A stretch of DNA of 64,000 nucleotides from Candidatus Zixiibacteriota bacterium. Its GTDB lineage: Bacteria > Zixibacteria > MSB-5A5 > GN15 > FEB-12. Shown here piece after piece: positions 1 through 64,000 of the stretch. Every line of letters starts with the position of its first letter. Position 1 is the stretch's first letter. The translations under genes were made by a program, and so were the position numbers. The DNA lies in the NCBI GenBank assembly GCA_034003725.1, contig JAVEYB010000007.1:124001-188000 (forward strand). Reading direction: 5' to 3'. The notes beneath the pieces are model-generated. The model saw only the letters and a program-made list of their open reading frames with translations, ran no database searches and had not been told where the DNA came from.

Positions 1-1
1 C

Positions 2-346
2 GACCTCGCGGTCGGCACACCCGACAGTCGAATCGTCCTCAGCTACTCCTGCAAGACCGGCGAAGGTATTGAAGCGCTCATCAACGCTATTGTCGCCTCT
101 ATTGATGATCGGATGCCCGATCTGACATCCGGGGTCGTGGTCACCTCGGCTCGCCATCAGCAGAAACTCCGAACGTCACACGACGCACTGCTGCTGGTGT
201 GCGACCAGCTTGAATCGGGGGACTCGCCGGACCTGATTGCATATAACCTTCGCCAGGCGACCGATGCACTGGACGAAATCACTGGACGGATATATACTGA
301 AGAGATTCTGGGCCAGATCTTTGGGTCGTTTTGTATCGGCAAATGA
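2..346 (+). CDS. mnmE: tRNA modification GTPase MnmE (TrmE), C-terminal part
   Basis: The gene is cut by the window edge, and only the last ~114 codons are visible. MnmE is a cytoplasmic GTPase that works with MnmG to place the (carboxymethyl)aminomethyl group on U34 of certain tRNAs. The visible part starts in the end of the G domain (a SYSCKTGEGIEAL stretch that fits the G5 region) and then runs through the C-terminal helical domain (TSARHQQKL, ALDEITGRI, EEILGQIFGSFCIGK). The protein ends in the family's CIGK box, whose Cys is known to be needed for modification. mnmG follows 120 bp downstream, so the two partner genes are neighbours. Identification is firm from the C-terminal signature. 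Confidence 0.95.
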   Translation, partial: DLAVGTPDSRIVLSYSCKTGEGIEALINAIVASIDDRMPDLTSGVVVTSARHQQKLRTSHDALLLVCDQLESGDSPDLIAYNLRQATDALDEITGRIYTEEILGQIFGSFCIGK

Positions 347-426
347 ATATCTGGGTACATTGAGCTAATGCCATCGCTCAGGGCGATGCAATATTCGTCG
401 GCGGGAATCGGCAGGTGTCTGTGGAT

Positions 427-442
427 CGTTTCACGTGAAACA
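427..442. promoter_or_regulatory. parS: parS-like ParB-binding site 1 (15/16 match)
   Basis: The sequence CGTTTCACGTGAAACA matches the widely conserved parS consensus TGTTTCACGTGAAACA at every base except the first, and its 14-bp core (428-441) is a perfect palindrome. It lies in the short gap between mnmE and mnmG, about 2.6 kb upstream of parA. Such sites are where ParB loads onto DNA near the replication origin. That it is used by the ParB encoded at 3803 is inferred. Confidence 0.88.
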
Positions 443-466
443 TCCCGACTTCTCCGTTGGTTTTGA

Positions 467-2347
467 ATGAACATGATCGATCGCGACTTTGACATTGTCG
501 TTATTGGCGGTGGGCACGCCGGTGTAGAGGCGGCGCTGGTCGCCGCCCGGATGGGGAAGACCGCCGCTATCGTCACTATGGACCCTGCCCGGCTTGCCCT
601 CATGTCCTGCAACCCGGCAATCGGCGGGATCGGCAAATCGCAACTGGTTGCTGAGATTGACGCTCTCGGGGGAGTAATGGGTCTGGCGACCGATGCTACC
701 GGCATCCAGTTCCGTCGTCTCAATCTCTCCCGCGGTCCTGCTGTCTGGTCCACCCGCGCCCAGTGCGATCGCCGCTATTATAACCAGTTTGTCGTCGACT
801 ATGTCTCTGCTGAACCGAATGTATCCGTTATCGAGGCGCTCGCCGGCGATATTATGCTCGATTCCGCAGGCCGCGTCTGCGGCGTGCGAACCGAGGACGG
901 CCGTCCGATCCTCTGCCGCGCCGTCATCGTTGCGACCGGAACGTTCCTTGGCGGTCTTATCCATATAGGCGAAAAAAAGATACAGGCAGGGCGGTTCGGT
1001 GAACAAGCCGCCTACCGGCTATCCGAATCGTTTGCCCGCCTTGGTTTCCAACTGGGCCGACTCAAGACCGGCACGCCACCCCGCCTCGACGGGGACACCA
1101 TCGACTGGTCCCGATGCGAGATTCAGCCCGGCGAGGTTCCAATGCCGCGATTGTCTTATCGCTCCGAACCGCGCCATTTCGAACAGGCGCCATGTTATCT
1201 CACTCGCACCACCGATGCAACCCGCGAGATAATGCTGGCCTCCCTGACAAGATCTCCAATGTTTTCAGGGCAGATCTCGTCAACCGGCCCCCGGTATTGC
1301 CCGTCGGTCGAAGACAAGTTCTTTCGCTTTGCCGATAAGCCGACGCACAACCTCTTTCTCGAACCCGAGGGCAACGGCACGTCCGAAATCTACCCCAACG
1401 GCTTTTCGACCGCTCTCCCTGAGGATGTTCAGGAGAGAGCGATTCGCACCGTCATCGGGCTGGAGGAGGTACGGATCACCCGCCCCGGGTATGCGGTCGA
1501 GTACGACTACTGTCCCACCTGGCAGATCAAGCCGTCGCTGGAAACCCGCCGTATTCCGGGATTGTTTTTCGCCGGCCAAATCAACGGCACATCCGGATAC
1601 GAAGAAGCAGCTGCACAAGGGCTTATGGCAGGAATAAATGCCGTACTCATGATAGCCGGGGAGCAACCGTTTGTGCTCGACCGATCCGAAGCCTATATCG
1701 GCGTCATGATCGACGACCTCTGCACGCGGTCGATCACCGAACCGTATCGCATGTTTACCTCACGGGCCGAGTACCGTCTGGCCCTTCGCCAGGACAACGC
1801 CCGCGATCGTCTTTTCCGGTACGCGGCCCGGTACTCGCTGGTTCCCGCACCTGACCTCGCCCGCTTTCGGGAACTGGAAGAGAAGACTCAGATGGAAATC
1901 GGGAAGCTCCGAGCGACACGTGTCAAGACCACCGACATCCCGGACTTCCGGGATCGGTTCAAGAAGACTGACGACGTCTCTCTGGAGAATCTTCTACGGA
2001 TGCCCGGTATCGGCCTGGAAGAGATAATGCCTGTTCTGGCGCGATTCGATGGTACGTTCTCTGGAGAGCCGGAGGTGTTGCAGCGAGCCGCGATACGCAT
2101 CCGGTATGAAGGGTATATCGCAAAGCAGGATCGTGAAATAGAGAAGTTTCGCAAGCTGGAACGGCAACGGATTCCGGAGCGCTTCAGCTATGGCTCAGTC
2201 TCCGGCCTCCGGATTGAGGCCCGGCAGAAACTGTCACGATTCCGCCCTCAATCACTTGGTCAGGCGGGACGGATCGAGGGCGTGACCCCGGCCGATGTCG
2301 CTATCCTTTCAGTTCACCTCAAGCGTTACCAGGCGGAATCGGCGTGA
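467..2347 (+). CDS. mnmG: tRNA uridine 5-carboxymethylaminomethyl modification enzyme MnmG (GidA)
   Basis: This 626-aa FAD-dependent protein has the usual MnmG length. It pairs with MnmE to modify U34 of tRNAs in the cytoplasm. The N-terminal dinucleotide fold is clear (VVIGGGHAGVEAALVAARMG, from about residue 11), followed by the conserved CNPAIGGIGK stretch with its family Cys, GLKTGTPPR-type (RLKTGTPPRLDG) and GQINGTSGYEEAAAQGL motifs, then SRAEYRLALRQDNAR and the C-terminal helical MnmE-binding domain. The ATG at 467 gives the expected N terminus, though the ribosome binding site is weak. Its stop overlaps the GTG start of rsmG by four bases, which implies translational coupling. The classical mnmE-mnmG-rsmG-parA-parB order is preserved. 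Confidence 0.97.
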   Translation: MNMIDRDFDIVVIGGGHAGVEAALVAARMGKTAAIVTMDPARLALMSCNPAIGGIGKSQLVAEIDALGGVMGLATDATGIQFRRLNLSRGPAVWSTRAQCDRRYYNQFVVDYVSAEPNVSVIEALAGDIMLDSAGRVCGVRTEDGRPILCRAVIVATGTFLGGLIHIGEKKIQAGRFGEQAAYRLSESFARLGFQLGRLKTGTPPRLDGDTIDWSRCEIQPGEVPMPRLSYRSEPRHFEQAPCYLTRTTDATREIMLASLTRSPMFSGQISSTGPRYCPSVEDKFFRFADKPTHNLFLEPEGNGTSEIYPNGFSTALPEDVQERAIRTVIGLEEVRITRPGYAVEYDYCPTWQIKPSLETRRIPGLFFAGQINGTSGYEEAAAQGLMAGINAVLMIAGEQPFVLDRSEAYIGVMIDDLCTRSITEPYRMFTSRAEYRLALRQDNARDRLFRYAARYSLVPAPDLARFRELEEKTQMEIGKLRATRVKTTDIPDFRDRFKKTDDVSLENLLRMPGIGLEEIMPVLARFDGTFSGEPEVLQRAAIRIRYEGYIAKQDREIEKFRKLERQRIPERFSYGSVSGLRIEARQKLSRFRPQSLGQAGRIEGVTPADVAILSVHLKRYQAESA

Positions 2348-2952
2348 CCGGCTCCCCTCAGACCGTCCCTTTTGACGTGCCCGCCCTGTTGGACCGATTC
2401 GACAGCGGTTCAAGACTATCCTTTTTCCACGACCTGCTGATGGCCGAGAACAAGCGAATCAACCTTGTTTCACGTGAAACATCGCGCGATTCATTCGACC
2501 GCATGGTCGCCGAGTGTCTGCTTCCACTCACGGTGCTGAACAGCGGCGCCGCCGGGGGCGCCTATCTCGACATCGGAGCCGGCGGCGGATTTCCTCTTTT
2601 TCCCATTGCACTCACCGGACGGACCGCCTCTCTCCATGCCTGCGAACGGACCCAGAAAAAGGCCGCCGCCCTGGTCAGGATCGCGCGTGATCTCGGACTG
2701 GCCGTCACCGTGATTCCCCGTACGTTCGAGGATATCCGCTTCGAGCGCACCTTCGCCCTCGTCACACTCCGATATGTCACCCTTACGGCGACCTTGCTCT
2801 CCGGGGTACTGTCTGTCCTCGACAGTGATGGCGTTTTCGTGTACTACAGCGATCCGCCGTTCGCGGTCGATCGTGCCGGAATTCGACGTTTTCGGTTCCA
2901 GTCCGCTCCCGATCAGCCGTTTAAGCACTTCTGCCTGATCACCCGAGAATAG
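2344..2952 (+). CDS. rsmG: 16S rRNA (guanine-N7)-methyltransferase RsmG (GidB)
   Basis: This 202-aa protein methylates N7 of G527 in 16S rRNA using S-adenosylmethionine. The SAM-binding motif is visible at about residues 74-84 (YLDIGAGGGFP), preceded by the family's N-terminal KRINLVSRET segment (residues 37-46) and followed by a CERTQKKAAALVRIARDLGL motif-II region. It starts with GTG inside the mnmG stop codon (GTGA overlap). It is a little shorter than typical RsmG and its C-terminal third is divergent. Codons 41-46 (LVSRET) are spelled by a perfect parS palindrome, so the gene doubles as a chromosome-segregation site. Confidence 0.93.
   Translation: MTGSPQTVPFDVPALLDRFDSGSRLSFFHDLLMAENKRINLVSRETSRDSFDRMVAECLLPLTVLNSGAAGGAYLDIGAGGGFPLFPIALTGRTASLHACERTQKKAAALVRIARDLGLAVTVIPRTFEDIRFERTFALVTLRYVTLTATLLSGVLSVLDSDGVFVYYSDPPFAVDRAGIRRFRFQSAPDQPFKHFCLITRE
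2466..2481. promoter_or_regulatory. parS: parS site 2, perfect consensus, inside rsmG
   Basis: TGTTTCACGTGAAACA at this position equals the parS consensus in all 16 bases. It lies within the rsmG reading frame, where it encodes Val-Ser-Arg-Glu-Thr with flanking bases. Its distance of 567 bp from the parA start and its exact match make it a strong candidate ParB nucleation site. Confidence 0.93.
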
Positions 2953-3047
2953 CCCCGGCGAAGGCCCGTTTTTAGTTGCATAAGGCTAGCCGGGATGATA
3001 AGATTGGCGCGTACGTGGATGGCAGCTTTTGTTGACAAGGAGTCACT

Positions 3048-3806
3048 GTGCAGAAGATCATCGCGATTGCCAACCAAAAAGGAGGAGTGGGCAAAACCAC
3101 TACAGCCGTAAACCTCGCCTCCTGTCTGGCGGCCGCTGAGCAGAAAACCCTTCTCATCGACCTCGATCCCCAGGCCAACACCACCAGCGGGTTCGGGATC
3201 GACAAACATAAAGTAGATATATCGATCTACGATGTCATGCTTGAGCGGGCGGGGCTCCCGCAGGTTATTCGCCCCACCGAGATGGCCTGTCTCCATCTTG
3301 CGCCCTCCTCCATCTCCCTGGTCGGCGCCGAAGTCGAGCTGGTCAGCATTCTCTCTCGTGAGTCCCGTCTGAAGGCCGCACTGACATCGCTGACCGACGA
3401 GTACCGTTACATTATCGTCGATTGCCCGCCGTCACTCGGCCTGTTGACGATTAACGCCCTCACCGCCGCGCACTCCGTCATCATTCCCATTCAGTGTGAG
3501 TACTACGCGCTCGAGGGCGTGAGCCAGCTGATGAACACCATCAAGCTCGTACAGCAGCACCTGAATCCGTCGCTGCAGATCGAGGGTGTACTGCTGACCA
3601 TGTACGACGGCCGCTTGAATCTGTCCAAACAGGTTTCCGATGAAGTACGGCGCTATTTCGACTCGAAAGTGTACAATACGGTTATCAATCGGAATGTTCG
3701 CCTGTCCGAAGCGCCGTCGTTCGGTAAACCGATCATCCTGTACGACATACTTTCGACCGGCGCCGAAAACTATATGGCCTTCACCCAGGAGGTAATGTCA
3801 CGATGA
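3048..3806 (+). CDS. parA: Chromosome-partitioning ATPase ParA (Soj)
   Basis: This 252-aa P-loop ATPase drives ParB-parS complexes apart during chromosome segregation. The deviant Walker A box KGGVGKTTT is at residues 11-19, the A' segment [15 protein letters not shown] follows, and the Walker B-type [10 protein letters not shown] lies near residue 125. It starts with GTG at 3048, supported by AAGGAG at 3037-3042. Length and motifs match chromosomal rather than plasmid (HTH-bearing) ParA. Its end overlaps the ATG of parB (ATGA), so the pair is translationally coupled. Confidence 0.97.
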
Positions 3807-4648
3807 GCAAGCAGGTATTGGGACGAGGACTGGGAGCGTTAATCCCCAGTCATGCGGAGCCCGAGGGTGAAAGCGCGAGATTCCAGATGATTCCGCTCAC
3901 CGACATATCGCCGAATCCCATGCAGCCACGGCAGTCATTTGACTCCGAGCGGCTCAACGAACTGGCCGAGTCGCTGAAAAAAGACGGTATGATGCAGCCG
4001 CTGGTATTGAAGAAAAATGGGTCCGGGTACCACATTATCGCGGGTGAGCGGCGCTACCGTGCGGCCAAGCTGGCCGGATTGGACAAGGTCCCCGCCGCCG
4101 TGATGGAACATGTCGACGACACCCGGATGCTGGAACTGGCCCTGATCGAAAACGTGCAGCGCGAAGATCTCAATCCGATGGAACTGGCCGAGGCGTACCG
4201 TCGGCTGATCGAACAGTGCGGACTCACCCAGCAGCAGCTCTCCGAAAGGATAGGCAAGTCACGCACCGCCATCACCAATCAGCTCCGCCTGTTGCGACTT
4301 CCTGAGTCAGTCGCGCGGTTCGTTCGTGACGGGCGGCTGACCGAAGGGCACGCCCGCTCCCTGCTGGCGCTTTCGTCCGAAGATGACATGCTTCGGATGG
4401 CGGAGCAGGTTGTCGATGGTGCGTTGTCGGTGCGGCAGGTCGAGGGCAAAGTCTCCACGGCCCGTAAGAGGCGCCTGATTCCGAAACGCAAGCTGCCGGC
4501 GCTGGCTGACGCCGAGACGTACTTGAAACGGCTCATGGGAACGTCGGTAAAAATAGTGCCGGGGCTAAAGAGAGGACGCATTGAGATCGAATACTATAAT
4601 GATGACGATCTCAACCGCCTCCTGGAGTTATTCGCCCGGATTGAGTAA
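3803..4648 (+). CDS. parB: Chromosome-partitioning protein ParB (Spo0J), CTPase clamp
   Basis: This 281-aa DNA-binding CTPase loads at parS sites and spreads as a sliding clamp. The N terminus has the ParA-stimulating motif [13 protein letters not shown], typical of chromosomal ParB. The catalytic domain contains [17 protein letters not shown] (about residues 77-93, including the GERR CTP-binding box) and [14 protein letters not shown] (116-129). A helix-turn-helix ([19 protein letters not shown], 141-159) reads parS. The C-terminal dimer domain starts near residue 230. The gene overlaps parA by four bases, and two parS palindromes lie within 3.4 kb upstream. Confidence 0.97.
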
Positions 4649-4654
4649 GACGCC

Positions 4655-5440
4655 ATGCCGACCAAGTACGTAACTATCATGCTGATCCCCGACGGGACTG
4701 AGGCGCGCGCCCAGTGGCGCATCCGCCAATGGATCCTCCGACTTATCGTCGGCGGCATCATCTTCATTCTGGTCGGGATCGTGCTCTTCTTCTCGTTTTA
4801 TGGCAGCGTGCTCTCCCGGGCCGCAATCACCGAAAGAGTGCAGTCCGAGAATGAGGGCCTGAAGCGATATCGGTACAAGGTGCAGTTACTCGAAGACAAC
4901 CTTCGTGAAGCGCGGGAGATGGTGACCCGGCTCACGAAACTGGCCGGCGTTGACTTCGAATTCCCGGAGATGCCCACCGATTCCACTATTTTCGCCCAGC
5001 TCGACCGGACAGCCATCGCCGTCATGGCGCGGCCGGTCTCGGCCGACTACTCCGTGCCCGTAGGATTGCCGATCGACGGTTTCATCAGTCAGCAATTCTC
5101 CCCCAGCGACGATCACTATCATCCGGGCGTCGATATCGCCTGCGCCATCGGCACGCCGGTACTCGCCACCGGTTCGGGCCTTGTCGAGTTTGTCGGATTC
5201 GATTCGCTCTACGGCAATCTGGTCGTCGTCCGCCACAATGACACGGTGACGTCAATGTACGGCCACAACCAGGAGATCCTGGTTGCCCCCGGTTCTCCCG
5301 TGACAGTGGGCGCACGAATCGCCCTCTCGGGTAATACCGGACAATCGACTGCACCCCATCTGCACTATGAAATCAGAATCAAGGATGAACCCATAAACCC
5401 GTTGGACAATCCGTATGATAAAGAAGACGAACGGCAATGA
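4655..5440 (+). CDS. Membrane-anchored M23 (LytM) family metallopeptidase
   Basis: This 261-aa protein has one N-terminal membrane segment (about residues 27-49, rich in I, V, L and F), then a coiled-coil stretch (about 60-95), then a LytM domain. The zinc ligands and catalytic residues are all visible: HYHPGVD (His156, Asp160), MYGHN (His204) and HLHYE (His235, His237). Family members cleave peptide cross-links in peptidoglycan; here the enzyme should sit on the periplasmic face of the inner membrane. The bactofilin gene overlaps its 3' end. M23 peptidase-bactofilin pairs act together in cell-shape control in other bacteria, and a similar role is inferred. Confidence 0.93.
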   Translation: MPTKYVTIMLIPDGTEARAQWRIRQWILRLIVGGIIFILVGIVLFFSFYGSVLSRAAITERVQSENEGLKRYRYKVQLLEDNLREAREMVTRLTKLAGVDFEFPEMPTDSTIFAQLDRTAIAVMARPVSADYSVPVGLPIDGFISQQFSPSDDHYHPGVDIACAIGTPVLATGSGLVEFVGFDSLYGNLVVVRHNDTVTSMYGHNQEILVAPGSPVTVGARIALSGNTGQSTAPHLHYEIRIKDEPINPLDNPYDKEDERQ

Positions 5441-5864
5441 GGTAAGCGGAACCATGAATACGATTATCGGCAAAGATACGGTTTTCACAGGGACGCTCGA
5501 TGTCAAGGGCGCGGTTCGGGTTGACGGTACGGTCAAGGGCAAAGTGATTTGCAGTGACTGCGTCACGATCGGCGCTTCCGGAATGGTGGAAGCCGATATT
5601 GAGGCCGACTCCGCAGTGGTCGCCGGGAAAATGCACGGTAACATCAAAACCACCGGCAAGATTGAACTCCAGGCCAAGTGCGAAATGGAAGGCGATATCC
5701 GAACCAACTCGCTGGTCATCGAACAGGGCGCCATCTTCTGCGGCGCTTGCGACATGAAAGACAAGGGGCTCCGCTCGGACCTGAACTTCCTGCCGCCCGA
5801 GCACAAAGAAGATAGCAAAGAGCGAAACAGGCTCGTGACCATCGACAAGGACGGCACCAAGTAG
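5415..5864 (+). CDS. Bactofilin (polymer-forming cytoskeletal protein)
   Basis: This 149-aa protein carries the bactofilin beta-helix of short repeated strands (NTIIGKDTVFTGTLDVKG, AVRVDGTVKGKVICSDCVTI, SGMVEADIEADSAVVAGK and so on), flanked by short polar tails. Bactofilins self-assemble into filaments without nucleotides and scaffold envelope enzymes or, in Myxococcus, the ParABS machinery. The start is uncertain: ATG at 5415 lies inside the peptidase gene, while ATG at 5454 has GAGG at 5439-5442 upstream and removes 13 residues. Overlap with the M23 gene and closeness to parAB suggest a joint role in envelope or chromosome organisation (inference). Confidence 0.92.
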   Translation: MIKKTNGNEVSGTMNTIIGKDTVFTGTLDVKGAVRVDGTVKGKVICSDCVTIGASGMVEADIEADSAVVAGKMHGNIKTTGKIELQAKCEMEGDIRTNSLVIEQGAIFCGACDMKDKGLRSDLNFLPPEHKEDSKERNRLVTIDKDGTK

Positions 5865-6264
5865 ATTACCGGCCTTTGTTCTTATGTGGACAACCGGTCA
5901 AATTTGTGGATAGACACGTAAGTATTTGATGGATATGCGCTTGACTGGCGCCTTGACGGTCTCTGTCAGTCGGTTATCCACAACCTGAACCGGTTTCTCG
6001 GACATGGACAGGGCTGATCGGACTTTCGAGTTCGGGCAGGTCTTGAGGGAACAAACTAAGCCCCTATCCCGTAAAAACTTGTGATGCCGGAACTACCTCC
6101 CCGGGCAGCGGGGGGGCCGGTCGACCCACAACAGTACACCGGCTCTGTCCGCCCGGTCGATTAACGAGCTTCGGAAACTATTAACAACTTTTCCGTAGTC
6201 TCCGCTTTCCAACCGGACCTCCGAGTCGTGCACAACCGTAATCACCCTTTGCTGGGAGGAGCTG
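5865..6264. other. Gene-free gap with three DnaA-box-like sites (possible oriC or DnaA-regulated promoter)
   Basis: No coding sequence is supported in these 400 bases. TTATCCACA at 5974-5982 is a perfect DnaA box. TGTGGACAA (5885-5893) and TGTGGATAG (5905-5913) each differ from the reverse complement TGTGGATAA at one base. The nearby parS sites and parAB make an origin plausible. Against this, I see no strongly AT-rich unwinding stretch, no further boxes, and no dnaA or dnaN gene beside it. The end of the region carries GGGAGGAG, the ribosome binding site of the following MoxR gene. Confidence 0.45.
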
Positions 6265-7272
6265 ATGTCTCCAACCGAGTTTGAGTCCGATATCAAAGCC
6301 GTAGAGTCTCTCAACGATGCCTACTCCCGGATCACCAGCGAGATCGGCAAGGTGATCATCGGACAAAAACAAGTCATTGACCAACTGTTGATTTCGCTTC
6401 TGTCTTCCGGGCACTGTCTGCTGGTCGGCGTCCCCGGCCTCGCCAAGACACTGCTTATCTCAACGCTTTCCGACGTTTTGAATCTCCGCTTCAACCGAAT
6501 ACAGTTCACGCCGGACCTGATGCCATCGGATATCACCGGCACGGAAATCATCGAAGACGATCACGGAACCGGGAAGCGCAACTTCCGTTTCGTCAAAGGT
6601 CCCGTATTTGCGAACATAATCCTGGCCGACGAGATCAACCGTACTCCCCCAAAAACGCAGGCGGCACTGCTGCAGGCTATGCAGGAGCACGAAGTGACGG
6701 CCGCCGGTCACACGTACACGCTCGACGAGCCGTTTTTCGTCCTGGCAACCCAGAACCCGATTGAACAGGAAGGCACATATCCCTTGCCCGAGGCCCAGCT
6801 CGATCGGTTCATGTTCAACGTCTTCGTCGATTATCCGGCGCAGGATGAAGAGGAGCAGATCGTCAAATCGACTACGACGGGCGCGGAACACCAGCTTGAG
6901 CGCATCCTCTCGCCCGAGGAAATCGTGGCCTTCCAGAGGCTGGTGCGGCGCGTACCGGTCTCGGACCATCTCGTGCGGTACGCCGTGAATCTTGTTCGCG
7001 CCACCCGCCCGCACGAAAACGGCTCTCCCGATTTCGTCCGTAACTGGGTCAACTGGGGCGCCGGCCCGCGGGCCTCCCAGTTTCTTATCCTCGCAGCCAA
7101 GACGCGCGCGATCCTCGACGGCCGCCCCACGCCCGGGCCCGACGACGTCCGGTTTGCGGCGTTTCCAGTCCTGCGACATCGCATTGTCACGTCCTTTAAC
7201 GCGGAAGCCGACGGCGTCGATTCGATGGAGATCATCCGGCGGCTGCTCGATACCGTCAAGGCCGAGAAATAG
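6265..7272 (+). CDS. MoxR-family AAA+ ATPase
   Basis: This 335-aa ATPase shows Walker A GVPGLAKT (residues 55-62), Walker B IILADEINRTPPKTQAALLQAMQE (from about 118; this segment is typical of MoxR) and sensor 1 in ATQNPIEQEGTYPLPEAQLDRF. MoxR proteins are chaperone-like ATPases that mature or assemble partner complexes, usually with DUF58 and von Willebrand-type proteins encoded next door. The DUF58 partner here is at 9297, separated by a methyltransferase and a membrane-protein gene. The ATG is preceded by a strong GGAGGAG. No BatA or BatB genes follow, so the module is a short form. Confidence 0.95.
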   Translation: MSPTEFESDIKAVESLNDAYSRITSEIGKVIIGQKQVIDQLLISLLSSGHCLLVGVPGLAKTLLISTLSDVLNLRFNRIQFTPDLMPSDITGTEIIEDDHGTGKRNFRFVKGPVFANIILADEINRTPPKTQAALLQAMQEHEVTAAGHTYTLDEPFFVLATQNPIEQEGTYPLPEAQLDRFMFNVFVDYPAQDEEEQIVKSTTTGAEHQLERILSPEEIVAFQRLVRRVPVSDHLVRYAVNLVRATRPHENGSPDFVRNWVNWGAGPRASQFLILAAKTRAILDGRPTPGPDDVRFAAFPVLRHRIVTSFNAEADGVDSMEIIRRLLDTVKAEK

Positions 7273-7300
7273 CGATGCAACCGTCACCGGGGCGGATCCT

Positions 7301-8596
7301 ATGACAGCGACCACACACCGCATCGTGTTCGGCGACTCGCGCCGCATGACCGGGGTCGACGACCGCTCGGTACATCTGGTGGTGACCTCGCCCCCGTATT
7401 GGCAGCTCAAGGACTACGGCGACACACGCCAGATCGGATTCGATGACTCCTACGAGGAGTACATCAACAATTTGAATCTTGTCTGGATGGAATGCTGTCG
7501 CGTGTTGCACGATGGTTGCCGACTGTGTGTCAACATCGGCGACCAGTTCGCCCGCGCGGCATATTACGGCCGCTACAAAGTGATCCCCATCCGTACGGAA
7601 ATCATCCGCTTCTGCGAGACGATCGGTTTCGACTTCATGGGCGCCATCATTTGGCAGAAAGTGACGACCTGCAACACGACCGGGGGCGCCACGATCATGG
7701 GATCATTTCCGTATCCGCGCAACGGGATCGTCAAACTCGATTACGAACACATTCTCCTGTTCAAAAAGCACGGGAAACCGCCGACAGTGTCTCACGAGCA
7801 AAAGGAAGCCTCCAAGCTCACTACTGAGGAGTGGAACTCGTATTTCGCCGGTCACTGGAATTTCCCCGGCGAAAAACAGAGCGACCATATCGCGATGTTT
7901 CCCGAAGAACTGCCGAGACGGCTGATCCGCATGTTCAGCTTCGTCGGCGAAACCGTGCTTGATCCGTTTCTGGGAAGCGGAACCACCTCGCTCGCCGCAG
8001 CCAACACCGGACGCAACTCGATCGGCTACGAAATCAGCGCCGTCTTTGAACCGCTGATCAGCCATAAACTCTCAACAAGAGACGTCACGTTTGAACAGGA
8101 TCCATCCGGTAGCACGGACGACGCAATCTCCCGGCTGCCATACCGGTTCAGCGATCCGCTTCGACTCGATAAGCAGGACGATCCGCGCGGGCAATCCTAC
8201 GGCTCGCGGGTAAGCCGACACGATCCCCCGCGTGATGAGTCCTTCGTCACCGTCCGCGACGTTCTTTCTCCGGTCGAGATTGAACTGTCCGACGGTCGCA
8301 CCGTCGCGCTTCACGGCCTCACGATCATTGATTCGCGGCGCCGCCACGCGATGGACTTTCTCAATTCGAAAGTGCGGGGCAGGCAGGTGTACTGCAAATT
8401 CGAAAGCTCCTCATCGAGCGGCGACAGCCCACGCTCGGTCTACCTGTATCTCAAGAACAGGACATTCGTCAACGCACACTTGCTCAAGCGCGGCCTGGCT
8501 GCTCTCGACCGACGCCAGTCGATCACAAACAACTCGTTATTGAGAATTGCCCGGACTGTCTCGCATGAGACCATTATCGGAGAACCCGAACGGTGA
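7301..8596 (+). CDS. Beta-class DNA methyltransferase (N4-cytosine or N6-adenine) with a C-terminal SNase-like domain
   Basis: This 431-aa protein has the catalytic motif IV TSPPYW at residues 29-34 ahead of the SAM-binding motif DPFLGSGTT at 221-229, which is the beta-class order. A TSPPY box favours N4-cytosine methylation, but this is not certain. Residues ~300-420 look like a staphylococcal-nuclease (SNase/thermonuclease) fold: VRDVLSPVEIELSDGRTVAL, then SVYLYLKNRTFVNAHLLKRGLA. The usual catalytic Glu of the SNase DAPE box is not apparent (IIDSRR instead), so this domain probably binds rather than cuts nucleic acid. The open frame extends upstream into moxR, but ATG 7301 gives a sensible N terminus. 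No restriction gene is adjacent, so it is an orphan enzyme, and its end overlaps the next gene by four bases. Confidence 0.88.
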   Translation: MTATTHRIVFGDSRRMTGVDDRSVHLVVTSPPYWQLKDYGDTRQIGFDDSYEEYINNLNLVWMECCRVLHDGCRLCVNIGDQFARAAYYGRYKVIPIRTEIIRFCETIGFDFMGAIIWQKVTTCNTTGGATIMGSFPYPRNGIVKLDYEHILLFKKHGKPPTVSHEQKEASKLTTEEWNSYFAGHWNFPGEKQSDHIAMFPEELPRRLIRMFSFVGETVLDPFLGSGTTSLAAANTGRNSIGYEISAVFEPLISHKLSTRDVTFEQDPSGSTDDAISRLPYRFSDPLRLDKQDDPRGQSYGSRVSRHDPPRDESFVTVRDVLSPVEIELSDGRTVALHGLTIIDSRRRHAMDFLNSKVRGRQVYCKFESSSSSGDSPRSVYLYLKNRTFVNAHLLKRGLAALDRRQSITNNSLLRIARTVSHETIIGEPER

Positions 8597-9297
8597 GCGG
8601 CAATCGCACCAAATTCGAGCAGTTCGCCCTCGCCGGCCTGCCGCCGACAGGCAAGCTTTTCGTGGGTATCTTTACGACTCTCATGCTTCTGATCTGCCTG
8701 TGGGCGGTGTTCATCTTCTATGTCGACAAGGGCATCATTGACGAAGACTCGCTCCCGCTGTACCTGACCAAATCGATGTCCGGCGCTCCCGCTTCAGGCG
8801 AACGTGCGCTGCAGGAAGATATCGATGTCATCATGGCGGACTCGCAGGCTGTGCTCGCCCCGATCTGGGACAGCGCGTTTGCCGGGCGCGAAGCTACCGC
8901 CGACTCGGCGACACTCGACGTCCAGTTCCATCGCACCGATGAACGCGTGGCGAAGGAAGCCGGTCGTTTTTCCCGGGAACCCGAGTACGGCTCGCACCAC
9001 GAACATTTGCGAAGAAATGTCGGTCTTGCCCACACGCATATCAACGGCCAGACCTTGCTCTTTTTTGCCCTCGGCCTGGTCTTTTTGTTCAGCTCCGCAT
9101 CGGTGAAAGTCAAAAAGACGGTCCTGTGGATATTCGGTATCGTCATCCTCCTGCACGCAATCGGTCTCTCCGGCGAAGGATTCGGCTCGCTCTTCGACGA
9201 TATCCTCGCCGTCAGCGGCGTGGCGATTCTGGTGGTCATTGCGTATATGGCTTTGATGATCTATATCGACCTCGGTCGAAAGGCGGACGAAAACTAA
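8593..9297 (+). CDS. Uncharacterised integral membrane protein
   Basis: I do not recognise this 234-aa protein. It has one hydrophobic segment near the N terminus (LFVGIFTTLMLLICLWAVFIF, about residues 19-38), a long polar middle part (about 50-145) that should face one compartment, and three closely spaced hydrophobic segments at the C terminus. It starts with GTG inside the stop of the methyltransferase gene, and its stop overlaps the ATG of the DUF58 gene by one base (TAATG). It is therefore tightly held in the MoxR-DUF58 transcription unit and could be the membrane partner of that system. That role is inferred from position only. Confidence 0.8.
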   Translation: MSGNRTKFEQFALAGLPPTGKLFVGIFTTLMLLICLWAVFIFYVDKGIIDEDSLPLYLTKSMSGAPASGERALQEDIDVIMADSQAVLAPIWDSAFAGREATADSATLDVQFHRTDERVAKEAGRFSREPEYGSHHEHLRRNVGLAHTHINGQTLLFFALGLVFLFSSASVKVKKTVLWIFGIVILLHAIGLSGEGFGSLFDDILAVSGVAILVVIAYMALMIYIDLGRKADEN

Positions 9298-10196
9298 TGG
9301 CAACCGACTACCGTGCCTATCTCCAGCCCGAAACCGTCTCCAAGCTCAAAGGCATGGAACTGAAAGCCCGGATGGTGGTCGAAGGCTTCATCGCCGGTTT
9401 GCACAAGTCGCCGTATCATGGGTTCTCAGTCGAGTTTGCCGAGCACCGTCAGTACATGCCCGGCGATGATATCCGGGGTCTCGACTGGAAAGTATATGCG
9501 AAGACCGACCGGTACTACATCAAGCAGTACGAAGAAGAGACCAACCTGAAGGGCTACCTTCTGCTGGACTGTTCCCGCTCGATGGCCTACCAGTCCGCCG
9601 GGGTGGTGAACAAGCACGACTACGCCGGCATGCTCTCCGGCGCACTGTCGTACATGATGCTTCGCCAGCGTGACGCTGTCGGCCTTGTCACATTCGACCA
9701 GCAGGTCAGGCGCTACATCCCGCCTCGCTCGAAATCCGGACACCTGCATGTCCTGCTCAACGAAATCGCCCACGCCAGACCATCGGAGCGCACCGATGTC
9801 GGCAATGCCCTGCACGAGATGGCGGAACGTATCAAACGCCGTGGACTGGTAGTCATCTTGTCGGACCTGCTTGACGAAGCCGACACGATCATCTCCGGCC
9901 TGAAGCATTTCCGCTACAATCACCACGAGGTGATCGTGTTTCACATCCTCGATCCCCGCGAGCGCGATTTTGCATTTGGCGGAGAAGCGGTATTCAAGGA
10001 TATGGAGACCGGGGAAGAGCTTTCAACTCTTCCGTTCCAGATCAAGAAAGACTTCGCGAAGCAGGTGGGTGTCTTTGCCGAACAAATCGGCGCGGCTTGC
10101 CGTCAGGCGAATATCGACTACCACCCGATCGACACCGGCATGTCATTCGACAAAGCGTTGTATGCGTTTTTGAGCAAGCGCGAACGGTTGTACTAG
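9297..10196 (+). CDS. DUF58 family protein (vWA-like partner of MoxR)
   Basis: This 299-aa protein shows the DUF58 signature PGDDIRGLDWKVYAKT (about residues 55-70) followed by YYIKQYEEETNL. It then has a von Willebrand A-like fold with a MIDAS-type DCSRSM (residues 91-96) and VVILSDLLDE. DUF58 proteins are encoded beside MoxR ATPases and are thought to be their partners at the membrane, though here there is no clear membrane segment. ATG 9297 is chosen because it joins the previous stop (TAATG) and starts MATDYRAYLQPE, a typical DUF58 N terminus; the longer open frame upstream overlaps the membrane-protein gene. It is the last gene of the unit that begins with moxR. Confidence 0.92.
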   Translation: MATDYRAYLQPETVSKLKGMELKARMVVEGFIAGLHKSPYHGFSVEFAEHRQYMPGDDIRGLDWKVYAKTDRYYIKQYEEETNLKGYLLLDCSRSMAYQSAGVVNKHDYAGMLSGALSYMMLRQRDAVGLVTFDQQVRRYIPPRSKSGHLHVLLNEIAHARPSERTDVGNALHEMAERIKRRGLVVILSDLLDEADTIISGLKHFRYNHHEVIVFHILDPRERDFAFGGEAVFKDMETGEELSTLPFQIKKDFAKQVGVFAEQIGAACRQANIDYHPIDTGMSFDKALYAFLSKRERLY

Positions 10197-10338
10197 ATTC
10201 GCCGCGATTCCCTGTCGACTGCTTGTCACTTCACTGACGATCCGGTTGTCAGCTCCGTTAGCGGGACAGTTCGGAGCCGGTTGGCACGTTCAGTATATTC
10301 GCAAACGGTGTTGACCTGCATCTGCAGGAGAGTTGTGG

Positions 10339-10375
10339 CCCACCTAAAGCCCGCCTGCGGCGGGCGGCAGGTGGG
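10339..10375. repeat. Nested GC-rich palindrome (REP-like hairpin) between convergent genes
   Basis: An outer pair CCCACCT (10339-10345) / AGGTGGG (10369-10375) encloses a perfect inner stem GCCCGCC (10349-10355) / GGCGGGC (10359-10365) with a three-base loop. It lies in the 229-bp gap between the DUF58 gene and the convergent flavodiiron gene. There is no T-tract on either side, so a REP-type element or a non-canonical bidirectional terminator is more likely than a standard terminator. Confidence 0.6.
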
Positions 10376-10425
10376 ATTGCTTGGATGCGCGGTGCACGGG
10401 GACGTACACCACGCACGAAAATCGG

Positions 10426-11619
10426 TCACTTCTTCCCGCCGGTCACAAACTCCGCCAATCCTGCGGCGAACGCCTTCGTTTCGGCGTTCTCTGTCTCCGA
10501 GGGCACCAGGCGCGCGCGAAGTTGGTTCTCGTAGACTTTTAGCTTGAGACCGGTCAGTCGGTCGGCGACCAGCTTTATTCCTTCGCCCCCCCACCCGTAC
10601 GAACCAAACACCGCGGCCTTCTTGCCGATGGAGTAGACGGTCGAAAACAGACTGACAAAGTCCCATACCGGCTTGACTGCGTCGCCATTGAAGGTAGGCG
10701 TGCCGATCACCACCGCGCGGCTCCGCTCGATCACATCGCGACCGGTCGCGTCGTCGATCGCCGTCATGTCCACTTGTCTGGTTTTTACGCCTAACCTCTG
10801 CAACTCGGCGCTGATAATCCCGGCCATGGCGGCCGTGTTGCCGTAGTTGCTGGCATACACGATTGCTGCATCCTGATCATATTGCTCAGCGGTCCAGTCT
10901 TTGTACTGGTTGATATAACGGCGCGGCTCCTTACGCTGTATCGGACCATGCGACCCGGCCACCATCGCGATCTCGAACTCGTCGAGCTTGGGCAGATTCC
11001 GCCGGATGTATCCCGAAAACGGTCGCATGATGCAGTCGTAGTAGTACTTAACTTCCCAGTCCATATCGATGCTGGCCGACAACTCGTCGTCGTACAGCTC
11101 GCCCGTGCCGATATGAGCCGCGAATCCGTCGCAGGAAAACAGGATCTTGTCTTCAACCAGATATTCCATCATCGTGTCGGGCCAGTGCATGTACGGTGTG
11201 GCCTTGAAAATCAGCTTCTTGCCGCCGAGATCGAGCTCGTGATTGTCCTTAACCCCGGTGATGTCCGCTTCCGTATTGATGACGTTGTTTACGAACGGTA
11301 CCGCCGGCGCTGCGCAGAGAATCTTGATATGTGGATGCCGCTTCAGCAATTCCGGGTATGAGCCGCTGTGATCCGGTTCGGTATGGTTGATAATCAAATA
11401 CTCAATGTCGGTCAGCGGCATGACCTGTTCGATATTCGCAAACCACTCGTCCTGGAATTCGAGCTTGGAGCCGTCGATTAACGCCGCCTTTTCTCCACGG
11501 ACAAGATATGAATTGTAGGTCGTGCCGGTCTTGGTCTCCATGACGATATCAAAAACCCTGAGACCGCTGTCAACCACGCCGATTGCGTAGACATTTTTCG
11601 CTATGGAAGTCGCTGCCAT
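10426..11619 (-). CDS. Flavodiiron protein (A-type; oxygen or nitric oxide reductase)
   Basis: This 397-aa cytoplasmic protein joins a metallo-beta-lactamase-like diiron domain to a flavodoxin domain. Diiron ligands are visible as HTEPDH (His79, Glu81, Asp83, His84), the His in YMHWPD (145), Asp164 in FSCDG and His224 in AGSHGP. The FMN-binding flavodoxin part begins near residue 250 (IVYASNYGNTAAMA) and includes GTPTFNGDAVKPVWDF and VFGSYGWGGEG. Such enzymes reduce O2 to water or NO to N2O and protect anaerobes. No rubredoxin gene is adjacent, so the electron donor is unknown. The gene is transcribed away from the small-protein cluster at 11763. A GGAG lies before its ATG. Confidence 0.95.
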   Translation of the reverse strand: MAATSIAKNVYAIGVVDSGLRVFDIVMETKTGTTYNSYLVRGEKAALIDGSKLEFQDEWFANIEQVMPLTDIEYLIINHTEPDHSGSYPELLKRHPHIKILCAAPAVPFVNNVINTEADITGVKDNHELDLGGKKLIFKATPYMHWPDTMMEYLVEDKILFSCDGFAAHIGTGELYDDELSASIDMDWEVKYYYDCIMRPFSGYIRRNLPKLDEFEIAMVAGSHGPIQRKEPRRYINQYKDWTAEQYDQDAAIVYASNYGNTAAMAGIISAELQRLGVKTRQVDMTAIDDATGRDVIERSRAVVIGTPTFNGDAVKPVWDFVSLFSTVYSIGKKAAVFGSYGWGGEGIKLVADRLTGLKLKVYENQLRARLVPSETENAETKAFAAGLAEFVTGGKK

Positions 11620-11762
11620 GTAACTAGTTCTCCACTTCGTCCTCTGCTGTGCCGCAATATAGGCAAATCTATCCGTGAAACAAGCCGAGGGCGCTTTGGT
11701 TCTGCTCCTGTGAACGGTTTCCGAAAAGGTGCCGAAACACCGGACAACGAGGAGAACCGACC

Positions 11763-12080
11763 GTGGAGATTCGTACGATGACAGCTCTCGATGATTGTCT
11801 CGGGCGGTCAGATATCCGGGAAGTCCGGTTCGATCAACCGGTCTCCGAAGATTTCATCCGCCATCTGGAGTCATTCGGTAACCTGTCCTACTTCAAAGAC
11901 TTCCCGAGACCCTTTTATCTGGTGGACGTAGCCTGCCGGTTCACGTTTCGCGGAGTCGAAGGAACTGACCGGGGCCGTCTCACCATCAAAGGCGACTATG
12001 CTTTGGCCGAATCGGCCTTTCGAAATATGGTGTCTTCCTTCAATCCGCAGACAACACCGCCCTGCCGCGCTCCGCGATGA
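11763..12080 (+). CDS. Uncharacterised 105-aa protein
   Basis: I do not recognise this protein. It starts with GTG, supported by AGGAG about ten bases upstream, and the sequence is soluble and mixed, with a compact motif DFPRPFYLVDVACRFTF followed by a predicted beta-rich GVEGTDRGRLTIKG. It is first in a same-strand run of four small genes, divergent from the flavodiiron gene. The C-terminal ~12 residues are Pro/Thr/Arg-rich and look unstructured. The good ribosome binding site and position support it as a real gene. Confidence 0.65.
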   Translation: MEIRTMTALDDCLGRSDIREVRFDQPVSEDFIRHLESFGNLSYFKDFPRPFYLVDVACRFTFRGVEGTDRGRLTIKGDYALAESAFRNMVSSFNPQTTPPCRAPR

Positions 12081-12228
12081 ATCCGCAACCCCTTTCCAGG
12101 CGGAAAACGCCCATATCACTGGGTGGTTGAATCGGTCGCGGGGGCCGATATAACGAAAACAGACGGTTGTATGTCCGACGTGGGGGCAACCGGGCATTGT
12201 CAACAGGGCGGCAACTGGTGAGGAGAGC

Positions 12229-12408
12229 ATGGGCGTCCGACTGGAGCAACTGTACGAAGAGGCCCGGCTGCTCGGCGGCATCAAGGCACAGATGCGGCTG
12301 GCAATGCTCACCGGACTGCCTCGGCATAAGGCCGCCGCAGCCGAAGACCTGCCTGAGTCCGTCAAGAAGCTCGAAAACGCACTCATGCGAATCAAAAAAG
12401 AGATGTAG
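12229..12408 (+). CDS. Small uncharacterised protein (59 aa)
   Basis: An ATG at 12229 with GAGGAGAG immediately upstream opens a 60-codon frame: MGVRLEQLYEEARLLGGI, continuing through KAQMRLAMLTGLP and ending ALMRIKKEM. It is predicted to be almost wholly helical and amphipathic, with charged and leucine-rich faces, so it may form a helical hairpin or an adaptor. It ends 11 bases before the next gene, which it probably shares a transcript with. I cannot assign a function. Support comes from the strong ribosome binding site, spacing and codon character. Confidence 0.65.
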   Translation: MGVRLEQLYEEARLLGGIKAQMRLAMLTGLPRHKAAAAEDLPESVKKLENALMRIKKEM

Positions 12409-12419
12409 AAGGCCACACC

Positions 12420-13010
12420 ATGAGAACGGCTGCTCCACATACCACCGTCGACATTACCTCAGCCGGCTCGTCCGCCGTCTTTACGCCCGACAGCGTTTTT
12501 GATCCCTCGGCCCGGCGCCATCTCGTATGCGAACAGCCAACCGTTATCCACTGTCACCACTACGCAACGCTCTTTACCCAGATGGCCACCGATGCTGAAC
12601 ATCTTGGCGGTCCGGTCCACCTGATCGACGCAGCCGCGGAGGCATTATATCCGATTCTGAAACGCTACATGGTTCTGCACAAGCTCGTGCGCCTCAACGA
12701 TCGTCTGGCTGTCGCCGAGCAGTACTTCTCTTTCTCCGGGCTCGGACAGATCCGTTTTTCCTGTCGCCCCGGTGAAGCGCTCGTAACTATGGCGCGCTCG
12801 CATATCGACGACGGCTGGTTGCGCCGATGGGGCCCTCGCGACAAACCGGTGAACTTCATCGGACTGGGATTCATCAAGGCAACCCTGGCGGCCGTGTTCG
12901 ACCTCGACGACTGGCACGACGTGAATGTGACTGAGCACAAAAGCATCGTGTGCGGCGCTCCGCACAGCGAGTTCCTCGCCGCATGGAGAACAGCTACCGA
13001 TGGTGCTTGA
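12420..13010 (+). CDS. Uncharacterised protein, possible V4R-like small-molecule-binding fold
   Basis: This 196-aa protein is not recognised with confidence. It has a Cys/His-rich segment VIHCHHYATLF (about residues 41-51), a helical middle part, and a C-terminal part with TEHKSIVCGAPHSEFLAAW. That C-terminal pattern (long strand, Cys-Gly-x-Pro, then a Ser/Cys-Glu-Phe) resembles the end of V4R (4-vinyl reductase-like) or related hydrocarbon-binding domains, and it is shared with the next gene (GIEVGDPCGEFVV). The two may be diverged paralogues. It overlaps that gene by 11 bases. The V4R assignment is a guess from short patterns. Confidence 0.6.
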   Translation: MRTAAPHTTVDITSAGSSAVFTPDSVFDPSARRHLVCEQPTVIHCHHYATLFTQMATDAEHLGGPVHLIDAAAEALYPILKRYMVLHKLVRLNDRLAVAEQYFSFSGLGQIRFSCRPGEALVTMARSHIDDGWLRRWGPRDKPVNFIGLGFIKATLAAVFDLDDWHDVNVTEHKSIVCGAPHSEFLAAWRTATDGA

Positions 13011-13584
13011 TAAAGGACAGATTATCCGGGACCTGTCACAACTGCACTTGAGCGGTGACAGTAACGGGCTCATTTCGGCGTACGGCGTCCTGCTGCAGCA
13101 GTTGCCGACCGCTTTCTGGAATACGTTTACAGCTCGCCTTCTCCGGGCGGCGTCGCCGGATCTCACCGAAGCGGCGGAAACGCTGCTGGAAAACGCGGCC
13201 GCTGAGTGCGGCTATCACACAGCGTACGGTGTAGTCCAGTCGGAAGAATTCAACGCGGTCGTCATGCCGATGGTGCAGGACCGCCCCGGCGATATCCTCC
13301 GCGGTCTGTACGCGGTATTTGGAGCCTGGGGATGGGCCGACGCAGAAGTGATCGAGCTTGAACCGGCCCGGCGCATGGTCGTCCGCGCCCACAAATATTA
13401 CGAAGCCGAAATCCCTCACGCACAAAGACCGTGCGCCTTCATGCTCCGCGGCGTCTCCCGCGCCTTGATGGATCTGGCCTATGGAGAGCCTTATCCCAAC
13501 GGATTGGGTCGGTACCGCTGCATTCAGACCAAAGGGATCGAAGTTGGAGATCCCTGTGGTGAGTTCGTGGTCACGAAAAACTAG
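13000..13584 (+). CDS. Uncharacterised protein, possible V4R-like domain, paired with the gene upstream
   Basis: This 194-aa soluble protein has a helical N-terminal half (about 1-70) and an alpha/beta C-terminal half with GYHTAYGVVQSEEFNAVV, WGWADAEVIELEP and a terminal GIEVGDPCGEFVVTKN. Family-like features are a conserved Cys close to the C terminus after a Gly-Asp-Pro turn, as in V4R and related sensor domains. It begins inside the preceding gene (11-base overlap) and ends just before a hairpin terminator, so it closes the four-gene unit. A role in sensing or binding a small ligand alongside the divergent flavodiiron protein is possible but unproven. Confidence 0.62.
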   Translation: MVLDKGQIIRDLSQLHLSGDSNGLISAYGVLLQQLPTAFWNTFTARLLRAASPDLTEAAETLLENAAAECGYHTAYGVVQSEEFNAVVMPMVQDRPGDILRGLYAVFGAWGWADAEVIELEPARRMVVRAHKYYEAEIPHAQRPCAFMLRGVSRALMDLAYGEPYPNGLGRYRCIQTKGIEVGDPCGEFVVTKN

Positions 13585-13609
13585 CCCTGTGCGCAAATGT
13601 CATGAAAAG

Positions 13610-13636
13610 CGGGCGCCCTGCAGGGTGCCCGTTTCT
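13610..13636 (+). terminator. Hairpin terminator after the small-protein cluster
   Basis: CGGGCGCCCTG (13610-13620) pairs with CAGGGTGCCCG (13621-13631), with one G-T pair, and is followed by TTTCT. It lies 26 bases after the stop of the 13000 gene. Confidence 0.72.
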
Positions 13637-13780
13637 AATGAAAGGTCGCGTACATCTCCTCAATCTCTGCATCCGCTCCCGGATGCCAGGCGATAAATCG
13701 CCAGGTAGGCGACAAAAATGAGGCGGGGAGTGACCCGGAACGTCCGTGTATACATCTATGAGGTCAAATACGACTGGAGT

Positions 13781-14707
13781 TCATCGCCTGGATTGCGCAA
13801 TAAAACCGATAATGGTTTCCTGCGCACGCTCGAAATCCGCAGTTGCAGTCGTCTTGATCGTCAGCAGGCTGTCGTCCGACAATTCCCGAAGCCGCCGGAC
13901 CGTCTCGTCTTCACCCGACTCCGGCAGCACGAGAACCGTGGGGCAAGCCACCGGCGCCAGCTGCTCCATATCCCGATAGGGGGCCGCGTAACCCGACCGA
14001 AGACTATACCAGAACCACATCACCGTACGCCGGAACGGAAACCACAGCCACCCCTCGCGTTCCGCAACCCGGTCCAGCCAGCGCGACGTCGTCAGGTGAG
14101 GTCGCCACGCGATCACCCGGTCGATCCGCGATTCTTCCAGCGCCGCCAGCAGAGCTGCATCGGCTCCCAGCCCTCCACCAACCACCGTCACGGGGTGAAT
14201 CAGGCGGTTGCGGATCACCAGCCAGGCCAGAAGGGCCTCCAGATCATTCGCCTCGTACCGGCCCTCCCCGTGGTATTCACCCGTGGAGCCGCCCGTAGCC
14301 CGTGGATCGTAGGTCACCACGGAAAAACCCGAATCAACCAGCGCCGACGACATAGGCAACATGGCGGTCCGGTCGGTTTCCTCCGACGGAATCAGAAATA
14401 CCGTCCCGGCCACGCTATCCGGCGTGGTGATCGAGTCCGGCAAAATATACAGGCAGCTCAAAGTCGTGAGGCCGTCCGCCTCGACCCGAAACGTATCGGC
14501 ATGAAGACCGGCCGCTAGAAACGGCGTTGGGTCGTTGACCAGCACCAGAGAATCGCTCCCGGAGTCCTCGGACCCATCCGACTCGCGCGCCATGGCGGCT
14601 TCCGTTCGATTGAGGGGGTAGATGACGTAAAACGTGAGGGCCAGCCCGACGATCACAAAGAACAATACGACTTTGACTATCTCTTTGGTTTGTCGCGACA
14701 TCTTCAT
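13781..14707 (-). CDS. Membrane-anchored alpha/beta-hydrolase-like protein without a nucleophile
   Basis: This 308-aa protein has one N-terminal membrane segment (about residues 11-30), a Ser/Asp-rich linker, then an alpha/beta-hydrolase fold: GTVFLIPSEE, a strand and turn GFSVVTYDPRATGGSTGE (the oxyanion-side region), and an elbow VVGGGLGADAALLAA. The catalytic GxSxG elbow reads G-G-G-L-G (177-181), so the nucleophilic Ser is replaced by Gly. It is therefore probably not a classical hydrolase, and may be a binding protein or pseudoenzyme on the outer face of the inner membrane. It stands alone on the - strand between the small-protein cluster and the surface-protein island. Confidence 0.8.
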   Translation of the reverse strand: MKMSRQTKEIVKVVLFFVIVGLALTFYVIYPLNRTEAAMARESDGSEDSGSDSLVLVNDPTPFLAAGLHADTFRVEADGLTTLSCLYILPDSITTPDSVAGTVFLIPSEETDRTAMLPMSSALVDSGFSVVTYDPRATGGSTGEYHGEGRYEANDLEALLAWLVIRNRLIHPVTVVGGGLGADAALLAALEESRIDRVIAWRPHLTTSRWLDRVAEREGWLWFPFRRTVMWFWYSLRSGYAAPYRDMEQLAPVACPTVLVLPESGEDETVRRLRELSDDSLLTIKTTATADFERAQETIIGFIAQSRR

Positions 14708-15510
14708 TTTAATACCTCACACCCTCATCGCCGTCTGTTTTACCTCAACCTGAACTGTGTCCGTATATGCCCAAGGCCGAGACCACAGTCAATAATAAAG
14801 TTGTCGGCCGACCCGATCCCGGTACGGGTCGGCATCCCGGTAGCCCGCTGCCAATTCTGCCTCATGCTCCGGACTGGAGCCGGCGTACCGCCAGGCCGAG
14901 AACAAACCGCCTAATCGTCTGCCGATCAATGTTATATAGTCAGTGCTGAAGATGCTCCCGGTCTCGTTCGATCATGCTCCCGTACCTGTCATGCTCCAGA
15001 GTGCCCTCCCGGTGAACAGTCGGCATTAATTGAGATCCATCCGCCCATCCAACTGTGGCCGACCGCCGCGGATGACCGATATATGCAGGTGAGTGCAGGT
15101 TGACAGCGGCGCCCCCTGCATACCGACATATCAGGCGCGTCCGAATCGTGACCGATACAGCCGCGCTAACGTGTTACCACGCTTGGACCACGCTCCATGC
15201 GTCGATCACGCGAACGGAATCTGTCCGACATCGGAGATCGTGCCGTCGACGGCATGATGATTGCAGAAGGTGCGCATCGAGGTCAGTCCGCGAATCATCG
15301 TCGCGCGGGCCGCGTCACCGTGCGCCCGGAGGTTCATCCGGCGTATTGGTGTCATGTCGGCCCGCCGGGCGCTCGCTGGAGCGCCTGGAATCAGACGCGC
15401 CGGTGGCTCGGTAAGACACGACAAAAACAATAGGAGTACACACGGTTGTCCGAATGTCGGCGCCCCGCTCGCCGCATAAAAAAAAGTGTGAATGAGCCGG
15501 CCTTTCGGTA
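14708..15510. other. Gene-free region upstream of the surface-protein island
   Basis: I see no supportable gene in these ~800 bases; open frames are short, lack ribosome binding sites and overlap on both strands. There is a perfect hairpin, GCCGACCCG (14807-14815) with CGGGTCGGC (14825-14833), close to the start of the - strand hydrolase-like gene. The part around 15280-15420 has protein-like third-base bias on the - strand without a start, which may be a remnant. A strong promoter follows at 15511. Confidence 0.5.
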
Positions 15511-15539
15511 TTGACAAGTTCTGCGCAGGTGCATATATT
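15511..15539 (+). promoter_or_regulatory. Sigma70-like promoter for the 15884 gene
   Basis: TTGACA at 15511-15516 is separated by exactly 17 bases from TATATT at 15534-15539. Both boxes are close to consensus. Transcription from here would give a leader of about 335 bases before the start codon at 15884, in which I see no clear fold family. Confidence 0.75.
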
Positions 15540-15883
15540 GGCCCTTGGATGATAGGTGTTACGTTCACAGTCGTGCCTCAACTCAAGTCATACAGTTGAA
15601 CGTACGAATCTTCAGAGCCGATTCTTTCCGAGCGCGAACTGTCAGAGTAAGTACTTCAGGTCGCTGACCGACTGTGGGGGTCGAAGGCGACAATACTAAC
15701 AGGTTACTTACAAACACGCAACCGTTGTTAAAGAATTCAAAAGTACACGTTTCGAAGAGCCGCTGAGGACTGTCCGGGAACGATGGTTCGGCGGTGGCGA
15801 CGTGTGGGTTCTTTCCGTGTCAGTCGTGTGTACTACGTAACTTGGTGACAGTGTCAGCATTATAAACCGGATAGGAGGCAGGT

Positions 15884-16981
15884 ATGCCTTTCGGCTCTTA
15901 CCTCACGCGGCTCAGCCGTCTGCTCTTGATCCTGATCGCCGTTGGCGTCATACTCGCCGCGGTCCCCACAACCCAGGCGCAAACTCTGTTCGTTCGCGTT
16001 GGCGATACCACCGGCGCCGGTGGAGAACTGAACTCCGTCATAACCGTGTACTTGGAAAACTACCAGGACACGGTCGGCGCGTTCACGCTCTGGCTCCGGT
16101 TTGCTCGCAGCGATATAGCCAAATTCCAGACCGATCTCGATACCGTGGTGGACACCACCTATTGGCATTGCATGACCGGTTCTTTCCCCAACTGCCAGGA
16201 TTCCGTGTCATGGGAGGAAACCCTGCACGGTCCGACCTGGGATTTCATCCATGTCGACACTGTCGAAGCGCTGGTCGGTGATATCGACACCGCCGGGACG
16301 CTCATCTCCGGATGGGAATATGTCGAGTCGCGAAATATCAACGCCGACGGCAACGACATCCGCGTCACGGCGCTGGCTAACGTGCAGGGCGACGGTCAGT
16401 TCACGCCCGGCATCCCGCCCTTCACCGGCGGCGGCCCCGCCCGCGTGCTCTTCCGCCTGCGTTCCGACATCCTGCAGTGCGATCCCGATTCCCAGTTCGT
16501 CTTTTCGCCGATTGAAATCATCGACCTCGCCAAACAGTGGTTTGTGTTCTCCCGCCCCAACGGCACCGCCGTGGGATACCTGCTTGACACGATTCCCGAC
16601 AGCAACCTCTTCCGGTGCGTGGCCTGGGACGGCAACGAATGTATTGACTACCTGAAAGTATCCCTGCCGCCGTATGACTCGGTCGAGTACTTTGATGCCG
16701 TCATTTCGGTGCTCGACACCGCCAACGTCTTCGTGCAGGACGGCTCCCTGCTCGTGTTGTGCCGGGAGTGCGGCAACGTCAACGGCGACGCGGAGGGGCT
16801 GGTGGACCTCTCTGACCTGATTTACCTCGTAAACTTCCTGTTCCTCGGCGGCCCGCCGCCGCCTAATATGGGCAACGCATCGGTGAATTGCGATGCCAAC
16901 AACGATGTAGACCTGTCCGATTTGATTTATCTGGTGAATTTCCTCTTCCTTGGAGGACCAGAACCCTGCGACGGCTGCTAG
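15884..16981 (+). CDS. Exported protein with cohesin-like domain and C-terminal dockerin-like doublet
   Basis: This 365-aa protein has a signal peptide (hydrophobic residues ~12-27, cleavage after TTQAQ-like). Residues ~33-250 look like a cohesin-type beta-sandwich (LFVRVGDTTGAGGELNSVITVYLEN, GAFTLWLRFA). The end carries two dockerin-like calcium-binding units, each with an N-x-D-x-D loop and the block DLSDLIYLVNFLFLGGP, bounded by cysteines (LCRECGNVNGD at the front, CDGC at the very end) that could form a disulfide. There is no Por-type sorting domain. The ATG has AGGAGG nine bases upstream. It is the first gene of the surface-protein island. Binding partners are unknown. Confidence 0.85.
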   Translation: MPFGSYLTRLSRLLLILIAVGVILAAVPTTQAQTLFVRVGDTTGAGGELNSVITVYLENYQDTVGAFTLWLRFARSDIAKFQTDLDTVVDTTYWHCMTGSFPNCQDSVSWEETLHGPTWDFIHVDTVEALVGDIDTAGTLISGWEYVESRNINADGNDIRVTALANVQGDGQFTPGIPPFTGGGPARVLFRLRSDILQCDPDSQFVFSPIEIIDLAKQWFVFSRPNGTAVGYLLDTIPDSNLFRCVAWDGNECIDYLKVSLPPYDSVEYFDAVISVLDTANVFVQDGSLLVLCRECGNVNGDAEGLVDLSDLIYLVNFLFLGGPPPPNMGNASVNCDANNDVDLSDLIYLVNFLFLGGPEPCDGC

Positions 16982-17394
16982 CCGTCGCGGCCACGCCGCC
17001 CCCGGATGGGCCGGGACGGCGTCCTGTGTGAATGTATGGGTGCATTCATGACCGCAACATGTACTTCTAGTTTGACGCTAATGAGCGATAAACAGATAAA
17101 CGTTAGTCTCGAGTCAGTCAGTCTCGAAAGAAACGCGATACGGCTTACCGCCGTGTCGCTTAACTAGGAAAGAAAAACCCTTGATGGTAGGGAGGACGCT
17201 TACAAGAGGTAGTAGCACGCGCTCAAGATGAGTAAACGGATAAGTGACTCTTTTTGCTCTGGCCAGGGTTGTCACGAGGATCTGGTGGCTCTCATTCTCA
17301 GACGGCTCATAACAGTGGCAGAGGGGGAAAAGAAGAGGCGTTCATTATTCGTTCAAATCGGCTACTAAGTAATTGGACTAAGTAGGAGTAAAAA
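16982..17394. other. Intergenic leader region before the 17395 gene
   Basis: This ~410-base gap has no supportable gene. A weak promoter candidate is TTGACG (17072-17077), 17 bases, GATAAA (17095-17100), which would leave a leader of about 290 bases. TAGGAGTAAAAA just before 17395 provides the ribosome binding site. The GC-rich stretch at 16981-17030 could fold and may act as a terminator for the previous gene, but lacks a T-tract. Confidence 0.45.
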
Positions 17395-20007
17395 ATGAAG
17401 CGCATTTCATTTTTCCTTGCTTTGTTTGTAACAGTCTTTGCATGTGGGCTGGTAAACGCTCAGGTGACAGAGAACGCCATCGTCCTGGAAAACCTGGACG
17501 GTGAATACTCGCCGGGCGTAATCGGACGCAATATCACGGGCCATCTGACGTTCAACATGCGTGTGAACATCCGTGAAGACGTGGTCAAACTCGCCGGTTA
17601 CACCAGCGGCTTCCATGTTTACTCGCCGGACGGCGCGACATGGGAACCCGGTATCGTTGGATCGACTATTGCAACCTTTGCATCTTCCAGCGGTAACTTC
17701 AACGTTACGTCCGTGAACTCGTTCAGCGCTGACGGTATTGGCGCTGACACGCTTGGTTTCAACGGCGTGGCCTTCGGCGGCGGTCTTAACATCCCTGCCG
17801 GCGGCTACAGCGAGGTCGCGTGGTTCATCGACCTTGACCTTGACATGGCGAATAGCGCCAACGACGGCCTGACCATCTGCTTGGACTCGACGGCGACCTA
17901 TCCGCCGACGCTGACCTGGAAGTGGGCCGGCAGCGCCGCCAACTATCCGCCGGCCGGCGATATCTTCCCGACCCACTCGGGTCCGCACTGCTGGATGTTC
18001 GACTCCATCCCGAACATCCCGCCGACTATCACCAACGCGCCGGTTGATATCGACGAGCTTCATTGCGCAGAATTCGAACACGACTTCGACGCAACTGATC
18101 CGGAAGGCGACCTTCCGTACACCTTCATCCTCGTTAGCGGTCCCGGCGCCATCGACGACGAAAGCGGCGTGTGGTCCTGGAATCCTGGTCTTGCCGACGT
18201 GGGCAACTATGTGATCGAAGTTGCGGCTTCCGATCCAATAGCCGGTCAGGGTCCCTCCGCATTCGTCAACGTGATGGTCGGCAACCAGGCTCCGGTCATC
18301 ACCAACTGCCCGGCTGTTGAGGTCAATGCCCAGGTCGGTGTCGACCGTTTTGTTGATCTCAATGCGACCGATGGCTGCAGCGACGTGATCACCTGGTCGA
18401 TCATCGGCGGCACCGGTGCCGGCGATGCTAGCGTCGATCCGAACACCGGCGAAGTGACCTACAATGCCACCGCTGCCGGTACCTTTACGGTTGAAGTGGA
18501 AGCCACCGACGGCGACATGGCCGACGCGTGCATCATCACCTTCATCGCCGTTGAAGGCGCTCCGTACGCAGTAGTGATTGAGAAGGACGAAGGCCAGACC
18601 GGTCTCGGCGCTCTCCAGGGCCAGTTCACCACCGTGGACGTCACTCTGGATGCCGCTGAAGGCCCGATCGGCGGCTTCAGCTTCTTGATCGTGTACGATG
18701 CCTCGGCTCTCAGCTTCTCGAGAGCGATTGTTGACAACTCGCCGTTCTATCAGGATTGCGACTGGGAATACTTCACCTATCGTACCGGCGCCAACGGCAA
18801 CTGCTCCGGCGGCTGCCCGAGCGGTATGGTGAGCGTGACCGGTATTGCCGAGACGAACGATGGTCCGAACCATCCGACGTGGGACTGCACGACCGGTATC
18901 CTCTTCCAGTTGGAGTTCCTGGTTTCGTCCGACCGTAACCTTGAGTGCCAGTACGTGCCGATCCGGTTCTTCTGGGTCGACTGCACCGACAACACCATGT
19001 CCAACATCGGTGGTGACACGCTGCTCGTGTCGCAGGCCGTGTTTGACTATCAGGGCGTGGGCGACGACATCTACTCGCTGAACATCGCTGACCCGAACTA
19101 CGGCTTCCCGACCTATCTGGGCGTCCAGGCTGAATGTCTGGAAAACCCGGATCCGAACAAGCCGACCCCGCGTCAGGCGATTGGCTTCTACAACGGCGGC
19201 GTTGACATTATCTGCGCCGACGACATCGACGATCGTGGCGACATCAACCTCGACGGCGTGGCTTACACCATCGCTGACGTTGTGATGTTCACCAACTACT
19301 TCATCTATGGTAACTCCGCGTTCACCGTTATCCAGGGCGCCGCGTTCCCGATCGAAGCCGCGACTGCTGCTTCCGACGTCAACGTCGACGGTCTGACCCT
19401 GACGGTGGCCGACCTTGTTTACCTGATCCGTGTGGTCATCGGCGATGCGTTCCCGTATCCGAAGACCGTACCGGTTGATGTTGCGTACACCAACGCGAGT
19501 GGCGTTCTGTCGGTTAACGCTCCTGTTGCGGCTGCGTTCGTGATCAGCGAAGGCGCCGAGCCGGTTCTGCTGGCTGACAACATGGAGATCAAGACCGCCA
19601 ACGTCGACGGCGTCTGGAGAACCATCATCTTCTCGACCGAGCAGGGTGCGACCTTCGAAGGCGCGTTCCTGAACACCAACGGCCGTGTCAACTACATTGA
19701 GATGGCCACTTATGACGGTGCTCCGGTTCGCAACCTCGAGATGCCGACCGACTACTCGGTTGCCCAGAACTACCCGAACCCGTTCAACCCGACCACCACT
19801 ATTGAGTTCGCTCTGCCGACCAGCGGTGATGTGTCCGTGAAGATCTTCAACGTCACGGGTCAGCTCGTGCAGGAGATCAGCGGCACCTACCAGGCCGGTT
19901 CGCACTCGATCGAAGTCGACATGACGAACCAGTCGTCCGGTGTCTACTTCTACAAGGTGTCGGCGAACGACTTCTCGAAGACCATGAAGATGGTGCTTCT
20001 GAAGTAG
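17395..20007 (+). CDS. Exported multidomain protein with Ig-like, cohesin-like and dockerin-like modules and a Por-type sorting domain
   Basis: This 870-aa protein has a clear signal peptide (MKRISFFLALFVTVFACGLVNAQ). A beta-rich N-terminal domain (about 25-205) is followed by two Ig/cadherin-like units (PPTITNAPVDIDELHC, then NQAPVITNCPAVEVNAQ), a cohesin-like domain (about 395-560), a degenerate dockerin-like pair (GDINLDGVAYTIADVVMFTNY and VNVDGLTLTVADLVYLIRVV) and a C-terminal sorting domain (NYPNPFNPTTTIEFALP, ending KMVLLK). Such C termini direct proteins through type IX-like secretion in FCB bacteria. Codon use is strongly skewed (CGT, GGT, CCG), suggesting high expression. It is a single-gene unit closed by a hairpin. 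Confidence 0.88.
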   Translation: MKRISFFLALFVTVFACGLVNAQVTENAIVLENLDGEYSPGVIGRNITGHLTFNMRVNIREDVVKLAGYTSGFHVYSPDGATWEPGIVGSTIATFASSSGNFNVTSVNSFSADGIGADTLGFNGVAFGGGLNIPAGGYSEVAWFIDLDLDMANSANDGLTICLDSTATYPPTLTWKWAGSAANYPPAGDIFPTHSGPHCWMFDSIPNIPPTITNAPVDIDELHCAEFEHDFDATDPEGDLPYTFILVSGPGAIDDESGVWSWNPGLADVGNYVIEVAASDPIAGQGPSAFVNVMVGNQAPVITNCPAVEVNAQVGVDRFVDLNATDGCSDVITWSIIGGTGAGDASVDPNTGEVTYNATAAGTFTVEVEATDGDMADACIITFIAVEGAPYAVVIEKDEGQTGLGALQGQFTTVDVTLDAAEGPIGGFSFLIVYDASALSFSRAIVDNSPFYQDCDWEYFTYRTGANGNCSGGCPSGMVSVTGIAETNDGPNHPTWDCTTGILFQLEFLVSSDRNLECQYVPIRFFWVDCTDNTMSNIGGDTLLVSQAVFDYQGVGDDIYSLNIADPNYGFPTYLGVQAECLENPDPNKPTPRQAIGFYNGGVDIICADDIDDRGDINLDGVAYTIADVVMFTNYFIYGNSAFTVIQGAAFPIEAATAASDVNVDGLTLTVADLVYLIRVVIGDAFPYPKTVPVDVAYTNASGVLSVNAPVAAAFVISEGAEPVLLADNMEIKTANVDGVWRTIIFSTEQGATFEGAFLNTNGRVNYIEMATYDGAPVRNLEMPTDYSVAQNYPNPFNPTTTIEFALPTSGDVSVKIFNVTGQLVQEISGTYQAGSHSIEVDMTNQSSGVYFYKVSANDFSKTMKMVLLK

Positions 20008-20050
20008 TTCTGTGTCTCTGTCTGCCAGGCGTCGATGACGCTTGACAATA

Positions 20051-20086
20051 CCCCGGAAAGGGCTAACCCCCTTTCCGGGGAAATTT
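20051..20086 (+). terminator. Hairpin terminator after the 17395 gene
   Basis: CCCCGGAAAGGG (20051-20062) pairs perfectly with CCCTTTCCGGGG (20069-20080) around a six-base loop, and is followed by AAATTT. The stem is 12 bp; the T-tract is short. Confidence 0.75.
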
Positions 20087-20372
20087 CGAACCCGGTGTCA
20101 CACCAGGGAGGCACGATCGATTCGTTACGATAACGGGTAAGCAAGCAATTGCTGGAACAACGAAGGGCTGTGCCTGACGTAGGATGGTCGTGCGATGGTC
20201 GTCATGATGACAATGACCGGTCAGATCGGAAGGAACCTACTGACAGGGACCGCCTTTTTTTGGTTTTGAATGAGGGATTCAGGTTCATGTGCCGACGCCG
20301 CGATGTGGTTCCGCTGACGATCGCGATCGCGGATATCGCGGCAGGATTCTGACCAGAAAACACGATCGGCCC
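20087..20372. other. Gene-free gap before the 20373 promoter
   Basis: I see nothing supportable here. A T-rich run with CGCCTTTTTTTGG at about 20250-20262 could be part of a weak terminator. No open frame has both a ribosome binding site and coding bias. Confidence 0.4.
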
Positions 20373-20400
20373 TTGACAGATTTCGGCAAGAGTGTATCCT
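20373..20400 (+). promoter_or_regulatory. Sigma70-like promoter for the three-gene surface-protein operon
   Basis: TTGACA at 20373-20378 is followed after 16 bases by TATCCT at 20395-20400. The start codon it would serve is at 20924, so the leader would be over 500 bases. The region in between has several short overlapping frames but no supportable gene. Confidence 0.6.
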
Positions 20401-20923
20401 TGCTTTGACCCGGCCGCGGGGGGTGGTAAGGAGGTTGGATCGACTCGTTTCGTTCATGAAGAGGACAAGCAGCAGCGTTGGAACGAAAGAATTACATCGG
20501 ATCAGGACGCGAGTCCAATGATCACCGCAAACTGGCATTCTGGACCTACAAGGCCGGTATCGGGAGTAATTCTATCGTATTTTGGGGGCACTTTGAAAGA
20601 CGTAACTACTATGCAAGCGCATGCACTTTTGCACGAGCTTGTAAGCGTTTTTTGTGTACAAAGCCTCACCTCATTGTACCCCGTACTCACTGCAGCATCA
20701 GGAGACTTCACGCCGCCATACCGCTATTGCTGAATCGAGCCTGGGGATAGGCTCGTAAGTCACAGATATACCTATCCTTATAAGGATCTTAAGGAAGGCC
20801 AGACAGTACTGAGGGCGGGTCGAGCGATTGACCGATGGACGGTCTTTGGCGGCTCGGCATAATTCGGGTTCCGGTCCGATTCTTGCTCAATGCAGGCTCG
20901 GACGAAACTCGACAGGAGAACGT

Positions 20924-23374
20924 ATGTTTGCGAGTTTGGGGCGCTCTGGGGTAGTATTACTGATCGTGCTGTTGTTTGCAGCAGGATTTGGTGTCGCCGC
21001 GGACGATCCGTATGGTGAGCCCGATCTTGTCTACATCGACGCAGTCGAGGGCCGGGCCGGCGACCAAATCGCCGTCCGGATCAACGTCCGCAATGATGAG
21101 ACCATCGGCTCCATCTCGGTCCCGCTGACCTATGACACCAGCCTGCTCACCCTGACTTCGATCAGTTTTACCGGCTCCCGGGCTGAACACCTTGAGACGA
21201 AGCTGATCGCGCCGGAAAAAACCGGCGATATCAAGGGGCACTTCGTCGTGGCCGTCGTCCGCTTCACCGAGCCGCCTATCGAGGCCGGTGACGGGCTGTT
21301 TTTTACGGCGATTTTTACGATCGATCCCGAAGCCGAACCCGGCTTACAGACGGTGATCGATACGTTGTTTTATCCTCCCGGCGGCGAGCTGATCATCAGC
21401 GAAAACTCCGTCGGGACGCAGATCCGCCCGGACTTCACGCCGGGCGCCATCACCATCAAATCCGCCAACCAGGCGCCGTCGTTTGTCGGGCTGGAAGACC
21501 AGTACGTGTTCGAGGGCCAGCAACTGGTACTGGATATCGCGATCAGCGACCCGAATCTCGATAACATCACGCTGGCGGCGACCTCCAAGCCGACCGGCGC
21601 CACGTTTGTCGACAACGGTGACGGCACCGGCCGCTTTGCCTGGACCCCCGGATTTGTGGGACCGTATTCGTCCGACGGGTCCCCGTTTGCGGTGGTGTTT
21701 TGGGCCGGCGACGGCGAGTTCGCCGTCGAGCAGTCGATCGACCTGAGCGTCGTCAACGTCAACCGCCGCCCCGAGATTTCGGCGCCGTCCGAAGTCATCG
21801 TAGCCGCCGGCGAAATCGTCTCGTTTGACGTCGCCGCGACCGACGCCGATTTTGAGACCGTCACCTGGCACGTCCAGTCATCACAGCCGGGTTACCTGTT
21901 CACTCCCGGCAATCCCGGTACGTATACCTGGCAGTCACCCATCACGGAGACATCGGAGTACATCGTCCGTTTTATCGTCGAAGACCCGCATACAGCCGCT
22001 GACACCGCGTCGGTCACCGTCCGTGTCCGCCCCGCGACCCTCTATTCTTTGGTAATCGACACGGCCTCAGCCTCACTCGGCGATGATGTCACGATAGATG
22101 TCCTGCTCGAAAATCTTGTCGGAGTCTCCGGTTTCGACCTGCTCGTCGGGTACGATCTGACCGCCAGCAGCATAGTCGGCGTGACCAGCAATGGAACGAG
22201 GTCGGAAGGTTTTGATTATTTCACGGTCACGCATAACGACCATTCCATCCCCGGCAGTATCCGCATAGTGGGAATCTCGGATAACGCGCCGCCGATCGGC
22301 ACGTTGCTGACCGCCGGCAGCGGCCCGATCGCCCGCATAACCTTCGAGGTCACCAATGACCTCGCCTACTCGGGCTATCAGGTGCCGGTGCAGTTCAAAT
22401 ATCTGGGCGGCACCGCCGGGAGCAGTGACAACACTCTGAGCGACACCCTCGGCGCCCGCATTGACACTACTCAGGTGTACCGCCAGAATGGCGCGATATA
22501 CATCAAATCGATTGGAACGGTCCGGGTCGGCGATATCAATCTCAACGGGATCCAGTATGAAATCGGCGACGTCATTCTGTTTACGAATCACTTCATCAAT
22601 CCGGCCGTGTACCCGTTTAGCGTGATCCAGTACGCCAATTCCGATATCAACGGCGACAACATAGTGGCGTCGATCGCCGATCTGGTCGCCCTCATCAATA
22701 TTGTAGTCGGCGGCGAAGCGGCGCCGAGACTGCTCGATGGTCCGGTCCCGACCGCCCTTATGGGTTCCTCGCAGACTGAATTCAGCCGTCGCGAAATCTG
22801 GTATGAGTCCGAACTGGACATCGCCGCCGCGTTGGTGACCTTTGAGACGACGCCCGGTTTTGATGTCGCGCGGATTGAAGCGATCGATCATAGGATGACG
22901 ATCGCCGCTCACCAGTCCGGAACCACCGTTCGCGCCTTGTTTTACTCGCTGGACGGCGCCATCCTGCGGTCGGGGCACCACGGGCTCTTTGCAGTCGAAA
23001 ATGCAGAAAGTATTACACTGGTTGCAGCCGAGATGGGTACGGTCGACGGCCGGGTAGCGGCGCTCTCCCTGGCGCCTCCCGAAGCCGAAGTGCCCGATGA
23101 GTTTGTGCTGCATCAGAATTATCCGAACCCGTTTAACCCCGAGACGCAAATCGGCTTCGATCTGCCCGTTTCGGGGTCGGTTCGCTTGTCGGTATACAAT
23201 GTGCTGGGACAACAGGTGAAAGTACTGGTCGACGGCGATCTGGTGGCGGGCAGCCACCAGGTAACCTGGAACGGAACGGACCAGTCAGGCCGGACAGTCT
23301 CGTCGGGAATCTATCTTTACCGACTGGAAACCGCCACGGCAGCTTTATCGCGCAAGATGATGCTCCTGAAATAG
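20924..23374 (+). CDS. Exported multidomain protein with cohesin-like, Ig-like and dockerin-like modules and a Por-type sorting domain
   Basis: This 816-aa protein begins at the ATG at 20924, which follows ACAGGAGAAC and starts a proper signal peptide (MFASLGRSGVVLLIVLLFAAG...GVAADD); the open frame extends 32 codons upstream without one. Two cohesin-like domains (about residues 38-190 and 395-540) flank two Ig/cadherin-like units (NQAPSFVGLEDQYVFEGQ, NRRPEISAPSEVIVAAG). A degenerate dockerin-like pair (VGDINLNGIQYEIGDVILFTN, SDINGDNIVASIADLVAL) precedes a sorting domain (QNYPNPFNPETQIGFDLP, ending KMMLLK). It shares domain order with the 17395 protein and is the first gene of a ~15-kb three-gene operon. 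Confidence 0.87.
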   Translation: MFASLGRSGVVLLIVLLFAAGFGVAADDPYGEPDLVYIDAVEGRAGDQIAVRINVRNDETIGSISVPLTYDTSLLTLTSISFTGSRAEHLETKLIAPEKTGDIKGHFVVAVVRFTEPPIEAGDGLFFTAIFTIDPEAEPGLQTVIDTLFYPPGGELIISENSVGTQIRPDFTPGAITIKSANQAPSFVGLEDQYVFEGQQLVLDIAISDPNLDNITLAATSKPTGATFVDNGDGTGRFAWTPGFVGPYSSDGSPFAVVFWAGDGEFAVEQSIDLSVVNVNRRPEISAPSEVIVAAGEIVSFDVAATDADFETVTWHVQSSQPGYLFTPGNPGTYTWQSPITETSEYIVRFIVEDPHTAADTASVTVRVRPATLYSLVIDTASASLGDDVTIDVLLENLVGVSGFDLLVGYDLTASSIVGVTSNGTRSEGFDYFTVTHNDHSIPGSIRIVGISDNAPPIGTLLTAGSGPIARITFEVTNDLAYSGYQVPVQFKYLGGTAGSSDNTLSDTLGARIDTTQVYRQNGAIYIKSIGTVRVGDINLNGIQYEIGDVILFTNHFINPAVYPFSVIQYANSDINGDNIVASIADLVALINIVVGGEAAPRLLDGPVPTALMGSSQTEFSRREIWYESELDIAAALVTFETTPGFDVARIEAIDHRMTIAAHQSGTTVRALFYSLDGAILRSGHHGLFAVENAESITLVAAEMGTVDGRVAALSLAPPEAEVPDEFVLHQNYPNPFNPETQIGFDLPVSGSVRLSVYNVLGQQVKVLVDGDLVAGSHQVTWNGTDQSGRTVSSGIYLYRLETATAALSRKMMLLK

Positions 23375-23430
23375 ATGACCGGGCATATCCCGTGAATGTT
23401 TGTGTTGATGCATAGATGGTAGAGGTAGCA

Positions 23431-26304
23431 ATGAAGCGATTCAGAATCCTTCTTTTAGTTCTGCCGGCAGTGATGCTGCTGTGGTCCGGGGCCGAGGCCC
23501 AGATCCAGCCGCCGCCGCCGCCGCCCGAAATAATCTCCTGTGATGATTTCACCACCTTCCCGACTGAGAGGGTGTCCATTCCGCTTCTGCGAGCTCGTCC
23601 GGGCGATACGGCGCTGATACCGATTCGGCTTGAGAATACCCAAATCCTCAGCGGCTTCTCGATGCTTTTCGCGTACGAGGAACAATGGCTCAACCCGGTC
23701 TACGTGCCGGAAACCACGATCGTCGGACCCGATATCTTTATCGATGACTCTACGTATGTCGATGTCCGAATTCTCGGCGACACGGCCGGTATTCCCGACA
23801 GTATTCTCGCCGACATTCAGGACGGCGCGACCATCAACCCGGCGACGCCTATCACGGGCCGTTTTCCGATCGACCGATGGACCCGCACCGGGACCGCACC
23901 GTTTTATGTGTACACGCCTCAGTACAAACTGTCCGCTTCCCGGTACCGGTCGTACAATACGCGTTTCGTCGATTCGGTCAGCGTCATGTCGCTGCTCTTC
24001 TCGGACTTCCAGCCGCCGCTCGATACCATCGTGCCCGGCAACAGCGTAGTACTGTACGTCAAGATGCAGGTCGACCCGTCCGCGAACCATCTCGATACCC
24101 TGTACTTCGACTGGTACAAGGAAAACAACTACTACATAGACTCCAGTGACTTCCCGACCGAGGTCGTGTATCTCGACGGTTGCTTCCAGACAGAGCTGGC
24201 AGCCTTTTTCTATACCGGAGACACGATTTTCGATACGACCTTTGACGGCGAAGGCAACGTCATCGATATCGATACCGTCCCGCAAGCCTACTCCACGCCG
24301 CGCTTCCCGGTGGCCACCCGCGGCGCCCTGATCGTCGATACGGAATACGTTCCGGGCTCGGATCCGGTGATCAACAGCTTCACTGCGCTGCCCTCGAGTG
24401 TCGGACCCGGCCAGAGCGTAACGCTCACCTGGACGACATCGAACGCGGACTCGGTCAGAATCAGCCGCGGCAGCACCCTGCTGGGCAGATTTGACGCCTC
24501 CGGTTCTACCACCAACCTCCCGCCGCAGGTCGATGGCGCCTACGTCTATAACCTCACCGCCTACGGCGCCGGCGGATTGACTGCCTCACAGAACCAGACG
24601 GTTACATACAGCAGCGGAGGAGGCGGAACAGGAAGCGCACCAAATATCACGTTTAACCCGCCGGGCGGCGTCTACACGGTCGAACAGGGCCAGGCGCTCT
24701 CCTTTACGGCAACCGCGACCGACCCCGACGGCAAGCAGGTCACGCTGACCGCCAGCAACCTGCCCAATAACGCCAGCTTCGCACCCAACCCCGCCACCGG
24801 TCTTCCGACCGCAGCGGGCTCGTTCAGTTGGGTACCGGATTTCAACCAGTCCGGCGTGTTCTCGGTGACGTTTACGGCGGTCGACGGTGACTCGCAGCAA
24901 CGGGTAGTATCGGTCACGATCAACGTTACCGAGCTTCAATTCGATCGCCTGTTCTCGACTTCTGCTGAAGACCTCGCCCCCGTCGGCGGGCTGCGCGGCA
25001 CCGGTGGAGTTTACTTCCCGATTAACCTCGTCACGCAGCAACCGAACGTGTACGGCGTGCAGTACGATATGAGCTACCCGCCGTCGCAAATCAAGATTGA
25101 CTCGTTCGTCCCCAGCGGACGCATACCCGACTGGGTCATCTATGACAACGTCGGCACGACCCCCGGCCAGGTCCGCGTCGTTACCTTCGGTCTGGCCAAC
25201 GAGCCGGTTGTGTCCGACACCACGACGGCGATTCTCTGGACCGTCATGACTATCGACTCCAGCAACTCGCCCTGGGTAGAGATTCCCATCACCCTCAGCA
25301 ACGGCCGCGAATCGGTCAACCCCGACCCAAACTTCGGGTCGCTCGAACTGGTGACGGAATCGGGGCTTGTCGAAGTCGACTCGCTCGGTGACATCAACCT
25401 CGATCAGCGGATCGACGTCGCCGACGCCGTGAGCTGTGTGGGTAATATTATCGGTGACTTCACGTTCACCCCGCGTCAGTACGCTACCGGCAATATCATT
25501 ATCGATGCCTCCATAAACGTCTTCGACCTCGTGGGTATCATCAACTCGATCTACGGCATCCCCGTCGACATCTCGCCGGCGCCGATCAACACCGATCAGC
25601 CTGCCGTGATCGCACTCGAGCTTGATCCGCTGATGGCCGGATCGTCCGGGCTGATCAGCGTCGCATCGGAATTGCCCGACTTAGTCGCCGGCGTACAGCT
25701 CGAACTGGCGTATGACCCTGCGGCCGTGTCGCTTGGTATCCCGATGCTGACCGACGATGACGCCAATTTCGTGATCCGCTATAAAGATCACGGTCAGCGC
25801 ATGACCGTCCTGCTGTACCACATGGCGCCGTTCAAGGAGACCGAGCTGCTTCAGGCCGGCGCTGCCGAACTGGTGCGTATACCGGTCATCGCCAAGCAGA
25901 ATATCGAACCGGGGGACAAGACCAAGATTCGCATGAACAAGGCGCTTCTGGCCAATCCTAACGCCGCGTCCATCCCGGTCAGCGGCATGGGTCCGGAACT
26001 GCCGTTTGATTTCTCCCTGGCGCAGAATTACCCCAACCCCTTCAATCCGACCACAACCATCAGCTTTACGGTCGGCACCGGTACCGCCGGAGGGGTGGGA
26101 CCACGGAAGGTCAGCCTGGAGATCTTCAACGTCCTCGGACAAAGAGTCTCCATGCTGGTTAATGATAAACTCACTCCCGGCACGTACAACGTGGTCTGGG
26201 ACGCCACGACCGACTCCGGTCAGCGAGTAGCGACCGGTATCTACCTGTACCGCTTACGGGTCGATGACGAGTCCGCGGCGAAAAAGATGCTGTTCCTGAA
26301 ATAG
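23431..26304 (+). CDS. Large exported protein with cohesin-like, Ig-like and dockerin-like modules and a Por-type sorting domain
   Basis: This 957-aa protein starts at ATG 23431, which has AGAGGTAG upstream and yields a signal peptide (MKRFRILLLVLPAVMLLWSGAEAQ); an ATG at 23416 is also in frame. A proline run (QPPPPPPEII) follows the cleavage site. Then come a cohesin-like domain (about 45-300), an Ig-like unit (PVINSFTALPSSVGPGQSVTLTW), a cadherin-like unit with a poly-Gly linker ahead of it, a second cohesin-like domain, a degenerate dockerin-like pair (LGDINLDQRIDVADAVSCVGN), a third beta-rich unit and the sorting domain (QNYPNPFNPTTTISFTVG, ending KKMLFLK). It lies 56 bases after the previous gene and 21 bases before the giant repeat gene. 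Confidence 0.86.
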   Translation: MKRFRILLLVLPAVMLLWSGAEAQIQPPPPPPEIISCDDFTTFPTERVSIPLLRARPGDTALIPIRLENTQILSGFSMLFAYEEQWLNPVYVPETTIVGPDIFIDDSTYVDVRILGDTAGIPDSILADIQDGATINPATPITGRFPIDRWTRTGTAPFYVYTPQYKLSASRYRSYNTRFVDSVSVMSLLFSDFQPPLDTIVPGNSVVLYVKMQVDPSANHLDTLYFDWYKENNYYIDSSDFPTEVVYLDGCFQTELAAFFYTGDTIFDTTFDGEGNVIDIDTVPQAYSTPRFPVATRGALIVDTEYVPGSDPVINSFTALPSSVGPGQSVTLTWTTSNADSVRISRGSTLLGRFDASGSTTNLPPQVDGAYVYNLTAYGAGGLTASQNQTVTYSSGGGGTGSAPNITFNPPGGVYTVEQGQALSFTATATDPDGKQVTLTASNLPNNASFAPNPATGLPTAAGSFSWVPDFNQSGVFSVTFTAVDGDSQQRVVSVTINVTELQFDRLFSTSAEDLAPVGGLRGTGGVYFPINLVTQQPNVYGVQYDMSYPPSQIKIDSFVPSGRIPDWVIYDNVGTTPGQVRVVTFGLANEPVVSDTTTAILWTVMTIDSSNSPWVEIPITLSNGRESVNPDPNFGSLELVTESGLVEVDSLGDINLDQRIDVADAVSCVGNIIGDFTFTPRQYATGNIIIDASINVFDLVGIINSIYGIPVDISPAPINTDQPAVIALELDPLMAGSSGLISVASELPDLVAGVQLELAYDPAAVSLGIPMLTDDDANFVIRYKDHGQRMTVLLYHMAPFKETELLQAGAAELVRIPVIAKQNIEPGDKTKIRMNKALLANPNAASIPVSGMGPELPFDFSLAQNYPNPFNPTTTISFTVGTGTAGGVGPRKVSLEIFNVLGQRVSMLVNDKLTPGTYNVVWDATTDSGQRVATGIYLYRLRVDDESAAKKMLFLK

Positions 26305-26325
26305 AGGCGTGAGGAGGATCTATAA

Positions 26326-29300
26326 ATGTTGCACATGAGACAGGTAGTTGCTCTTCTCTTCGTACTGGCGATAGTCGCCGTCGGCGCCTCCGCGCAGACC
26401 GTTGCGCCGGTACTCGACCCGATTGGGGCACAGTCGGTCGACGAAGGGCAGACCTTGAACCTCGTCATCACCGCGTCGGATGCGGACCTGACCATCCCGA
26501 CCCTGACGACATCGTTGCCGCTGCCGCCAAACGCGACTTTCCTGGATAACGGCGACGGCACCGCCGATTTCTCCTTTACGCCCGACTTCACGCAGGCGGG
26601 AACGATCAATATCACATTCTACGCTAACGACATCGTGACCGCCGATATCGACTCCGAACAGGTCGTCATTACAGTTGACAACATCAATCAAGCCCCGGTG
26701 CTTGCTGCAATCGGCCCGCAGTCAGTCAACGAAGGTGCGACCCTTGCCTTCACGGTGAACGCCAGTGACCCCGATGGCACCATCCCGGCCCTGAGCGCCA
26801 CACCGCTTCCGACAAATGCCACCTTTACAGACAATGGTGACGGTTCTGGTTCGTTCAGCTTTACGCCGGACTTCACCCAGGCTGGCACGTTTAACATCAC
26901 GTTTTCGGCCAGTGATGGTACGGCTACCGACGATGAGGTAGTCGTTGTCACGGTTAACAACATCAATCAAGCCCCGGTGCTCTCAGCTATCGGTCCGCAG
27001 TCGGTCAACGAAGGCGCTACCCTTGCCTTCACGGTGAACGCCAGTGACCCGGATGGTACGATCCCGGCCCTGAGCGCTACACCACTGCCGACCAACGCGA
27101 CCTTTACAGATAATGGTGACGGTTCTGGTTCGTTCAGCTTTACGCCGGACTTCACCCAGGCTGGAACGTTTAACATTACATTCTCAGCCACCGACGGTAC
27201 GGCCACCGACGATGAGGTAGTCGTTGTCACGGTTAACAACATCAATCAAGCCCCGGTGCTCTCAGCTATCGGTCCGCAGTCGGTCAACGAAGGCGCAACC
27301 CTTGCCTTTACGGTGAACGCCAGTGACCCCGATGGCACCATCCCGGCCCTGAGCGCCACACCACTGCCGACCAACGCCACGTTCACAGATAATGGTGACG
27401 GTTCTGGATCGTTCAGCTTTACGCCGGACTTCACCCAGGCCGGCACGTTTAACATTACATTCTCAGCCACCGACGGTACGGCTACCGATGATGAGGTAGT
27501 CGTTGTCACGGTTGACAACATCAATCGGGCTCCGGTGCTCTCAGCAATCGGTCCGCAGTCGGTCAACGAAGGCGCGACCCTTGCCTTCACGGTGAACGCC
27601 AGTGACCCGGATGGTACGATCCCGGCCCTGAGCGCTACACCACTGCCGACCAACGCGACCTTTACAGATAATGGTGACGGTACCGGATCGTTCAGCTTCA
27701 CGCCGGACTTCACCCAGGCCGGCACGTTTAACATTACATTCTCAGCCACCGACGGTACGGCTACCGATGATGAGGTAGTCGTTGTCACGGTTGACAACAT
27801 CAATCAGGCTCCGGTGCTCTCAGCAATCGGCCCGCAGTCGGTCAACGAAGGCGCTACCCTTGCCTTCACGGTGAATGCCAGTGACCCCGATGGTACAATC
27901 CCGGCCCTGAGCGCTACACCACTGCCGACCAACGCGACCTTTACGGACAATGGTGACGGTTCTGGATCGTTCAGCTTCACGCCGGACTTTACCCAGGCCG
28001 GAACGTTCAACATTACGTTTTCAGCCACCGACGGTACGGCTACCGACGATGAGGTAGTCGTTGTCACGGTTGACAACGTCAATCAGGCCCCGGTCCTTGC
28101 TCCGATCGGCCCGCGCTCGGTTGCCGAGGGTGCCACTCTCGCTTTCACCGTGACTGCGACTGACCCCGACGGGACTATCCCCGTCTTGAACGCCTCGCCG
28201 CTGCCGACAAATGCGACATTCACAGATAACGGCAATGGCACCGGCTCCTTCTCTTTCACACCCGACCTGACTCAGGAAGGCACTTACAATATCACGTTCT
28301 CGGCAAGTGACGGCGCCCTGAGCGATGACGAGCTCGTGGTCGTGACGGTTACCGGTACGAACCAGGCCCCGGTGCTTGCTGCAATCGGTCCGCAGTCAGT
28401 CAACGAAGGTGCGACCCTTGCCTTCACGGTGAACGCCAGTGACCCCGATGGCACCATTCCGGCCCTGAGCGCCACACCACTGCCGACAAATGCCACCTTT
28501 ACAGATAATGGTGACGGTTCTGGATCGTTCAGCTTTACGCCGGACTTCACCCAGGCTGGAACGTTTAACATTACCTTCTCGGCCAGTGATGGTACGGCTA
28601 CCGATGATGAGGTAGTCGTTGTCACGGTTAACAACATCAATCAGGCTCCGGTGCTCTCAGCAATCGGCCCTCGATCGATCAACGAAGGTGCCACTCTTGC
28701 TTTCACGGTGAACGCCAGTGATCCCGATGGTACGATTCCGGCCCTAAGCGCCACACCACTGCCGACAAATGCCACCTTTACAGATAATGGTGACGGTTCT
28801 GGATCGTTCAGCTTTACGCCGGACTTCACCCAGGCCGGAACGTTTAACATTACCTTCTCGGCCAGTGATGGTACGGCTACTGATGATGAGGTAGTCGTTG
28901 TCACGGTTAACAACGTCAATCAGGCCCCGGTCCTTGCTCCGATCGGCCCGCGCTCGGTTGCCGAGGGTGCCACCCTCGCTTTCACCGTGACTGCGACTGA
29001 CCCCGACGGAACTATTCCCGTCCTGAACGCCTCGCCGCTGCCGACAAATGCGACATTCACAGACAACGGTGATGGCACCGGCGACTTCAGCTTTACGCCG
29101 GACTTCAGTCAGACGGGCGCTTACAACATAACTTTCAGTGCTGGCGATGGTGCTCTGACGGACGATGAGCTGGTCGTTGTCACCGTTACTAACACGAATC
29201 TGGCGCCGGTACTCGACCCGATCGGCCCCCGGTCGGTCAACGAAGGCGCGACCCTTGCCTTCACGGTGAACGCCAGTGATCCCGATGGTACGATTCCGGC

Positions 29301-32300
29301 CCTAAGCGCCACACCGCTGCCGACCAACGCGACCTTTACGGACAACGGAAATGGCACCGGCTCGTTCAGCTTCACCCCGGACTTCACGCAGGCCGGAACG
29401 TTTAACATTACCTTCTCGGCCAGTGATGGTACGGCTACTGATGATGAGGTAGTCGTTGTTACAGTAAACAATGTCAACCGTGCGCCTGTTCTGGACCCGA
29501 TCGGCCCGCGGTCGGCGGCCGAGGGTGCGACCCTTGCCTTTACGGTAACGGCCAGTGACCCCGATGGTACAATCCCGGCCCTGAGCGCCACACCGCTGCC
29601 GACCAACGCGACCTTCACGGACAACGGCAATGGCACCGGCTCGTTCAGCTTCACCCCGGACTTCACGCAGGCCGGGACATTTAATATCACGTTCGCGGCC
29701 GGGGACGGAGCGCTCACCGACAACGAACTTGTGGTTGTCACGGTGACAAATACGAATCAGGCGCCCGCTCTTGCCGCGATTGGTCCGCGTTCGGTGGATG
29801 AAGGCGACCCGCTGCAGTTTACGGTTTCGGCGTCGGATGCCGACGGAACAATACCGTCGCTCAGCGCCTCGCCGCTGCCGACCAACGCCACCTTCGTGGA
29901 CAACCTGAACGGCACGGGCACGTTTACGTTTAATCCGGACTTCACGCAGGCCGGCACGTTTAATATCACCTTTACGGCGAACGATGGTTCGTTGACCGAT
30001 GACGAACTGGTGGTCGTCACCGTCAATCAGGTGAACCTGCCTCCGGTGCTCGCCTCCATAGGGCCGCGCTCGACTACTGAAGGTGTTACCCTTGCCTTTA
30101 CGGTAACCGCCTCAGACCCGGACGCCAATCTGCAGGCTATTACAGCCGCGCCGCTCCCGCCCAACGCAAGCTTTACCTACAATGGTGACGGTACGGGCAG
30201 TTTCAGTTTCACGCCTGATTTCAGTCAGGCCGGTATCTATAACGTCACCTTTACGGCCCGTGACGACTCATCGGTAACCGATGCTGAAATCGTAACCATC
30301 ACGGTGAACGACGCCGGGAACCAGGCGCCGGTGTTGTCGGCGATCGGTCCGCAGTCGGTTGACGAGGGTCAGGTGCTGACGTTTGGCATCAGCGCTACCG
30401 ATCCCGACGGGACGATCCAGTCGCTGACGGCGACGAACGTGCCGGTGAACGGGACGTTTACGGATAACGGCGACGGGACGGGGACGTTTACGTTCACGCC
30501 GGACTTCACGCAGCAGGGCGTGTACAACGTGATCTTCACGGCGACGGACAACCTGTTTGGGACGGATGCGGAGCAGGTGACGATCACGGTGAACCAGATC
30601 AATCTGGCTCCGGTGCTAGCTCCGATCGGTCCTCAGACGGTTGCGGAGGGCTCGACGTTGAATCTGTCGATCACGGCGTCCGATCCTGACGGTAATCTGG
30701 AGTCGATCACGGCGACGGGATTGCCGTTGAATGCGACGTTTGTAGATAATGGGAACGGGACGGCGACGTTCAACTTCATTCCGGACTTCACGCAGTCGGG
30801 TACGTACAACATCACCTTCACGGTGACGGACGACTCGCTGTTGACGGATGAAGAGCTGGTAGTGGTGACGGTGACTGACGCCGGCAACCAGCCGCCCGTT
30901 CTGGCCGCGATCGGTCCTCGTTCGGTGGACGAAGGTCAGGTGCTGACGTTTGGTGTCAGCGCCACCGACGTGGATGGGACGATCCAGTCTCTGACGGCGG
31001 CGAACGTGCCGGCGAATGGGACGTTTACGGATAATGGAGACGGGACGGGGACGTTTACGTTCACCCCGGACTTCACGCAGCAGGGCGTGTACAACGTGAC
31101 CTTTACGGCGACGGACAACGGTCTGGCGACCGATAATGAAGTGGTCGCCATAACGGTCAACCAGGTGAACCTCGCGCCGGTGCTGGCGGCAATCGGCCCG
31201 CAGTCGGTGGCGGAGGGCTCGACGTTGAATCTGTCGGTAACGGCGTCCGATCCGGACGGCAATCTGCAGTCGCTGACGGCGTCGCCGCTGCCGGCGAACG
31301 CGACCTTTACGGATAACGGCGATGGCACCGGCTCGTTCAGCTTCACCCCGGACTTCACGCAATCGGGTACATACAACATCACGTTTACGGCGACGGATGA
31401 CTCGTTGCTGACGGATGATGAGCTGGTGGTGGTGACGGTGACGGACGGTGGCAACCAGCCGCCGGTGGTGACGCCGATCGCTCCTCAGTCGGTGAACGAA
31501 GGGCAGACGCTGGCCTTTACGGTGACGGCGACGGATATCGATGGGACGATCCAGTCGCTGACGGCGGCGAACGTACCGGCGAACGCGACCTTTGTGGACA
31601 ACGGAAACGGTACGGGTTCGTTCAGCTTTACGCCGGACTTCACGCAGCAGGGCGTATACGACGTGACCTTTACGGCGACCGACGACGGTCTGGCGACGGG
31701 AAGTACGGTTGCTGCGATCACGGTCAACCAGGTGAACCTGGCTCCGGTTCTGGATCCGATCGGACCACGTTCGGGCACGGAGAACGCGACTCTTGCGTTC
31801 ACGGTGACGGCTTCCGATCCGGATGGAACGTTCCCGTCGATAACGGCGGCGCCGCTTCCGGCCAATGCCACGTTGACGGATAATGGTGATGGGACGGCGT
31901 CCTTCAGCTTCACGCCGGACTTCACGCAATCGGGCGTGTACAACATCACGTTTACGGCGAGTGACGGCCTGCTGAGCGACAACGAGGCAGTCACGATCAC
32001 CATCACGGAGGCGGGGAACCAGGCGCCGGTGTTGTCGGCGATCGGTCCGCAGTCGGTTGACGAGGGTCAGGTGCTGACGTTTGGCATCAGCGCTACCGAT
32101 CCCGACGGGACGATCCAGTCGCTGACGGCGACGAACGTGCCGGTGAACGGGACGTTTACGGATAACGGCGACGGGACGGGGACGTTTACGTTCACGCCGG
32201 ACTTCACGCAGCAGGGCGTGTACAACGTGATCTTCACGGCGACGGACAACCTGTTTGGGACGGATGCGGAGCAGGTGACGATCACGGTGAACCAGATCAA

Positions 32301-35300
32301 TCTGGCTCCGGTGCTAGCTCCGATCGGTCCTCAGACGGTTGCGGAGGGCTCGACGTTGAATCTGTCGATCACGGCGTCCGATCCTGACGGTAATCTGGAG
32401 TCGATCACGGCGACGGGATTGCCGTTGAATGCGACGTTTGTAGATAATGGGAACGGGACGGCGACGTTCAACTTCATTCCGGACTTCATGCAGTCGGGTA
32501 CGTACAACATCACCTTTACGGTGACGGACGACTCGCTGTTGACGGATGAAGAGCTGGTGGTGGTGACGGTGACTGACGCCGGCAACCAGCCGCCGGTTCT
32601 GGCCGCGATCAACGATACGACCATTATCGAAGGCCAGACCCTGGCCGTCGTAATCAGTGCCATAGATCCGGACGGCGAGATACCGACACTCTCGGCATAC
32701 GAGCTGGGCGGTACCATCCTCCCGGCCAACGCCTCCTTCACCGATAACGGTACCGGCTCGGGTGACTTCACCTTCACGCCGGACCTCACGCAGAGCGGCA
32801 CGTACAGCATCGTCTTCAAGGCGCTCGATGCCTCGCTTGCGGTCGATTCGCAGGTCGTCACCATCACGGTCAATGAGACCAATCAGGCTCCCGTACTGGC
32901 GACCATTCCGGATGCGAACGTAACCGAGGGTACCAACCTGACCTTTGCCGTCTCGGCCAGCGATGCCGACGGCACTACGCCGGTGTTGTCTGCGACCAGC
33001 GTACCGCTGAACGCGACCTTCACCGACAACCTTAACGGTACCGGCACCTTTGTCTTTGATCCGGACTTCACGCAGGCCGGATCATACACGGTGCGCTTCC
33101 TGGCGAGTGATGGTATCGATATAGACTCACAGGACGTCGTGATCACCGTCAACGATGCCGGTAACCAGATTCCGGTCCTGACGGCTTTCAACGACACGAC
33201 GATTGTCGAGGGTCAGACGCTGGCGGTGACCATCACCGCATTCGACGCCGACGGTACCTTCCCGACATTGACGGCTGAGAATCTGCCGGAGAATGCGACG
33301 TTCGCCGACAATCTGGACGGCACGGCGTCGTTCAGCTTCACGCCGAACTTCGTTCAGTCCGGGGTGTACACGGTGACGTTTATCGCATCGGACGGCATTG
33401 CAGCCGACTCTCAGATTGTCACGATCACCGTCAACGAAGCCGGAAACCGCCCGCCGGTCTTCACCGCCCAGCCCGATACGTCGGTCTTCGAGGGAACCTC
33501 GCTGGTGCTCACCTTCACCGCGACCGATCCCGACGGCACCATACCGGCGCTTTCGATCAATACGGCGATCAACTCCACGCAGTATAGCTTCGTGGACAAC
33601 AACAACGGCACGGCGACCTTCACCTATACACCGGACTTCTTCCAGGCCGGCGCAGACTCAGTGTTTGTGATTGCCAGCGACGGTGGCACACCGCCGCAGA
33701 CGGGAGTGCTCGGGTTCCGCCTGACCACGGTCGATATCAACCAGCCGCCCTCTATCGTCACCGGCGGGCCGTACGGGGTAGTGGTTGACGACACCCTGTT
33801 TGTCACGGTGACGGCCTCCGACTCCACCAGTCCGGCCGCGAATCCTCGCGTGCTGCTCTCCGGAGTCAGCCTGCCGGCTAATGCGACCTTCGTGGACAAC
33901 GGCGACAATACCGGTACTTTCCGGTTCATTCCGACCGCCGCCGACCTCGGGCAGCGGACATTCAGTATCCTCGGGGTTGATCAGGGCTCGCCGGCCCTCT
34001 CGAACACCGCCACGATCGTTGTCAACGTCGTCGAAGTCAACGACCCGCCGGTCTTCGAACCGGTCGGACCGCAGATTATCACCGAAGGTGAAACGCTGTC
34101 GCTGTTGATCAGCGCCACGGATCCGGACGGCGCCACGCCGCCTACCATCTTCGCCCGCACGCTTCCGGATAACGCGACCCTCGTGGATCTCGGCACAGGT
34201 ACAGCCGCTTTCGAATTCAATCCGGACTACACACAGGCCGGCGACGGTCCCTCGGCATTGTACTATGTGCAGTTCAGCGCGAGTGACGGATTCGATGTGA
34301 CGCGTATGACGGTGCTGATCCAGGTGATCGAGGCCGGCGACCAGTTGCCGGTGTTCGACTCCATCCCGGCTCCGTTCGTCACCGAGGGCGCCGCGCTGAG
34401 CTTCAGCTTCACGGCCTTCGATCCCGATGGCGGTCCGGTTACTCTGAGTACGGTCTCCGGCACCCTGCCCACCGGCGCTTCCTTCGCCGATAACGGCGAC
34501 GGATCTGCGACCATCAGCTGGACGCCGAACTTCGTGGCTGCCGGAATCTATGATGTTGGCGTCATCGCGACCGACCAGGTTGGATCGGCCGATACCGTCA
34601 CCATCACGATCGAGGTTCTCGAGGCAGGCAACCAGTTGCCCGTGCTCAACCCGATCCCGGACTACGTTGTGGCGGAAAATTCGCAGTTGCAGTTCCAGAT
34701 ATCGTCTACCGACCCCGATCAGACCCCGCCGACCGTGGCGACCGGTCCGCTGCCGACCGGCGCGACCTTTGTCCCCAGCGGCACCATTCTGGGTAACGGG
34801 ACATTCACCTGGACACCGACCTTCGCGGATTCGGGCCTTCATGAGGTCATATTCTACGCGATCGACGCTATCGACCCGCTGCTGTATGACTCTCAAGTCG
34901 TGACCATTACCGTGACCAACGTGAACCAGGCGCCTCGTTTCATTCTGCCCTTCCCGACCGCTCAGACCGTTAACGAGGGACAGACTCTTACCGTCACGGT
35001 GTTCACCACCGATCCCGACGGAAACATCCCATCCCTCCGGGCTGACCTGAGTGGCACCGCCGATACGCTGGCCACCAACATGACATTTACCGACAACGGC
35101 GACGGCACCGGTACCCTCGTGTTTACCCCCGATTACACGCAGGGCAACAACTTCGGTTCGTTCTCGTTGTACAACGTCGATTACTATGTCATCGACGCCA
35201 TCGACCCTGCGGTGGAGGTTGTCTATCCGTCCGTTCAGTACCGGGTCAACAACGTCAACCAGCCGCCGGATCTGGGCTTCCCGGATGGAGCCGGTCCCTT

Positions 35301-36054
35301 CACCATCTCCGAAGGCGACTCGCTCAATTTCCGCGTCAGCGCTGTCGATCCGGACGGTGGTGGCAACTTTGCGACCATCTCAGTCTCTGATTTGCCGGAC
35401 AGCAACGCTGTGTACAACGCCTCCTTCTCCAACCTCGGAACGTTCATCTTCACGCCGGACTTCACCCAGGCCGGCACCTACGGGGTGTTGTTCCGGGCGA
35501 CCGATGTCGGTGGCGCTATTGACACGCAGCGGGTGACAATAAACGTCCTTGAGGCCGGCAATCAGGCCCCGACGTTTACGACAGCCCTGTCCATCCAGAT
35601 TGTGATACCCGCCAACACGCTGTACCAGTTGCCGGTGGCGGCATATGATCCAGATCTGGACCCGCTGACAACCACCTGTACGCCGATCGATCCGATCCTC
35701 CCCGGAGCGACATTCGCTCCGACCACGACCGGCGGAACATTCATCTGGCAGCCTGACCTGACGGATGTTGGCACATCGACTCCGCTCACCTTTATCACCA
35801 GTGACCCGAGCGGACTGGCCGATACGCTGACCACGAGTCTGGTGGTGGTCAATGCCCTGCGGGGTGACATCGATCTGGATAGTCGCTACACCATGAACGA
35901 CTTAGCCGTGCTGGTCAGCTTCCTCTTCCGGAGCGGACCGGCTCCGCTGCTTATGGATGTGGCCGATGTTAACGATGACACAGGTGTCAACCTGACCGAC
36001 ATCTTCTACCTCATCAACTTCATGTACAACAACGGCCCGCAGCCTCCACAATAA
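26326..36054 (+). CDS. Giant exported protein of 33 tandem Ig/cadherin-like repeats with a C-terminal dockerin-like doublet
   Basis: This 3242-aa protein has a signal peptide (MLHMRQVVALLFVLAIVAVGASAQ) and then 33 tandem repeats of about 93-105 residues by my count. Each has the form APVL..IGPQSVNEG, DPDGTIP.L, NATF.DNGDGTG.FSFTPDFTQ.G.YNITF, ending VVVTVNN.NQ, which matches putative Ig (He_PIG)/cadherin-like domains with likely calcium-binding DPDG and DNGDGTG loops. Repeats 2-13 are an exact 279-bp register; later ones vary more in length. The protein ends in a dockerin-like doublet (GDIDLDSRYTMNDLAVLVSFLF, DVNDDTGVNLTDIFYLINFMY) and has no sorting domain. GGAGG lies upstream of ATG 26326. 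It is the last gene of the operon. An adhesin, fibre or matrix role is inferred. Confidence 0.92.
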   Translation: MLHMRQVVALLFVLAIVAVGASAQTVAPVLDPIGAQSVDEGQTLNLVITASDADLTIPTLTTSLPLPPNATFLDNGDGTADFSFTPDFTQAGTINITFYANDIVTADIDSEQVVITVDNINQAPVLAAIGPQSVNEGATLAFTVNASDPDGTIPALSATPLPTNATFTDNGDGSGSFSFTPDFTQAGTFNITFSASDGTATDDEVVVVTVNNINQAPVLSAIGPQSVNEGATLAFTVNASDPDGTIPALSATPLPTNATFTDNGDGSGSFSFTPDFTQAGTFNITFSATDGTATDDEVVVVTVNNINQAPVLSAIGPQSVNEGATLAFTVNASDPDGTIPALSATPLPTNATFTDNGDGSGSFSFTPDFTQAGTFNITFSATDGTATDDEVVVVTVDNINRAPVLSAIGPQSVNEGATLAFTVNASDPDGTIPALSATPLPTNATFTDNGDGTGSFSFTPDFTQAGTFNITFSATDGTATDDEVVVVTVDNINQAPVLSAIGPQSVNEGATLAFTVNASDPDGTIPALSATPLPTNATFTDNGDGSGSFSFTPDFTQAGTFNITFSATDGTATDDEVVVVTVDNVNQAPVLAPIGPRSVAEGATLAFTVTATDPDGTIPVLNASPLPTNATFTDNGNGTGSFSFTPDLTQEGTYNITFSASDGALSDDELVVVTVTGTNQAPVLAAIGPQSVNEGATLAFTVNASDPDGTIPALSATPLPTNATFTDNGDGSGSFSFTPDFTQAGTFNITFSASDGTATDDEVVVVTVNNINQAPVLSAIGPRSINEGATLAFTVNASDPDGTIPALSATPLPTNATFTDNGDGSGSFSFTPDFTQAGTFNITFSASDGTATDDEVVVVTVNNVNQAPVLAPIGPRSVAEGATLAFTVTATDPDGTIPVLNASPLPTNATFTDNGDGTGDFSFTPDFSQTGAYNITFSAGDGALTDDELVVVTVTNTNLAPVLDPIGPRSVNEGATLAFTVNASDPDGTIPALSATPLPTNATFTDNGNGTGSFSFTPDFTQAGTFNITFSASDGTATDDEVVVVTVNNVNRAPVLDPIGPRSAAEGATLAFTVTASDPDGTIPALSATPLPTNATFTDNGNGTGSFSFTPDFTQAGTFNITFAAGDGALTDNELVVVTVTNTNQAPALAAIGPRSVDEGDPLQFTVSASDADGTIPSLSASPLPTNATFVDNLNGTGTFTFNPDFTQAGTFNITFTANDGSLTDDELVVVTVNQVNLPPVLASIGPRSTTEGVTLAFTVTASDPDANLQAITAAPLPPNASFTYNGDGTGSFSFTPDFSQAGIYNVTFTARDDSSVTDAEIVTITVNDAGNQAPVLSAIGPQSVDEGQVLTFGISATDPDGTIQSLTATNVPVNGTFTDNGDGTGTFTFTPDFTQQGVYNVIFTATDNLFGTDAEQVTITVNQINLAPVLAPIGPQTVAEGSTLNLSITASDPDGNLESITATGLPLNATFVDNGNGTATFNFIPDFTQSGTYNITFTVTDDSLLTDEELVVVTVTDAGNQPPVLAAIGPRSVDEGQVLTFGVSATDVDGTIQSLTAANVPANGTFTDNGDGTGTFTFTPDFTQQGVYNVTFTATDNGLATDNEVVAITVNQVNLAPVLAAIGPQSVAEGSTLNLSVTASDPDGNLQSLTASPLPANATFTDNGDGTGSFSFTPDFTQSGTYNITFTATDDSLLTDDELVVVTVTDGGNQPPVVTPIAPQSVNEGQTLAFTVTATDIDGTIQSLTAANVPANATFVDNGNGTGSFSFTPDFTQQGVYDVTFTATDDGLATGSTVAAITVNQVNLAPVLDPIGPRSGTENATLAFTVTASDPDGTFPSITAAPLPANATLTDNGDGTASFSFTPDFTQSGVYNITFTASDGLLSDNEAVTITITEAGNQAPVLSAIGPQSVDEGQVLTFGISATDPDGTIQSLTATNVPVNGTFTDNGDGTGTFTFTPDFTQQGVYNVIFTATDNLFGTDAEQVTITVNQINLAPVLAPIGPQTVAEGSTLNLSITASDPDGNLESITATGLPLNATFVDNGNGTATFNFIPDFMQSGTYNITFTVTDDSLLTDEELVVVTVTDAGNQPPVLAAINDTTIIEGQTLAVVISAIDPDGEIPTLSAYELGGTILPANASFTDNGTGSGDFTFTPDLTQSGTYSIVFKALDASLAVDSQVVTITVNETNQAPVLATIPDANVTEGTNLTFAVSASDADGTTPVLSATSVPLNATFTDNLNGTGTFVFDPDFTQAGSYTVRFLASDGIDIDSQDVVITVNDAGNQIPVLTAFNDTTIVEGQTLAVTITAFDADGTFPTLTAENLPENATFADNLDGTASFSFTPNFVQSGVYTVTFIASDGIAADSQIVTITVNEAGNRPPVFTAQPDTSVFEGTSLVLTFTATDPDGTIPALSINTAINSTQYSFVDNNNGTATFTYTPDFFQAGADSVFVIASDGGTPPQTGVLGFRLTTVDINQPPSIVTGGPYGVVVDDTLFVTVTASDSTSPAANPRVLLSGVSLPANATFVDNGDNTGTFRFIPTAADLGQRTFSILGVDQGSPALSNTATIVVNVVEVNDPPVFEPVGPQIITEGETLSLLISATDPDGATPPTIFARTLPDNATLVDLGTGTAAFEFNPDYTQAGDGPSALYYVQFSASDGFDVTRMTVLIQVIEAGDQLPVFDSIPAPFVTEGAALSFSFTAFDPDGGPVTLSTVSGTLPTGASFADNGDGSATISWTPNFVAAGIYDVGVIATDQVGSADTVTITIEVLEAGNQLPVLNPIPDYVVAENSQLQFQISSTDPDQTPPTVATGPLPTGATFVPSGTILGNGTFTWTPTFADSGLHEVIFYAIDAIDPLLYDSQVVTITVTNVNQAPRFILPFPTAQTVNEGQTLTVTVFTTDPDGNIPSLRADLSGTADTLATNMTFTDNGDGTGTLVFTPDYTQGNNFGSFSLYNVDYYVIDAIDPAVEVVYPSVQYRVNNVNQPPDLGFPDGAGPFTISEGDSLNFRVSAVDPDGGGNFATISVSDLPDSNAVYNASFSNLGTFIFTPDFTQAGTYGVLFRATDVGGAIDTQRVTINVLEAGNQAPTFTTALSIQIVIPANTLYQLPVAAYDPDLDPLTTTCTPIDPILPGATFAPTTTGGTFIWQPDLTDVGTSTPLTFITSDPSGLADTLTTSLVVVNALRGDIDLDSRYTMNDLAVLVSFLFRSGPAPLLMDVADVNDDTGVNLTDIFYLINFMYNNGPQPPQ
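26692..30039 (+). repeat. Twelve consecutive 279-bp tandem repeats in the giant gene
   Basis: Unit starts (GCxCC(C/T)GxxCT, the Ala-Pro-Val-Leu codons) fall at 26692, 26971, 27250, 27529, 27808, 28087, 28366, 28645, 28924, 29203, 29482 and 29761, a constant 279-bp step. Units 2-6, 8, 9 and 11 are nearly identical in DNA. Units 8 to 10 resemble units 2, 3 and 7 in order, which points to duplication of several units at once. Confidence 0.93.
30316..30912 (+). repeat. 597-bp direct repeat, copy 1 (repeats 15-16 of the giant gene)
   Basis: This segment recurs at 32014-32610, offset by 1698 bp. I count four single-base differences, all in the last quarter; one changes Thr to Met in copy 2. Confidence 0.92.
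32014..32610 (+). repeat. 597-bp direct repeat, copy 2 (repeats 21-22 of the giant gene)
   Basis: This is the second copy of the segment at 30316-30912, separated from it by four diverged repeats. The near identity over many synonymous sites indicates a recent duplication or gene conversion rather than selection on protein sequence. Confidence 0.92.
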
Positions 36055-36081
36055 GCACTTCGGCAGGCTCTTAATACTCCG

Positions 36082-36111
36082 AAAAGCCGCCCCTCCACGG
36101 GGCGGCTTTTT
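36082..36111 (+). terminator. Hairpin terminator after the giant gene
   Basis: GCCGCCCC (36086-36093) pairs with GGGGCGGC (36099-36106) around TCCAC, flanked by AAAA and TTTTT. It has all the parts of an intrinsic terminator and ends the three-gene operon. Confidence 0.92.
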
Positions 36112-36159
36112 CCCTGTCGGCCCCGCAGCCATACGGCGGATTCAGGGGGGGTTATTGTC

Positions 36160-36188
36160 TTGACAAAAGCCTGAACCAGTCGTATTTT
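36160..36188 (+). promoter_or_regulatory. Sigma70-like promoter for the 36603 gene
   Basis: TTGACA (36160-36165), a 17-base spacer and TATTTT (36183-36188) form a near-consensus promoter in the gap after the terminator. Confidence 0.75.
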
Positions 36189-36602
36189 TATTACTGACTT
36201 AGGGTCTCGGAAAAAAACTGGCTACAAACAACATTTACTCGCACGTCCGGGCGTAACGCGCGCTCCGCGCCTTGGAACGTCTCTCTTTCTTTGGTGCTGT
36301 CCGCGTATTACCGGCACTGGCTTGGAACAAACCTTTTCAAGAATGCGTGTGCTACCTCAATCAGTGTTTACGCTAACCTGAGGGCGATATGTTAGTCTGC
36401 GACCTGCACGTGCACGGTATGTGCGGTTCGTGAAAGGAGGTGTAATCTACAAGGGAGTAACAATTTCACGTGCCGACGGTGTGACCCTGCACACCGCGTG
36501 AAGATCTTGTCCGCTGACGCCCGGCGAATCGCCGCCGCGGCCGCCACGGATGACAAAACAGAGTGAACGTTGGGAACTTCAATCCGTCGAAAGGATCAAA
36601 GA
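36189..36602 (+). other. Long 5' leader of the 36603 gene
   Basis: About 410 bases separate the promoter from the start codon. GAAAGGAGGTG at about 36434-36444 looks like a strong ribosome binding site but is not followed by a sizeable frame. A GC-rich stretch at about 36520-36545 may fold. No known riboswitch core was recognised. Confidence 0.45.
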
Positions 36603-39600
36603 ATGGCAAGAAAGATTTCATTGTTCTTTGTCCTGTCCCTGGTACTGGTAGGGCTTCTGAGCGTCTCGGCTGTCGCCAAGAACACGGCTATCAACAAGAT
36701 GGAAGCATATGATTTTGTCTTGAAGCCGAAGATGCAGAAGATTGGTGCTGAGGGCAGCGATGCTGTGCGTACCCGGATCAACTGGCCCGTGGGCCTCGAG
36801 GCCATGGACGGTGGTTCGGCCGGCCGGCAGATCGGCTTTACGTACTACGACATTCAGGGGAACTCCACCATCGGTCGTCTGGTCGACTGGCGTGGTGGCC
36901 CGCAGATCCATTTCGGTTACACCTTCGGTCCGTCGCTCAACGTGACCGGTGACCGTACCGTCGCGTTCCAGATGTTCGACCCGATCACCGGTACCCTGCC
37001 GCTCAACGGCGGTGCGGGCTGCCCGGTTGTGGATCCGAACGTCCAGCGCGCCGGTTTCGCCAACATCGACGTCCGGCCTCCGAGCCCGTCGATCAGCGGT
37101 GAGCTGTCGTCGGTCGTGTTCGGCGCCCACGTCTCCCCGAACACCGGCGAAGACTTCCAGACCCAGGTGTTCTGGGATCAGGCCAACACCCTGGACGGAT
37201 ACTGCGACTTCTCGGCCACGAACCGGATCGGCGATGCGCTCGAAGATCTGTTCTACACCGCCGACAACCTGATCTGGCCCAAAATAGAGTATCATGTCAA
37301 CGGCACCGATACCTTCACCTACGCGTGCAACTACGGCGCGTCGGATGCCGGTGTCGAGCCGATCGTGTTCTGGCGCGTACGCGGCCGGTTGGGCGATGCC
37401 AACACGTGGGAAGGCCAGATCATCGATACCAGCTTCTTTATCTCGCAGGACGTGATTGCGTCCCGCCTCTCGCAGAAGGTTGCCGTCTGCTACACGATCC
37501 CGGCCGCCGGTGAATCGGAAGGCTCCTCGGATCGTGATGTGGCATACCGTGAATCCAACAACATGGGTCAGTCCTTCGGCCCGGTGGTCAATATCACCAA
37601 CTATCCGGTTGGCGTCCCGGGTCACCGTGCCTGGCTTGAAAGCACCGGTATTTACGATACCAACGACAACCTCCACATCGTGTGGAACGCCAACGTGTAC
37701 GATGGCTCGACCGCGACCGGTCGCCAGTGCCGCGTGTTCCACTGGGCCAGCAACACGGGCGTCATCTCGACGGTTCATAACGCCGAGTGGAGCCCGAACC
37801 TGGTTTGCGGTGTGATGGACGTCAACTCGCTGAACACCCGTGCCGTCAGCATCTCCCAGTGCGACACCAGCCTGTATGTTATCTGGGTGCAGTCGAACGA
37901 TCCGAACAACGGTTTGATCGACGACTGCTCGGCCGACCTCGGCGCCGGCCGCAACGGTAACGGCGACCTCTGGCTGTCCGTCTCCGGCGGCCTCAACGGT
38001 CTGGCCTGGGATGCGGCTCGCAACCTGACCAACTCCTACACCCCGGACTGCGATACCGTGGTCGATGGTGCCAACGACTGCGCCAGCGACAACTGGCCGG
38101 CCATGGCCCGCTACGGTATGAACAACGCCGATTTCGGTTCCCTCCTCTTCCCGATGGAGGCGGTCGACGAAGTTGATCCCGATCCGTCCTACACCGGCTC
38201 CTACTTCATTGACGTGATGTACATCCACGACAAGGCCCCGGGTATCGGCTCGCAGGGTTCCGAGACGCTGACCCGCAACCCGGTTCGCTGGTTCCGTCTG
38301 CCCTGCGTTGAGCCGGTGGTCGAAGCCAACCCGAACGTCTCGCCGACCGTGATCGGCTTCCCGACCTATCTGAACCACGGTGAAGATTCGTCGTTCAACC
38401 TGATCATCGAGAACTCGGGTACTGCTCCGCTGACCGGGACGCTGGTTACACAGCAGGATTCCGGCCCGGCCAACTGGCTCGCCTGCAACCAGGTGGCCGT
38501 GAACCTCGGTATCGCCCCGAACAACTTCGACACCGCCCTGGTGACGTTGAACAACGGCGGCGTGGTTAATAACCCGGGTTCCGTCGTCAACCTGATCGGC
38601 AGAGTCGTCCTCCGTGTCGACCAGCCGACCGTTCGCGACTCCATCAGCCTTGATATCAACCTGATTATCGCCGACACGATCGTCGGTCTCGCCTGGGATA
38701 CCATCACCACCGGATACATCAGCCTCACCGTTGGCAACAACGGGAACAGCGGCCGTGCCGGTAACGACGGTATCGCCGGCGCCGACTCCGGTCGCACCAA
38801 CATGGACTTCTGGATGACCGGCGACGAGTGCGACGCGCTGCCGGGCCTGGACACCATTCCGGGTAACGCCCGCGTCTATCTGTACGACAACTCGCCGGTC
38901 GTTATGTGGGTCGATACGGTTGACGGTACCGACACCACCATCGCGGCTAACTGGTCGATCTTCAGCCTCTCGCTGGCTACGGAACAGGCCTTCCGTCCGC
39001 TGGCCGACGCGGGCTACGATGCGCCCGGTCTGCTGGCCGACTCGCTGACCGGTGGCACCTATGATGCCTACTGGTCGGGATTCTTTGCCACCACCGATAC
39101 CTCGCTCATTCTCGAGAAGACCTCGTACGGAGCACAGGATGCGGGCGACGCCACCTTCATCATCCATCGCGTTGCGATATGGTCGAAGACGGGCGCCGCG
39201 AAGAGCGGTCTGGTCATCGGCGAGGCCTGGGACTGGGATATCCCGTCGGATTCCGGCACCGATAACTCAGCCGGCCAGGTTCCGGTGAACGGTGTCCTGT
39301 ATCAGCGCGGCGGTGAGGTCAACGAGTCGCACGGTGACAGCCTCGAGTGCCAGGACAACAGCGGTCGCTTCGGCGGCGCTGCCCTGATCGGTTTCCGTGA
39401 CAACTCGACCGGTGCCAACGTCAACACCAGCACTCCGCCCGAACGGTTCTACACTGCGTCGAACCCGACCTTTGTATTCCCGGCAGGTGGTTTCATCCCG
39501 ATCGAGCTGTGGCGGAACATGACCGATGAGACCGGCTTCACGATCGACCCGACGACCGAAGACCAGCACATGGCCATGGCGATCTTCCAGGATTACACCC

Positions 39601-39983
39601 TGGCCGCCGGCGATACGCTGGAATACTGGATCGTTCAGGCGACCGTGCGCGACGGCGTCGAGGCCGACCTCGTGAACGCCATCCAGGCCGGTCGCACCTG
39701 GTTTACCAACAACATGCCGCTGGCCACTCGGCCGCTGCCCGCGGGCTGCTGCATTGGCTTCACGGGTAACGTGAACAACGACGGCGGTGGTGCGGTTGAC
39801 CTGTCCGACCTGATCTACTTCGTGAACTTCCTGTTCCTTGGTGGTCCGGCCCCGGCCTGTCCGGCTGCTGCCAACATCAACGGTGATCTTGGCTGCGCGC
39901 TCGACCTGTCCGACCTGATCTACCTCGTGAACTTCCTGTTCCTTGGTGGTCCGGCTCCGGCTGGCTGTATCCCGGGCTGCTAA
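36603..39983 (+). CDS. Large exported protein with C-terminal dockerin-like doublet, possible beta-propeller body
   Basis: This 1126-aa protein is best started at ATG 36603 (AAAGGA upstream), giving a signal peptide MARKISLFFVLSLVLVGLLSVSAVA; a TTG at 36570 is also in frame. The long body (about 30-600) contains repeated Asp-rich, Trp-containing strands and phrases such as DRDVAYRESNNMGQSFGPVVN and DNLHIVWNANVYDG, resembling sialidase/BNR-type propeller blades, then a beta-sandwich (about 600-720). The C terminus has a dockerin-like doublet with DLSDLIYFVNFLFLGGPAP and DLSDLIYLVNFLFLGGPAP, bounded by CCIG and a terminal GCIPGC. Codon use favours CGT, GGT and CCG, as in the 17395 gene, which suggests an abundant surface protein. 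Function is unknown. Confidence 0.85.
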   Translation: MARKISLFFVLSLVLVGLLSVSAVAKNTAINKMEAYDFVLKPKMQKIGAEGSDAVRTRINWPVGLEAMDGGSAGRQIGFTYYDIQGNSTIGRLVDWRGGPQIHFGYTFGPSLNVTGDRTVAFQMFDPITGTLPLNGGAGCPVVDPNVQRAGFANIDVRPPSPSISGELSSVVFGAHVSPNTGEDFQTQVFWDQANTLDGYCDFSATNRIGDALEDLFYTADNLIWPKIEYHVNGTDTFTYACNYGASDAGVEPIVFWRVRGRLGDANTWEGQIIDTSFFISQDVIASRLSQKVAVCYTIPAAGESEGSSDRDVAYRESNNMGQSFGPVVNITNYPVGVPGHRAWLESTGIYDTNDNLHIVWNANVYDGSTATGRQCRVFHWASNTGVISTVHNAEWSPNLVCGVMDVNSLNTRAVSISQCDTSLYVIWVQSNDPNNGLIDDCSADLGAGRNGNGDLWLSVSGGLNGLAWDAARNLTNSYTPDCDTVVDGANDCASDNWPAMARYGMNNADFGSLLFPMEAVDEVDPDPSYTGSYFIDVMYIHDKAPGIGSQGSETLTRNPVRWFRLPCVEPVVEANPNVSPTVIGFPTYLNHGEDSSFNLIIENSGTAPLTGTLVTQQDSGPANWLACNQVAVNLGIAPNNFDTALVTLNNGGVVNNPGSVVNLIGRVVLRVDQPTVRDSISLDINLIIADTIVGLAWDTITTGYISLTVGNNGNSGRAGNDGIAGADSGRTNMDFWMTGDECDALPGLDTIPGNARVYLYDNSPVVMWVDTVDGTDTTIAANWSIFSLSLATEQAFRPLADAGYDAPGLLADSLTGGTYDAYWSGFFATTDTSLILEKTSYGAQDAGDATFIIHRVAIWSKTGAAKSGLVIGEAWDWDIPSDSGTDNSAGQVPVNGVLYQRGGEVNESHGDSLECQDNSGRFGGAALIGFRDNSTGANVNTSTPPERFYTASNPTFVFPAGGFIPIELWRNMTDETGFTIDPTTEDQHMAMAIFQDYTLAAGDTLEYWIVQATVRDGVEADLVNAIQAGRTWFTNNMPLATRPLPAGCCIGFTGNVNNDGGGAVDLSDLIYFVNFLFLGGPAPACPAAANINGDLGCALDLSDLIYLVNFLFLGGPAPAGCIPGC

Positions 39984-40040
39984 GCGCACCTGGATGCATG
40001 CGATAGCTGACTGAGTTCGCTCAGTACGTTAGACAACAAA

Positions 40041-40072
40041 GGCCGCTCTCTCCGGGAGAGCGGCCTTTTTTT
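40041..40072 (+). terminator. Hairpin terminator after the 36603 gene
   Basis: GGCCGCTCTC (40041-40050) pairs with GAGAGCGGCC (40056-40065) around a five-base loop, followed by seven T residues. Confidence 0.95.
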
Positions 40073-40074
40073 GT

Positions 40075-40102
40075 TTGTCTCAACGCCCCTGCGGTGTATA
40101 TT
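40075..40102 (+). promoter_or_regulatory. Promoter candidate and leader for the S8 peptidase gene
   Basis: TTGTCT (40075-40080), 16 bases and TATATT (40097-40102) sit directly after the terminator. The leader to 40331 is about 225 bases. Within it, GGAGA at 40225-40229 precedes a nine-codon frame ATG...TAG at 40237-40263 (MTIGQLRE), which could be a small leader peptide. Confidence 0.55.
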
Positions 40103-40330
40103 GTAATTGTTCGGCCGATTACCGGCCTGACACCGGGTACCAGTCATACTGTCACAAAAACCTCACTGTACCTTCACCGGCGCCGATACCGAAGGTCGAC
40201 TGCCGACCCGCGAACTGCCGTGCCGGAGAAAGCGTTATGACTATCGGGCAGTTAAGAGAATAGCCGATCCTGTCGTTTAGGATAATAAAGAGAGCTAAGC
40301 AGACATATCGATATCGAAAGGAACACTGCA

Positions 40331-42718
40331 ATGGCAACGCGCGTCACCCGCACGGGTATGTTTCTGACCGTCCTGGCGATTCTCGTGCTTGTCTCGGCAT
40401 CCGGCTGGGCCAGTGTCAGTTCGGACGGATCCAAGGCTGAGCCGATGCTGATCCGAGGCACGCTGGTCGTGGAATTCGAATCGGACGTCGTGATTCAACA
40501 GGTCCAGCGTGGATTCGGCTCCGTATCGCTCGGCATCGCCTCCGTCGACCTGCTCATGCAAAAGCACAATGTCTCCGATGCCGAGAAGGCCTTCCCATGG
40601 CGCGAGGCCGGCCTCGCCGCCAGCGTGGAGGAAAACCGGCTCGCGCGAATCTACCAGCTGACACTCCCCGAATCAGCCGATCTCGAGGCGGTCCGCACCG
40701 ATCTTCTTCAGAATCCGAGAATCCGCGATGTACATATCCTGTATGCGATGCCGGTGACGGCTACGCCGGATGATCCCGAATTCACCAATCAGTGGCATCG
40801 AACCAAATTGCAGCTCGAGTCCGCCTGGGACTACGAACAAGGTTCCGACTCCGTTATCATCGCCATCATAGATAGCGGCGTCAATTATCTCCACCCGGAC
40901 CTCGCCGGCAATATCTGGGTGAATCCCGGTGAAGATATCGATGGCGACGGAATCGTATACGACAACGATGATATCAACGGCATCGATGACGACGGCAACG
41001 GCAAAATCGACGACCTCGTGGGATGGGACTTCTTTAGCGGAGGATTCACCGTGGCCGACGGCGAGGACGGCGGGACGCCCGACCGCGACCCCAACGACTT
41101 CGACGGCCATGGCACCCACTGTGCCGGCATCGCCGCTGCGGTTACCAACAACACCACTGACGTCGTCGGCGTCGCGGGCGGCTGGGCGAACTCCCATCGC
41201 TCCTTCCGGGGACCGCGAATCATGGCCCTTCGCACCGGCGGACGCGCCAACGACGGCCTCGGTTACGTCAACCCGCTCAACTGCGCCCAGGCGATCGACT
41301 ACGCCGTTCTCATGGGCGCCGACATCATCAATATGTCGTGGGGCGGCAGCTCCACGCAGGCCGCCGCAATCGTCAACGCCATCAACAACGGCCTGACGCT
41401 GGTGCATGCCGCCGGTAACGAAGATTGCGACTGCCCGGACCAGCTGGACGGCTACGGCACCAACGTGCTGTCGGTCGCCTCTACCACCTCCGGCGACGGC
41501 AAGTCGGATTTCAGCAACTACGGCGCCTGGGTCGACGTTTCCGGCCCGGGCTCGCTCATCCTGTCTACCGTGTCAAACGAATACTCGCCCGATATCGATA
41601 CCTACTCCGGAACATCGATGGCTGCGCCGATGGTAGTCGGGCTGGCGGCCCTCATCCGTTCTGCCATGCCGTCGTTGACCAAGTCGCAGATTGACAGCGT
41701 CATCATGGCAACCACCGATAACATCGATGCCATCAACCCGTCGTACGCGGGCGCCCTCGGGACCGGACGCATCAACGCGAACAATGCCCTGTCGTCGATG
41801 GCAATCGCGCGGTTCACGTCGACTGCCACCGACGGCCCTGTGCCGCTGCAGGTGACTTTCACCGACCAGTCACCGTTTAGCCCGACCTCCTGGTCGTGGA
41901 ATTTCGGCGACGGCGGTGTGTCGACCGACCCGAATCCAGTTCATACCTATACCCAGCCGGGATTATACGACGTCTCGCTCATCGTGGACGACGCCAATGG
42001 CGTTGGGGAAGAACGCCTCAACCGCTACGTCTGGGCGCAGGCCGATACGATCATCGCGGATTCTGTCGAAGCGATCCCGGGCTCATCTGTGCCGGTGACG
42101 ATCAGCCTGACCAATACGCTGCAGGTTTCGAGTATCGAGTACTCGTTCAAAATCGCCAACAACGAAAGTGTGCTGCTGGATTCGGTTTCCGTTGCGGGTA
42201 CGAGATGCGACGGCATGACCGTGCAGATTCAGGGATACGACATCGCCAACGATCGGTTCTCCGTGTTGATCACCGCGAGTTCGCCGGGAACCACCGACTG
42301 GATGCCCGCAGGCACCGGCCCTGTCATGAAACTCTACTTCCGGATTCCCAGCAACTACACGCGGGTGACTCCAATCGTGGTTGATACCACCTCGTGGGGA
42401 AGCCGCAATAACGAGCTGATTACGCCCATCGGACCGTTTGTCCCGACTATTGACCCGGGTGCGCTCTACCTCGCCGGGTGCTGTATCGGCCAGACCGGCA
42501 ACGTCAACGATGATGCCGGCGGAGCGGTCGATTTGTCCGACCTGATCTATTTCGTCAACTTCCTGTTCCTCGGGGGACCCGCTCCGGCATGCTCCGGCGC
42601 GGCGAATATCAACGGCGACGTCGGTTGTGCGTTGGACCTGTCGGACCTCATCTATCTGGTCAATTTCCTGTTTCTGGGTGGGCCGGCGCCAATGCCGTGC
42701 AACCCCGCCTGTAACTGA
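40331..42718 (+). CDS. Exported subtilisin-like (S8) serine protease with PKD domain, cohesin-like domain and dockerin-like doublet
   Basis: This 795-aa protein has a signal peptide (MATRVTRTGMFLTVLAILVLVSASGWA), a propeptide-like stretch (about 30-150) and an S8 catalytic domain with all three catalytic residues in place: Asp181 in IIDSGVNYLHPD, His263 in GHGTHCAGI and Ser429 in YSGTSMAAP; the oxyanion Asn363 is in HAAGNED. Downstream is a PKD domain (PLQVTFTDQSPFSPTSWSWNFGDG), then a cohesin-like domain (about 565-700) and the dockerin-like doublet (DLSDLIYFVNFLFLGGPAP, DLSDLIYLVNFLFLGGPAP) ending PCNPACN. The protease is predicted to act outside the cell or on its surface. A Cys next to the catalytic His (THCAG) and several Cys near CDCPD are unusual but may pair. 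Confidence 0.94.
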   Translation: MATRVTRTGMFLTVLAILVLVSASGWASVSSDGSKAEPMLIRGTLVVEFESDVVIQQVQRGFGSVSLGIASVDLLMQKHNVSDAEKAFPWREAGLAASVEENRLARIYQLTLPESADLEAVRTDLLQNPRIRDVHILYAMPVTATPDDPEFTNQWHRTKLQLESAWDYEQGSDSVIIAIIDSGVNYLHPDLAGNIWVNPGEDIDGDGIVYDNDDINGIDDDGNGKIDDLVGWDFFSGGFTVADGEDGGTPDRDPNDFDGHGTHCAGIAAAVTNNTTDVVGVAGGWANSHRSFRGPRIMALRTGGRANDGLGYVNPLNCAQAIDYAVLMGADIINMSWGGSSTQAAAIVNAINNGLTLVHAAGNEDCDCPDQLDGYGTNVLSVASTTSGDGKSDFSNYGAWVDVSGPGSLILSTVSNEYSPDIDTYSGTSMAAPMVVGLAALIRSAMPSLTKSQIDSVIMATTDNIDAINPSYAGALGTGRINANNALSSMAIARFTSTATDGPVPLQVTFTDQSPFSPTSWSWNFGDGGVSTDPNPVHTYTQPGLYDVSLIVDDANGVGEERLNRYVWAQADTIIADSVEAIPGSSVPVTISLTNTLQVSSIEYSFKIANNESVLLDSVSVAGTRCDGMTVQIQGYDIANDRFSVLITASSPGTTDWMPAGTGPVMKLYFRIPSNYTRVTPIVVDTTSWGSRNNELITPIGPFVPTIDPGALYLAGCCIGQTGNVNDDAGGAVDLSDLIYFVNFLFLGGPAPACSGAANINGDVGCALDLSDLIYLVNFLFLGGPAPMPCNPACN

Positions 42719-42745
42719 CAGGTGGTGTTTCGCTCAGTGACTTTG

Positions 42746-42783
42746 ACGGCCGCTCCGGGCAAATCCCGGAGCGGCCGTTTCGC
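42746..42783 (+). terminator. Hairpin terminator after the S8 peptidase gene
   Basis: ACGGCCGCTCCGGG (42746-42759) pairs with CCCGGAGCGGCCGT (42765-42778) around CAAAT. The 14-bp stem is perfect; the T-tract is short (TTT). Confidence 0.88.
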
Positions 42784-42920
42784 TTCAGATCGGGCATCAG
42801 GATTGCTGGTTGCCTGAAACCGGGCTTTTTGGCTCCGGCACAGATTTTGCGCTTTACCGAACCGGATTGTTAGACAACGGTTATAAGAAGTAGACCCCGT
42901 ACAATTGGGTTACTTTTTTA

Positions 42921-42947
42921 TTGACTCGTTTTCGTCAATGGTATATC
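42921..42947 (+). promoter_or_regulatory. Promoter candidate for the 43060 gene
   Basis: TTGACT (42921-42926) is followed by TATATC (42942-42947) with a 15-base spacer, or by TATCGT (42944-42949) at 17 bases. A T-rich stretch lies just upstream. The leader to 43060 would be about 110 bases. Confidence 0.5.
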
Positions 42948-43059
42948 GTAGCCCGGTGCGTACTTTCGTATCTTTACGTTGCGGAAGCGCACCTTATTAC
43001 TTTTCTCAGTTCGAGAGTCGAAGGATACTGAAGATACAGAACATGGAGGCATTTTGACC

Positions 43060-43938
43060 ATGAAGTCGCTAGTGTTATCAATTTTTCTGGGGCTCCTGCT
43101 GGTCACAGCCGTGCCGGTCGCCGCTGACGATCTCGGGGCGCCCGATTCCGTCAAGCTCGTCGCGACCCGCCCTGACATCAGCGGAAATGACTCGTCCTTT
43201 GCCGTTGAACTGTACATGTGGACCGACCTGCAGGCCATCGTCGGCGCAACTCTCGGGTTTGTCTGGGACAATCCGAACGTTCTCCTGGACTCCGTGATCG
43301 GCGTACCCGGTCACATCCAGGGTAATCCGTTTGCCATCGTCAGCTACATGTACAAAAACAACATCGATACCACCAATGCCGCGAAGAGGTTTCTGATTAA
43401 CGCCGTGGCGTTTGGCGTTCCCGGTGTCCCTGCAAACGGAACCTGGGATCACTGGGCCACCTACTACTTCAGTGTTACCGACTGGACGGCGACCGACTCT
43501 ATCGTCCTCGACACGGCCAACGTGATGGTCTCTCCCCAGGTTATATGGCAGACTGCCGGCGGATATACCGCTGGTGACGTCATTTTCCCGATCTGGACCG
43601 GCAAAGTCGTTATCAAGGATCCTTCCGATGCCGCCCAGCCGGGTGATATCGAAGTCCCGTCGACTTACTCTCTGCTCCAGAACTACCCGAACCCGTTCAA
43701 CCCGTCTACCACCATAGGCTTCGCCCTCCCGACCGCGGGCGATGTCACGCTGGACGTGTTCAACCTGCTGGGGCAGAAAGTAAAGACTCTTGTGAATACG
43801 GCGATGGAAGCCGGAGAACACACAGTCGTATGGGATGGCACCACTGATGCCGGTACTCGCGTCGCCAGTGGCGTCTACTTCTACCGCCTCTCAACTGAGA
43901 ACTTCACCGACACCAGAAAGATGTTGATGCTGAAGTAA
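43060..43938 (+). CDS. Exported protein with cohesin-like domain and Por-type sorting domain
   Basis: This 292-aa protein starts at ATG 43060, with GGAGG at 43044-43048 and a signal peptide MKSLVLSIFLGLLLVTAVPVAADD; the open frame extends 27 codons upstream but those codons are not signal-like. Residues ~28-205 form one beta-rich cohesin-like domain (DSVKLVATRPDISGNDSSFAVELYMWTD, GATLGFVWDNPNVLLDSV). The C terminus is a complete sorting domain (QNYPNPFNPSTTIGFALP, ending KMLMLK). There is no dockerin-like unit. It is the simplest member of the island and could serve as an anchoring partner for the dockerin-bearing proteins (inference). Confidence 0.87.
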   Translation: MKSLVLSIFLGLLLVTAVPVAADDLGAPDSVKLVATRPDISGNDSSFAVELYMWTDLQAIVGATLGFVWDNPNVLLDSVIGVPGHIQGNPFAIVSYMYKNNIDTTNAAKRFLINAVAFGVPGVPANGTWDHWATYYFSVTDWTATDSIVLDTANVMVSPQVIWQTAGGYTAGDVIFPIWTGKVVIKDPSDAAQPGDIEVPSTYSLLQNYPNPFNPSTTIGFALPTAGDVTLDVFNLLGQKVKTLVNTAMEAGEHTVVWDGTTDAGTRVASGVYFYRLSTENFTDTRKMLMLK

Positions 43939-43963
43939 GCCCCCCGACTGAGCCTGAATCTTG

Positions 43964-43994
43964 GCGCCCCCGACTATCGGGGGCGCTTCTTTTT
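43964..43994 (+). terminator. Hairpin terminator after the 43060 gene
   Basis: GCGCCCCCGA (43964-43973) pairs with TCGGGGGCGC (43977-43986) and is followed by TTCTTTTTTG. Confidence 0.93.
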
Positions 43995-44073
43995 TGTCAA
44001 AATCCGTCAAAGTACTAAACAATACGTATTACCGAGTTAAGATATTGTATAACATGCAGTTGTATTATTTGTG

Positions 44074-44102
44074 TTGACAATTGCCGGGATGGGGGATATT
44101 TT
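44074..44102 (+). promoter_or_regulatory. Sigma70-like promoter for the GH35-like gene
   Basis: TTGACA (44074-44079), exactly 17 bases and TATTTT (44097-44102) lie 56 bases before the start codon at 44158. An AT-rich stretch precedes the -35 box. Confidence 0.75.
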
Positions 44103-44157
44103 GGTTTTTTATCCGGCCGTCTGATATTCGGTAAGTCATTACAACATAAGGATATAT

Positions 44158-46338
44158 ATGTTAGGGGTCATTGGAAATAAGTTCTCCATTGGCAAGGAAA
44201 CCTACGATCCGTTCGCTGTCGAGTTACATTACTTCCGGGTCGAAAAACGCTATTGGTCGATCTGCTTCGAGCGCATCAAACGCGCCGGGTTCCGGATCAT
44301 TTCCACCGCCGTGCCATGGAATGTCCACCAGGGTAACAGGAAAAACATCGACTTCATCGGTACCGATGATCCCCGCAAGGATCTCATCGTCTTTCTCGAA
44401 CTGGCACGTGAGTTCGGGTTTAAGGTCATCCTTCGCCCCGGTCCCTGGGTCGCGGGACAGATCAAATACGGTGGGCTCCCCTCGTTCCTGTACAAAGACC
44501 TCCGGATTCTCGCTCGCGACGCCAAAGGGCAGGAACTGACCATGCCCGATGATTACGGGGTCGAGGGCGGCTACCTGCCGTCCTACCTTCACAAAAACTA
44601 CCAGTTCCAGCTTCGGAGTTATTTCAAGTCCTTTATCGAGACGACCAAAAACTACGTCCATCCCCGTGGGCCGGTCTTTATGGTCGAACTGGACTACGAA
44701 ACGTCGTTTGGCCGCATCCTGAAACCCGACTCCGCGGATTACAACCCCGACGTAGTGGCTGAGTTCTACGGCCCGTTTTTGCAGCATCGATACGAGGACA
44801 TCAAAAAACTCAACGCTGCCTACAAAGAGAAAAACGCCGATTTCTCCGCGGTCGAGCCTCCAAGGCAGTTCCACGACCTCAAGATCGAGGACTACCCGAA
44901 AGTCCTCGACTGGTTCCGGTTTCGCGAATGGATGCTCAACCGCTATCTCGAGACCCTCGAAGAGGTCTTTACGTCCTACACGGTCGAGCCGCTGTTCTTC
45001 CGCTCTCTGTATTTCGCCTCCGGCGATCTGCTTCCGGCATATAATCTGGTCCCTGAGGACCGGGCGCCGTTTCTCGGGTGCAACGTGTTTCCCGAAGGCA
45101 CCTACTTCGATCTGACCAACAAGGCCCGGTTCATGAAGTCGGAATATGGATTCGCCTACGCTGCGTCGTTCACCTGCGGCCGGGCTGCCGAAGATCCGGC
45201 ACGCGAAGAGGCGATGGCGCCGATCAGCAACAACACGCGGCGTTTCTACTTTGCCGCCGGCCTCGCGGCCGGCTTCAAAGGCATTAATCACTACATGGCG
45301 GCCGATCGCGACCACTGGTACGGCGCCCCCCTCCGTAACGACGGCACCGTCTCTCCGGGCTACGACGTCATAAGAAACTTCAACACCGCCATTCAGCAGA
45401 TCGGTTTTGAGGAGATGGACTTCCAGCCGAAAGTCGCCATCCTCGCCAACCGACTCCACTACTGGCTGCGTCTGACCTCCAGTCCCAAGGAGTTTTTGTA
45501 TGTCGGCCGCTTGATGGATGAGACCGCGCCGGGATTCTGTCACGACCTCCTTCGACTCAAAATCCCCTACGGTATCCGGGAAAACCGGGACTACGAATCG
45601 ATGAAGAACTACGACCTCCTGTTCGTACCCTCGACTGAAGTCATGGCCGAGAAGGATCAGGAGGCGATTGTCGAATTGGTCAAGGCCGGCAAGACCGTCA
45701 TCCTCTGCGGCCTGATGCCGAGATACGACGAAGATTTGAAAGAATGCCAGGTGCTGGCCAATCACTTCCGGATCAAAACGACGGTGGATTATCACATCGG
45801 CGCCATAACGCACAAAGGCGGCGCGTTCCCCTCCTACGTCTACGGCGCCATACGATCGACCGACGATGCCAAGGTGAAAAAACTCGCACAGGTCGGCGCC
45901 AAGACGGTTGGCGTCTGCTCCACCCGCTTCAAGGGTCAGTTCTACGTCTTCTCCTTTGACATCGCTTCCGGCGGCAATCACCAGAAGTTGTCGCATCTGG
46001 AGTCCGTTCTCGCGGGCATCAATGTCGAGCCGGCCGCCTTCTGCAGCGACCCGTCCGTCGATATCGCCTGCCACATGGGCTCCAGAAAAGGACTCCTCTA
46101 CATCGTGGTGCCGCCGCCCGGAGAGTTGTCCGACGGCCTCGAGACCGGAAAGCGGGAGATCATTCTTCAGATCAACCTGAAGAAATACGGTTTCACGTCG
46201 GCGCGCGTCAAAATGACTAACATTCTCGAAGGTGAGGAAGCCAAGCCGATAAAAACGACCGCCAAGGATTTGCGCGACGGTTTCGCGCTCGAAGTCGAGT
46301 ATCCCGACGGCCTTATCTTTCTCATAGACAAACGCTGA
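44158..46338 (+). CDS. GH35-like glycoside hydrolase (putative beta-galactosidase), cytoplasmic
   Basis: This 726-aa protein resembles the catalytic barrel of GH35: PFAVELHYFRVEKRYW, then AVPWNVHQG, then VILRPGPWVAGQIKYGGLPSFL (about residues 89-111). The family VENE(Y) segment carrying the acid/base Glu appears as VELDYE, with Glu181 the likely counterpart. The nucleophile is not certain. After the barrel (to about residue 430) comes a Rossmann-like, trimerisation-type domain (LLFVPSTEVMAEKDQEAIVELVKAGKTVILCG) and a C-terminal beta domain. There is no signal peptide, so it should act in the cytoplasm, on imported oligosaccharides. It has its own promoter and sits 18 bases before the gamma-glutamyltransferase gene. 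GH42 is the main alternative. Confidence 0.82.
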   Translation: MLGVIGNKFSIGKETYDPFAVELHYFRVEKRYWSICFERIKRAGFRIISTAVPWNVHQGNRKNIDFIGTDDPRKDLIVFLELAREFGFKVILRPGPWVAGQIKYGGLPSFLYKDLRILARDAKGQELTMPDDYGVEGGYLPSYLHKNYQFQLRSYFKSFIETTKNYVHPRGPVFMVELDYETSFGRILKPDSADYNPDVVAEFYGPFLQHRYEDIKKLNAAYKEKNADFSAVEPPRQFHDLKIEDYPKVLDWFRFREWMLNRYLETLEEVFTSYTVEPLFFRSLYFASGDLLPAYNLVPEDRAPFLGCNVFPEGTYFDLTNKARFMKSEYGFAYAASFTCGRAAEDPAREEAMAPISNNTRRFYFAAGLAAGFKGINHYMAADRDHWYGAPLRNDGTVSPGYDVIRNFNTAIQQIGFEEMDFQPKVAILANRLHYWLRLTSSPKEFLYVGRLMDETAPGFCHDLLRLKIPYGIRENRDYESMKNYDLLFVPSTEVMAEKDQEAIVELVKAGKTVILCGLMPRYDEDLKECQVLANHFRIKTTVDYHIGAITHKGGAFPSYVYGAIRSTDDAKVKKLAQVGAKTVGVCSTRFKGQFYVFSFDIASGGNHQKLSHLESVLAGINVEPAAFCSDPSVDIACHMGSRKGLLYIVVPPPGELSDGLETGKREIILQINLKKYGFTSARVKMTNILEGEEAKPIKTTAKDLRDGFALEVEYPDGLIFLIDKR

Positions 46339-46356
46339 GGAACGCCACACTCCGAC

Positions 46357-48069
46357 ATGATACGACAAAATCCCTTTCGTTTCCTGACGCCCGCCGGCCT
46401 CGCGGCCGTTTGCGGGCTCCTTTTTGCACCCACCGCGTGTGACAATATACACGTCACCCGTTATTTCGAGCGTGCCGCCGTAGTGTCGGCCGCGCCACTC
46501 GCCACCGACGCCGGCGTGAAAGTCTTCAGGAACGGCGGAAACGCGTTTGATGCGGCGGTTGTCGTCGGCTTTGTGCTGGCGGTCGTCAACCCCGAAGCCG
46601 GAAATATCGGCGGCGGCGGATTTGCCGTCATGCGCCACGGCGCCAGCGGCGAGATCACGACCCTGGACTTCCGGGAAACCGCCCCCGCGGCGGCCCATGA
46701 GGCGATGTTTCTCGATGACAGCGGCCGCGTCATTGAGGGACACTCGCTGGTCGGCGCGAAAGCCGCCGGCGTGCCCGGCACCGTGGCCGGCCTCTATGCT
46801 ATCTGGCAGAAGTACGGCTCCCTCCCCTGGGAAGATCTCGTGCGCACCGCCGCCGATCTCGCCGATACCGGCTTCACCGTCGATGAACGGCTGGCTGCCA
46901 CGCTCGCCGAACATGCCGACTCCCTGCGACGGTATCCCGAAACCGCACGGCTCTTTGCGCCGACCGGCGCAACACCTTCAAAAGGTGAACGATTCGTCCA
47001 GAGCGACCTCGCCCACACCCTGTACCAGATTGCCGCCGAAGGTCCGGAGGCCTTTTATACCGGTGCGGTCGCCGCGCTGATTGATTCTACGATGCGCGTA
47101 CACGGCGGACTGATCACCCGCGACGATCTCGCCGCATACAAGGCGCTCTGGCGTACGCCTGTTCACGTACGGTTTGATTCGCTTGATGTCTACTCGATGC
47201 CTCCGCCGTCCTCCGGCGGGATCGTACTCGGCCAGATTCTGAAGATCATGGAACCGTTCGATATGAGCACCTGGCTTCCCGATTCCCCCGAGTACCTGCG
47301 CCTCCTGGTCGAATCCAGCCGGCTGGCATTTGCCGATCGCGCAACCCACCTCGGAGATCCCGACTTCTACGAGATCCCGGCCGGATTGCTCGACGATGCG
47401 TACCTGAGGATTCGTCGCGAGCTCATCCCTGCATCGGGCGCCGGCTCGTCCAGTCAGATCGGCCCCGGGATGCCCATGCGCCCTGAAACCGAAGCAACCA
47501 CGCATTTCTCCGTGTGCGATGCCGACGGCAATATGGTCGCGCTCACCTACACGCTTAACAGCTGGTATGGGAGCCTCGTGGCCGTCGACGGCGCCGGCTT
47601 CCTGCTCAACAATGAGATGGATGACTTCTCGATCAAGGCCGGGGAACCGAACCAGTTCGGATTGGTCGGCGGCGACGCCAACAAGATCGTACCCGGAAAA
47701 CGCATGCTGTCGTCCATGACCCCCACCCTCGTCCTCAACAACGGACGGCCCTGCATGGTCCTCGGATCTCCCGGCGGATCCAAAATTATCTCGGCGGTTG
47801 CCCAGACTATTCTCAACGTGAGCCGCTTCAACATGTCGCTCAATGAGGCCGTGCTGCAACCGCGCGTGCATCACCAGTGGATCCCGGACAAGGTTTCCCT
47901 TGAGCAGGGCGGCTACTCCGTCGCGGTCATTCAGCGTCTGATACGTGAGGGATACGACGTCGAGGAAGTGAAACCCATCGGCAACGTGAACGCCATCCTC
48001 ATAGAGTCGACCGGCCTCATGCAGGCCGTCGCGGATACCCGCCGCCAGGGCGTGGCGGGCGGCTACTGA
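46357..48069 (+). CDS. Gamma-glutamyltransferase (glutathione hydrolase family)
   Basis: This 570-aa precursor belongs to the Ntn-hydrolase family that removes gamma-glutamyl groups from glutathione and related peptides in the periplasm. The catalytic Thr is Thr381 in EATTHFSVCDADGNMV, where autocleavage makes the large and small subunits. Other family blocks are NAFDAAVVVGFVLAVVNPEAGNIGGGGF, DFRETAP, MPPPSSGGIVLGQ and a LNNEMDDFS stretch ahead of KRMLSSMTPTLV and GSPGG. The N terminus has a hydrophobic segment ending in Cys28 (LLFAPTAC), so it may be a lipoprotein, although Pro at -3 is atypical. Its 3' end overlaps that of the convergent bactofilin-like gene by seven bases. Confidence 0.95.
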   Translation: MIRQNPFRFLTPAGLAAVCGLLFAPTACDNIHVTRYFERAAVVSAAPLATDAGVKVFRNGGNAFDAAVVVGFVLAVVNPEAGNIGGGGFAVMRHGASGEITTLDFRETAPAAAHEAMFLDDSGRVIEGHSLVGAKAAGVPGTVAGLYAIWQKYGSLPWEDLVRTAADLADTGFTVDERLAATLAEHADSLRRYPETARLFAPTGATPSKGERFVQSDLAHTLYQIAAEGPEAFYTGAVAALIDSTMRVHGGLITRDDLAAYKALWRTPVHVRFDSLDVYSMPPPSSGGIVLGQILKIMEPFDMSTWLPDSPEYLRLLVESSRLAFADRATHLGDPDFYEIPAGLLDDAYLRIRRELIPASGAGSSSQIGPGMPMRPETEATTHFSVCDADGNMVALTYTLNSWYGSLVAVDGAGFLLNNEMDDFSIKAGEPNQFGLVGGDANKIVPGKRMLSSMTPTLVLNNGRPCMVLGSPGGSKIISAVAQTILNVSRFNMSLNEAVLQPRVHHQWIPDKVSLEQGGYSVAVIQRLIREGYDVEEVKPIGNVNAILIESTGLMQAVADTRRQGVAGGY

Positions 48070-49295
48070 GTTGTCGACGGGTGGGTGCGCGGGCAGTTGC
48101 GAATGCCCAGGATAATCGCCCCCGCCCCCAGAATGCTTACCAGCAGATACGCGAGTCCCCAGACATAGGGAATCGCGAAAACAATCCCGAGCAAAAACAG
48201 GCCGAGCAGCAGTGTCCCGGATCGCAGCGGACTCCGGCCCGGCGCCCCCTTCAGTATCACGGCTCCCAGCGCAAACGCCACGATAATCTTGCCGGAATAG
48301 AAAATCACCGCGCCCGACACCGACAAAAAGCTCGTGATCGGAACCAGCAGTGTCGACATGATCAACAGCGGTCCGCCGAATATCGCGAGCCCCCCGCTGT
48401 CGATCAGAATAACGCCGGCAATGATCGATGTCACCGCGATCAGTAGTACGAGAATGCAGAATCCCAGCGCAAAAACGCTGACCACACCCGTCGCAAGCGA
48501 CACCAGCGCCCGCGTGCGGAGCTGCTTGTAGGATTCCTCGGCGTAGGGACGGAATATACGGACCACGATTATCCCGAACAGGAACGCTGCCAGCAAACTC
48601 GAGATGCTCAGCAGGATATCCGTCCCCAGCGACGACTCCTTCTCTTCCGACTCCGCCACGTGCGGTTCCCAGGTCGTCGTACCGAGAATGGTCACGCCCG
48701 GTTCGATTCTGATCGCGGCGGAATCCTCCGTCTCGTACACCAGATTCCCCTGGATTACCGCCGGCGGCATGATCACGATACGGTCCGCCGTAAGCTTTGC
48801 GTCGCCCTCGATCGTCCCCTTGATCTCGATCCGCCCACCGGTCAGTTCGGCATTGTTGCGAATCGTACCGTTTATGATTATGTGATTTCCCCACAGCCGC
48901 GCGTCGCGACCGATCACCGCACCGTTGTCGAGCGTGAAGCTCTCTCCGAAAGCAACAACCGACCTTCCGATAAAACCGGACAACACGATCGTCTGTGCGA
49001 ACACGCGCGCCGACCCGTCGATCGACCCGTTCGAACGGAAAAACCGCGTGAACGTCTGTACGGACCCGTTCACCCTGCCGGAGATGTCGGTCTGGTACGC
49101 GAATGATATCACGTCGCCCGTGACACTCCCGTCCAGACGAAACGTGTTGGCGAACGCCCAGAGATCGTCATCGATCGTATGCAGTCTGGATATCTCCAGC
49201 ACGTCCTGGTGTTCCCAGACCGAGCCGTAGACGGCGGACCAGCACAGAACCATGCCCGCAAGCGCCGCAAGATGAATGATTATCGCCCGTCGCAT
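48063..49295 (-). CDS. Bactofilin-like beta-helix protein with a C-terminal polytopic membrane domain
   Basis: This 410-aa protein has a signal peptide-like N terminus, then a long run of bactofilin/polymer-forming-type strands (about residues 30-205: FRLDGSVTGDVISFAYQTDISG, NGSIDGSARVFAQTIVLSG, GRIEIKGTIEGDAKLTADRI), then about five membrane segments (about 225-400). Soluble bactofilins lack such a membrane domain, so this is a membrane-tethered relative with the beta-helix probably outside the cytoplasm. It is the only - strand gene in this part and is convergent with the gamma-glutamyltransferase gene. Function is unknown; an envelope-organising role is a guess. Confidence 0.83.
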   Translation of the reverse strand: MRRAIIIHLAALAGMVLCWSAVYGSVWEHQDVLEISRLHTIDDDLWAFANTFRLDGSVTGDVISFAYQTDISGRVNGSVQTFTRFFRSNGSIDGSARVFAQTIVLSGFIGRSVVAFGESFTLDNGAVIGRDARLWGNHIIINGTIRNNAELTGGRIEIKGTIEGDAKLTADRIVIMPPAVIQGNLVYETEDSAAIRIEPGVTILGTTTWEPHVAESEEKESSLGTDILLSISSLLAAFLFGIIVVRIFRPYAEESYKQLRTRALVSLATGVVSVFALGFCILVLLIAVTSIIAGVILIDSGGLAIFGGPLLIMSTLLVPITSFLSVSGAVIFYSGKIIVAFALGAVILKGAPGRSPLRSGTLLLGLFLLGIVFAIPYVWGLAYLLVSILGAGAIILGIRNCPRTHPSTTQ

Positions 49296-49459
49296 CGTCG
49301 CTCCCCGTCCTGAAATTCGCTTCCTGCTTTACGTTAGGCCGATTCGCAAAGTTGCCGTCGGCCTCCAAAAAGGCAATATAAAAAGAATCCCTGCAACTAC
49401 CGACACAAAGTACGTATATTATGCTCCGATAACGCAAAACTCGGAAACCCGGCTTCGAG

Positions 49460-49966
49460 ATGGCCTCAGCCAATCAGACACGTCTACGGTCCACGAGCCG
49501 CATCAGCCTTCTCATCGCGGTCGTGCTTCTTGTCTGCGGCGGCCTGCTGCTCAACACCACCGCCTCTCGATTCGAGCGCTATTCGGTGATGAGCCACTGG
49601 CCTGAAACACAAGCCGTGGTGACCGCCTCCGGCGTCATCGGCGATCGTGCCTTCCGTCCCAATGTCGTTTTCACCTATCAGGTCGATGGAACCCCGTATG
49701 TCGACAGCTCCGATCTGGCCATGCCGAGTTTCGGAGGACGGAACAACCGACGCGAGGCGGCCGACACGATGGCGTCGATGTACCCCGTCGGCACTGCCGT
49801 GACGATTCACTACGATCCCGACAATCCGACGGATGCGAAGATGAAAGTCTCGCCGCCGTTTTCTGTGTACATGCAGCTATCGGTCGGCATTATACTCATA
49901 GCGCTCGGCTTTTTGGCGGGTATGGTCTCGGTCCGCCTGAAAGCGGAGCGCATTCTCCGAAGCTGA
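49460..49966 (+). CDS. DUF3592 family membrane protein
   Basis: This 168-aa protein has two membrane segments (about residues 15-33 and 136-156) enclosing a ~100-residue beta-rich domain with FRPNVVFTYQVDGTPYVDSS and AVTIHYDPDNPTDAKM, the typical DUF3592 pattern. The domain should be exposed on the far side of the membrane. The family has no settled function. It lies 41 bases before cstA on the same strand, but its relation to that transporter is unknown. Confidence 0.85.
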   Translation: MASANQTRLRSTSRISLLIAVVLLVCGGLLLNTTASRFERYSVMSHWPETQAVVTASGVIGDRAFRPNVVFTYQVDGTPYVDSSDLAMPSFGGRNNRREAADTMASMYPVGTAVTIHYDPDNPTDAKMKVSPPFSVYMQLSVGIILIALGFLAGMVSVRLKAERILRS

Positions 49967-50007
49967 GGCGACCCGGGTAATCGGCCCGGGCCGGCTGGGA
50001 GACTACC

Positions 50008-51753
50008 GTGAACGTGCTTGTATATCTGATTGGCGCGGTCCTGTGCTACATCGCGGGCTATCGATGGTACGGACGGTATGTTGCCCGCTCGCTGGGAGAA
50101 TCGTCAGAACGCCCCACCCCGGCCGTCGCACAGGAAGACGGAAGAGATTATGTCCCCACCAAAGCATCGGTCCTGTTCGCGCATCACTACTCAACTATAG
50201 CCGGCGCCGGACCGATTGTCGGCCCGACCCTCGGCATTCTCTACGGGGTAGGTCCCGCCTGGCTGTGGATCGTCATTGGGGCGATCTTCATCGGAGGCGT
50301 ACATGATTTCGTGGCGTTATTTGCGTCCGTCCGCGAACGCGGCGCATCGATGGCCGAGGTCGCCCGCAAGGCCCTTGGTCCAACCGGCTTCTTGCTGTTC
50401 ATCATATTTACCATCATCCTGATCATCCTCGTGACTTCGGCTTTCCTGTCGCTGACCGCCGTGTCGCTCACTTCGATGCGTCCCATCGCCGAACTCGGTC
50501 TCGACGAAAACCAGACGCTCATCCGTACTACCGTGATAGACGGACAGACCCTCGGCATCGTGGGCGGGATTGCCTCGACCTCGGTGATCTTCATTACGCT
50601 TATGGCCCCGCTTGTCGGGCTGTTCGTGATCCGCCGCAACGTCGGAACGCTGAAAACCTACCTTATCGCAACCGCAATCGGATTTGCTTCCGTCTATGTC
50701 GGGTTTCAGGTACCGCTCACGCTGTCGCCGTTCTGGTGGACCGTGCTCATTTCCATCTACACGATGTTTGCCTGTCAGGCGCCGGTGTGGCTGATCCTGC
50801 AGCCCCGCGATTTCGTCAACGTCCAGCTGCTTTATGCGGGGATGCTCGCACTGCTGGTGGGGGTCGTAGTGGGCGGATTCAACGGCCTGTCGCTCTCCTA
50901 CCCGACAACCAATATCGCTGTCGGATCCTCCAAAATGGGTCCGGTCTGGCCGTTCCTGTTCATAACGATCGCCTGCGGCGCCATATCCGGATTCCACGCG
51001 CTGGTCGCCGGCGGAACATCATCCAAACAACTGGCCCGGGAACCACAGGCAAAAGCCATCGGATACGGCGGTATGCTGCTGGAATCGATGCTGGCCGTTC
51101 TGGTGCTGATTGCTATCGGCTCATCAATCAGTTATGCCGATTACATGCACATCGCCTGGCCGTCCGACGGCGCCGGCAACCCCATCCTCGCCTTTGCCAC
51201 CGCCATGGGGCAACTTCTCCACAACGGCTTCGGATTGTCCCTTGCGCTCGGGACCGTCATGGGGATTCTGATCGTCGAGGGATTCCTCATAACCACCCTC
51301 GATTCGGCGGTCCGCCTCAATCGCTATCTCTTCGAAGAACTGTGGCGTGCCCTTACACCCAACCCGCCGGCCGTGATGACAAAATTCTGGTTCAACTCGG
51401 GACTCTCGGTGGTGCTGATGTTCCTGCTGGCACAGTCACAGGGGTGGAAGTTCATTTGGCCGGTCTTCGGAGCTACCAACCAGTTACTGGCAGCTTTAAC
51501 CCTCATTGCCGCAACGGCATGGCTCCACCGAGCTGGACGTCGAAGCTGGTTCACGCTGGCTCCCGCCATACTCATGATGGCCACCACCATTGCAGCTCTC
51601 ACATACCAGCTCATTACGGATTTCTGGCCGGCCGAGAACGTGATCCTGGCCGCTATGACCGTGCTGTTGCTCGCGCTGGCCATTGGGGTGCTCGTTATCT
51701 CCGTTCGGCAGATCGTCCGCCTCCACCCGCGCACAAAACCTTTTTCTGCATAA
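50008..51753 (+). CDS. cstA: Carbon starvation protein CstA-family transporter
   Basis: This 581-aa protein has about 15 hydrophobic segments along its whole length. CstA-family signatures are DYVPTKASVLFAHHYSTIAGAGPIVGPTLG near the N terminus (including the HHYSTIAGAGPI block) and SGFHALVAGGTSSKQL in the second half. The family takes up peptides or pyruvate in the inner membrane, usually under carbon limitation. It is shorter than E. coli CstA but similar to short homologues in other phyla. It starts with GTG at 50008, with GGGAG at 49997-50001. No regulator is evident next to it. Confidence 0.95.
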   Translation: MNVLVYLIGAVLCYIAGYRWYGRYVARSLGESSERPTPAVAQEDGRDYVPTKASVLFAHHYSTIAGAGPIVGPTLGILYGVGPAWLWIVIGAIFIGGVHDFVALFASVRERGASMAEVARKALGPTGFLLFIIFTIILIILVTSAFLSLTAVSLTSMRPIAELGLDENQTLIRTTVIDGQTLGIVGGIASTSVIFITLMAPLVGLFVIRRNVGTLKTYLIATAIGFASVYVGFQVPLTLSPFWWTVLISIYTMFACQAPVWLILQPRDFVNVQLLYAGMLALLVGVVVGGFNGLSLSYPTTNIAVGSSKMGPVWPFLFITIACGAISGFHALVAGGTSSKQLAREPQAKAIGYGGMLLESMLAVLVLIAIGSSISYADYMHIAWPSDGAGNPILAFATAMGQLLHNGFGLSLALGTVMGILIVEGFLITTLDSAVRLNRYLFEELWRALTPNPPAVMTKFWFNSGLSVVLMFLLAQSQGWKFIWPVFGATNQLLAALTLIAATAWLHRAGRRSWFTLAPAILMMATTIAALTYQLITDFWPAENVILAAMTVLLLALAIGVLVISVRQIVRLHPRTKPFSA

Positions 51754-51818
51754 GCTCTTCACCGACAATAAATAAACCGCGTGTTCCGCCGATATACCTG
51801 CTATAGGTCGGAACGACG

Positions 51819-53378
51819 ATGAAACTATTCCTCGACAGAAATCGCACCCTTCTGCCTCGGGTGGACATTATCTACCTGATCACCCGGGCCATGACCCTGC
51901 TCGGCTTCTCCTGGTTTGCGTATCACTCAGGCTTCTTCCGGGCCTATCCCGTGACTTTCTGGCTCGTTTTCACCACGTTTGCGGCACACCTCGCCGTTTT
52001 CGCTGCCGCCATGAAAGGCCGGTTCGACCTCAAGCTCGCCTATCTCACCGCTATCATCTACGACCTGATGTTTGTCCCGCTGGCCATTTCGCTTGCCGGC
52101 GGTCTGGCTTCATCGATGTACCTCCTCTTCTTCATGACTATCTCGGTCGCCGCCTACGTGCTCACGTTCTGGCCCGCGACGGTGGCGGTGGCGCTTGTTT
52201 CGGTGGCATATGCCTACCTTGTCCTGGGGGAACTCGATCCCGGCAATGCCCTCGATTTCACCATGCGCCTGGGCTTCCTGTGGGTCTACTATCTCGCCAT
52301 AAGCTATGTTTCCCGATACCTTCGCAAGTCCGAAGCGCGCCTCGTGAAGCTTTTCAACACCCTGAATCTCCGCACCGCCGAACTGGAAAAATCGCAGGCG
52401 CAACTGGAGGTGTTCTACGAGAATACCCGCACGCTGGGCGCTATCCTCGAAGAAGACGGCATCGTCAAGGAACTGATCCGCATCATGTCGAATACCCTTC
52501 GCTACCAGTATTGCGCCGTCGTGCAGCTGGACCGCTGGGGGCACTACTACTACCGGGCGCGCTCCATCGAGGGCCGCCCCAACTGGCTGTTTAAGGCAAT
52601 CGACGGCGACGGCGCCAGGTTGATCGCACGGGTCATATCGCTCGAAGAGCCCGTCCGGATCAAAGATTTGACCGGCCGCGACGACTACGCGCCGCTGCAG
52701 CCGCGGGCCCGGTCCGCGCTCGTGGTCCCCATGGTGGCGCACGGAAAGGCCAAGGGCGTTCTCATCGCTGAGTCGATCGGCATCGATCATTTCACCGAAC
52801 GCGATATGCAGCAGTTCACGTCCGTCGCACGCTCGGCCGCCCTGGCCCTCGACAATGCCGAACTGCACCGGCGCACCGAAGAACTTACCATGATCGATGA
52901 GTTGACCGCGACGTATAACTACCGTTACTTTGTGCACAAGCTGGAAGAGGAAAAGAAACGTGCCCTGCGCTACGACCTGCCGCTGTCGATCATCATGGTC
53001 GATATCGACTGGTTCAAGAAAATCAACGACTCGTACGGCCACGAAGCGGGTAACGAGGTGCTGCGCGATCTATCGACCGTCATCAAGCGGTGCATCCGCG
53101 ACGTTGATATCTTCTGCCGGTACGGCGGCGAAGAGTTCGCCGTCATCCTGCCGCAGACGGCCAAGCTCGAAGCCGAGCATATCGGCGAACGCATCCGGGC
53201 GCAGGTTGAAGAGATGATTATCGAAACCGAAAAAGGCGAACGGCTGAAAATCACCGTGTCAGTGGGCGTTTCGGCATATCCGGAGAACGGTCGGTCACAC
53301 GAGGATCTGGTGACCGCGGCCGACCAGGCGCTCTACCGCGCCAAAGGCTCCGGCAAAAACCTCGTCTGTTCGGTTTAG
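51819..53378 (+). CDS. Membrane-bound GAF-GGDEF diguanylate cyclase
   Basis: This 519-aa protein has about six membrane segments (about residues 18-160), a coiled-coil linker (about 170-205), a GAF-like sensor domain (about 205-360) and a C-terminal GGDEF domain. The active-site GGEEF is intact at residues 436-440, so it should make cyclic di-GMP from two GTP. An RxxD inhibitory site (RDVD, 427-430) lies five residues upstream, as expected for product feedback. It is followed after 52 bases by the peptidoglycan-recycling genes. Signal and target are unknown. Confidence 0.95.
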   Translation: MKLFLDRNRTLLPRVDIIYLITRAMTLLGFSWFAYHSGFFRAYPVTFWLVFTTFAAHLAVFAAAMKGRFDLKLAYLTAIIYDLMFVPLAISLAGGLASSMYLLFFMTISVAAYVLTFWPATVAVALVSVAYAYLVLGELDPGNALDFTMRLGFLWVYYLAISYVSRYLRKSEARLVKLFNTLNLRTAELEKSQAQLEVFYENTRTLGAILEEDGIVKELIRIMSNTLRYQYCAVVQLDRWGHYYYRARSIEGRPNWLFKAIDGDGARLIARVISLEEPVRIKDLTGRDDYAPLQPRARSALVVPMVAHGKAKGVLIAESIGIDHFTERDMQQFTSVARSAALALDNAELHRRTEELTMIDELTATYNYRYFVHKLEEEKKRALRYDLPLSIIMVDIDWFKKINDSYGHEAGNEVLRDLSTVIKRCIRDVDIFCRYGGEEFAVILPQTAKLEAEHIGERIRAQVEEMIIETEKGERLKITVSVGVSAYPENGRSHEDLVTAADQALYRAKGSGKNLVCSV

Positions 53379-53430
53379 TGAAACATAGTAGGATTAACTT
53401 GTTTGGATATGCCCCGGGGGGCATTCAGGG

Positions 53431-54438
53431 GTGGACATGCTTGCAACAGCTCCGGAAAACATCGGCCGACTATTCATCGTCGGTTATCGCGGCGAACGAG
53501 TCCCGGATTCCTTCGTGAAACTGGCGCGACAGCGCCGCCTTGGGGGAGTCATACTCTTCGAGGACAACTGCCGAAGCTCCCAGGGACTGTCAAAATCAAT
53601 CGCCGCCATCAAACGGCAGTACACGGATTCGCCGCCGTTTATTGCGATCGATCAGGAAGGCGGACGCGTCTGCCGGCTCCGCGGCGCCCCCGCCGAATTC
53701 AAAGCGCCCGCCGAATACGGACGGTACAAGGCGAACGACTCGTACGCCGAAGATTACGGCCGGGCAATGGTCTACCTCGAATCGCTCGGTATCAACCTCA
53801 ATCTCGCACCCGTGTGCGATCTCTTTCTCAACGACGCGAACAGCTGCCTCAAGGGCCGCTCGTTCGGCGCCACGCCCGATGAGGTTATCCCGTTTGTCCG
53901 ATCCAGCATCCACCTCGCTCGCCGCAACGGCGTGCTGTCCTGCGCCAAGCATTTCCCCGGCTTCGGCGCCGCCGCCGCCGATCCGCATGTCGTCACCTCC
54001 AGCGCCGACTTTGATCTGCGCACCTGGAGCGGCCGGGAGTCGAAAGTGTTCGAAGCGGCGATCGCCGCAGGTGTCGACATGGTCATGACCACGCACATGC
54101 ACGTGCCCGAGTTCGACAATGTCATCGCCACCGGCTCACACCGCATGATCGACCAGTTGCTGCGCGTCACCCTCAATTTCGAGGGACCCGTCATCACCGA
54201 CGATCTGTGTATGCAAGGTGCGGCGGTGCTCGGCGATCTCGGCAATCGCACCGTCGCCGCCTTTATGGCCGGGCATGACCTGCTGTTGTTCGGGCAGGAT
54301 ACCGACCGCGCCGTTGAAGCGATGGACGCGTTTGCGGAAGCGGTCCGGCGCGGCGACATTCCCAAAGATCGACTGCGGCGCTCGCTGGAACGAATCGCCT
54401 CGGTCAAGTGTACCCTCGGGAACAAAGTGATTCTGTGA
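53431..54438 (+). CDS. nagZ: Beta-N-acetylhexosaminidase NagZ (GH3)
   Basis: This 335-aa GH3 enzyme should remove GlcNAc from GlcNAc-anhydroMurNAc muropeptides during peptidoglycan recycling. The family pattern KHFPGFG (Lys173, His174) followed by DPHVVTSS (with His186, the likely acid/base dyad) is present, as is the nucleophile region VITDDLCM (Asp257/258). IDQEGGRVCRLR (about 74-85) is a further NagZ signature. The KHFPGFG box has Phe where most members have His. There is no signal peptide, which fits a cytoplasmic NagZ. It starts with GTG at 53431, or possibly ATG at 53437, and stops one base before anmK. Confidence 0.93.
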   Translation: MDMLATAPENIGRLFIVGYRGERVPDSFVKLARQRRLGGVILFEDNCRSSQGLSKSIAAIKRQYTDSPPFIAIDQEGGRVCRLRGAPAEFKAPAEYGRYKANDSYAEDYGRAMVYLESLGINLNLAPVCDLFLNDANSCLKGRSFGATPDEVIPFVRSSIHLARRNGVLSCAKHFPGFGAAAADPHVVTSSADFDLRTWSGRESKVFEAAIAAGVDMVMTTHMHVPEFDNVIATGSHRMIDQLLRVTLNFEGPVITDDLCMQGAAVLGDLGNRTVAAFMAGHDLLLFGQDTDRAVEAMDAFAEAVRRGDIPKDRLRRSLERIASVKCTLGNKVIL

Positions 54439-54439
54439 T

Positions 54440-55633
54440 ATGCGTCTGCCCGCCATCCACGCACGCCGTCGACTGAACGTCCTCGGTATCAACAGCGGAA
54501 CCTCGATCGACTCGGTCGATCTCGCGCTGGTCAGCGTGGCCCGGCGCAGCGACGGCTGTACCTGCCGCTATATCACCGGCGGCGAACGAAAATATCCGCC
54601 CGCGCTCCGGCAGCGCCTGTTGTCCGCCGCGGAATCGTCGGCGCTGCCCTTTCTCGAGCTGATGTCGCTGGATCGTGAACTCGGACGCTTCATGGGACAA
54701 ACCGCCCGTGCCTTCGCCAAACGCCTCGCCAACCGACGGATCCCCGTCGACTGCGTCGCGTCTCACGGTCAGACCATCCAACATCTGCCCCGTCAGGTCA
54801 CCCTCTCCGGAAGACAGGAAAGCGCCACGCTCCAGATCGGTTCCCTGGAGACCATCGCCGCCGTCACCGGTAGAATAACCGTCGGTGATTTCCGTCAGGC
54901 CGACATCGCTGTCGGCGGCGAAGGCGCGCCGATCACCGCCGGAGCCATGCATCGCCTCTTTGCCGACACCAGGACTTCGCGCCTCATCGTTAACATCGGC
55001 GGTATTGCGAACTACTTCTATCTGCCGGATCGTCGTGCGACCTCGCTCGTCCGGGCCGCCGACTGCGGACCGGGCAATATCATCTGCGATGCGCTCGCCC
55101 GACGATTGTTCGATCTGCCGTATGACCGCGGCGGCGCCGCGGCGCTCGATGGTACGGTATCCCGACGTATGCTCTCGCTGCTGATGGCGCACCCGGCCTT
55201 CACGGCAACGCGATCCGTCTCGACCGGCCGCGAGTCGTTCGGCGCCGATTTGGTGGAACGCATCCTCACCCTCGGCCGAGAACTGTCGCTCTCACCGTCG
55301 GACCTGATGGCAACCGCAGCACAATTGACCGTCGAAGGAATCGTCATGAGCGTCACCCGGCTCACCGATACACACGCACCCGCAGGAAAATTGTATTTGA
55401 CTGGCGGTGGGTCTCGTAACAGATTTTTCGTGCGTGGCCTGCGAGACCGCCTTGTCGGTATGTCCGTCGAGCGCATCGATACGCTCGGGATTCCGTCGGG
55501 GCAGGTCGAAGCGGCTGCATATGCTGTAATGGGCGAGGCCTGTCTGCGCGGCGAGTCTCTCGCGGCGCCCGTGACCGGCCGGCGCAGGGATGCTCACCCC
55601 GTTTTGGGAAAGATTGCACAGCCGACGCTGTGA
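54440..55633 (+). CDS. anmK: Anhydro-N-acetylmuramic acid kinase AnmK
   Basis: This 397-aa sugar kinase converts 1,6-anhydro-MurNAc to MurNAc-6-phosphate. Signatures are GINSGTSIDSVDLALV near the N terminus (compare MSGTSLDG(V/I)D in the family), FRQADIAVGGEGAPITAG, LIVNIGGIANYFYLPD and ADCGPGNIICDAL, followed by a late LYLTGGGSRNRF. It follows nagZ by one base and its stop overlaps the start of the SpoIID-like gene (TGATG), so the three are translated together. The N-terminal SGTSID lacks the usual Gly after Ser-Ile-Asp, a mild difference. Confidence 0.95.
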   Translation: MRLPAIHARRRLNVLGINSGTSIDSVDLALVSVARRSDGCTCRYITGGERKYPPALRQRLLSAAESSALPFLELMSLDRELGRFMGQTARAFAKRLANRRIPVDCVASHGQTIQHLPRQVTLSGRQESATLQIGSLETIAAVTGRITVGDFRQADIAVGGEGAPITAGAMHRLFADTRTSRLIVNIGGIANYFYLPDRRATSLVRAADCGPGNIICDALARRLFDLPYDRGGAAALDGTVSRRMLSLLMAHPAFTATRSVSTGRESFGADLVERILTLGRELSLSPSDLMATAAQLTVEGIVMSVTRLTDTHAPAGKLYLTGGGSRNRFFVRGLRDRLVGMSVERIDTLGIPSGQVEAAAYAVMGEACLRGESLAAPVTGRRRDAHPVLGKIAQPTL

Positions 55634-56931
55634 TGACGGACACCATGACCAGCACCGCTACACGGTCCAAGCCGAAATTCCGCCCGCTCGCGTTCCTGAT
55701 ACGCGTCGCCTGCGGTCTGTTTCTCGTCGTCCTCGTCTGGAGTTGCGCCTCGGTTCCCGGACTCAAGGAAGAATCAGCCGTCAATTACATCCGCGTGCCC
55801 TTCGTGCGCGTCCTCCTCGAGGAAAACTCGGAATCGGTGGCGCTGGCCTCCGACGCCTCGTTTGCGATTGAATGCCTGCAGGGCGACGTCCAGACCGTCT
55901 ATTATTCGAGCCAGCCGGTGACTGTCCGCAACAGCAACCGGTCTCTCCGCGTCGAGAACAACCGGGGCGATCTCATTCAGCAGGGCATGCAGGAGGTCAA
56001 CATCCTTCCGCGCGGCCACGGAAACCGCATCAGGGTAAACGACGCGCGCTACCGCGGCATCATGAAAATCCTGCCGAACGGTCAGTCCCTCAGACTGGTC
56101 AACATCATTTACGTCGAAGATTACCTTCGTGGTGTCGTCCCGCCGGAAATCGGACCGCGCGAAGCGAACGAAATCGAGGCCGTCAAGGCGCAGGCCGTCG
56201 CCGCCCGCACCTACACCATGGCCCACCTGCAGCAATACGGCAACGAACCCTATGACCTCAAGTCGACCATCATCGACCAGCTCTACCAGGGCGTCAATAT
56301 CGAAAACAAACTGGTGAATGAGGCGATCGACGCGACCGCCGGGTATGTCATCACCTATCAGGATCAGTTCATCAACGCCTACTACCATTCGACCTGTGGC
56401 GGGATGACCGATGATATCGTTGATGTGTGGGACCGCTCGCCTGAGCCCTACCTCAAACCCGTCGCGGATACCGACTGTAATTGGTCGAAGTACTATACGT
56501 GGAAAGAAATCTTCACGGAACCGCAGCTCCGCGGGCGCCTCGAGCAGTACCTCTCCCGCGACCGCGGCCGTGATATGCGCCTGACGCCGATCACCGATAT
56601 TCGCGTCGTGGGTCTGTCACCCGGCGGCCGTGTGATGCAGATGCAGGTCTATACGGGCGATGACGTCTACCGGTTCTACAAAGACCGGATTCGCTGGGTC
56701 GTCGGCCGCTCCTCGAACCCCGAACTGATCCTCCCGTCGGACCGCTTCGAGGCAAAACTGGGCCGCGACGGCCAGGGCAATGTTACGGCAATCACGTTCT
56801 CCGGACAGGGATATGGTCACGGTGTCGGCATGTGCCAGTGCGGTGCCATCGGAAAGGCGCGACTGGGCTGGGCCTACGATTCTATTCTGACCCATTTCTA
56901 TACCGGCACCGAACTCAAACAGCTGTATTGA
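55633..56931 (+). CDS. SpoIID/LytB-domain protein (putative peptidoglycan lytic transglycosylase), lipoprotein
   Basis: This 432-aa protein has a hydrophobic N-terminal segment ending in LVWSCAS (Cys38), a likely lipoprotein signal, and a SpoIID domain (about residues 155-420). Clear family motifs are YLRGVVPPEIGPREANEIEAVKAQAVAARTYT, YYHSTCGGMT and GHGVGMCQCGAIGKA. SpoIID enzymes cleave glycan strands that lack stem peptides and leave 1,6-anhydroMurNAc ends. Start is ATG 55633, overlapping the anmK stop (a GTG three bases earlier is also possible). Its product would feed the NagZ and AnmK encoded immediately upstream. The catalytic Glu is taken to lie in PPEIGPREA. Confidence 0.93.
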   Translation: MTDTMTSTATRSKPKFRPLAFLIRVACGLFLVVLVWSCASVPGLKEESAVNYIRVPFVRVLLEENSESVALASDASFAIECLQGDVQTVYYSSQPVTVRNSNRSLRVENNRGDLIQQGMQEVNILPRGHGNRIRVNDARYRGIMKILPNGQSLRLVNIIYVEDYLRGVVPPEIGPREANEIEAVKAQAVAARTYTMAHLQQYGNEPYDLKSTIIDQLYQGVNIENKLVNEAIDATAGYVITYQDQFINAYYHSTCGGMTDDIVDVWDRSPEPYLKPVADTDCNWSKYYTWKEIFTEPQLRGRLEQYLSRDRGRDMRLTPITDIRVVGLSPGGRVMQMQVYTGDDVYRFYKDRIRWVVGRSSNPELILPSDRFEAKLGRDGQGNVTAITFSGQGYGHGVGMCQCGAIGKARLGWAYDSILTHFYTGTELKQLY

Positions 56932-56945
56932 TACGCAGCGCATGG

Positions 56946-58433
56946 ATGGCGAATATGCGTAGGTTTCTCTGGCTGATAACAGCAACACTCTCGATTGGAT
57001 TCGCGGATGCCTCTGCATCCGCAGACCCGTACCGGTACGCGTTCGGAGGATTCGGCGGGCCACAGTTTCTCTCCGGCGGCGACGTGTTCAGTTTCGAACG
57101 TGAAATCGGTTATGGCGTGATGCTCGGACACCGCGTCGCCGATCGATGGCAGATCGGGCTGGCCCTCTCGTGGCTGGAACTCAAAAACGACACCGCTGGA
57201 GCCGACACTACCGTGGCCTTCGACGGTCTGTCGCCGGCGACTCCGGTCACATTCGATGCCACCCGCGTCTCACTCACCGCCGAGCGGCTCCTCTTTGATC
57301 CGGCCAGCGTACTGAACGTCAAGCTTGGCGCCGGCGGGGGATTGCTGATCTGGAAAATGATCGACCCCGAGACCGACCGAAGCCTCGCAGTTACCGGCAA
57401 GAAGAACCAAATCACCGATTTCGCCGCCACCGAGTTGATCCTCACCGGCCTTGCCGGCGTCGAGTTCCGCCCGCTCCCGCAGCTCAGACTTGGCGTCACC
57501 GGCACTGCCGATTATTTGACCGGCGGCGGAGCCGACTTCTCTTCCGACGTAAACTCGGGCCGTGATCGCCTGCTGCTCGGCGCCCACGTTTCCTTCTCCC
57601 TGTTGTTCGGGTCGTCTCTGCCGAAAACAGAGTGGCGCTCCGATGAAGTGTGGCCTGCCCAGCCCGCGGTTTCTTCCGGCCCGGCGTCTTCAGGCGTCCC
57701 GCCTGAATCACAGCGGGATTCCGATGCCGATGGTGTGCCCGATGCCCTCGACAAGTGCGCCATGACCGTCCGCGGCGTCGAGGTCGACCGCTTTGGCTGT
57801 CCTCTCGACGGAGACCGCGACGGGGTGCCCGACGGCCTCGATGACTGCCCCGATACTCCCGCCGAAGCCCGAGGCAGGGTCGATATCTACGGCTGTCCGG
57901 TGGACTCCGATTTTGATGGGATCCCGGACTATCTCGATGCGTGCCCCGGAAACCCGATGGGAGCGGCCGTCGACGACCGGGGATGCCCGGTCGACAGCGA
58001 TGCCGACGGAGTCCCGGATGGATTGGATGACTGCCCTTATACTATTGCCGGGGTTGAGGTTGATCGGTACGGATGTATCGATATGAGCATGTTCGCCGAA
58101 CCGATGGTGCTCAATATCGACTACCCGCCCGGATCTTTCGAGATAGACCCGAACAACAAAAAGCGAGTAGAGAAACTGGCAAACTTGCTCAGCTTTGTCA
58201 CCGATATCAAACTGGAGATCAACGGCTATACCGACAATATCGGAACCGACCAGGCCAACGAAGCCCTGTCCGAAAAACGCGCGCGCCGCGTCATGGAATT
58301 CCTGATCGCCAACGGCGTTTCCCCCGACCGAATGCGCGCCTACGGCCGGGGAGAAAAAAACTTCGTCGCCGATAACCAGACCGCCGAGGGCAGAGCCCGA
58401 AACCGGCGGATCGAAATTGTGTTCTACCGCTAA
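56946..58433 (+). CDS. OmpA-family outer membrane protein with TSP3 repeats
   Basis: This 495-aa protein has a signal peptide (from MANMRRFLWLITATLSIGFADASASA) and an N-terminal beta-barrel-like domain (about 25-225). Four thrombospondin type 3-like calcium-binding units follow, each with DSDxDGxPDxLDxC (about 245-380). The C-terminal OmpA domain (about 400-495) has EINGYTDNIGTDQANEALSEKRA and GRGEKNFVADNQTAEGRARNRR, which bind peptidoglycan. It should tie the outer membrane to the cell wall. ATG 56946 is chosen over 56955 without a strong ribosome binding site for either. It lies 14 bases after the SpoIID-like gene. Confidence 0.94.
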   Translation: MANMRRFLWLITATLSIGFADASASADPYRYAFGGFGGPQFLSGGDVFSFEREIGYGVMLGHRVADRWQIGLALSWLELKNDTAGADTTVAFDGLSPATPVTFDATRVSLTAERLLFDPASVLNVKLGAGGGLLIWKMIDPETDRSLAVTGKKNQITDFAATELILTGLAGVEFRPLPQLRLGVTGTADYLTGGGADFSSDVNSGRDRLLLGAHVSFSLLFGSSLPKTEWRSDEVWPAQPAVSSGPASSGVPPESQRDSDADGVPDALDKCAMTVRGVEVDRFGCPLDGDRDGVPDGLDDCPDTPAEARGRVDIYGCPVDSDFDGIPDYLDACPGNPMGAAVDDRGCPVDSDADGVPDGLDDCPYTIAGVEVDRYGCIDMSMFAEPMVLNIDYPPGSFEIDPNNKKRVEKLANLLSFVTDIKLEINGYTDNIGTDQANEALSEKRARRVMEFLIANGVSPDRMRAYGRGEKNFVADNQTAEGRARNRRIEIVFYR

Positions 58434-58450
58434 GCAGCACCGGAAACCAC

Positions 58451-59008
58451 ATGCAGTACGGATATCGCCAGGTACAGCTGGAAGGTCGAGGATCCACTCG
58501 ATTCGCGATCGTCATGTTTCTTCCTGATTCCATCGAAACGCTCGTTCGGCCGATCAGAGAACGGTTCGATCCCGACTACTCGCTGGTCTCAGGGAGTCTG
58601 GTGCTCGTAGCCCCGTTTGAGACGGTACGCTCACTCGGCGAACTGACCCAGATTATCCGAAAGGAAACAGCCGACATCTCGGCCCCGGAGATTCAGTTCG
58701 AGCGGTTGGGTGACGCGTACCCGTCCGCCCCACTCATTTTCTGGGAAATCAAACCAAACGACGTGATCGACCGTCTATACAAAAACCTGTACGCAGCCCT
58801 GGACCTGGCGCTCCCGTACAGGCAGTTCTCGCCGCATGTCACGGTGGCACGCGAGATTTCCGACCACCGGGTTATGCTGGTAAAAGAAAGGATTTATCCG
58901 TATCTTCCGGAGGAGTCGTTTACGCCCGGAGCGGTTGATCTGATTGCACCGGTCGCGGGGCAATCATGGGTTTCGGTGCGGACATTTCCACTTCGGGTCG
59001 ACGAGTAG
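58451..59008 (+). CDS. 2H phosphoesterase-like protein (2'-5' RNA ligase superfamily), one His motif missing
   Basis: This 185-aa protein resembles LigT/2H phosphoesterases, with the second motif HxT intact (FSPHVTVAR, His129-Thr131) and a matching overall length. The first HxT motif, normally PHITLVPPF-like, reads GSLVLVAPF (Ser49 and Val51 in place of His and Thr). An enzyme of this type needs both His residues, so activity is doubtful. It could be a binding protein or use another residue. It lies 17 bases after the OmpA gene. Confidence 0.75.
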   Translation: MQYGYRQVQLEGRGSTRFAIVMFLPDSIETLVRPIRERFDPDYSLVSGSLVLVAPFETVRSLGELTQIIRKETADISAPEIQFERLGDAYPSAPLIFWEIKPNDVIDRLYKNLYAALDLALPYRQFSPHVTVAREISDHRVMLVKERIYPYLPEESFTPGAVDLIAPVAGQSWVSVRTFPLRVDE

Positions 59009-59200
59009 CAGCCTGATCAATCGTGCTCACGGGGAGAGGGACTTCCGGAACGTCAGACGGAAAATCAGGGCGAATCGAGCCCCTAACCGACCCGTAACAA
59101 TCCTGTTTGCAGTCGGTTAGAGGTCGGCAAGAAAGCGGGCAAGCCCCGAATATTGCCTTGCCAAAGACCTTAAAAGTAGGTACCATGCGCTGGACTAAGT

Positions 59201-60424
59201 ATGAACATTCTGATTATCACTCAGCATTTTCCGCCTGAAAAAGGAGCGGTCAGGCGGCTTTTTGAGTTTGCGCGATTTTTCGCGCGATCCGGCCATGTCG
59301 TGTCTGTACTGACCGCTATCCCCAACTACCCCGATGGCATCGTCCCGCCCAAGTATCGCGGGAAGTTCTTCTTTGCGGAAGAAATCGATGGGATCAAGGT
59401 CTATCGAAGCTGGGTGCTGCCCGCCTCGAATCGCTATCCCGGAAAGCGCATGGTCGGATTCATCCTGTTCCTGTTTACGACTCTTATCAATTCATTCCGC
59501 CTGCGCGATCACTTCGATATCGTCCTGGCGTCGACACCCCCGGTTACGACGCCCGTGATCGGCTGGCTGTTGTCCAAACTGAAACGAGCCAAGTTCGTTA
59601 TCGAGATTCGTGACCTCCAGCCCGAATCGTCCGAAGACTTCGGCAATCTGAACCGCAACATCCTCACCCGGGTGCTCAAAAAGGTCATGCACGCCCTCTA
59701 TCGCCGCGCCGACCGAATCGTGGCGGTTACCGACGGTATCGCGACCTTCCTGCAGTACATCGGTGTGGACAAAGAAAAGGTCGTCACGATCAAGTCCGGT
59801 TTCAGCGCCGAGTTTATGACGTCCAGTCCGAACGGGATTCGCAAAAAATTCGGACTCGATGAGAAGTTCCTGGTCCTGTACGCGGGTACGCTCGGGTGGG
59901 CGCATTCGCTCGAGACGGTGATCGAAGCCGCCCGCCAGCTGACCGACCAGCCCGATATCGTCTTCGTGTTCGTCGGCGACGGCGAGAAACGGAACGCTCT
60001 CGAGGGAATGGTGCGGGACTACGGCCTCAAGAACGTGATGTTTATCGGCTCCCAGCCGCTGGATACGATCCCGTTTTTCCTGAAGGCGTCTGACGTGCTG
60101 ATCGAGTCGCTCAAGGATGTGCCCATCACGCGTGGGACTTTCCCCGCCAAGCTGTTTGAGTATATGGCTTCGGGGCGACCTATCGTGTTCGGCTCGCGTG
60201 ACGGCGAGGCGGTCCGCGAACTCACCCGCGCCGGCGGCGCGCTGCAGTTCGGGCCCGATGATCCGCATGCCCTCTCCGAGCTGATCATGCGCCTGAAGCG
60301 GGGTGAAATCGACGGCGAGGCGCTCGGTCTCAAATACCATGAACACGCGGTCCGCTTCCACCAGCGCGAACTCTGGGCGGAACGCTACCAGGACTTCCTG
60401 AAAGACTTCCTCCAGAAAGCATAA
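59201..60424 (+). CDS. GT4-family glycosyltransferase (WbuB-like)
   Basis: This 407-aa protein has the GT4 GT-B fold with MNILIITQHFPPEKGAVRRLFEFARFFARSGHVVSVLTAIPNYPDG at the start, a pattern close to WbuB-type enzymes of O-antigen or exopolysaccharide synthesis. The second half has VLYAGTLGWAHSLETVIEAA, and PFFLKASDVLIESLKDVPITRGTFPAKLFEYMASGRPIVF, where the nucleotide-sugar-binding Glu of the ExE-type region should lie. The donor and acceptor cannot be read from sequence. It stands alone, preceded by a ~190-base gap with a weak promoter-like TTGCCA (59158) and TACCAT (59181), and is not part of a recognisable polysaccharide cluster in this window. Confidence 0.9.
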   Translation: MNILIITQHFPPEKGAVRRLFEFARFFARSGHVVSVLTAIPNYPDGIVPPKYRGKFFFAEEIDGIKVYRSWVLPASNRYPGKRMVGFILFLFTTLINSFRLRDHFDIVLASTPPVTTPVIGWLLSKLKRAKFVIEIRDLQPESSEDFGNLNRNILTRVLKKVMHALYRRADRIVAVTDGIATFLQYIGVDKEKVVTIKSGFSAEFMTSSPNGIRKKFGLDEKFLVLYAGTLGWAHSLETVIEAARQLTDQPDIVFVFVGDGEKRNALEGMVRDYGLKNVMFIGSQPLDTIPFFLKASDVLIESLKDVPITRGTFPAKLFEYMASGRPIVFGSRDGEAVRELTRAGGALQFGPDDPHALSELIMRLKRGEIDGEALGLKYHEHAVRFHQRELWAERYQDFLKDFLQKA

Positions 60425-60499
60425 TAGCTTTTCTCGATCCACCTTCATGCGTATATTCCCGCGTTATTGTGGACCCTATCCCGACTGGAGTTTCCCGGC

Positions 60500-61927
60500 A
60501 TGGCCCAGACGTCGCCCGTGATTTCGAACCTTGAGACAATTCATATCGACGATCTGCCGAAACTGATCGTCGGCGCCGACACGCTCGTCCCGACACTCTC
60601 CGGGGACATGCGCTACATCAATTTCGACAACGCCGCCTCCACCCCGACATTCGCCCCGATCAACGACGCCGTGGCCGCATTCATGCGATGGTATTCCAAC
60701 GTGCATCGCGGCACCGGCTTCAAAAGCCAGTTGTCGAGCTGGGCATTCGAGGAATCGCGCGATATCGTCGCCGACTTCATCGGCGCCGACCTGTCGAAAC
60801 AGGTCGTGATCTTCACGAAGAACTCTACCGACGCTCTGAACAAACTGGCCCGGCGGCTGCCGCTGCACAAAGACGACATCGTCCTCACCACCTACATGGA
60901 ACACCACTCCAACGAATTGCCGTGGCGGCGGGTCGGCACCGTGGCGCACATCGGGCTGAACCCCGACGGAACCATCAGCCGCGAGGACTTTCACCGGAAG
61001 CTGGACAAATTCCGCGGTCGCGTGAAGCTCGTGGCCCTGACCGGAGCGTCAAACGTCACCGGCTATATCAACGACCTCTGTTACTTCGCGCACGAAGCGC
61101 ATCGCGCCGGAGCCAGAATCCTGATCGACGGCGCCCAGCTGGTGCCGCACCGCCCGGTCGATATGAAGCCCTCCGACCCCGAATGCGCGATCGACTATCT
61201 CGTGTTCTCCGCGCACAAGATGTACGCCCCCTTCGGCGTGGGCGTGCTGGTGGCCGACCGCAAAACATTCGAAGACAGCGAGCCGGATACGGTCGGCGGC
61301 GGCGTGGTGGATATCGTCACGCTCGAGGAAGCGTACTGGTCGGACCTGCCGGAAAAAGAAGAAGCCGGCACCCCGGATATTATCGGAGTCGTCGCCCTGG
61401 CGAAAGCGATCCGGCTGTTCCAGTCCCTGGGCTGGGAGAACATCATCGACCACGAGGCCGACCTCACAGCCTACGCCCTTGCCGAACTGGGCAGGATTCC
61501 CGGTGTCACCCTGTACGGCGCCACCGACCCGTCCACCGCGCGCGACCGGCTCGGCGTGGTCTCGTTCAATGTCGGCGACATCCCGCATGCGCTGACCGCG
61601 GCGATACTCAGCTACGAAGGAGCCATCGGCGTTCGCTCCGGCTGCTTCTGCGCCCACACTTACGTCAAAATGCTGTTGCGCGTCGATGATGACGCAGAGA
61701 TGCGGCTGCGCAGCCAGATTCTCAGCCGCGACAGATCCGAAATCCCCGGCGCCGTCCGTGCATCTTTCGGGCTGTACAATACTCGCGACGAAATCGACCG
61801 CCTGACCGCTATGGTAAAGAGGATCGCCGCAGGCGACTATCATCAGGACTACATTCTGAACAAGGAAAAAGGGGAGTATACACCCCACAATTTTCAGCTT
61901 GACTTCCGTCAGTATTTCCACCTCTAA
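60500..61927 (+). CDS. Class-V aminotransferase / cysteine desulfurase-like PLP enzyme
   Basis: This 475-aa protein is a fold-type I PLP enzyme. The PLP lysine is Lys240 in FSAHKMYAPFGVGVL, the cofactor-stacking His pair is TYMEHHSNE (His135/136), and the PLP Asp is Asp210 in RILIDGAQLV. A Cys in GVRSGCFCAH (Cys384) sits where group II cysteine desulfurases carry the active Cys. It is longer than typical SufS by about 60-70 residues, mainly at the N terminus and in the C-terminal part. No Suf or Isc scaffold gene is adjacent, so the role in sulfur mobilisation is not established. ATG 60500 (GGAG 60487-60490) is preferred over a GTG at 60467. Confidence 0.88.
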   Translation: MAQTSPVISNLETIHIDDLPKLIVGADTLVPTLSGDMRYINFDNAASTPTFAPINDAVAAFMRWYSNVHRGTGFKSQLSSWAFEESRDIVADFIGADLSKQVVIFTKNSTDALNKLARRLPLHKDDIVLTTYMEHHSNELPWRRVGTVAHIGLNPDGTISREDFHRKLDKFRGRVKLVALTGASNVTGYINDLCYFAHEAHRAGARILIDGAQLVPHRPVDMKPSDPECAIDYLVFSAHKMYAPFGVGVLVADRKTFEDSEPDTVGGGVVDIVTLEEAYWSDLPEKEEAGTPDIIGVVALAKAIRLFQSLGWENIIDHEADLTAYALAELGRIPGVTLYGATDPSTARDRLGVVSFNVGDIPHALTAAILSYEGAIGVRSGCFCAHTYVKMLLRVDDDAEMRLRSQILSRDRSEIPGAVRASFGLYNTRDEIDRLTAMVKRIAAGDYHQDYILNKEKGEYTPHNFQLDFRQYFHL

Positions 61928-62017
61928 GGGTATGGAAAAAGCCGATCGTTCCCCGATCGGCCGGACCGCCAGAGCGGCGTCCGCATCGTCAGACAGGACA
62001 GGCTGAAGGAGCAACGA

Positions 62018-62692
62018 ATGAAGGCAGCAAAGACGATCAGCCCCGCATACACCGTGCTGTTGGCGGTGACCGCAGCGGCGGTCCTGCTCACCGGGTGCGC
62101 CACCATCTTCAACGGCACGCGACAGGAAATCTCCGTTACCAGCGAGCCGCCGGGCGCCTCGGTGTTTGTTAACAACGTATCCTTCGGGCAGACTCCCACC
62201 GTGATCGACCTGAAGCGCAGTGAGAAGTACACGGTCCTGCTCGAGCTGCACGGCTTCAAGCCGTTCGAAATGACGTTCGGCCGCAAGCTCAATACGTTCT
62301 TCTACGTGAACATCCCGGTCGTCGGCTGGGCGGTCGATGCGCTGAGCGGATCGATGTACAAGCTCACGCCTGCGGAGGTCAAGGCTGTGCTCGAATCCGG
62401 CGGTCCCGGCGCTCCGGTGCAGCCGACCATGCCGATGCTGCCTCCGGATTCGACCGGCGCCGTCGCACCGCCCGACGAAGGCGCAACAATCACGCCGCAG
62501 CCGGTCGTGCCCGAGCCCGTCCCGCCGGACACTACCGAAGCCGACGATGATGTTGCCGACGACGACAGTACGGGGACCGGCGACGGCACGCTCGAAGCGA
62601 CGATCGAAGACGGGAAGCTGTACGTGTTTGTTGTCATGGCGCCCGATCCGAACTGGGAAAAGATCGGTCAGTTGGAACGCCTACAAGACTGA
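62018..62692 (+). CDS. PEGA-domain lipoprotein
   Basis: This 224-aa protein has a lipobox LLTGC with Cys27 and a following CATIFNGTRQE segment, so it should be a lipid-anchored envelope protein. A PEGA domain follows (ISVTSEPPGASVFVNNVSFGQTPTVIDLKRSEKYTVLLE, about 37-80), then GFKPFEMTFGRKL, then a hydrophobic NTFFYVNIPVVGWAVDAL stretch. Residues ~130-195 are a Pro/Thr/Asp-rich low-complexity region (PVVPEPVPPDTTEADDDVADDD). It has GAAGGAGC upstream of the ATG. Function is unknown beyond a likely surface or cell-wall binding role. Confidence 0.9.
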   Translation: MKAAKTISPAYTVLLAVTAAAVLLTGCATIFNGTRQEISVTSEPPGASVFVNNVSFGQTPTVIDLKRSEKYTVLLELHGFKPFEMTFGRKLNTFFYVNIPVVGWAVDALSGSMYKLTPAEVKAVLESGGPGAPVQPTMPMLPPDSTGAVAPPDEGATITPQPVVPEPVPPDTTEADDDVADDDSTGTGDGTLEATIEDGKLYVFVVMAPDPNWEKIGQLERLQD

Positions 62693-63161
62693 CAATACGA
62701 TTATCCGCTCCGTAAACAAAACTGCAAGGGGTGCTGAGGTGGTGCGTCCGGGAACTGCTGCGGCGCGCTGGTGATCCAACCACTCTCAGTTCGACTCCAC
62801 AAGCACGTGAGCGCTACGCCAGGTCATCTTGCGTAAGTCGCTGAACCACCGTTATTATATCGTTATCGGTTCACCCTGAAAAACGTAAAAAGTCGTCGTA
62901 CAAGTATCGCTGCGTGTGACTTACGAGGAAATGGCTTTGTTTTGTCATTTTTAGGGGGTCCTCATAGTTCCCTTCCCTTCGGTCGGGACAAATGCCCGCC
63001 TGAGAATTGATGAACAGCTTCGGATTTCGGCAATCCGTGAGCATACGGACAGCCCTCCTTCTGTATTAGGGGGCGGCGGCATTTTTTGCATCGGTCCGGT
63101 GGGAAAAGTGCGGGGTCGCGCGACGCGCGAGGGCGTACGGCGCGCATGCGAACGGGTGTGA
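62693..63161. other. Gene-poor region before the right-end repeats
   Basis: I see no well-supported gene. A - strand frame of 71 codons (62962-63177) begins inside the repeat copy at 63162 and contains CKKCRRPLIQKEGC, which resembles half of a zinc ribbon, but it has no ribosome binding site and is more likely repeat-derived. A weak promoter-like pair, TTGCGT (62829-62834) and TATTAT (62853-62858), has an 18-base spacer. Confidence 0.4.
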
Positions 63162-63244
63162 GGCAGGGGTCGCCCATAGCTTGCTATGGGAATCCGCCGA
63201 AGGCGAGGATAACCTGACGGCAGTCAGACAAGAAACCGCCGGGC
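63162..63244 (+). repeat. Palindromic repeat, copy 1
   Basis: The first 29 bases (63162-63190) are identical to 63818-63846 and include the palindrome CCCATAGC-TT-GCTATGGG. Downstream, both copies share CGCCGAAGGCGAG, CCTGACGG and ACAAGAAACCGCCG. Copy 1 lacks about 24 bases that copy 2 has after the palindrome, and has its own small hairpin CTGAC-GGCA-GTCAG. Confidence 0.88.
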
Positions 63245-63335
63245 CTTGCAGACCCGGAGGCTTCGCATTATCCCCAAGCACGTCATGCACGATAACGAAC
63301 AAGCTCTATACTACAGAGGGACTCGAACTCCAAGA

Positions 63336-63773
63336 TCACTCCTCTCGTTTCTCGAACTCAGCAAGCATCTCGTCGATCAAAGCGGCTCTCTCGCGCTGCT
63401 TGTCGTCTTCCCAGATGGACTCGAAATACTCGCGAAGGAAATAGAACTCGTCTTCATCCTTTATCTTTCCGCGCTTGATGATCTCATCCGCCTTCCGGTC
63501 TGACTCAGCGAAGACCTCATCCAGCCCACTGCCGAACTTCCTTCGCAGAAGTTCGTCAAGCTTAACTTGATCCGCAGGGGGGAGTTGCTTCGCCATGACG
63601 AGTGTCTCTCGATAGGCCATCTTAAGGCCGCGCAATCCCCCTCGCTCGAAAGTCTCCACGAGATCTTTCTCGCCAGACTGATAGATCGAACGATGTTCTC
63701 CCGGTGTTCTTCTTGCGAGAAAGTCCAGAACAACAAGACACCAGTCAATGATAGTTCGGTACTCTTCCGTCAT
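63336..63773 (-). CDS. Uncharacterised 145-aa protein between two repeat copies
   Basis: I do not recognise this gene. It is charged and mostly helical, with MTEEYRTIIDWCLVVLDFL at the start, a middle GLRGLKMAYRETLVMAKQLPPADQVKLDELLRRKFG and a very acidic helical end (KIKDEDEFYFLREYFESIWED ending EKREE). No membrane segment is visible. The longer frame starts in the repeat copy at 63818, but ATG at 63773 (reading leftward) has GAGGAAAG just before it and is preferred. It is flanked in direct orientation by the two repeat copies. Confidence 0.72.
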   Translation of the reverse strand: MTEEYRTIIDWCLVVLDFLARRTPGEHRSIYQSGEKDLVETFERGGLRGLKMAYRETLVMAKQLPPADQVKLDELLRRKFGSGLDEVFAESDRKADEIIKRGKIKDEDEFYFLREYFESIWEDDKQRERAALIDEMLAEFEKREE

Positions 63774-63817
63774 CTTTCCTCTTCTTTGCCTCATTTCCTC
63801 GCTACCATCCTGTGTAG

Positions 63818-63928
63818 GGCAGGGGTCGCCCATAGCTTGCTATGGGTTCCTCTCGGTGTTCCGTCAGATCCTGCTCGCCGAAGGCGAGTGTGACCTGACG
63901 GCGCTCAAACAAGAAACCGCCGCGCCCA
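63818..63928 (+). repeat. Palindromic repeat, copy 2
   Basis: This copy has the shared 29-base core (63818-63846), then an extra segment that adds an arm CCGTCAG (63861-63867), which pairs with CTGACGG (63895-63901) around an inner stem CTCGCC / GGCGAG. The whole unit can fold into a two-hairpin structure. It ends in the shared ACAAGAAACCGCCG. Confidence 0.88.
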
Positions 63929-64000
63929 TCAGACGACCCGGCGGTGTTGCACACTAATCACTGTTTCCTGTATCCATAGCCGTCGCCGAACCTGACGATG

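Follow-up and report, generated by a model that had tools for sequence, protein, structure and literature searches.

The eight genes of the island described here, which lies within a window of 64,000 nt (the whole stretch of DNA analyzed, positions 124001 to 188000 of its contig, in a genome of 3.73 Mb and 99.5% completeness), are probably one locus of a genome-wide, protease-rich, cellulosome-like surface display system for proteins. Sequence or structure prediction supports its parts, namely, cohesin modules, dockerin doublets, T9SS tails, core T9SS genes, and peptidase domains (Table 1). A signal-peptide-like stretch was read by eye at the N terminus of all eight ORFs, from the first or a nearby start codon. 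We propose that the T9SS-tailed cohesin proteins (P0002, P0003, and about 10 more) would be exported and anchored to the outer membrane, and that their cohesins would there capture the calcium-loaded C-terminal doublets of ca. 60 proteins that are secreted in soluble form, at least 16 of which are peptidases. Proteins combining a cohesin with a doublet at the C terminus (P0007 and ten others, including several proteases) would serve as adaptors extending the chain. The first-pass annotation had pictured the island proteins interlinked as an extracellular matrix. Both types of module are indeed present. The island does not form a network closed in itself, however, being one locus among ca. 64 doublet proteins and 24 cohesin ORFs in the genome.

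Table 1. Features of the island, in window positions.
Feature	Position	Strand	Description
Island	15884..43938	+	Eight ORFs, P0001 to P0008, all on this strand
P0001	15884..16981	+	Signal peptide-like N terminus, long putative cohesin-like domain, C-terminal class-B doublet
P0001 class-B dockerin doublet	16772..16969	+	105 bits, own profile
P0002	17395..20007	+	Beta domain, Ig repeats, cohesin, class-A doublet, T9SS tail
P0002 cohesin	18610..19035	+	Profile match, 112.6 bits
P0002 class-A internal dockerin-like doublet	19237..19440	+	Own profile
P0002 T9SS C-terminal sorting domain	19771..19995	+	TIGR04183, 5.4e-14
P0003	20828..23374	+	Cohesin, two Ig-like domains, cohesin, class-A doublet, T9SS tail
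P0003 cohesin 1	21023..21454	+	Pfam Cohesin and profile
P0003 cohesin 2	22049..22471	+	Pfam Cohesin and profile
P0003 class-A doublet	22529..22726	+	Conserved across genera by orthology
P0003 T9SS tail	23120..23359	+	TIGR04183, 31.5 bits
P0004	23416..26304	+	Two possible cohesin-like modules, Ig-like domain, doublet by eye, T9SS tail
P0004 dockerin-like doublet	25387..25557	+	By eye; missed by profile
P0005	26326..36054	+	About 30 Big_9/cadherin-like repeats, C-terminal divergent doublet
P0005 dockerin doublet	35863..36045	+	Dockerin_1 13.7 bits, below cut-off; own profile 63 bits
P0006	36570..39983	+	1,137 aa; class-B doublet is the sole known domain
P0006 class-B doublet	39765..39962	+	110.8 bits, own profile
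P0007	40331..42718	+	S8 peptidase, PKD, cohesin, class-B doublet
P0007 Peptidase_S8 domain	40847..41722	+	1.6e-42
P0007 cohesin	42044..42466	+	Template-free model, PDB fold matches
P0007 class-B doublet	42497..42694	+	Own profile
P0008	42979..43938	+	Beta domain without identity, T9SS tail; likely start near 43060; no doublet
P0008 T9SS tail	43684..43923	+	TIGR04183, 40.8 bits

Cohesin-like sandwiches had been assigned to most of the island proteins. We found firm cohesins in three of the eight (P0002, P0003, and P0007) and possible, weakly supported ones in two more (P0001 and P0004), while the cohesin profile search found nothing in P0005 and P0006 and profile comparison gave no support for a cohesin in P0008. 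With the Pfam Cohesin model (PF00963), suggested earlier as a check, the two domains of P0003 scored 57.3 bits against a cut-off of 24.1, and all the other window proteins fell below it (P0007 at 15.5 bits). Iterated cohesin profiles, seeded with the P0003 orthologs and the P0007 sandwich, joined P0002, P0003, and P0007. P0004 gave two fragmentary matches to these profiles, and the match of P0001 was weak or obtained via a paralog, its domain being at best a distant, longer version of a cohesin. The combined profile matched cohesins of known structure in the PDB, with E values down to 1e-8. Structure prediction, named earlier as a possible refutation of the cohesin folds, bore out the fold of P0007: the C-terminal region of P0007 was modeled with template-free AlphaFold2 from 36 related sequences (mean pLDDT of 89), and all 50 of the best PDB matches listed by Foldseek for the sandwich were cohesin structures (TM up to 0.79, normalized by target), the non-cellulosomal cohesin 2xdh of Archaeoglobus being among the top ones. 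The multidomain model of P0003 retrieved chiefly generic Ig and cadherin chains, together with individual cohesins such as 5lxv (TM of 0.65).

Dockerin-like units, claimed before for seven of the eight proteins, were confirmed by profile in six (P0001, P0002, P0003, P0005, P0006, and P0007) and by eye in P0004; P0008 has none. The Pfam Dockerin_1 search (PF00404) did not recover them, as every doublet in the window scored below the cut-off (P0005, 13.7 versus 22.9 bits), partly because many have a calcium loop two residues longer than the canonical one. Several doublets of the same family elsewhere in the genome do pass the Pfam dockerin cut-off, as seen from their overlap with the matches of a 69-residue doublet query. 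This query retrieved 68 matches at an E value of ≤0.01 in the 3.7-Mb genome, the best at 2e-42, and on sequence grounds a chance origin of these matches is excluded. When the doublet profile was compared to the PDB, the five best matches were dockerins (best E value of 0.0023); a profile was needed, as the search with a single sequence returned nothing useful. Alignment of the 68 doublets shows two repeats of a DxNxD...D calcium loop followed by a helix, and the P0007 model has helices in each of the two repeats. The conserved loop ligands suggest that the modules would depend on calcium. Two classes could be distinguished. Class B consists of VDLSDLIYLVNFLFLGGP twice, often with cysteines at both ends, and is found in ca. 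64 proteins of the genome; it is C-terminal in about 60 of them and lies no more than 11 residues from the end in 58. Class A, seen in P0002, P0003, and four other proteins, lies inside the chain, with a T9SS tail after it.

The genome-wide cohesin profile detected 28 domains in 24 ORFs. Cross-reading the searches, 12 of these ORFs are T9SS tailed, 11 have a class-B doublet at their end, and one has neither, an arrangement reminiscent of the anchors, adaptors, and clients of a cellulosome; in a rough test, which assumes ca. 3,200 ORFs and uses a profile built partly from the same proteins, the enrichment was strong. A scaffold with many cohesins was sought in the genome, and the maximum was two per ORF. 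The TIGR04183 matches of P0002, P0003, P0004, and P0008 exceed the 23-bit cut-off, and there are 50 such tails in the genome, along with SprA (588 bits) and PorV-family genes; the tails may attach the cohesin proteins to the surface. Almost all class-B proteins were scanned with Pfam, which identified 16 peptidases of seven families (five S8, three C25, two C1, two M28, two M14, one M4, and one trypsin-like), plus a peptidyl-arginine deiminase-like protein and a sugar dehydrogenase-like protein. The earlier claim that the S8 protease is a member of the system agrees with P0007 having both a cohesin and a doublet. It had also been stated that cellulases and carbohydrate-binding scaffolds are missing; we found no cellulase or CBM in the island proteins, nor any CBM, or any glycoside hydrolase at an E value of ≤1e-6, among the ca. 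60 doublet proteins scanned with Pfam. Many of the scanned class-B clients lack a known domain, and the term “protease-rich” therefore applies to the recognized enzymes rather than to the whole set. Since half of the cohesin carriers are T9SS tailed and the catalytic clients are mostly proteases, we favor the surface display of enzymes and other clients over a purely structural matrix.

The adaptor role of P0007 and the ten similar proteins has a competing explanation, in which the cohesin and the doublet of the same chain clasp each other as a calcium-locked stabilizing pair and form no network. In most of these 11 ORFs the two modules are adjacent and joined by a short linker, and the two-domain model of P0007 (pTM of 0.71) is compatible with a fixed arrangement without being a proof of it. 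However, a clasp would leave aside about 50 doublet proteins with no detected cohesin, as well as the 12 T9SS-tailed cohesin ORFs that have no class-B doublet, and it would not explain why unrelated proteins have a doublet dialect in common (see below). We regard it as very unlikely.

Each genome appears to have its own form of doublet. In a comparison of five genomes (with six sequences from G040 and four from G015), the consensus was the same in both halves of the doublet and specific to each genome: DLSDLIYLVNyLFLGG here, DISDLVYLVDYMFTGG in G022, DIADAVYLINYVFKGG in G040, and NLSDVIYLANYLLKGG in G109. Identity was 0.55 to 0.69 within genomes and 0.35 to 0.50 between them, the foreign doublets being the best scorers of a profile built on this genome. 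In a tree of the doublets, with few columns and most forks unresolved, the five groups needed five changes (minimum of four; mean of 43.6 after shuffling). The columns that differ between genomes include 10, 11, 17, 18, and 22 in both repeats, which have been listed as putative recognition residues (PMC3413522), and also 9, 13, 14, 20, and 21. Recent duplication was rejected as the source of the similarity: four-fold sites are saturated (0.60 to 0.62 versus 0.63 expected) in all but the seven closest pairs, and likewise in G022 and G109, indicating that the protein sequence of the doublets is held by selection with no recent copying. The P0007 doublet illustrates the pattern, with an identity of 0.69 to paralogs in the same genome versus 0.41 to counterparts in other genera, while the values for its cohesin were 0.26 and 0.30, respectively. 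Class-A doublets show the reverse (0.55 to 0.76 to orthologs outside the genus versus 0.45 to 0.50 to paralogs). The internal doublet of P0003 thus tracks orthology and not dialect, which implies that not all doublets do the same job. For class B, the dialect argues strongly, if indirectly, for one partner common to all the doublets of a genome, which would be the simplest reading, and we propose that they share a dialect because they would compete for the same sockets. The dialect could also be an ancient lineage-specific expansion under another constraint.

These patterns also bear on the idea that the proteins are unconnected secreted beta-sandwich proteins with EF-hand-like caps, whose likeness to cohesins and dockerins would be evolutionary only. 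Such modules are widespread outside cellulosomes, and the ANME survey (PMC9012536) pointed out that the presence of cohesin or dockerin domains alone does not reveal their function. A plain structural cap, however, needs no genome-specific form, and the doublets are under selection in such a form across unrelated proteins despite their saturated synonymous sites; the internal class-A doublet behaves differently as well. We give this idea little credence.

The C-terminal doublet might instead serve as a tag for sorting or anchoring, used in place of the T9SS tail and read by an unnamed receptor or enzyme, with the cohesin folds structural and nonbinding. This would fit the position of the doublet at the extreme C terminus of nearly all carriers, a single dialect per genome would suit one receptor, and doublets far exceed Pfam-level cohesins in number. 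One case of tail exchange also speaks for it: in the sister genome (L097:8606-9445), a 302-aa protein has a short N-terminal domain of the P0002 type followed by a class-B doublet in place of the T9SS tail. On the other hand, homology links the doublets with true dockerins and the sandwiches with true cohesins, the putative recognition positions are among the dialect columns, 23 of the 24 cohesin ORFs carry a T9SS tail or a doublet, and in four carriers the doublet is internal to the chain. We consider the tag unlikely, although less so than the clasp or the caps, and retain cohesin-doublet capture as the preferred reading. Doublets nevertheless outnumber cohesins by about 2:1 to 4:1, and some of them may have partners other than cohesins.

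At the level of the phylum, for which 132 genomes were covered, 126 have doublets and 118 have Pfam cohesins. Genomes without cohesins were five of the six free of doublets versus nine of the 126 bearing them, but the six belong to two families, and the co-occurrence test overstates their independence. It is conceivable, and we put this forward tentatively, that the phylum as a whole has a proteolytic analogue of the cellulosome, anchored through T9SS, with a dockerin dialect proper to each genome extending over 50 to more than 150 proteins and with plug and socket coevolving. G022 and G040 each have at least 150 doublets (273 and 325 candidates at first look) and six Pfam cohesins. One genome offers a wiring plan that can be tested (anchors, adaptors, and clients), with protein as the substrate class and a putative genome-specific recognition code at known contact positions. 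If the binding is true, it would explain how a widespread uncultured phylum organizes protein breakdown outside the cell, and natural cohesin-dockerin specificities, many and independent of each other, would become available.

The existence of cohesins and dockerins beyond cellulosomes is no recent discovery, but what they do there is mostly unclear. As in the classical cellulosomes of Clostridium thermocellum, Acetivibrio cellulolyticus, and Ruminococcus flavefaciens, the folds are those of cohesins and two-repeat dockerins, the dockerins are C-terminal, sockets are few and plugs many, and the recognition residues are species specific; unlike them, there is no cellulase or CBM scaffold, anchoring would be through T9SS tails, and the clients are peptidases. 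Gingipain-type C25 peptidases ending in a dockerin doublet were located at L081:13354-17091, L082:4819-8715, and L086:3814-5487. The C25 clients have catalytic domains with a propeptide, as do the gingipains of Porphyromonas, which bear the T9SS tail themselves, whereas the C25 proteins here end in the doublet. The archaeal non-cellulosomal modules (Archaeoglobus 2xdh and ANME) share the cohesin fold and a use at the surface without cellulose, but without T9SS, and the ANME dockerins are on transporter binding proteins and S-layer proteins (PMC9012536). The mucinolysome of Limousia (PMC12997984) is likewise a cellulosome-like complex for a non-cellulosic substrate, although it concerns mucin glycans and gut bacteria, with interactions modeled by AlphaFold3. 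The closest precedent is the cellulosome-like complex proposed for “Candidatus Stygibacter” (Cloacimonadota), with C-terminal dockerins on S8 and C25 peptidases, a cohesin protein with a C-terminal surface attachment domain, and no classical cellulose system (PMC8542988). It has a single 3,755-aa scaffold with tandem cohesins and CBMs, and GH18 and GH57 clients, while here there are T9SS-tailed proteins with one or two cohesins, cohesin-dockerin adaptors on proteases, and ca. 60 clients, of which those scanned include no glycoside hydrolase. The system is thus a variant of a kind already described, distinctive in its lack of glycoside hydrolases among the recognized enzymes, in the separation of T9SS-tailed cohesins from cohesin-dockerin adaptors, and in the dialect. 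Our literature searches found no paper on dockerins or T9SS in Zixibacteria.

Within the island, P0003 is a candidate for a conserved anchor. It is near full length in many of 60 relatives and partial in others, the near relatives with names being a “candidate division GN15” MAG and Candidatus Zixiibacteriota MAGs, which makes the organism Zixibacteria-like. The gene order P0001-P0002-P0003-P0004 is kept in L099 and L100, and an ortholog of P0001 lies upstream of P0002 in L097, L099, and L100. A decayed gene between P0002 and P0003 was discarded, as the gap (20008 to 20827) contains no remnant. P0005 is 3,242 aa long, several of its ca. 30 repeats are near identical, and they possibly form a long stalk. 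Residues 1 to 1060 of P0006 had no match in Pfam or NCBIfam, and the protein resembles only a paralog in L058 (38% identity) and part of L093. Directly downstream of the island (44158 to 46338) is a GH35/GH42-like protein, which is not among the doublet carriers, and upstream (6992 to 8596) there is an N6_N4 DNA methylase.
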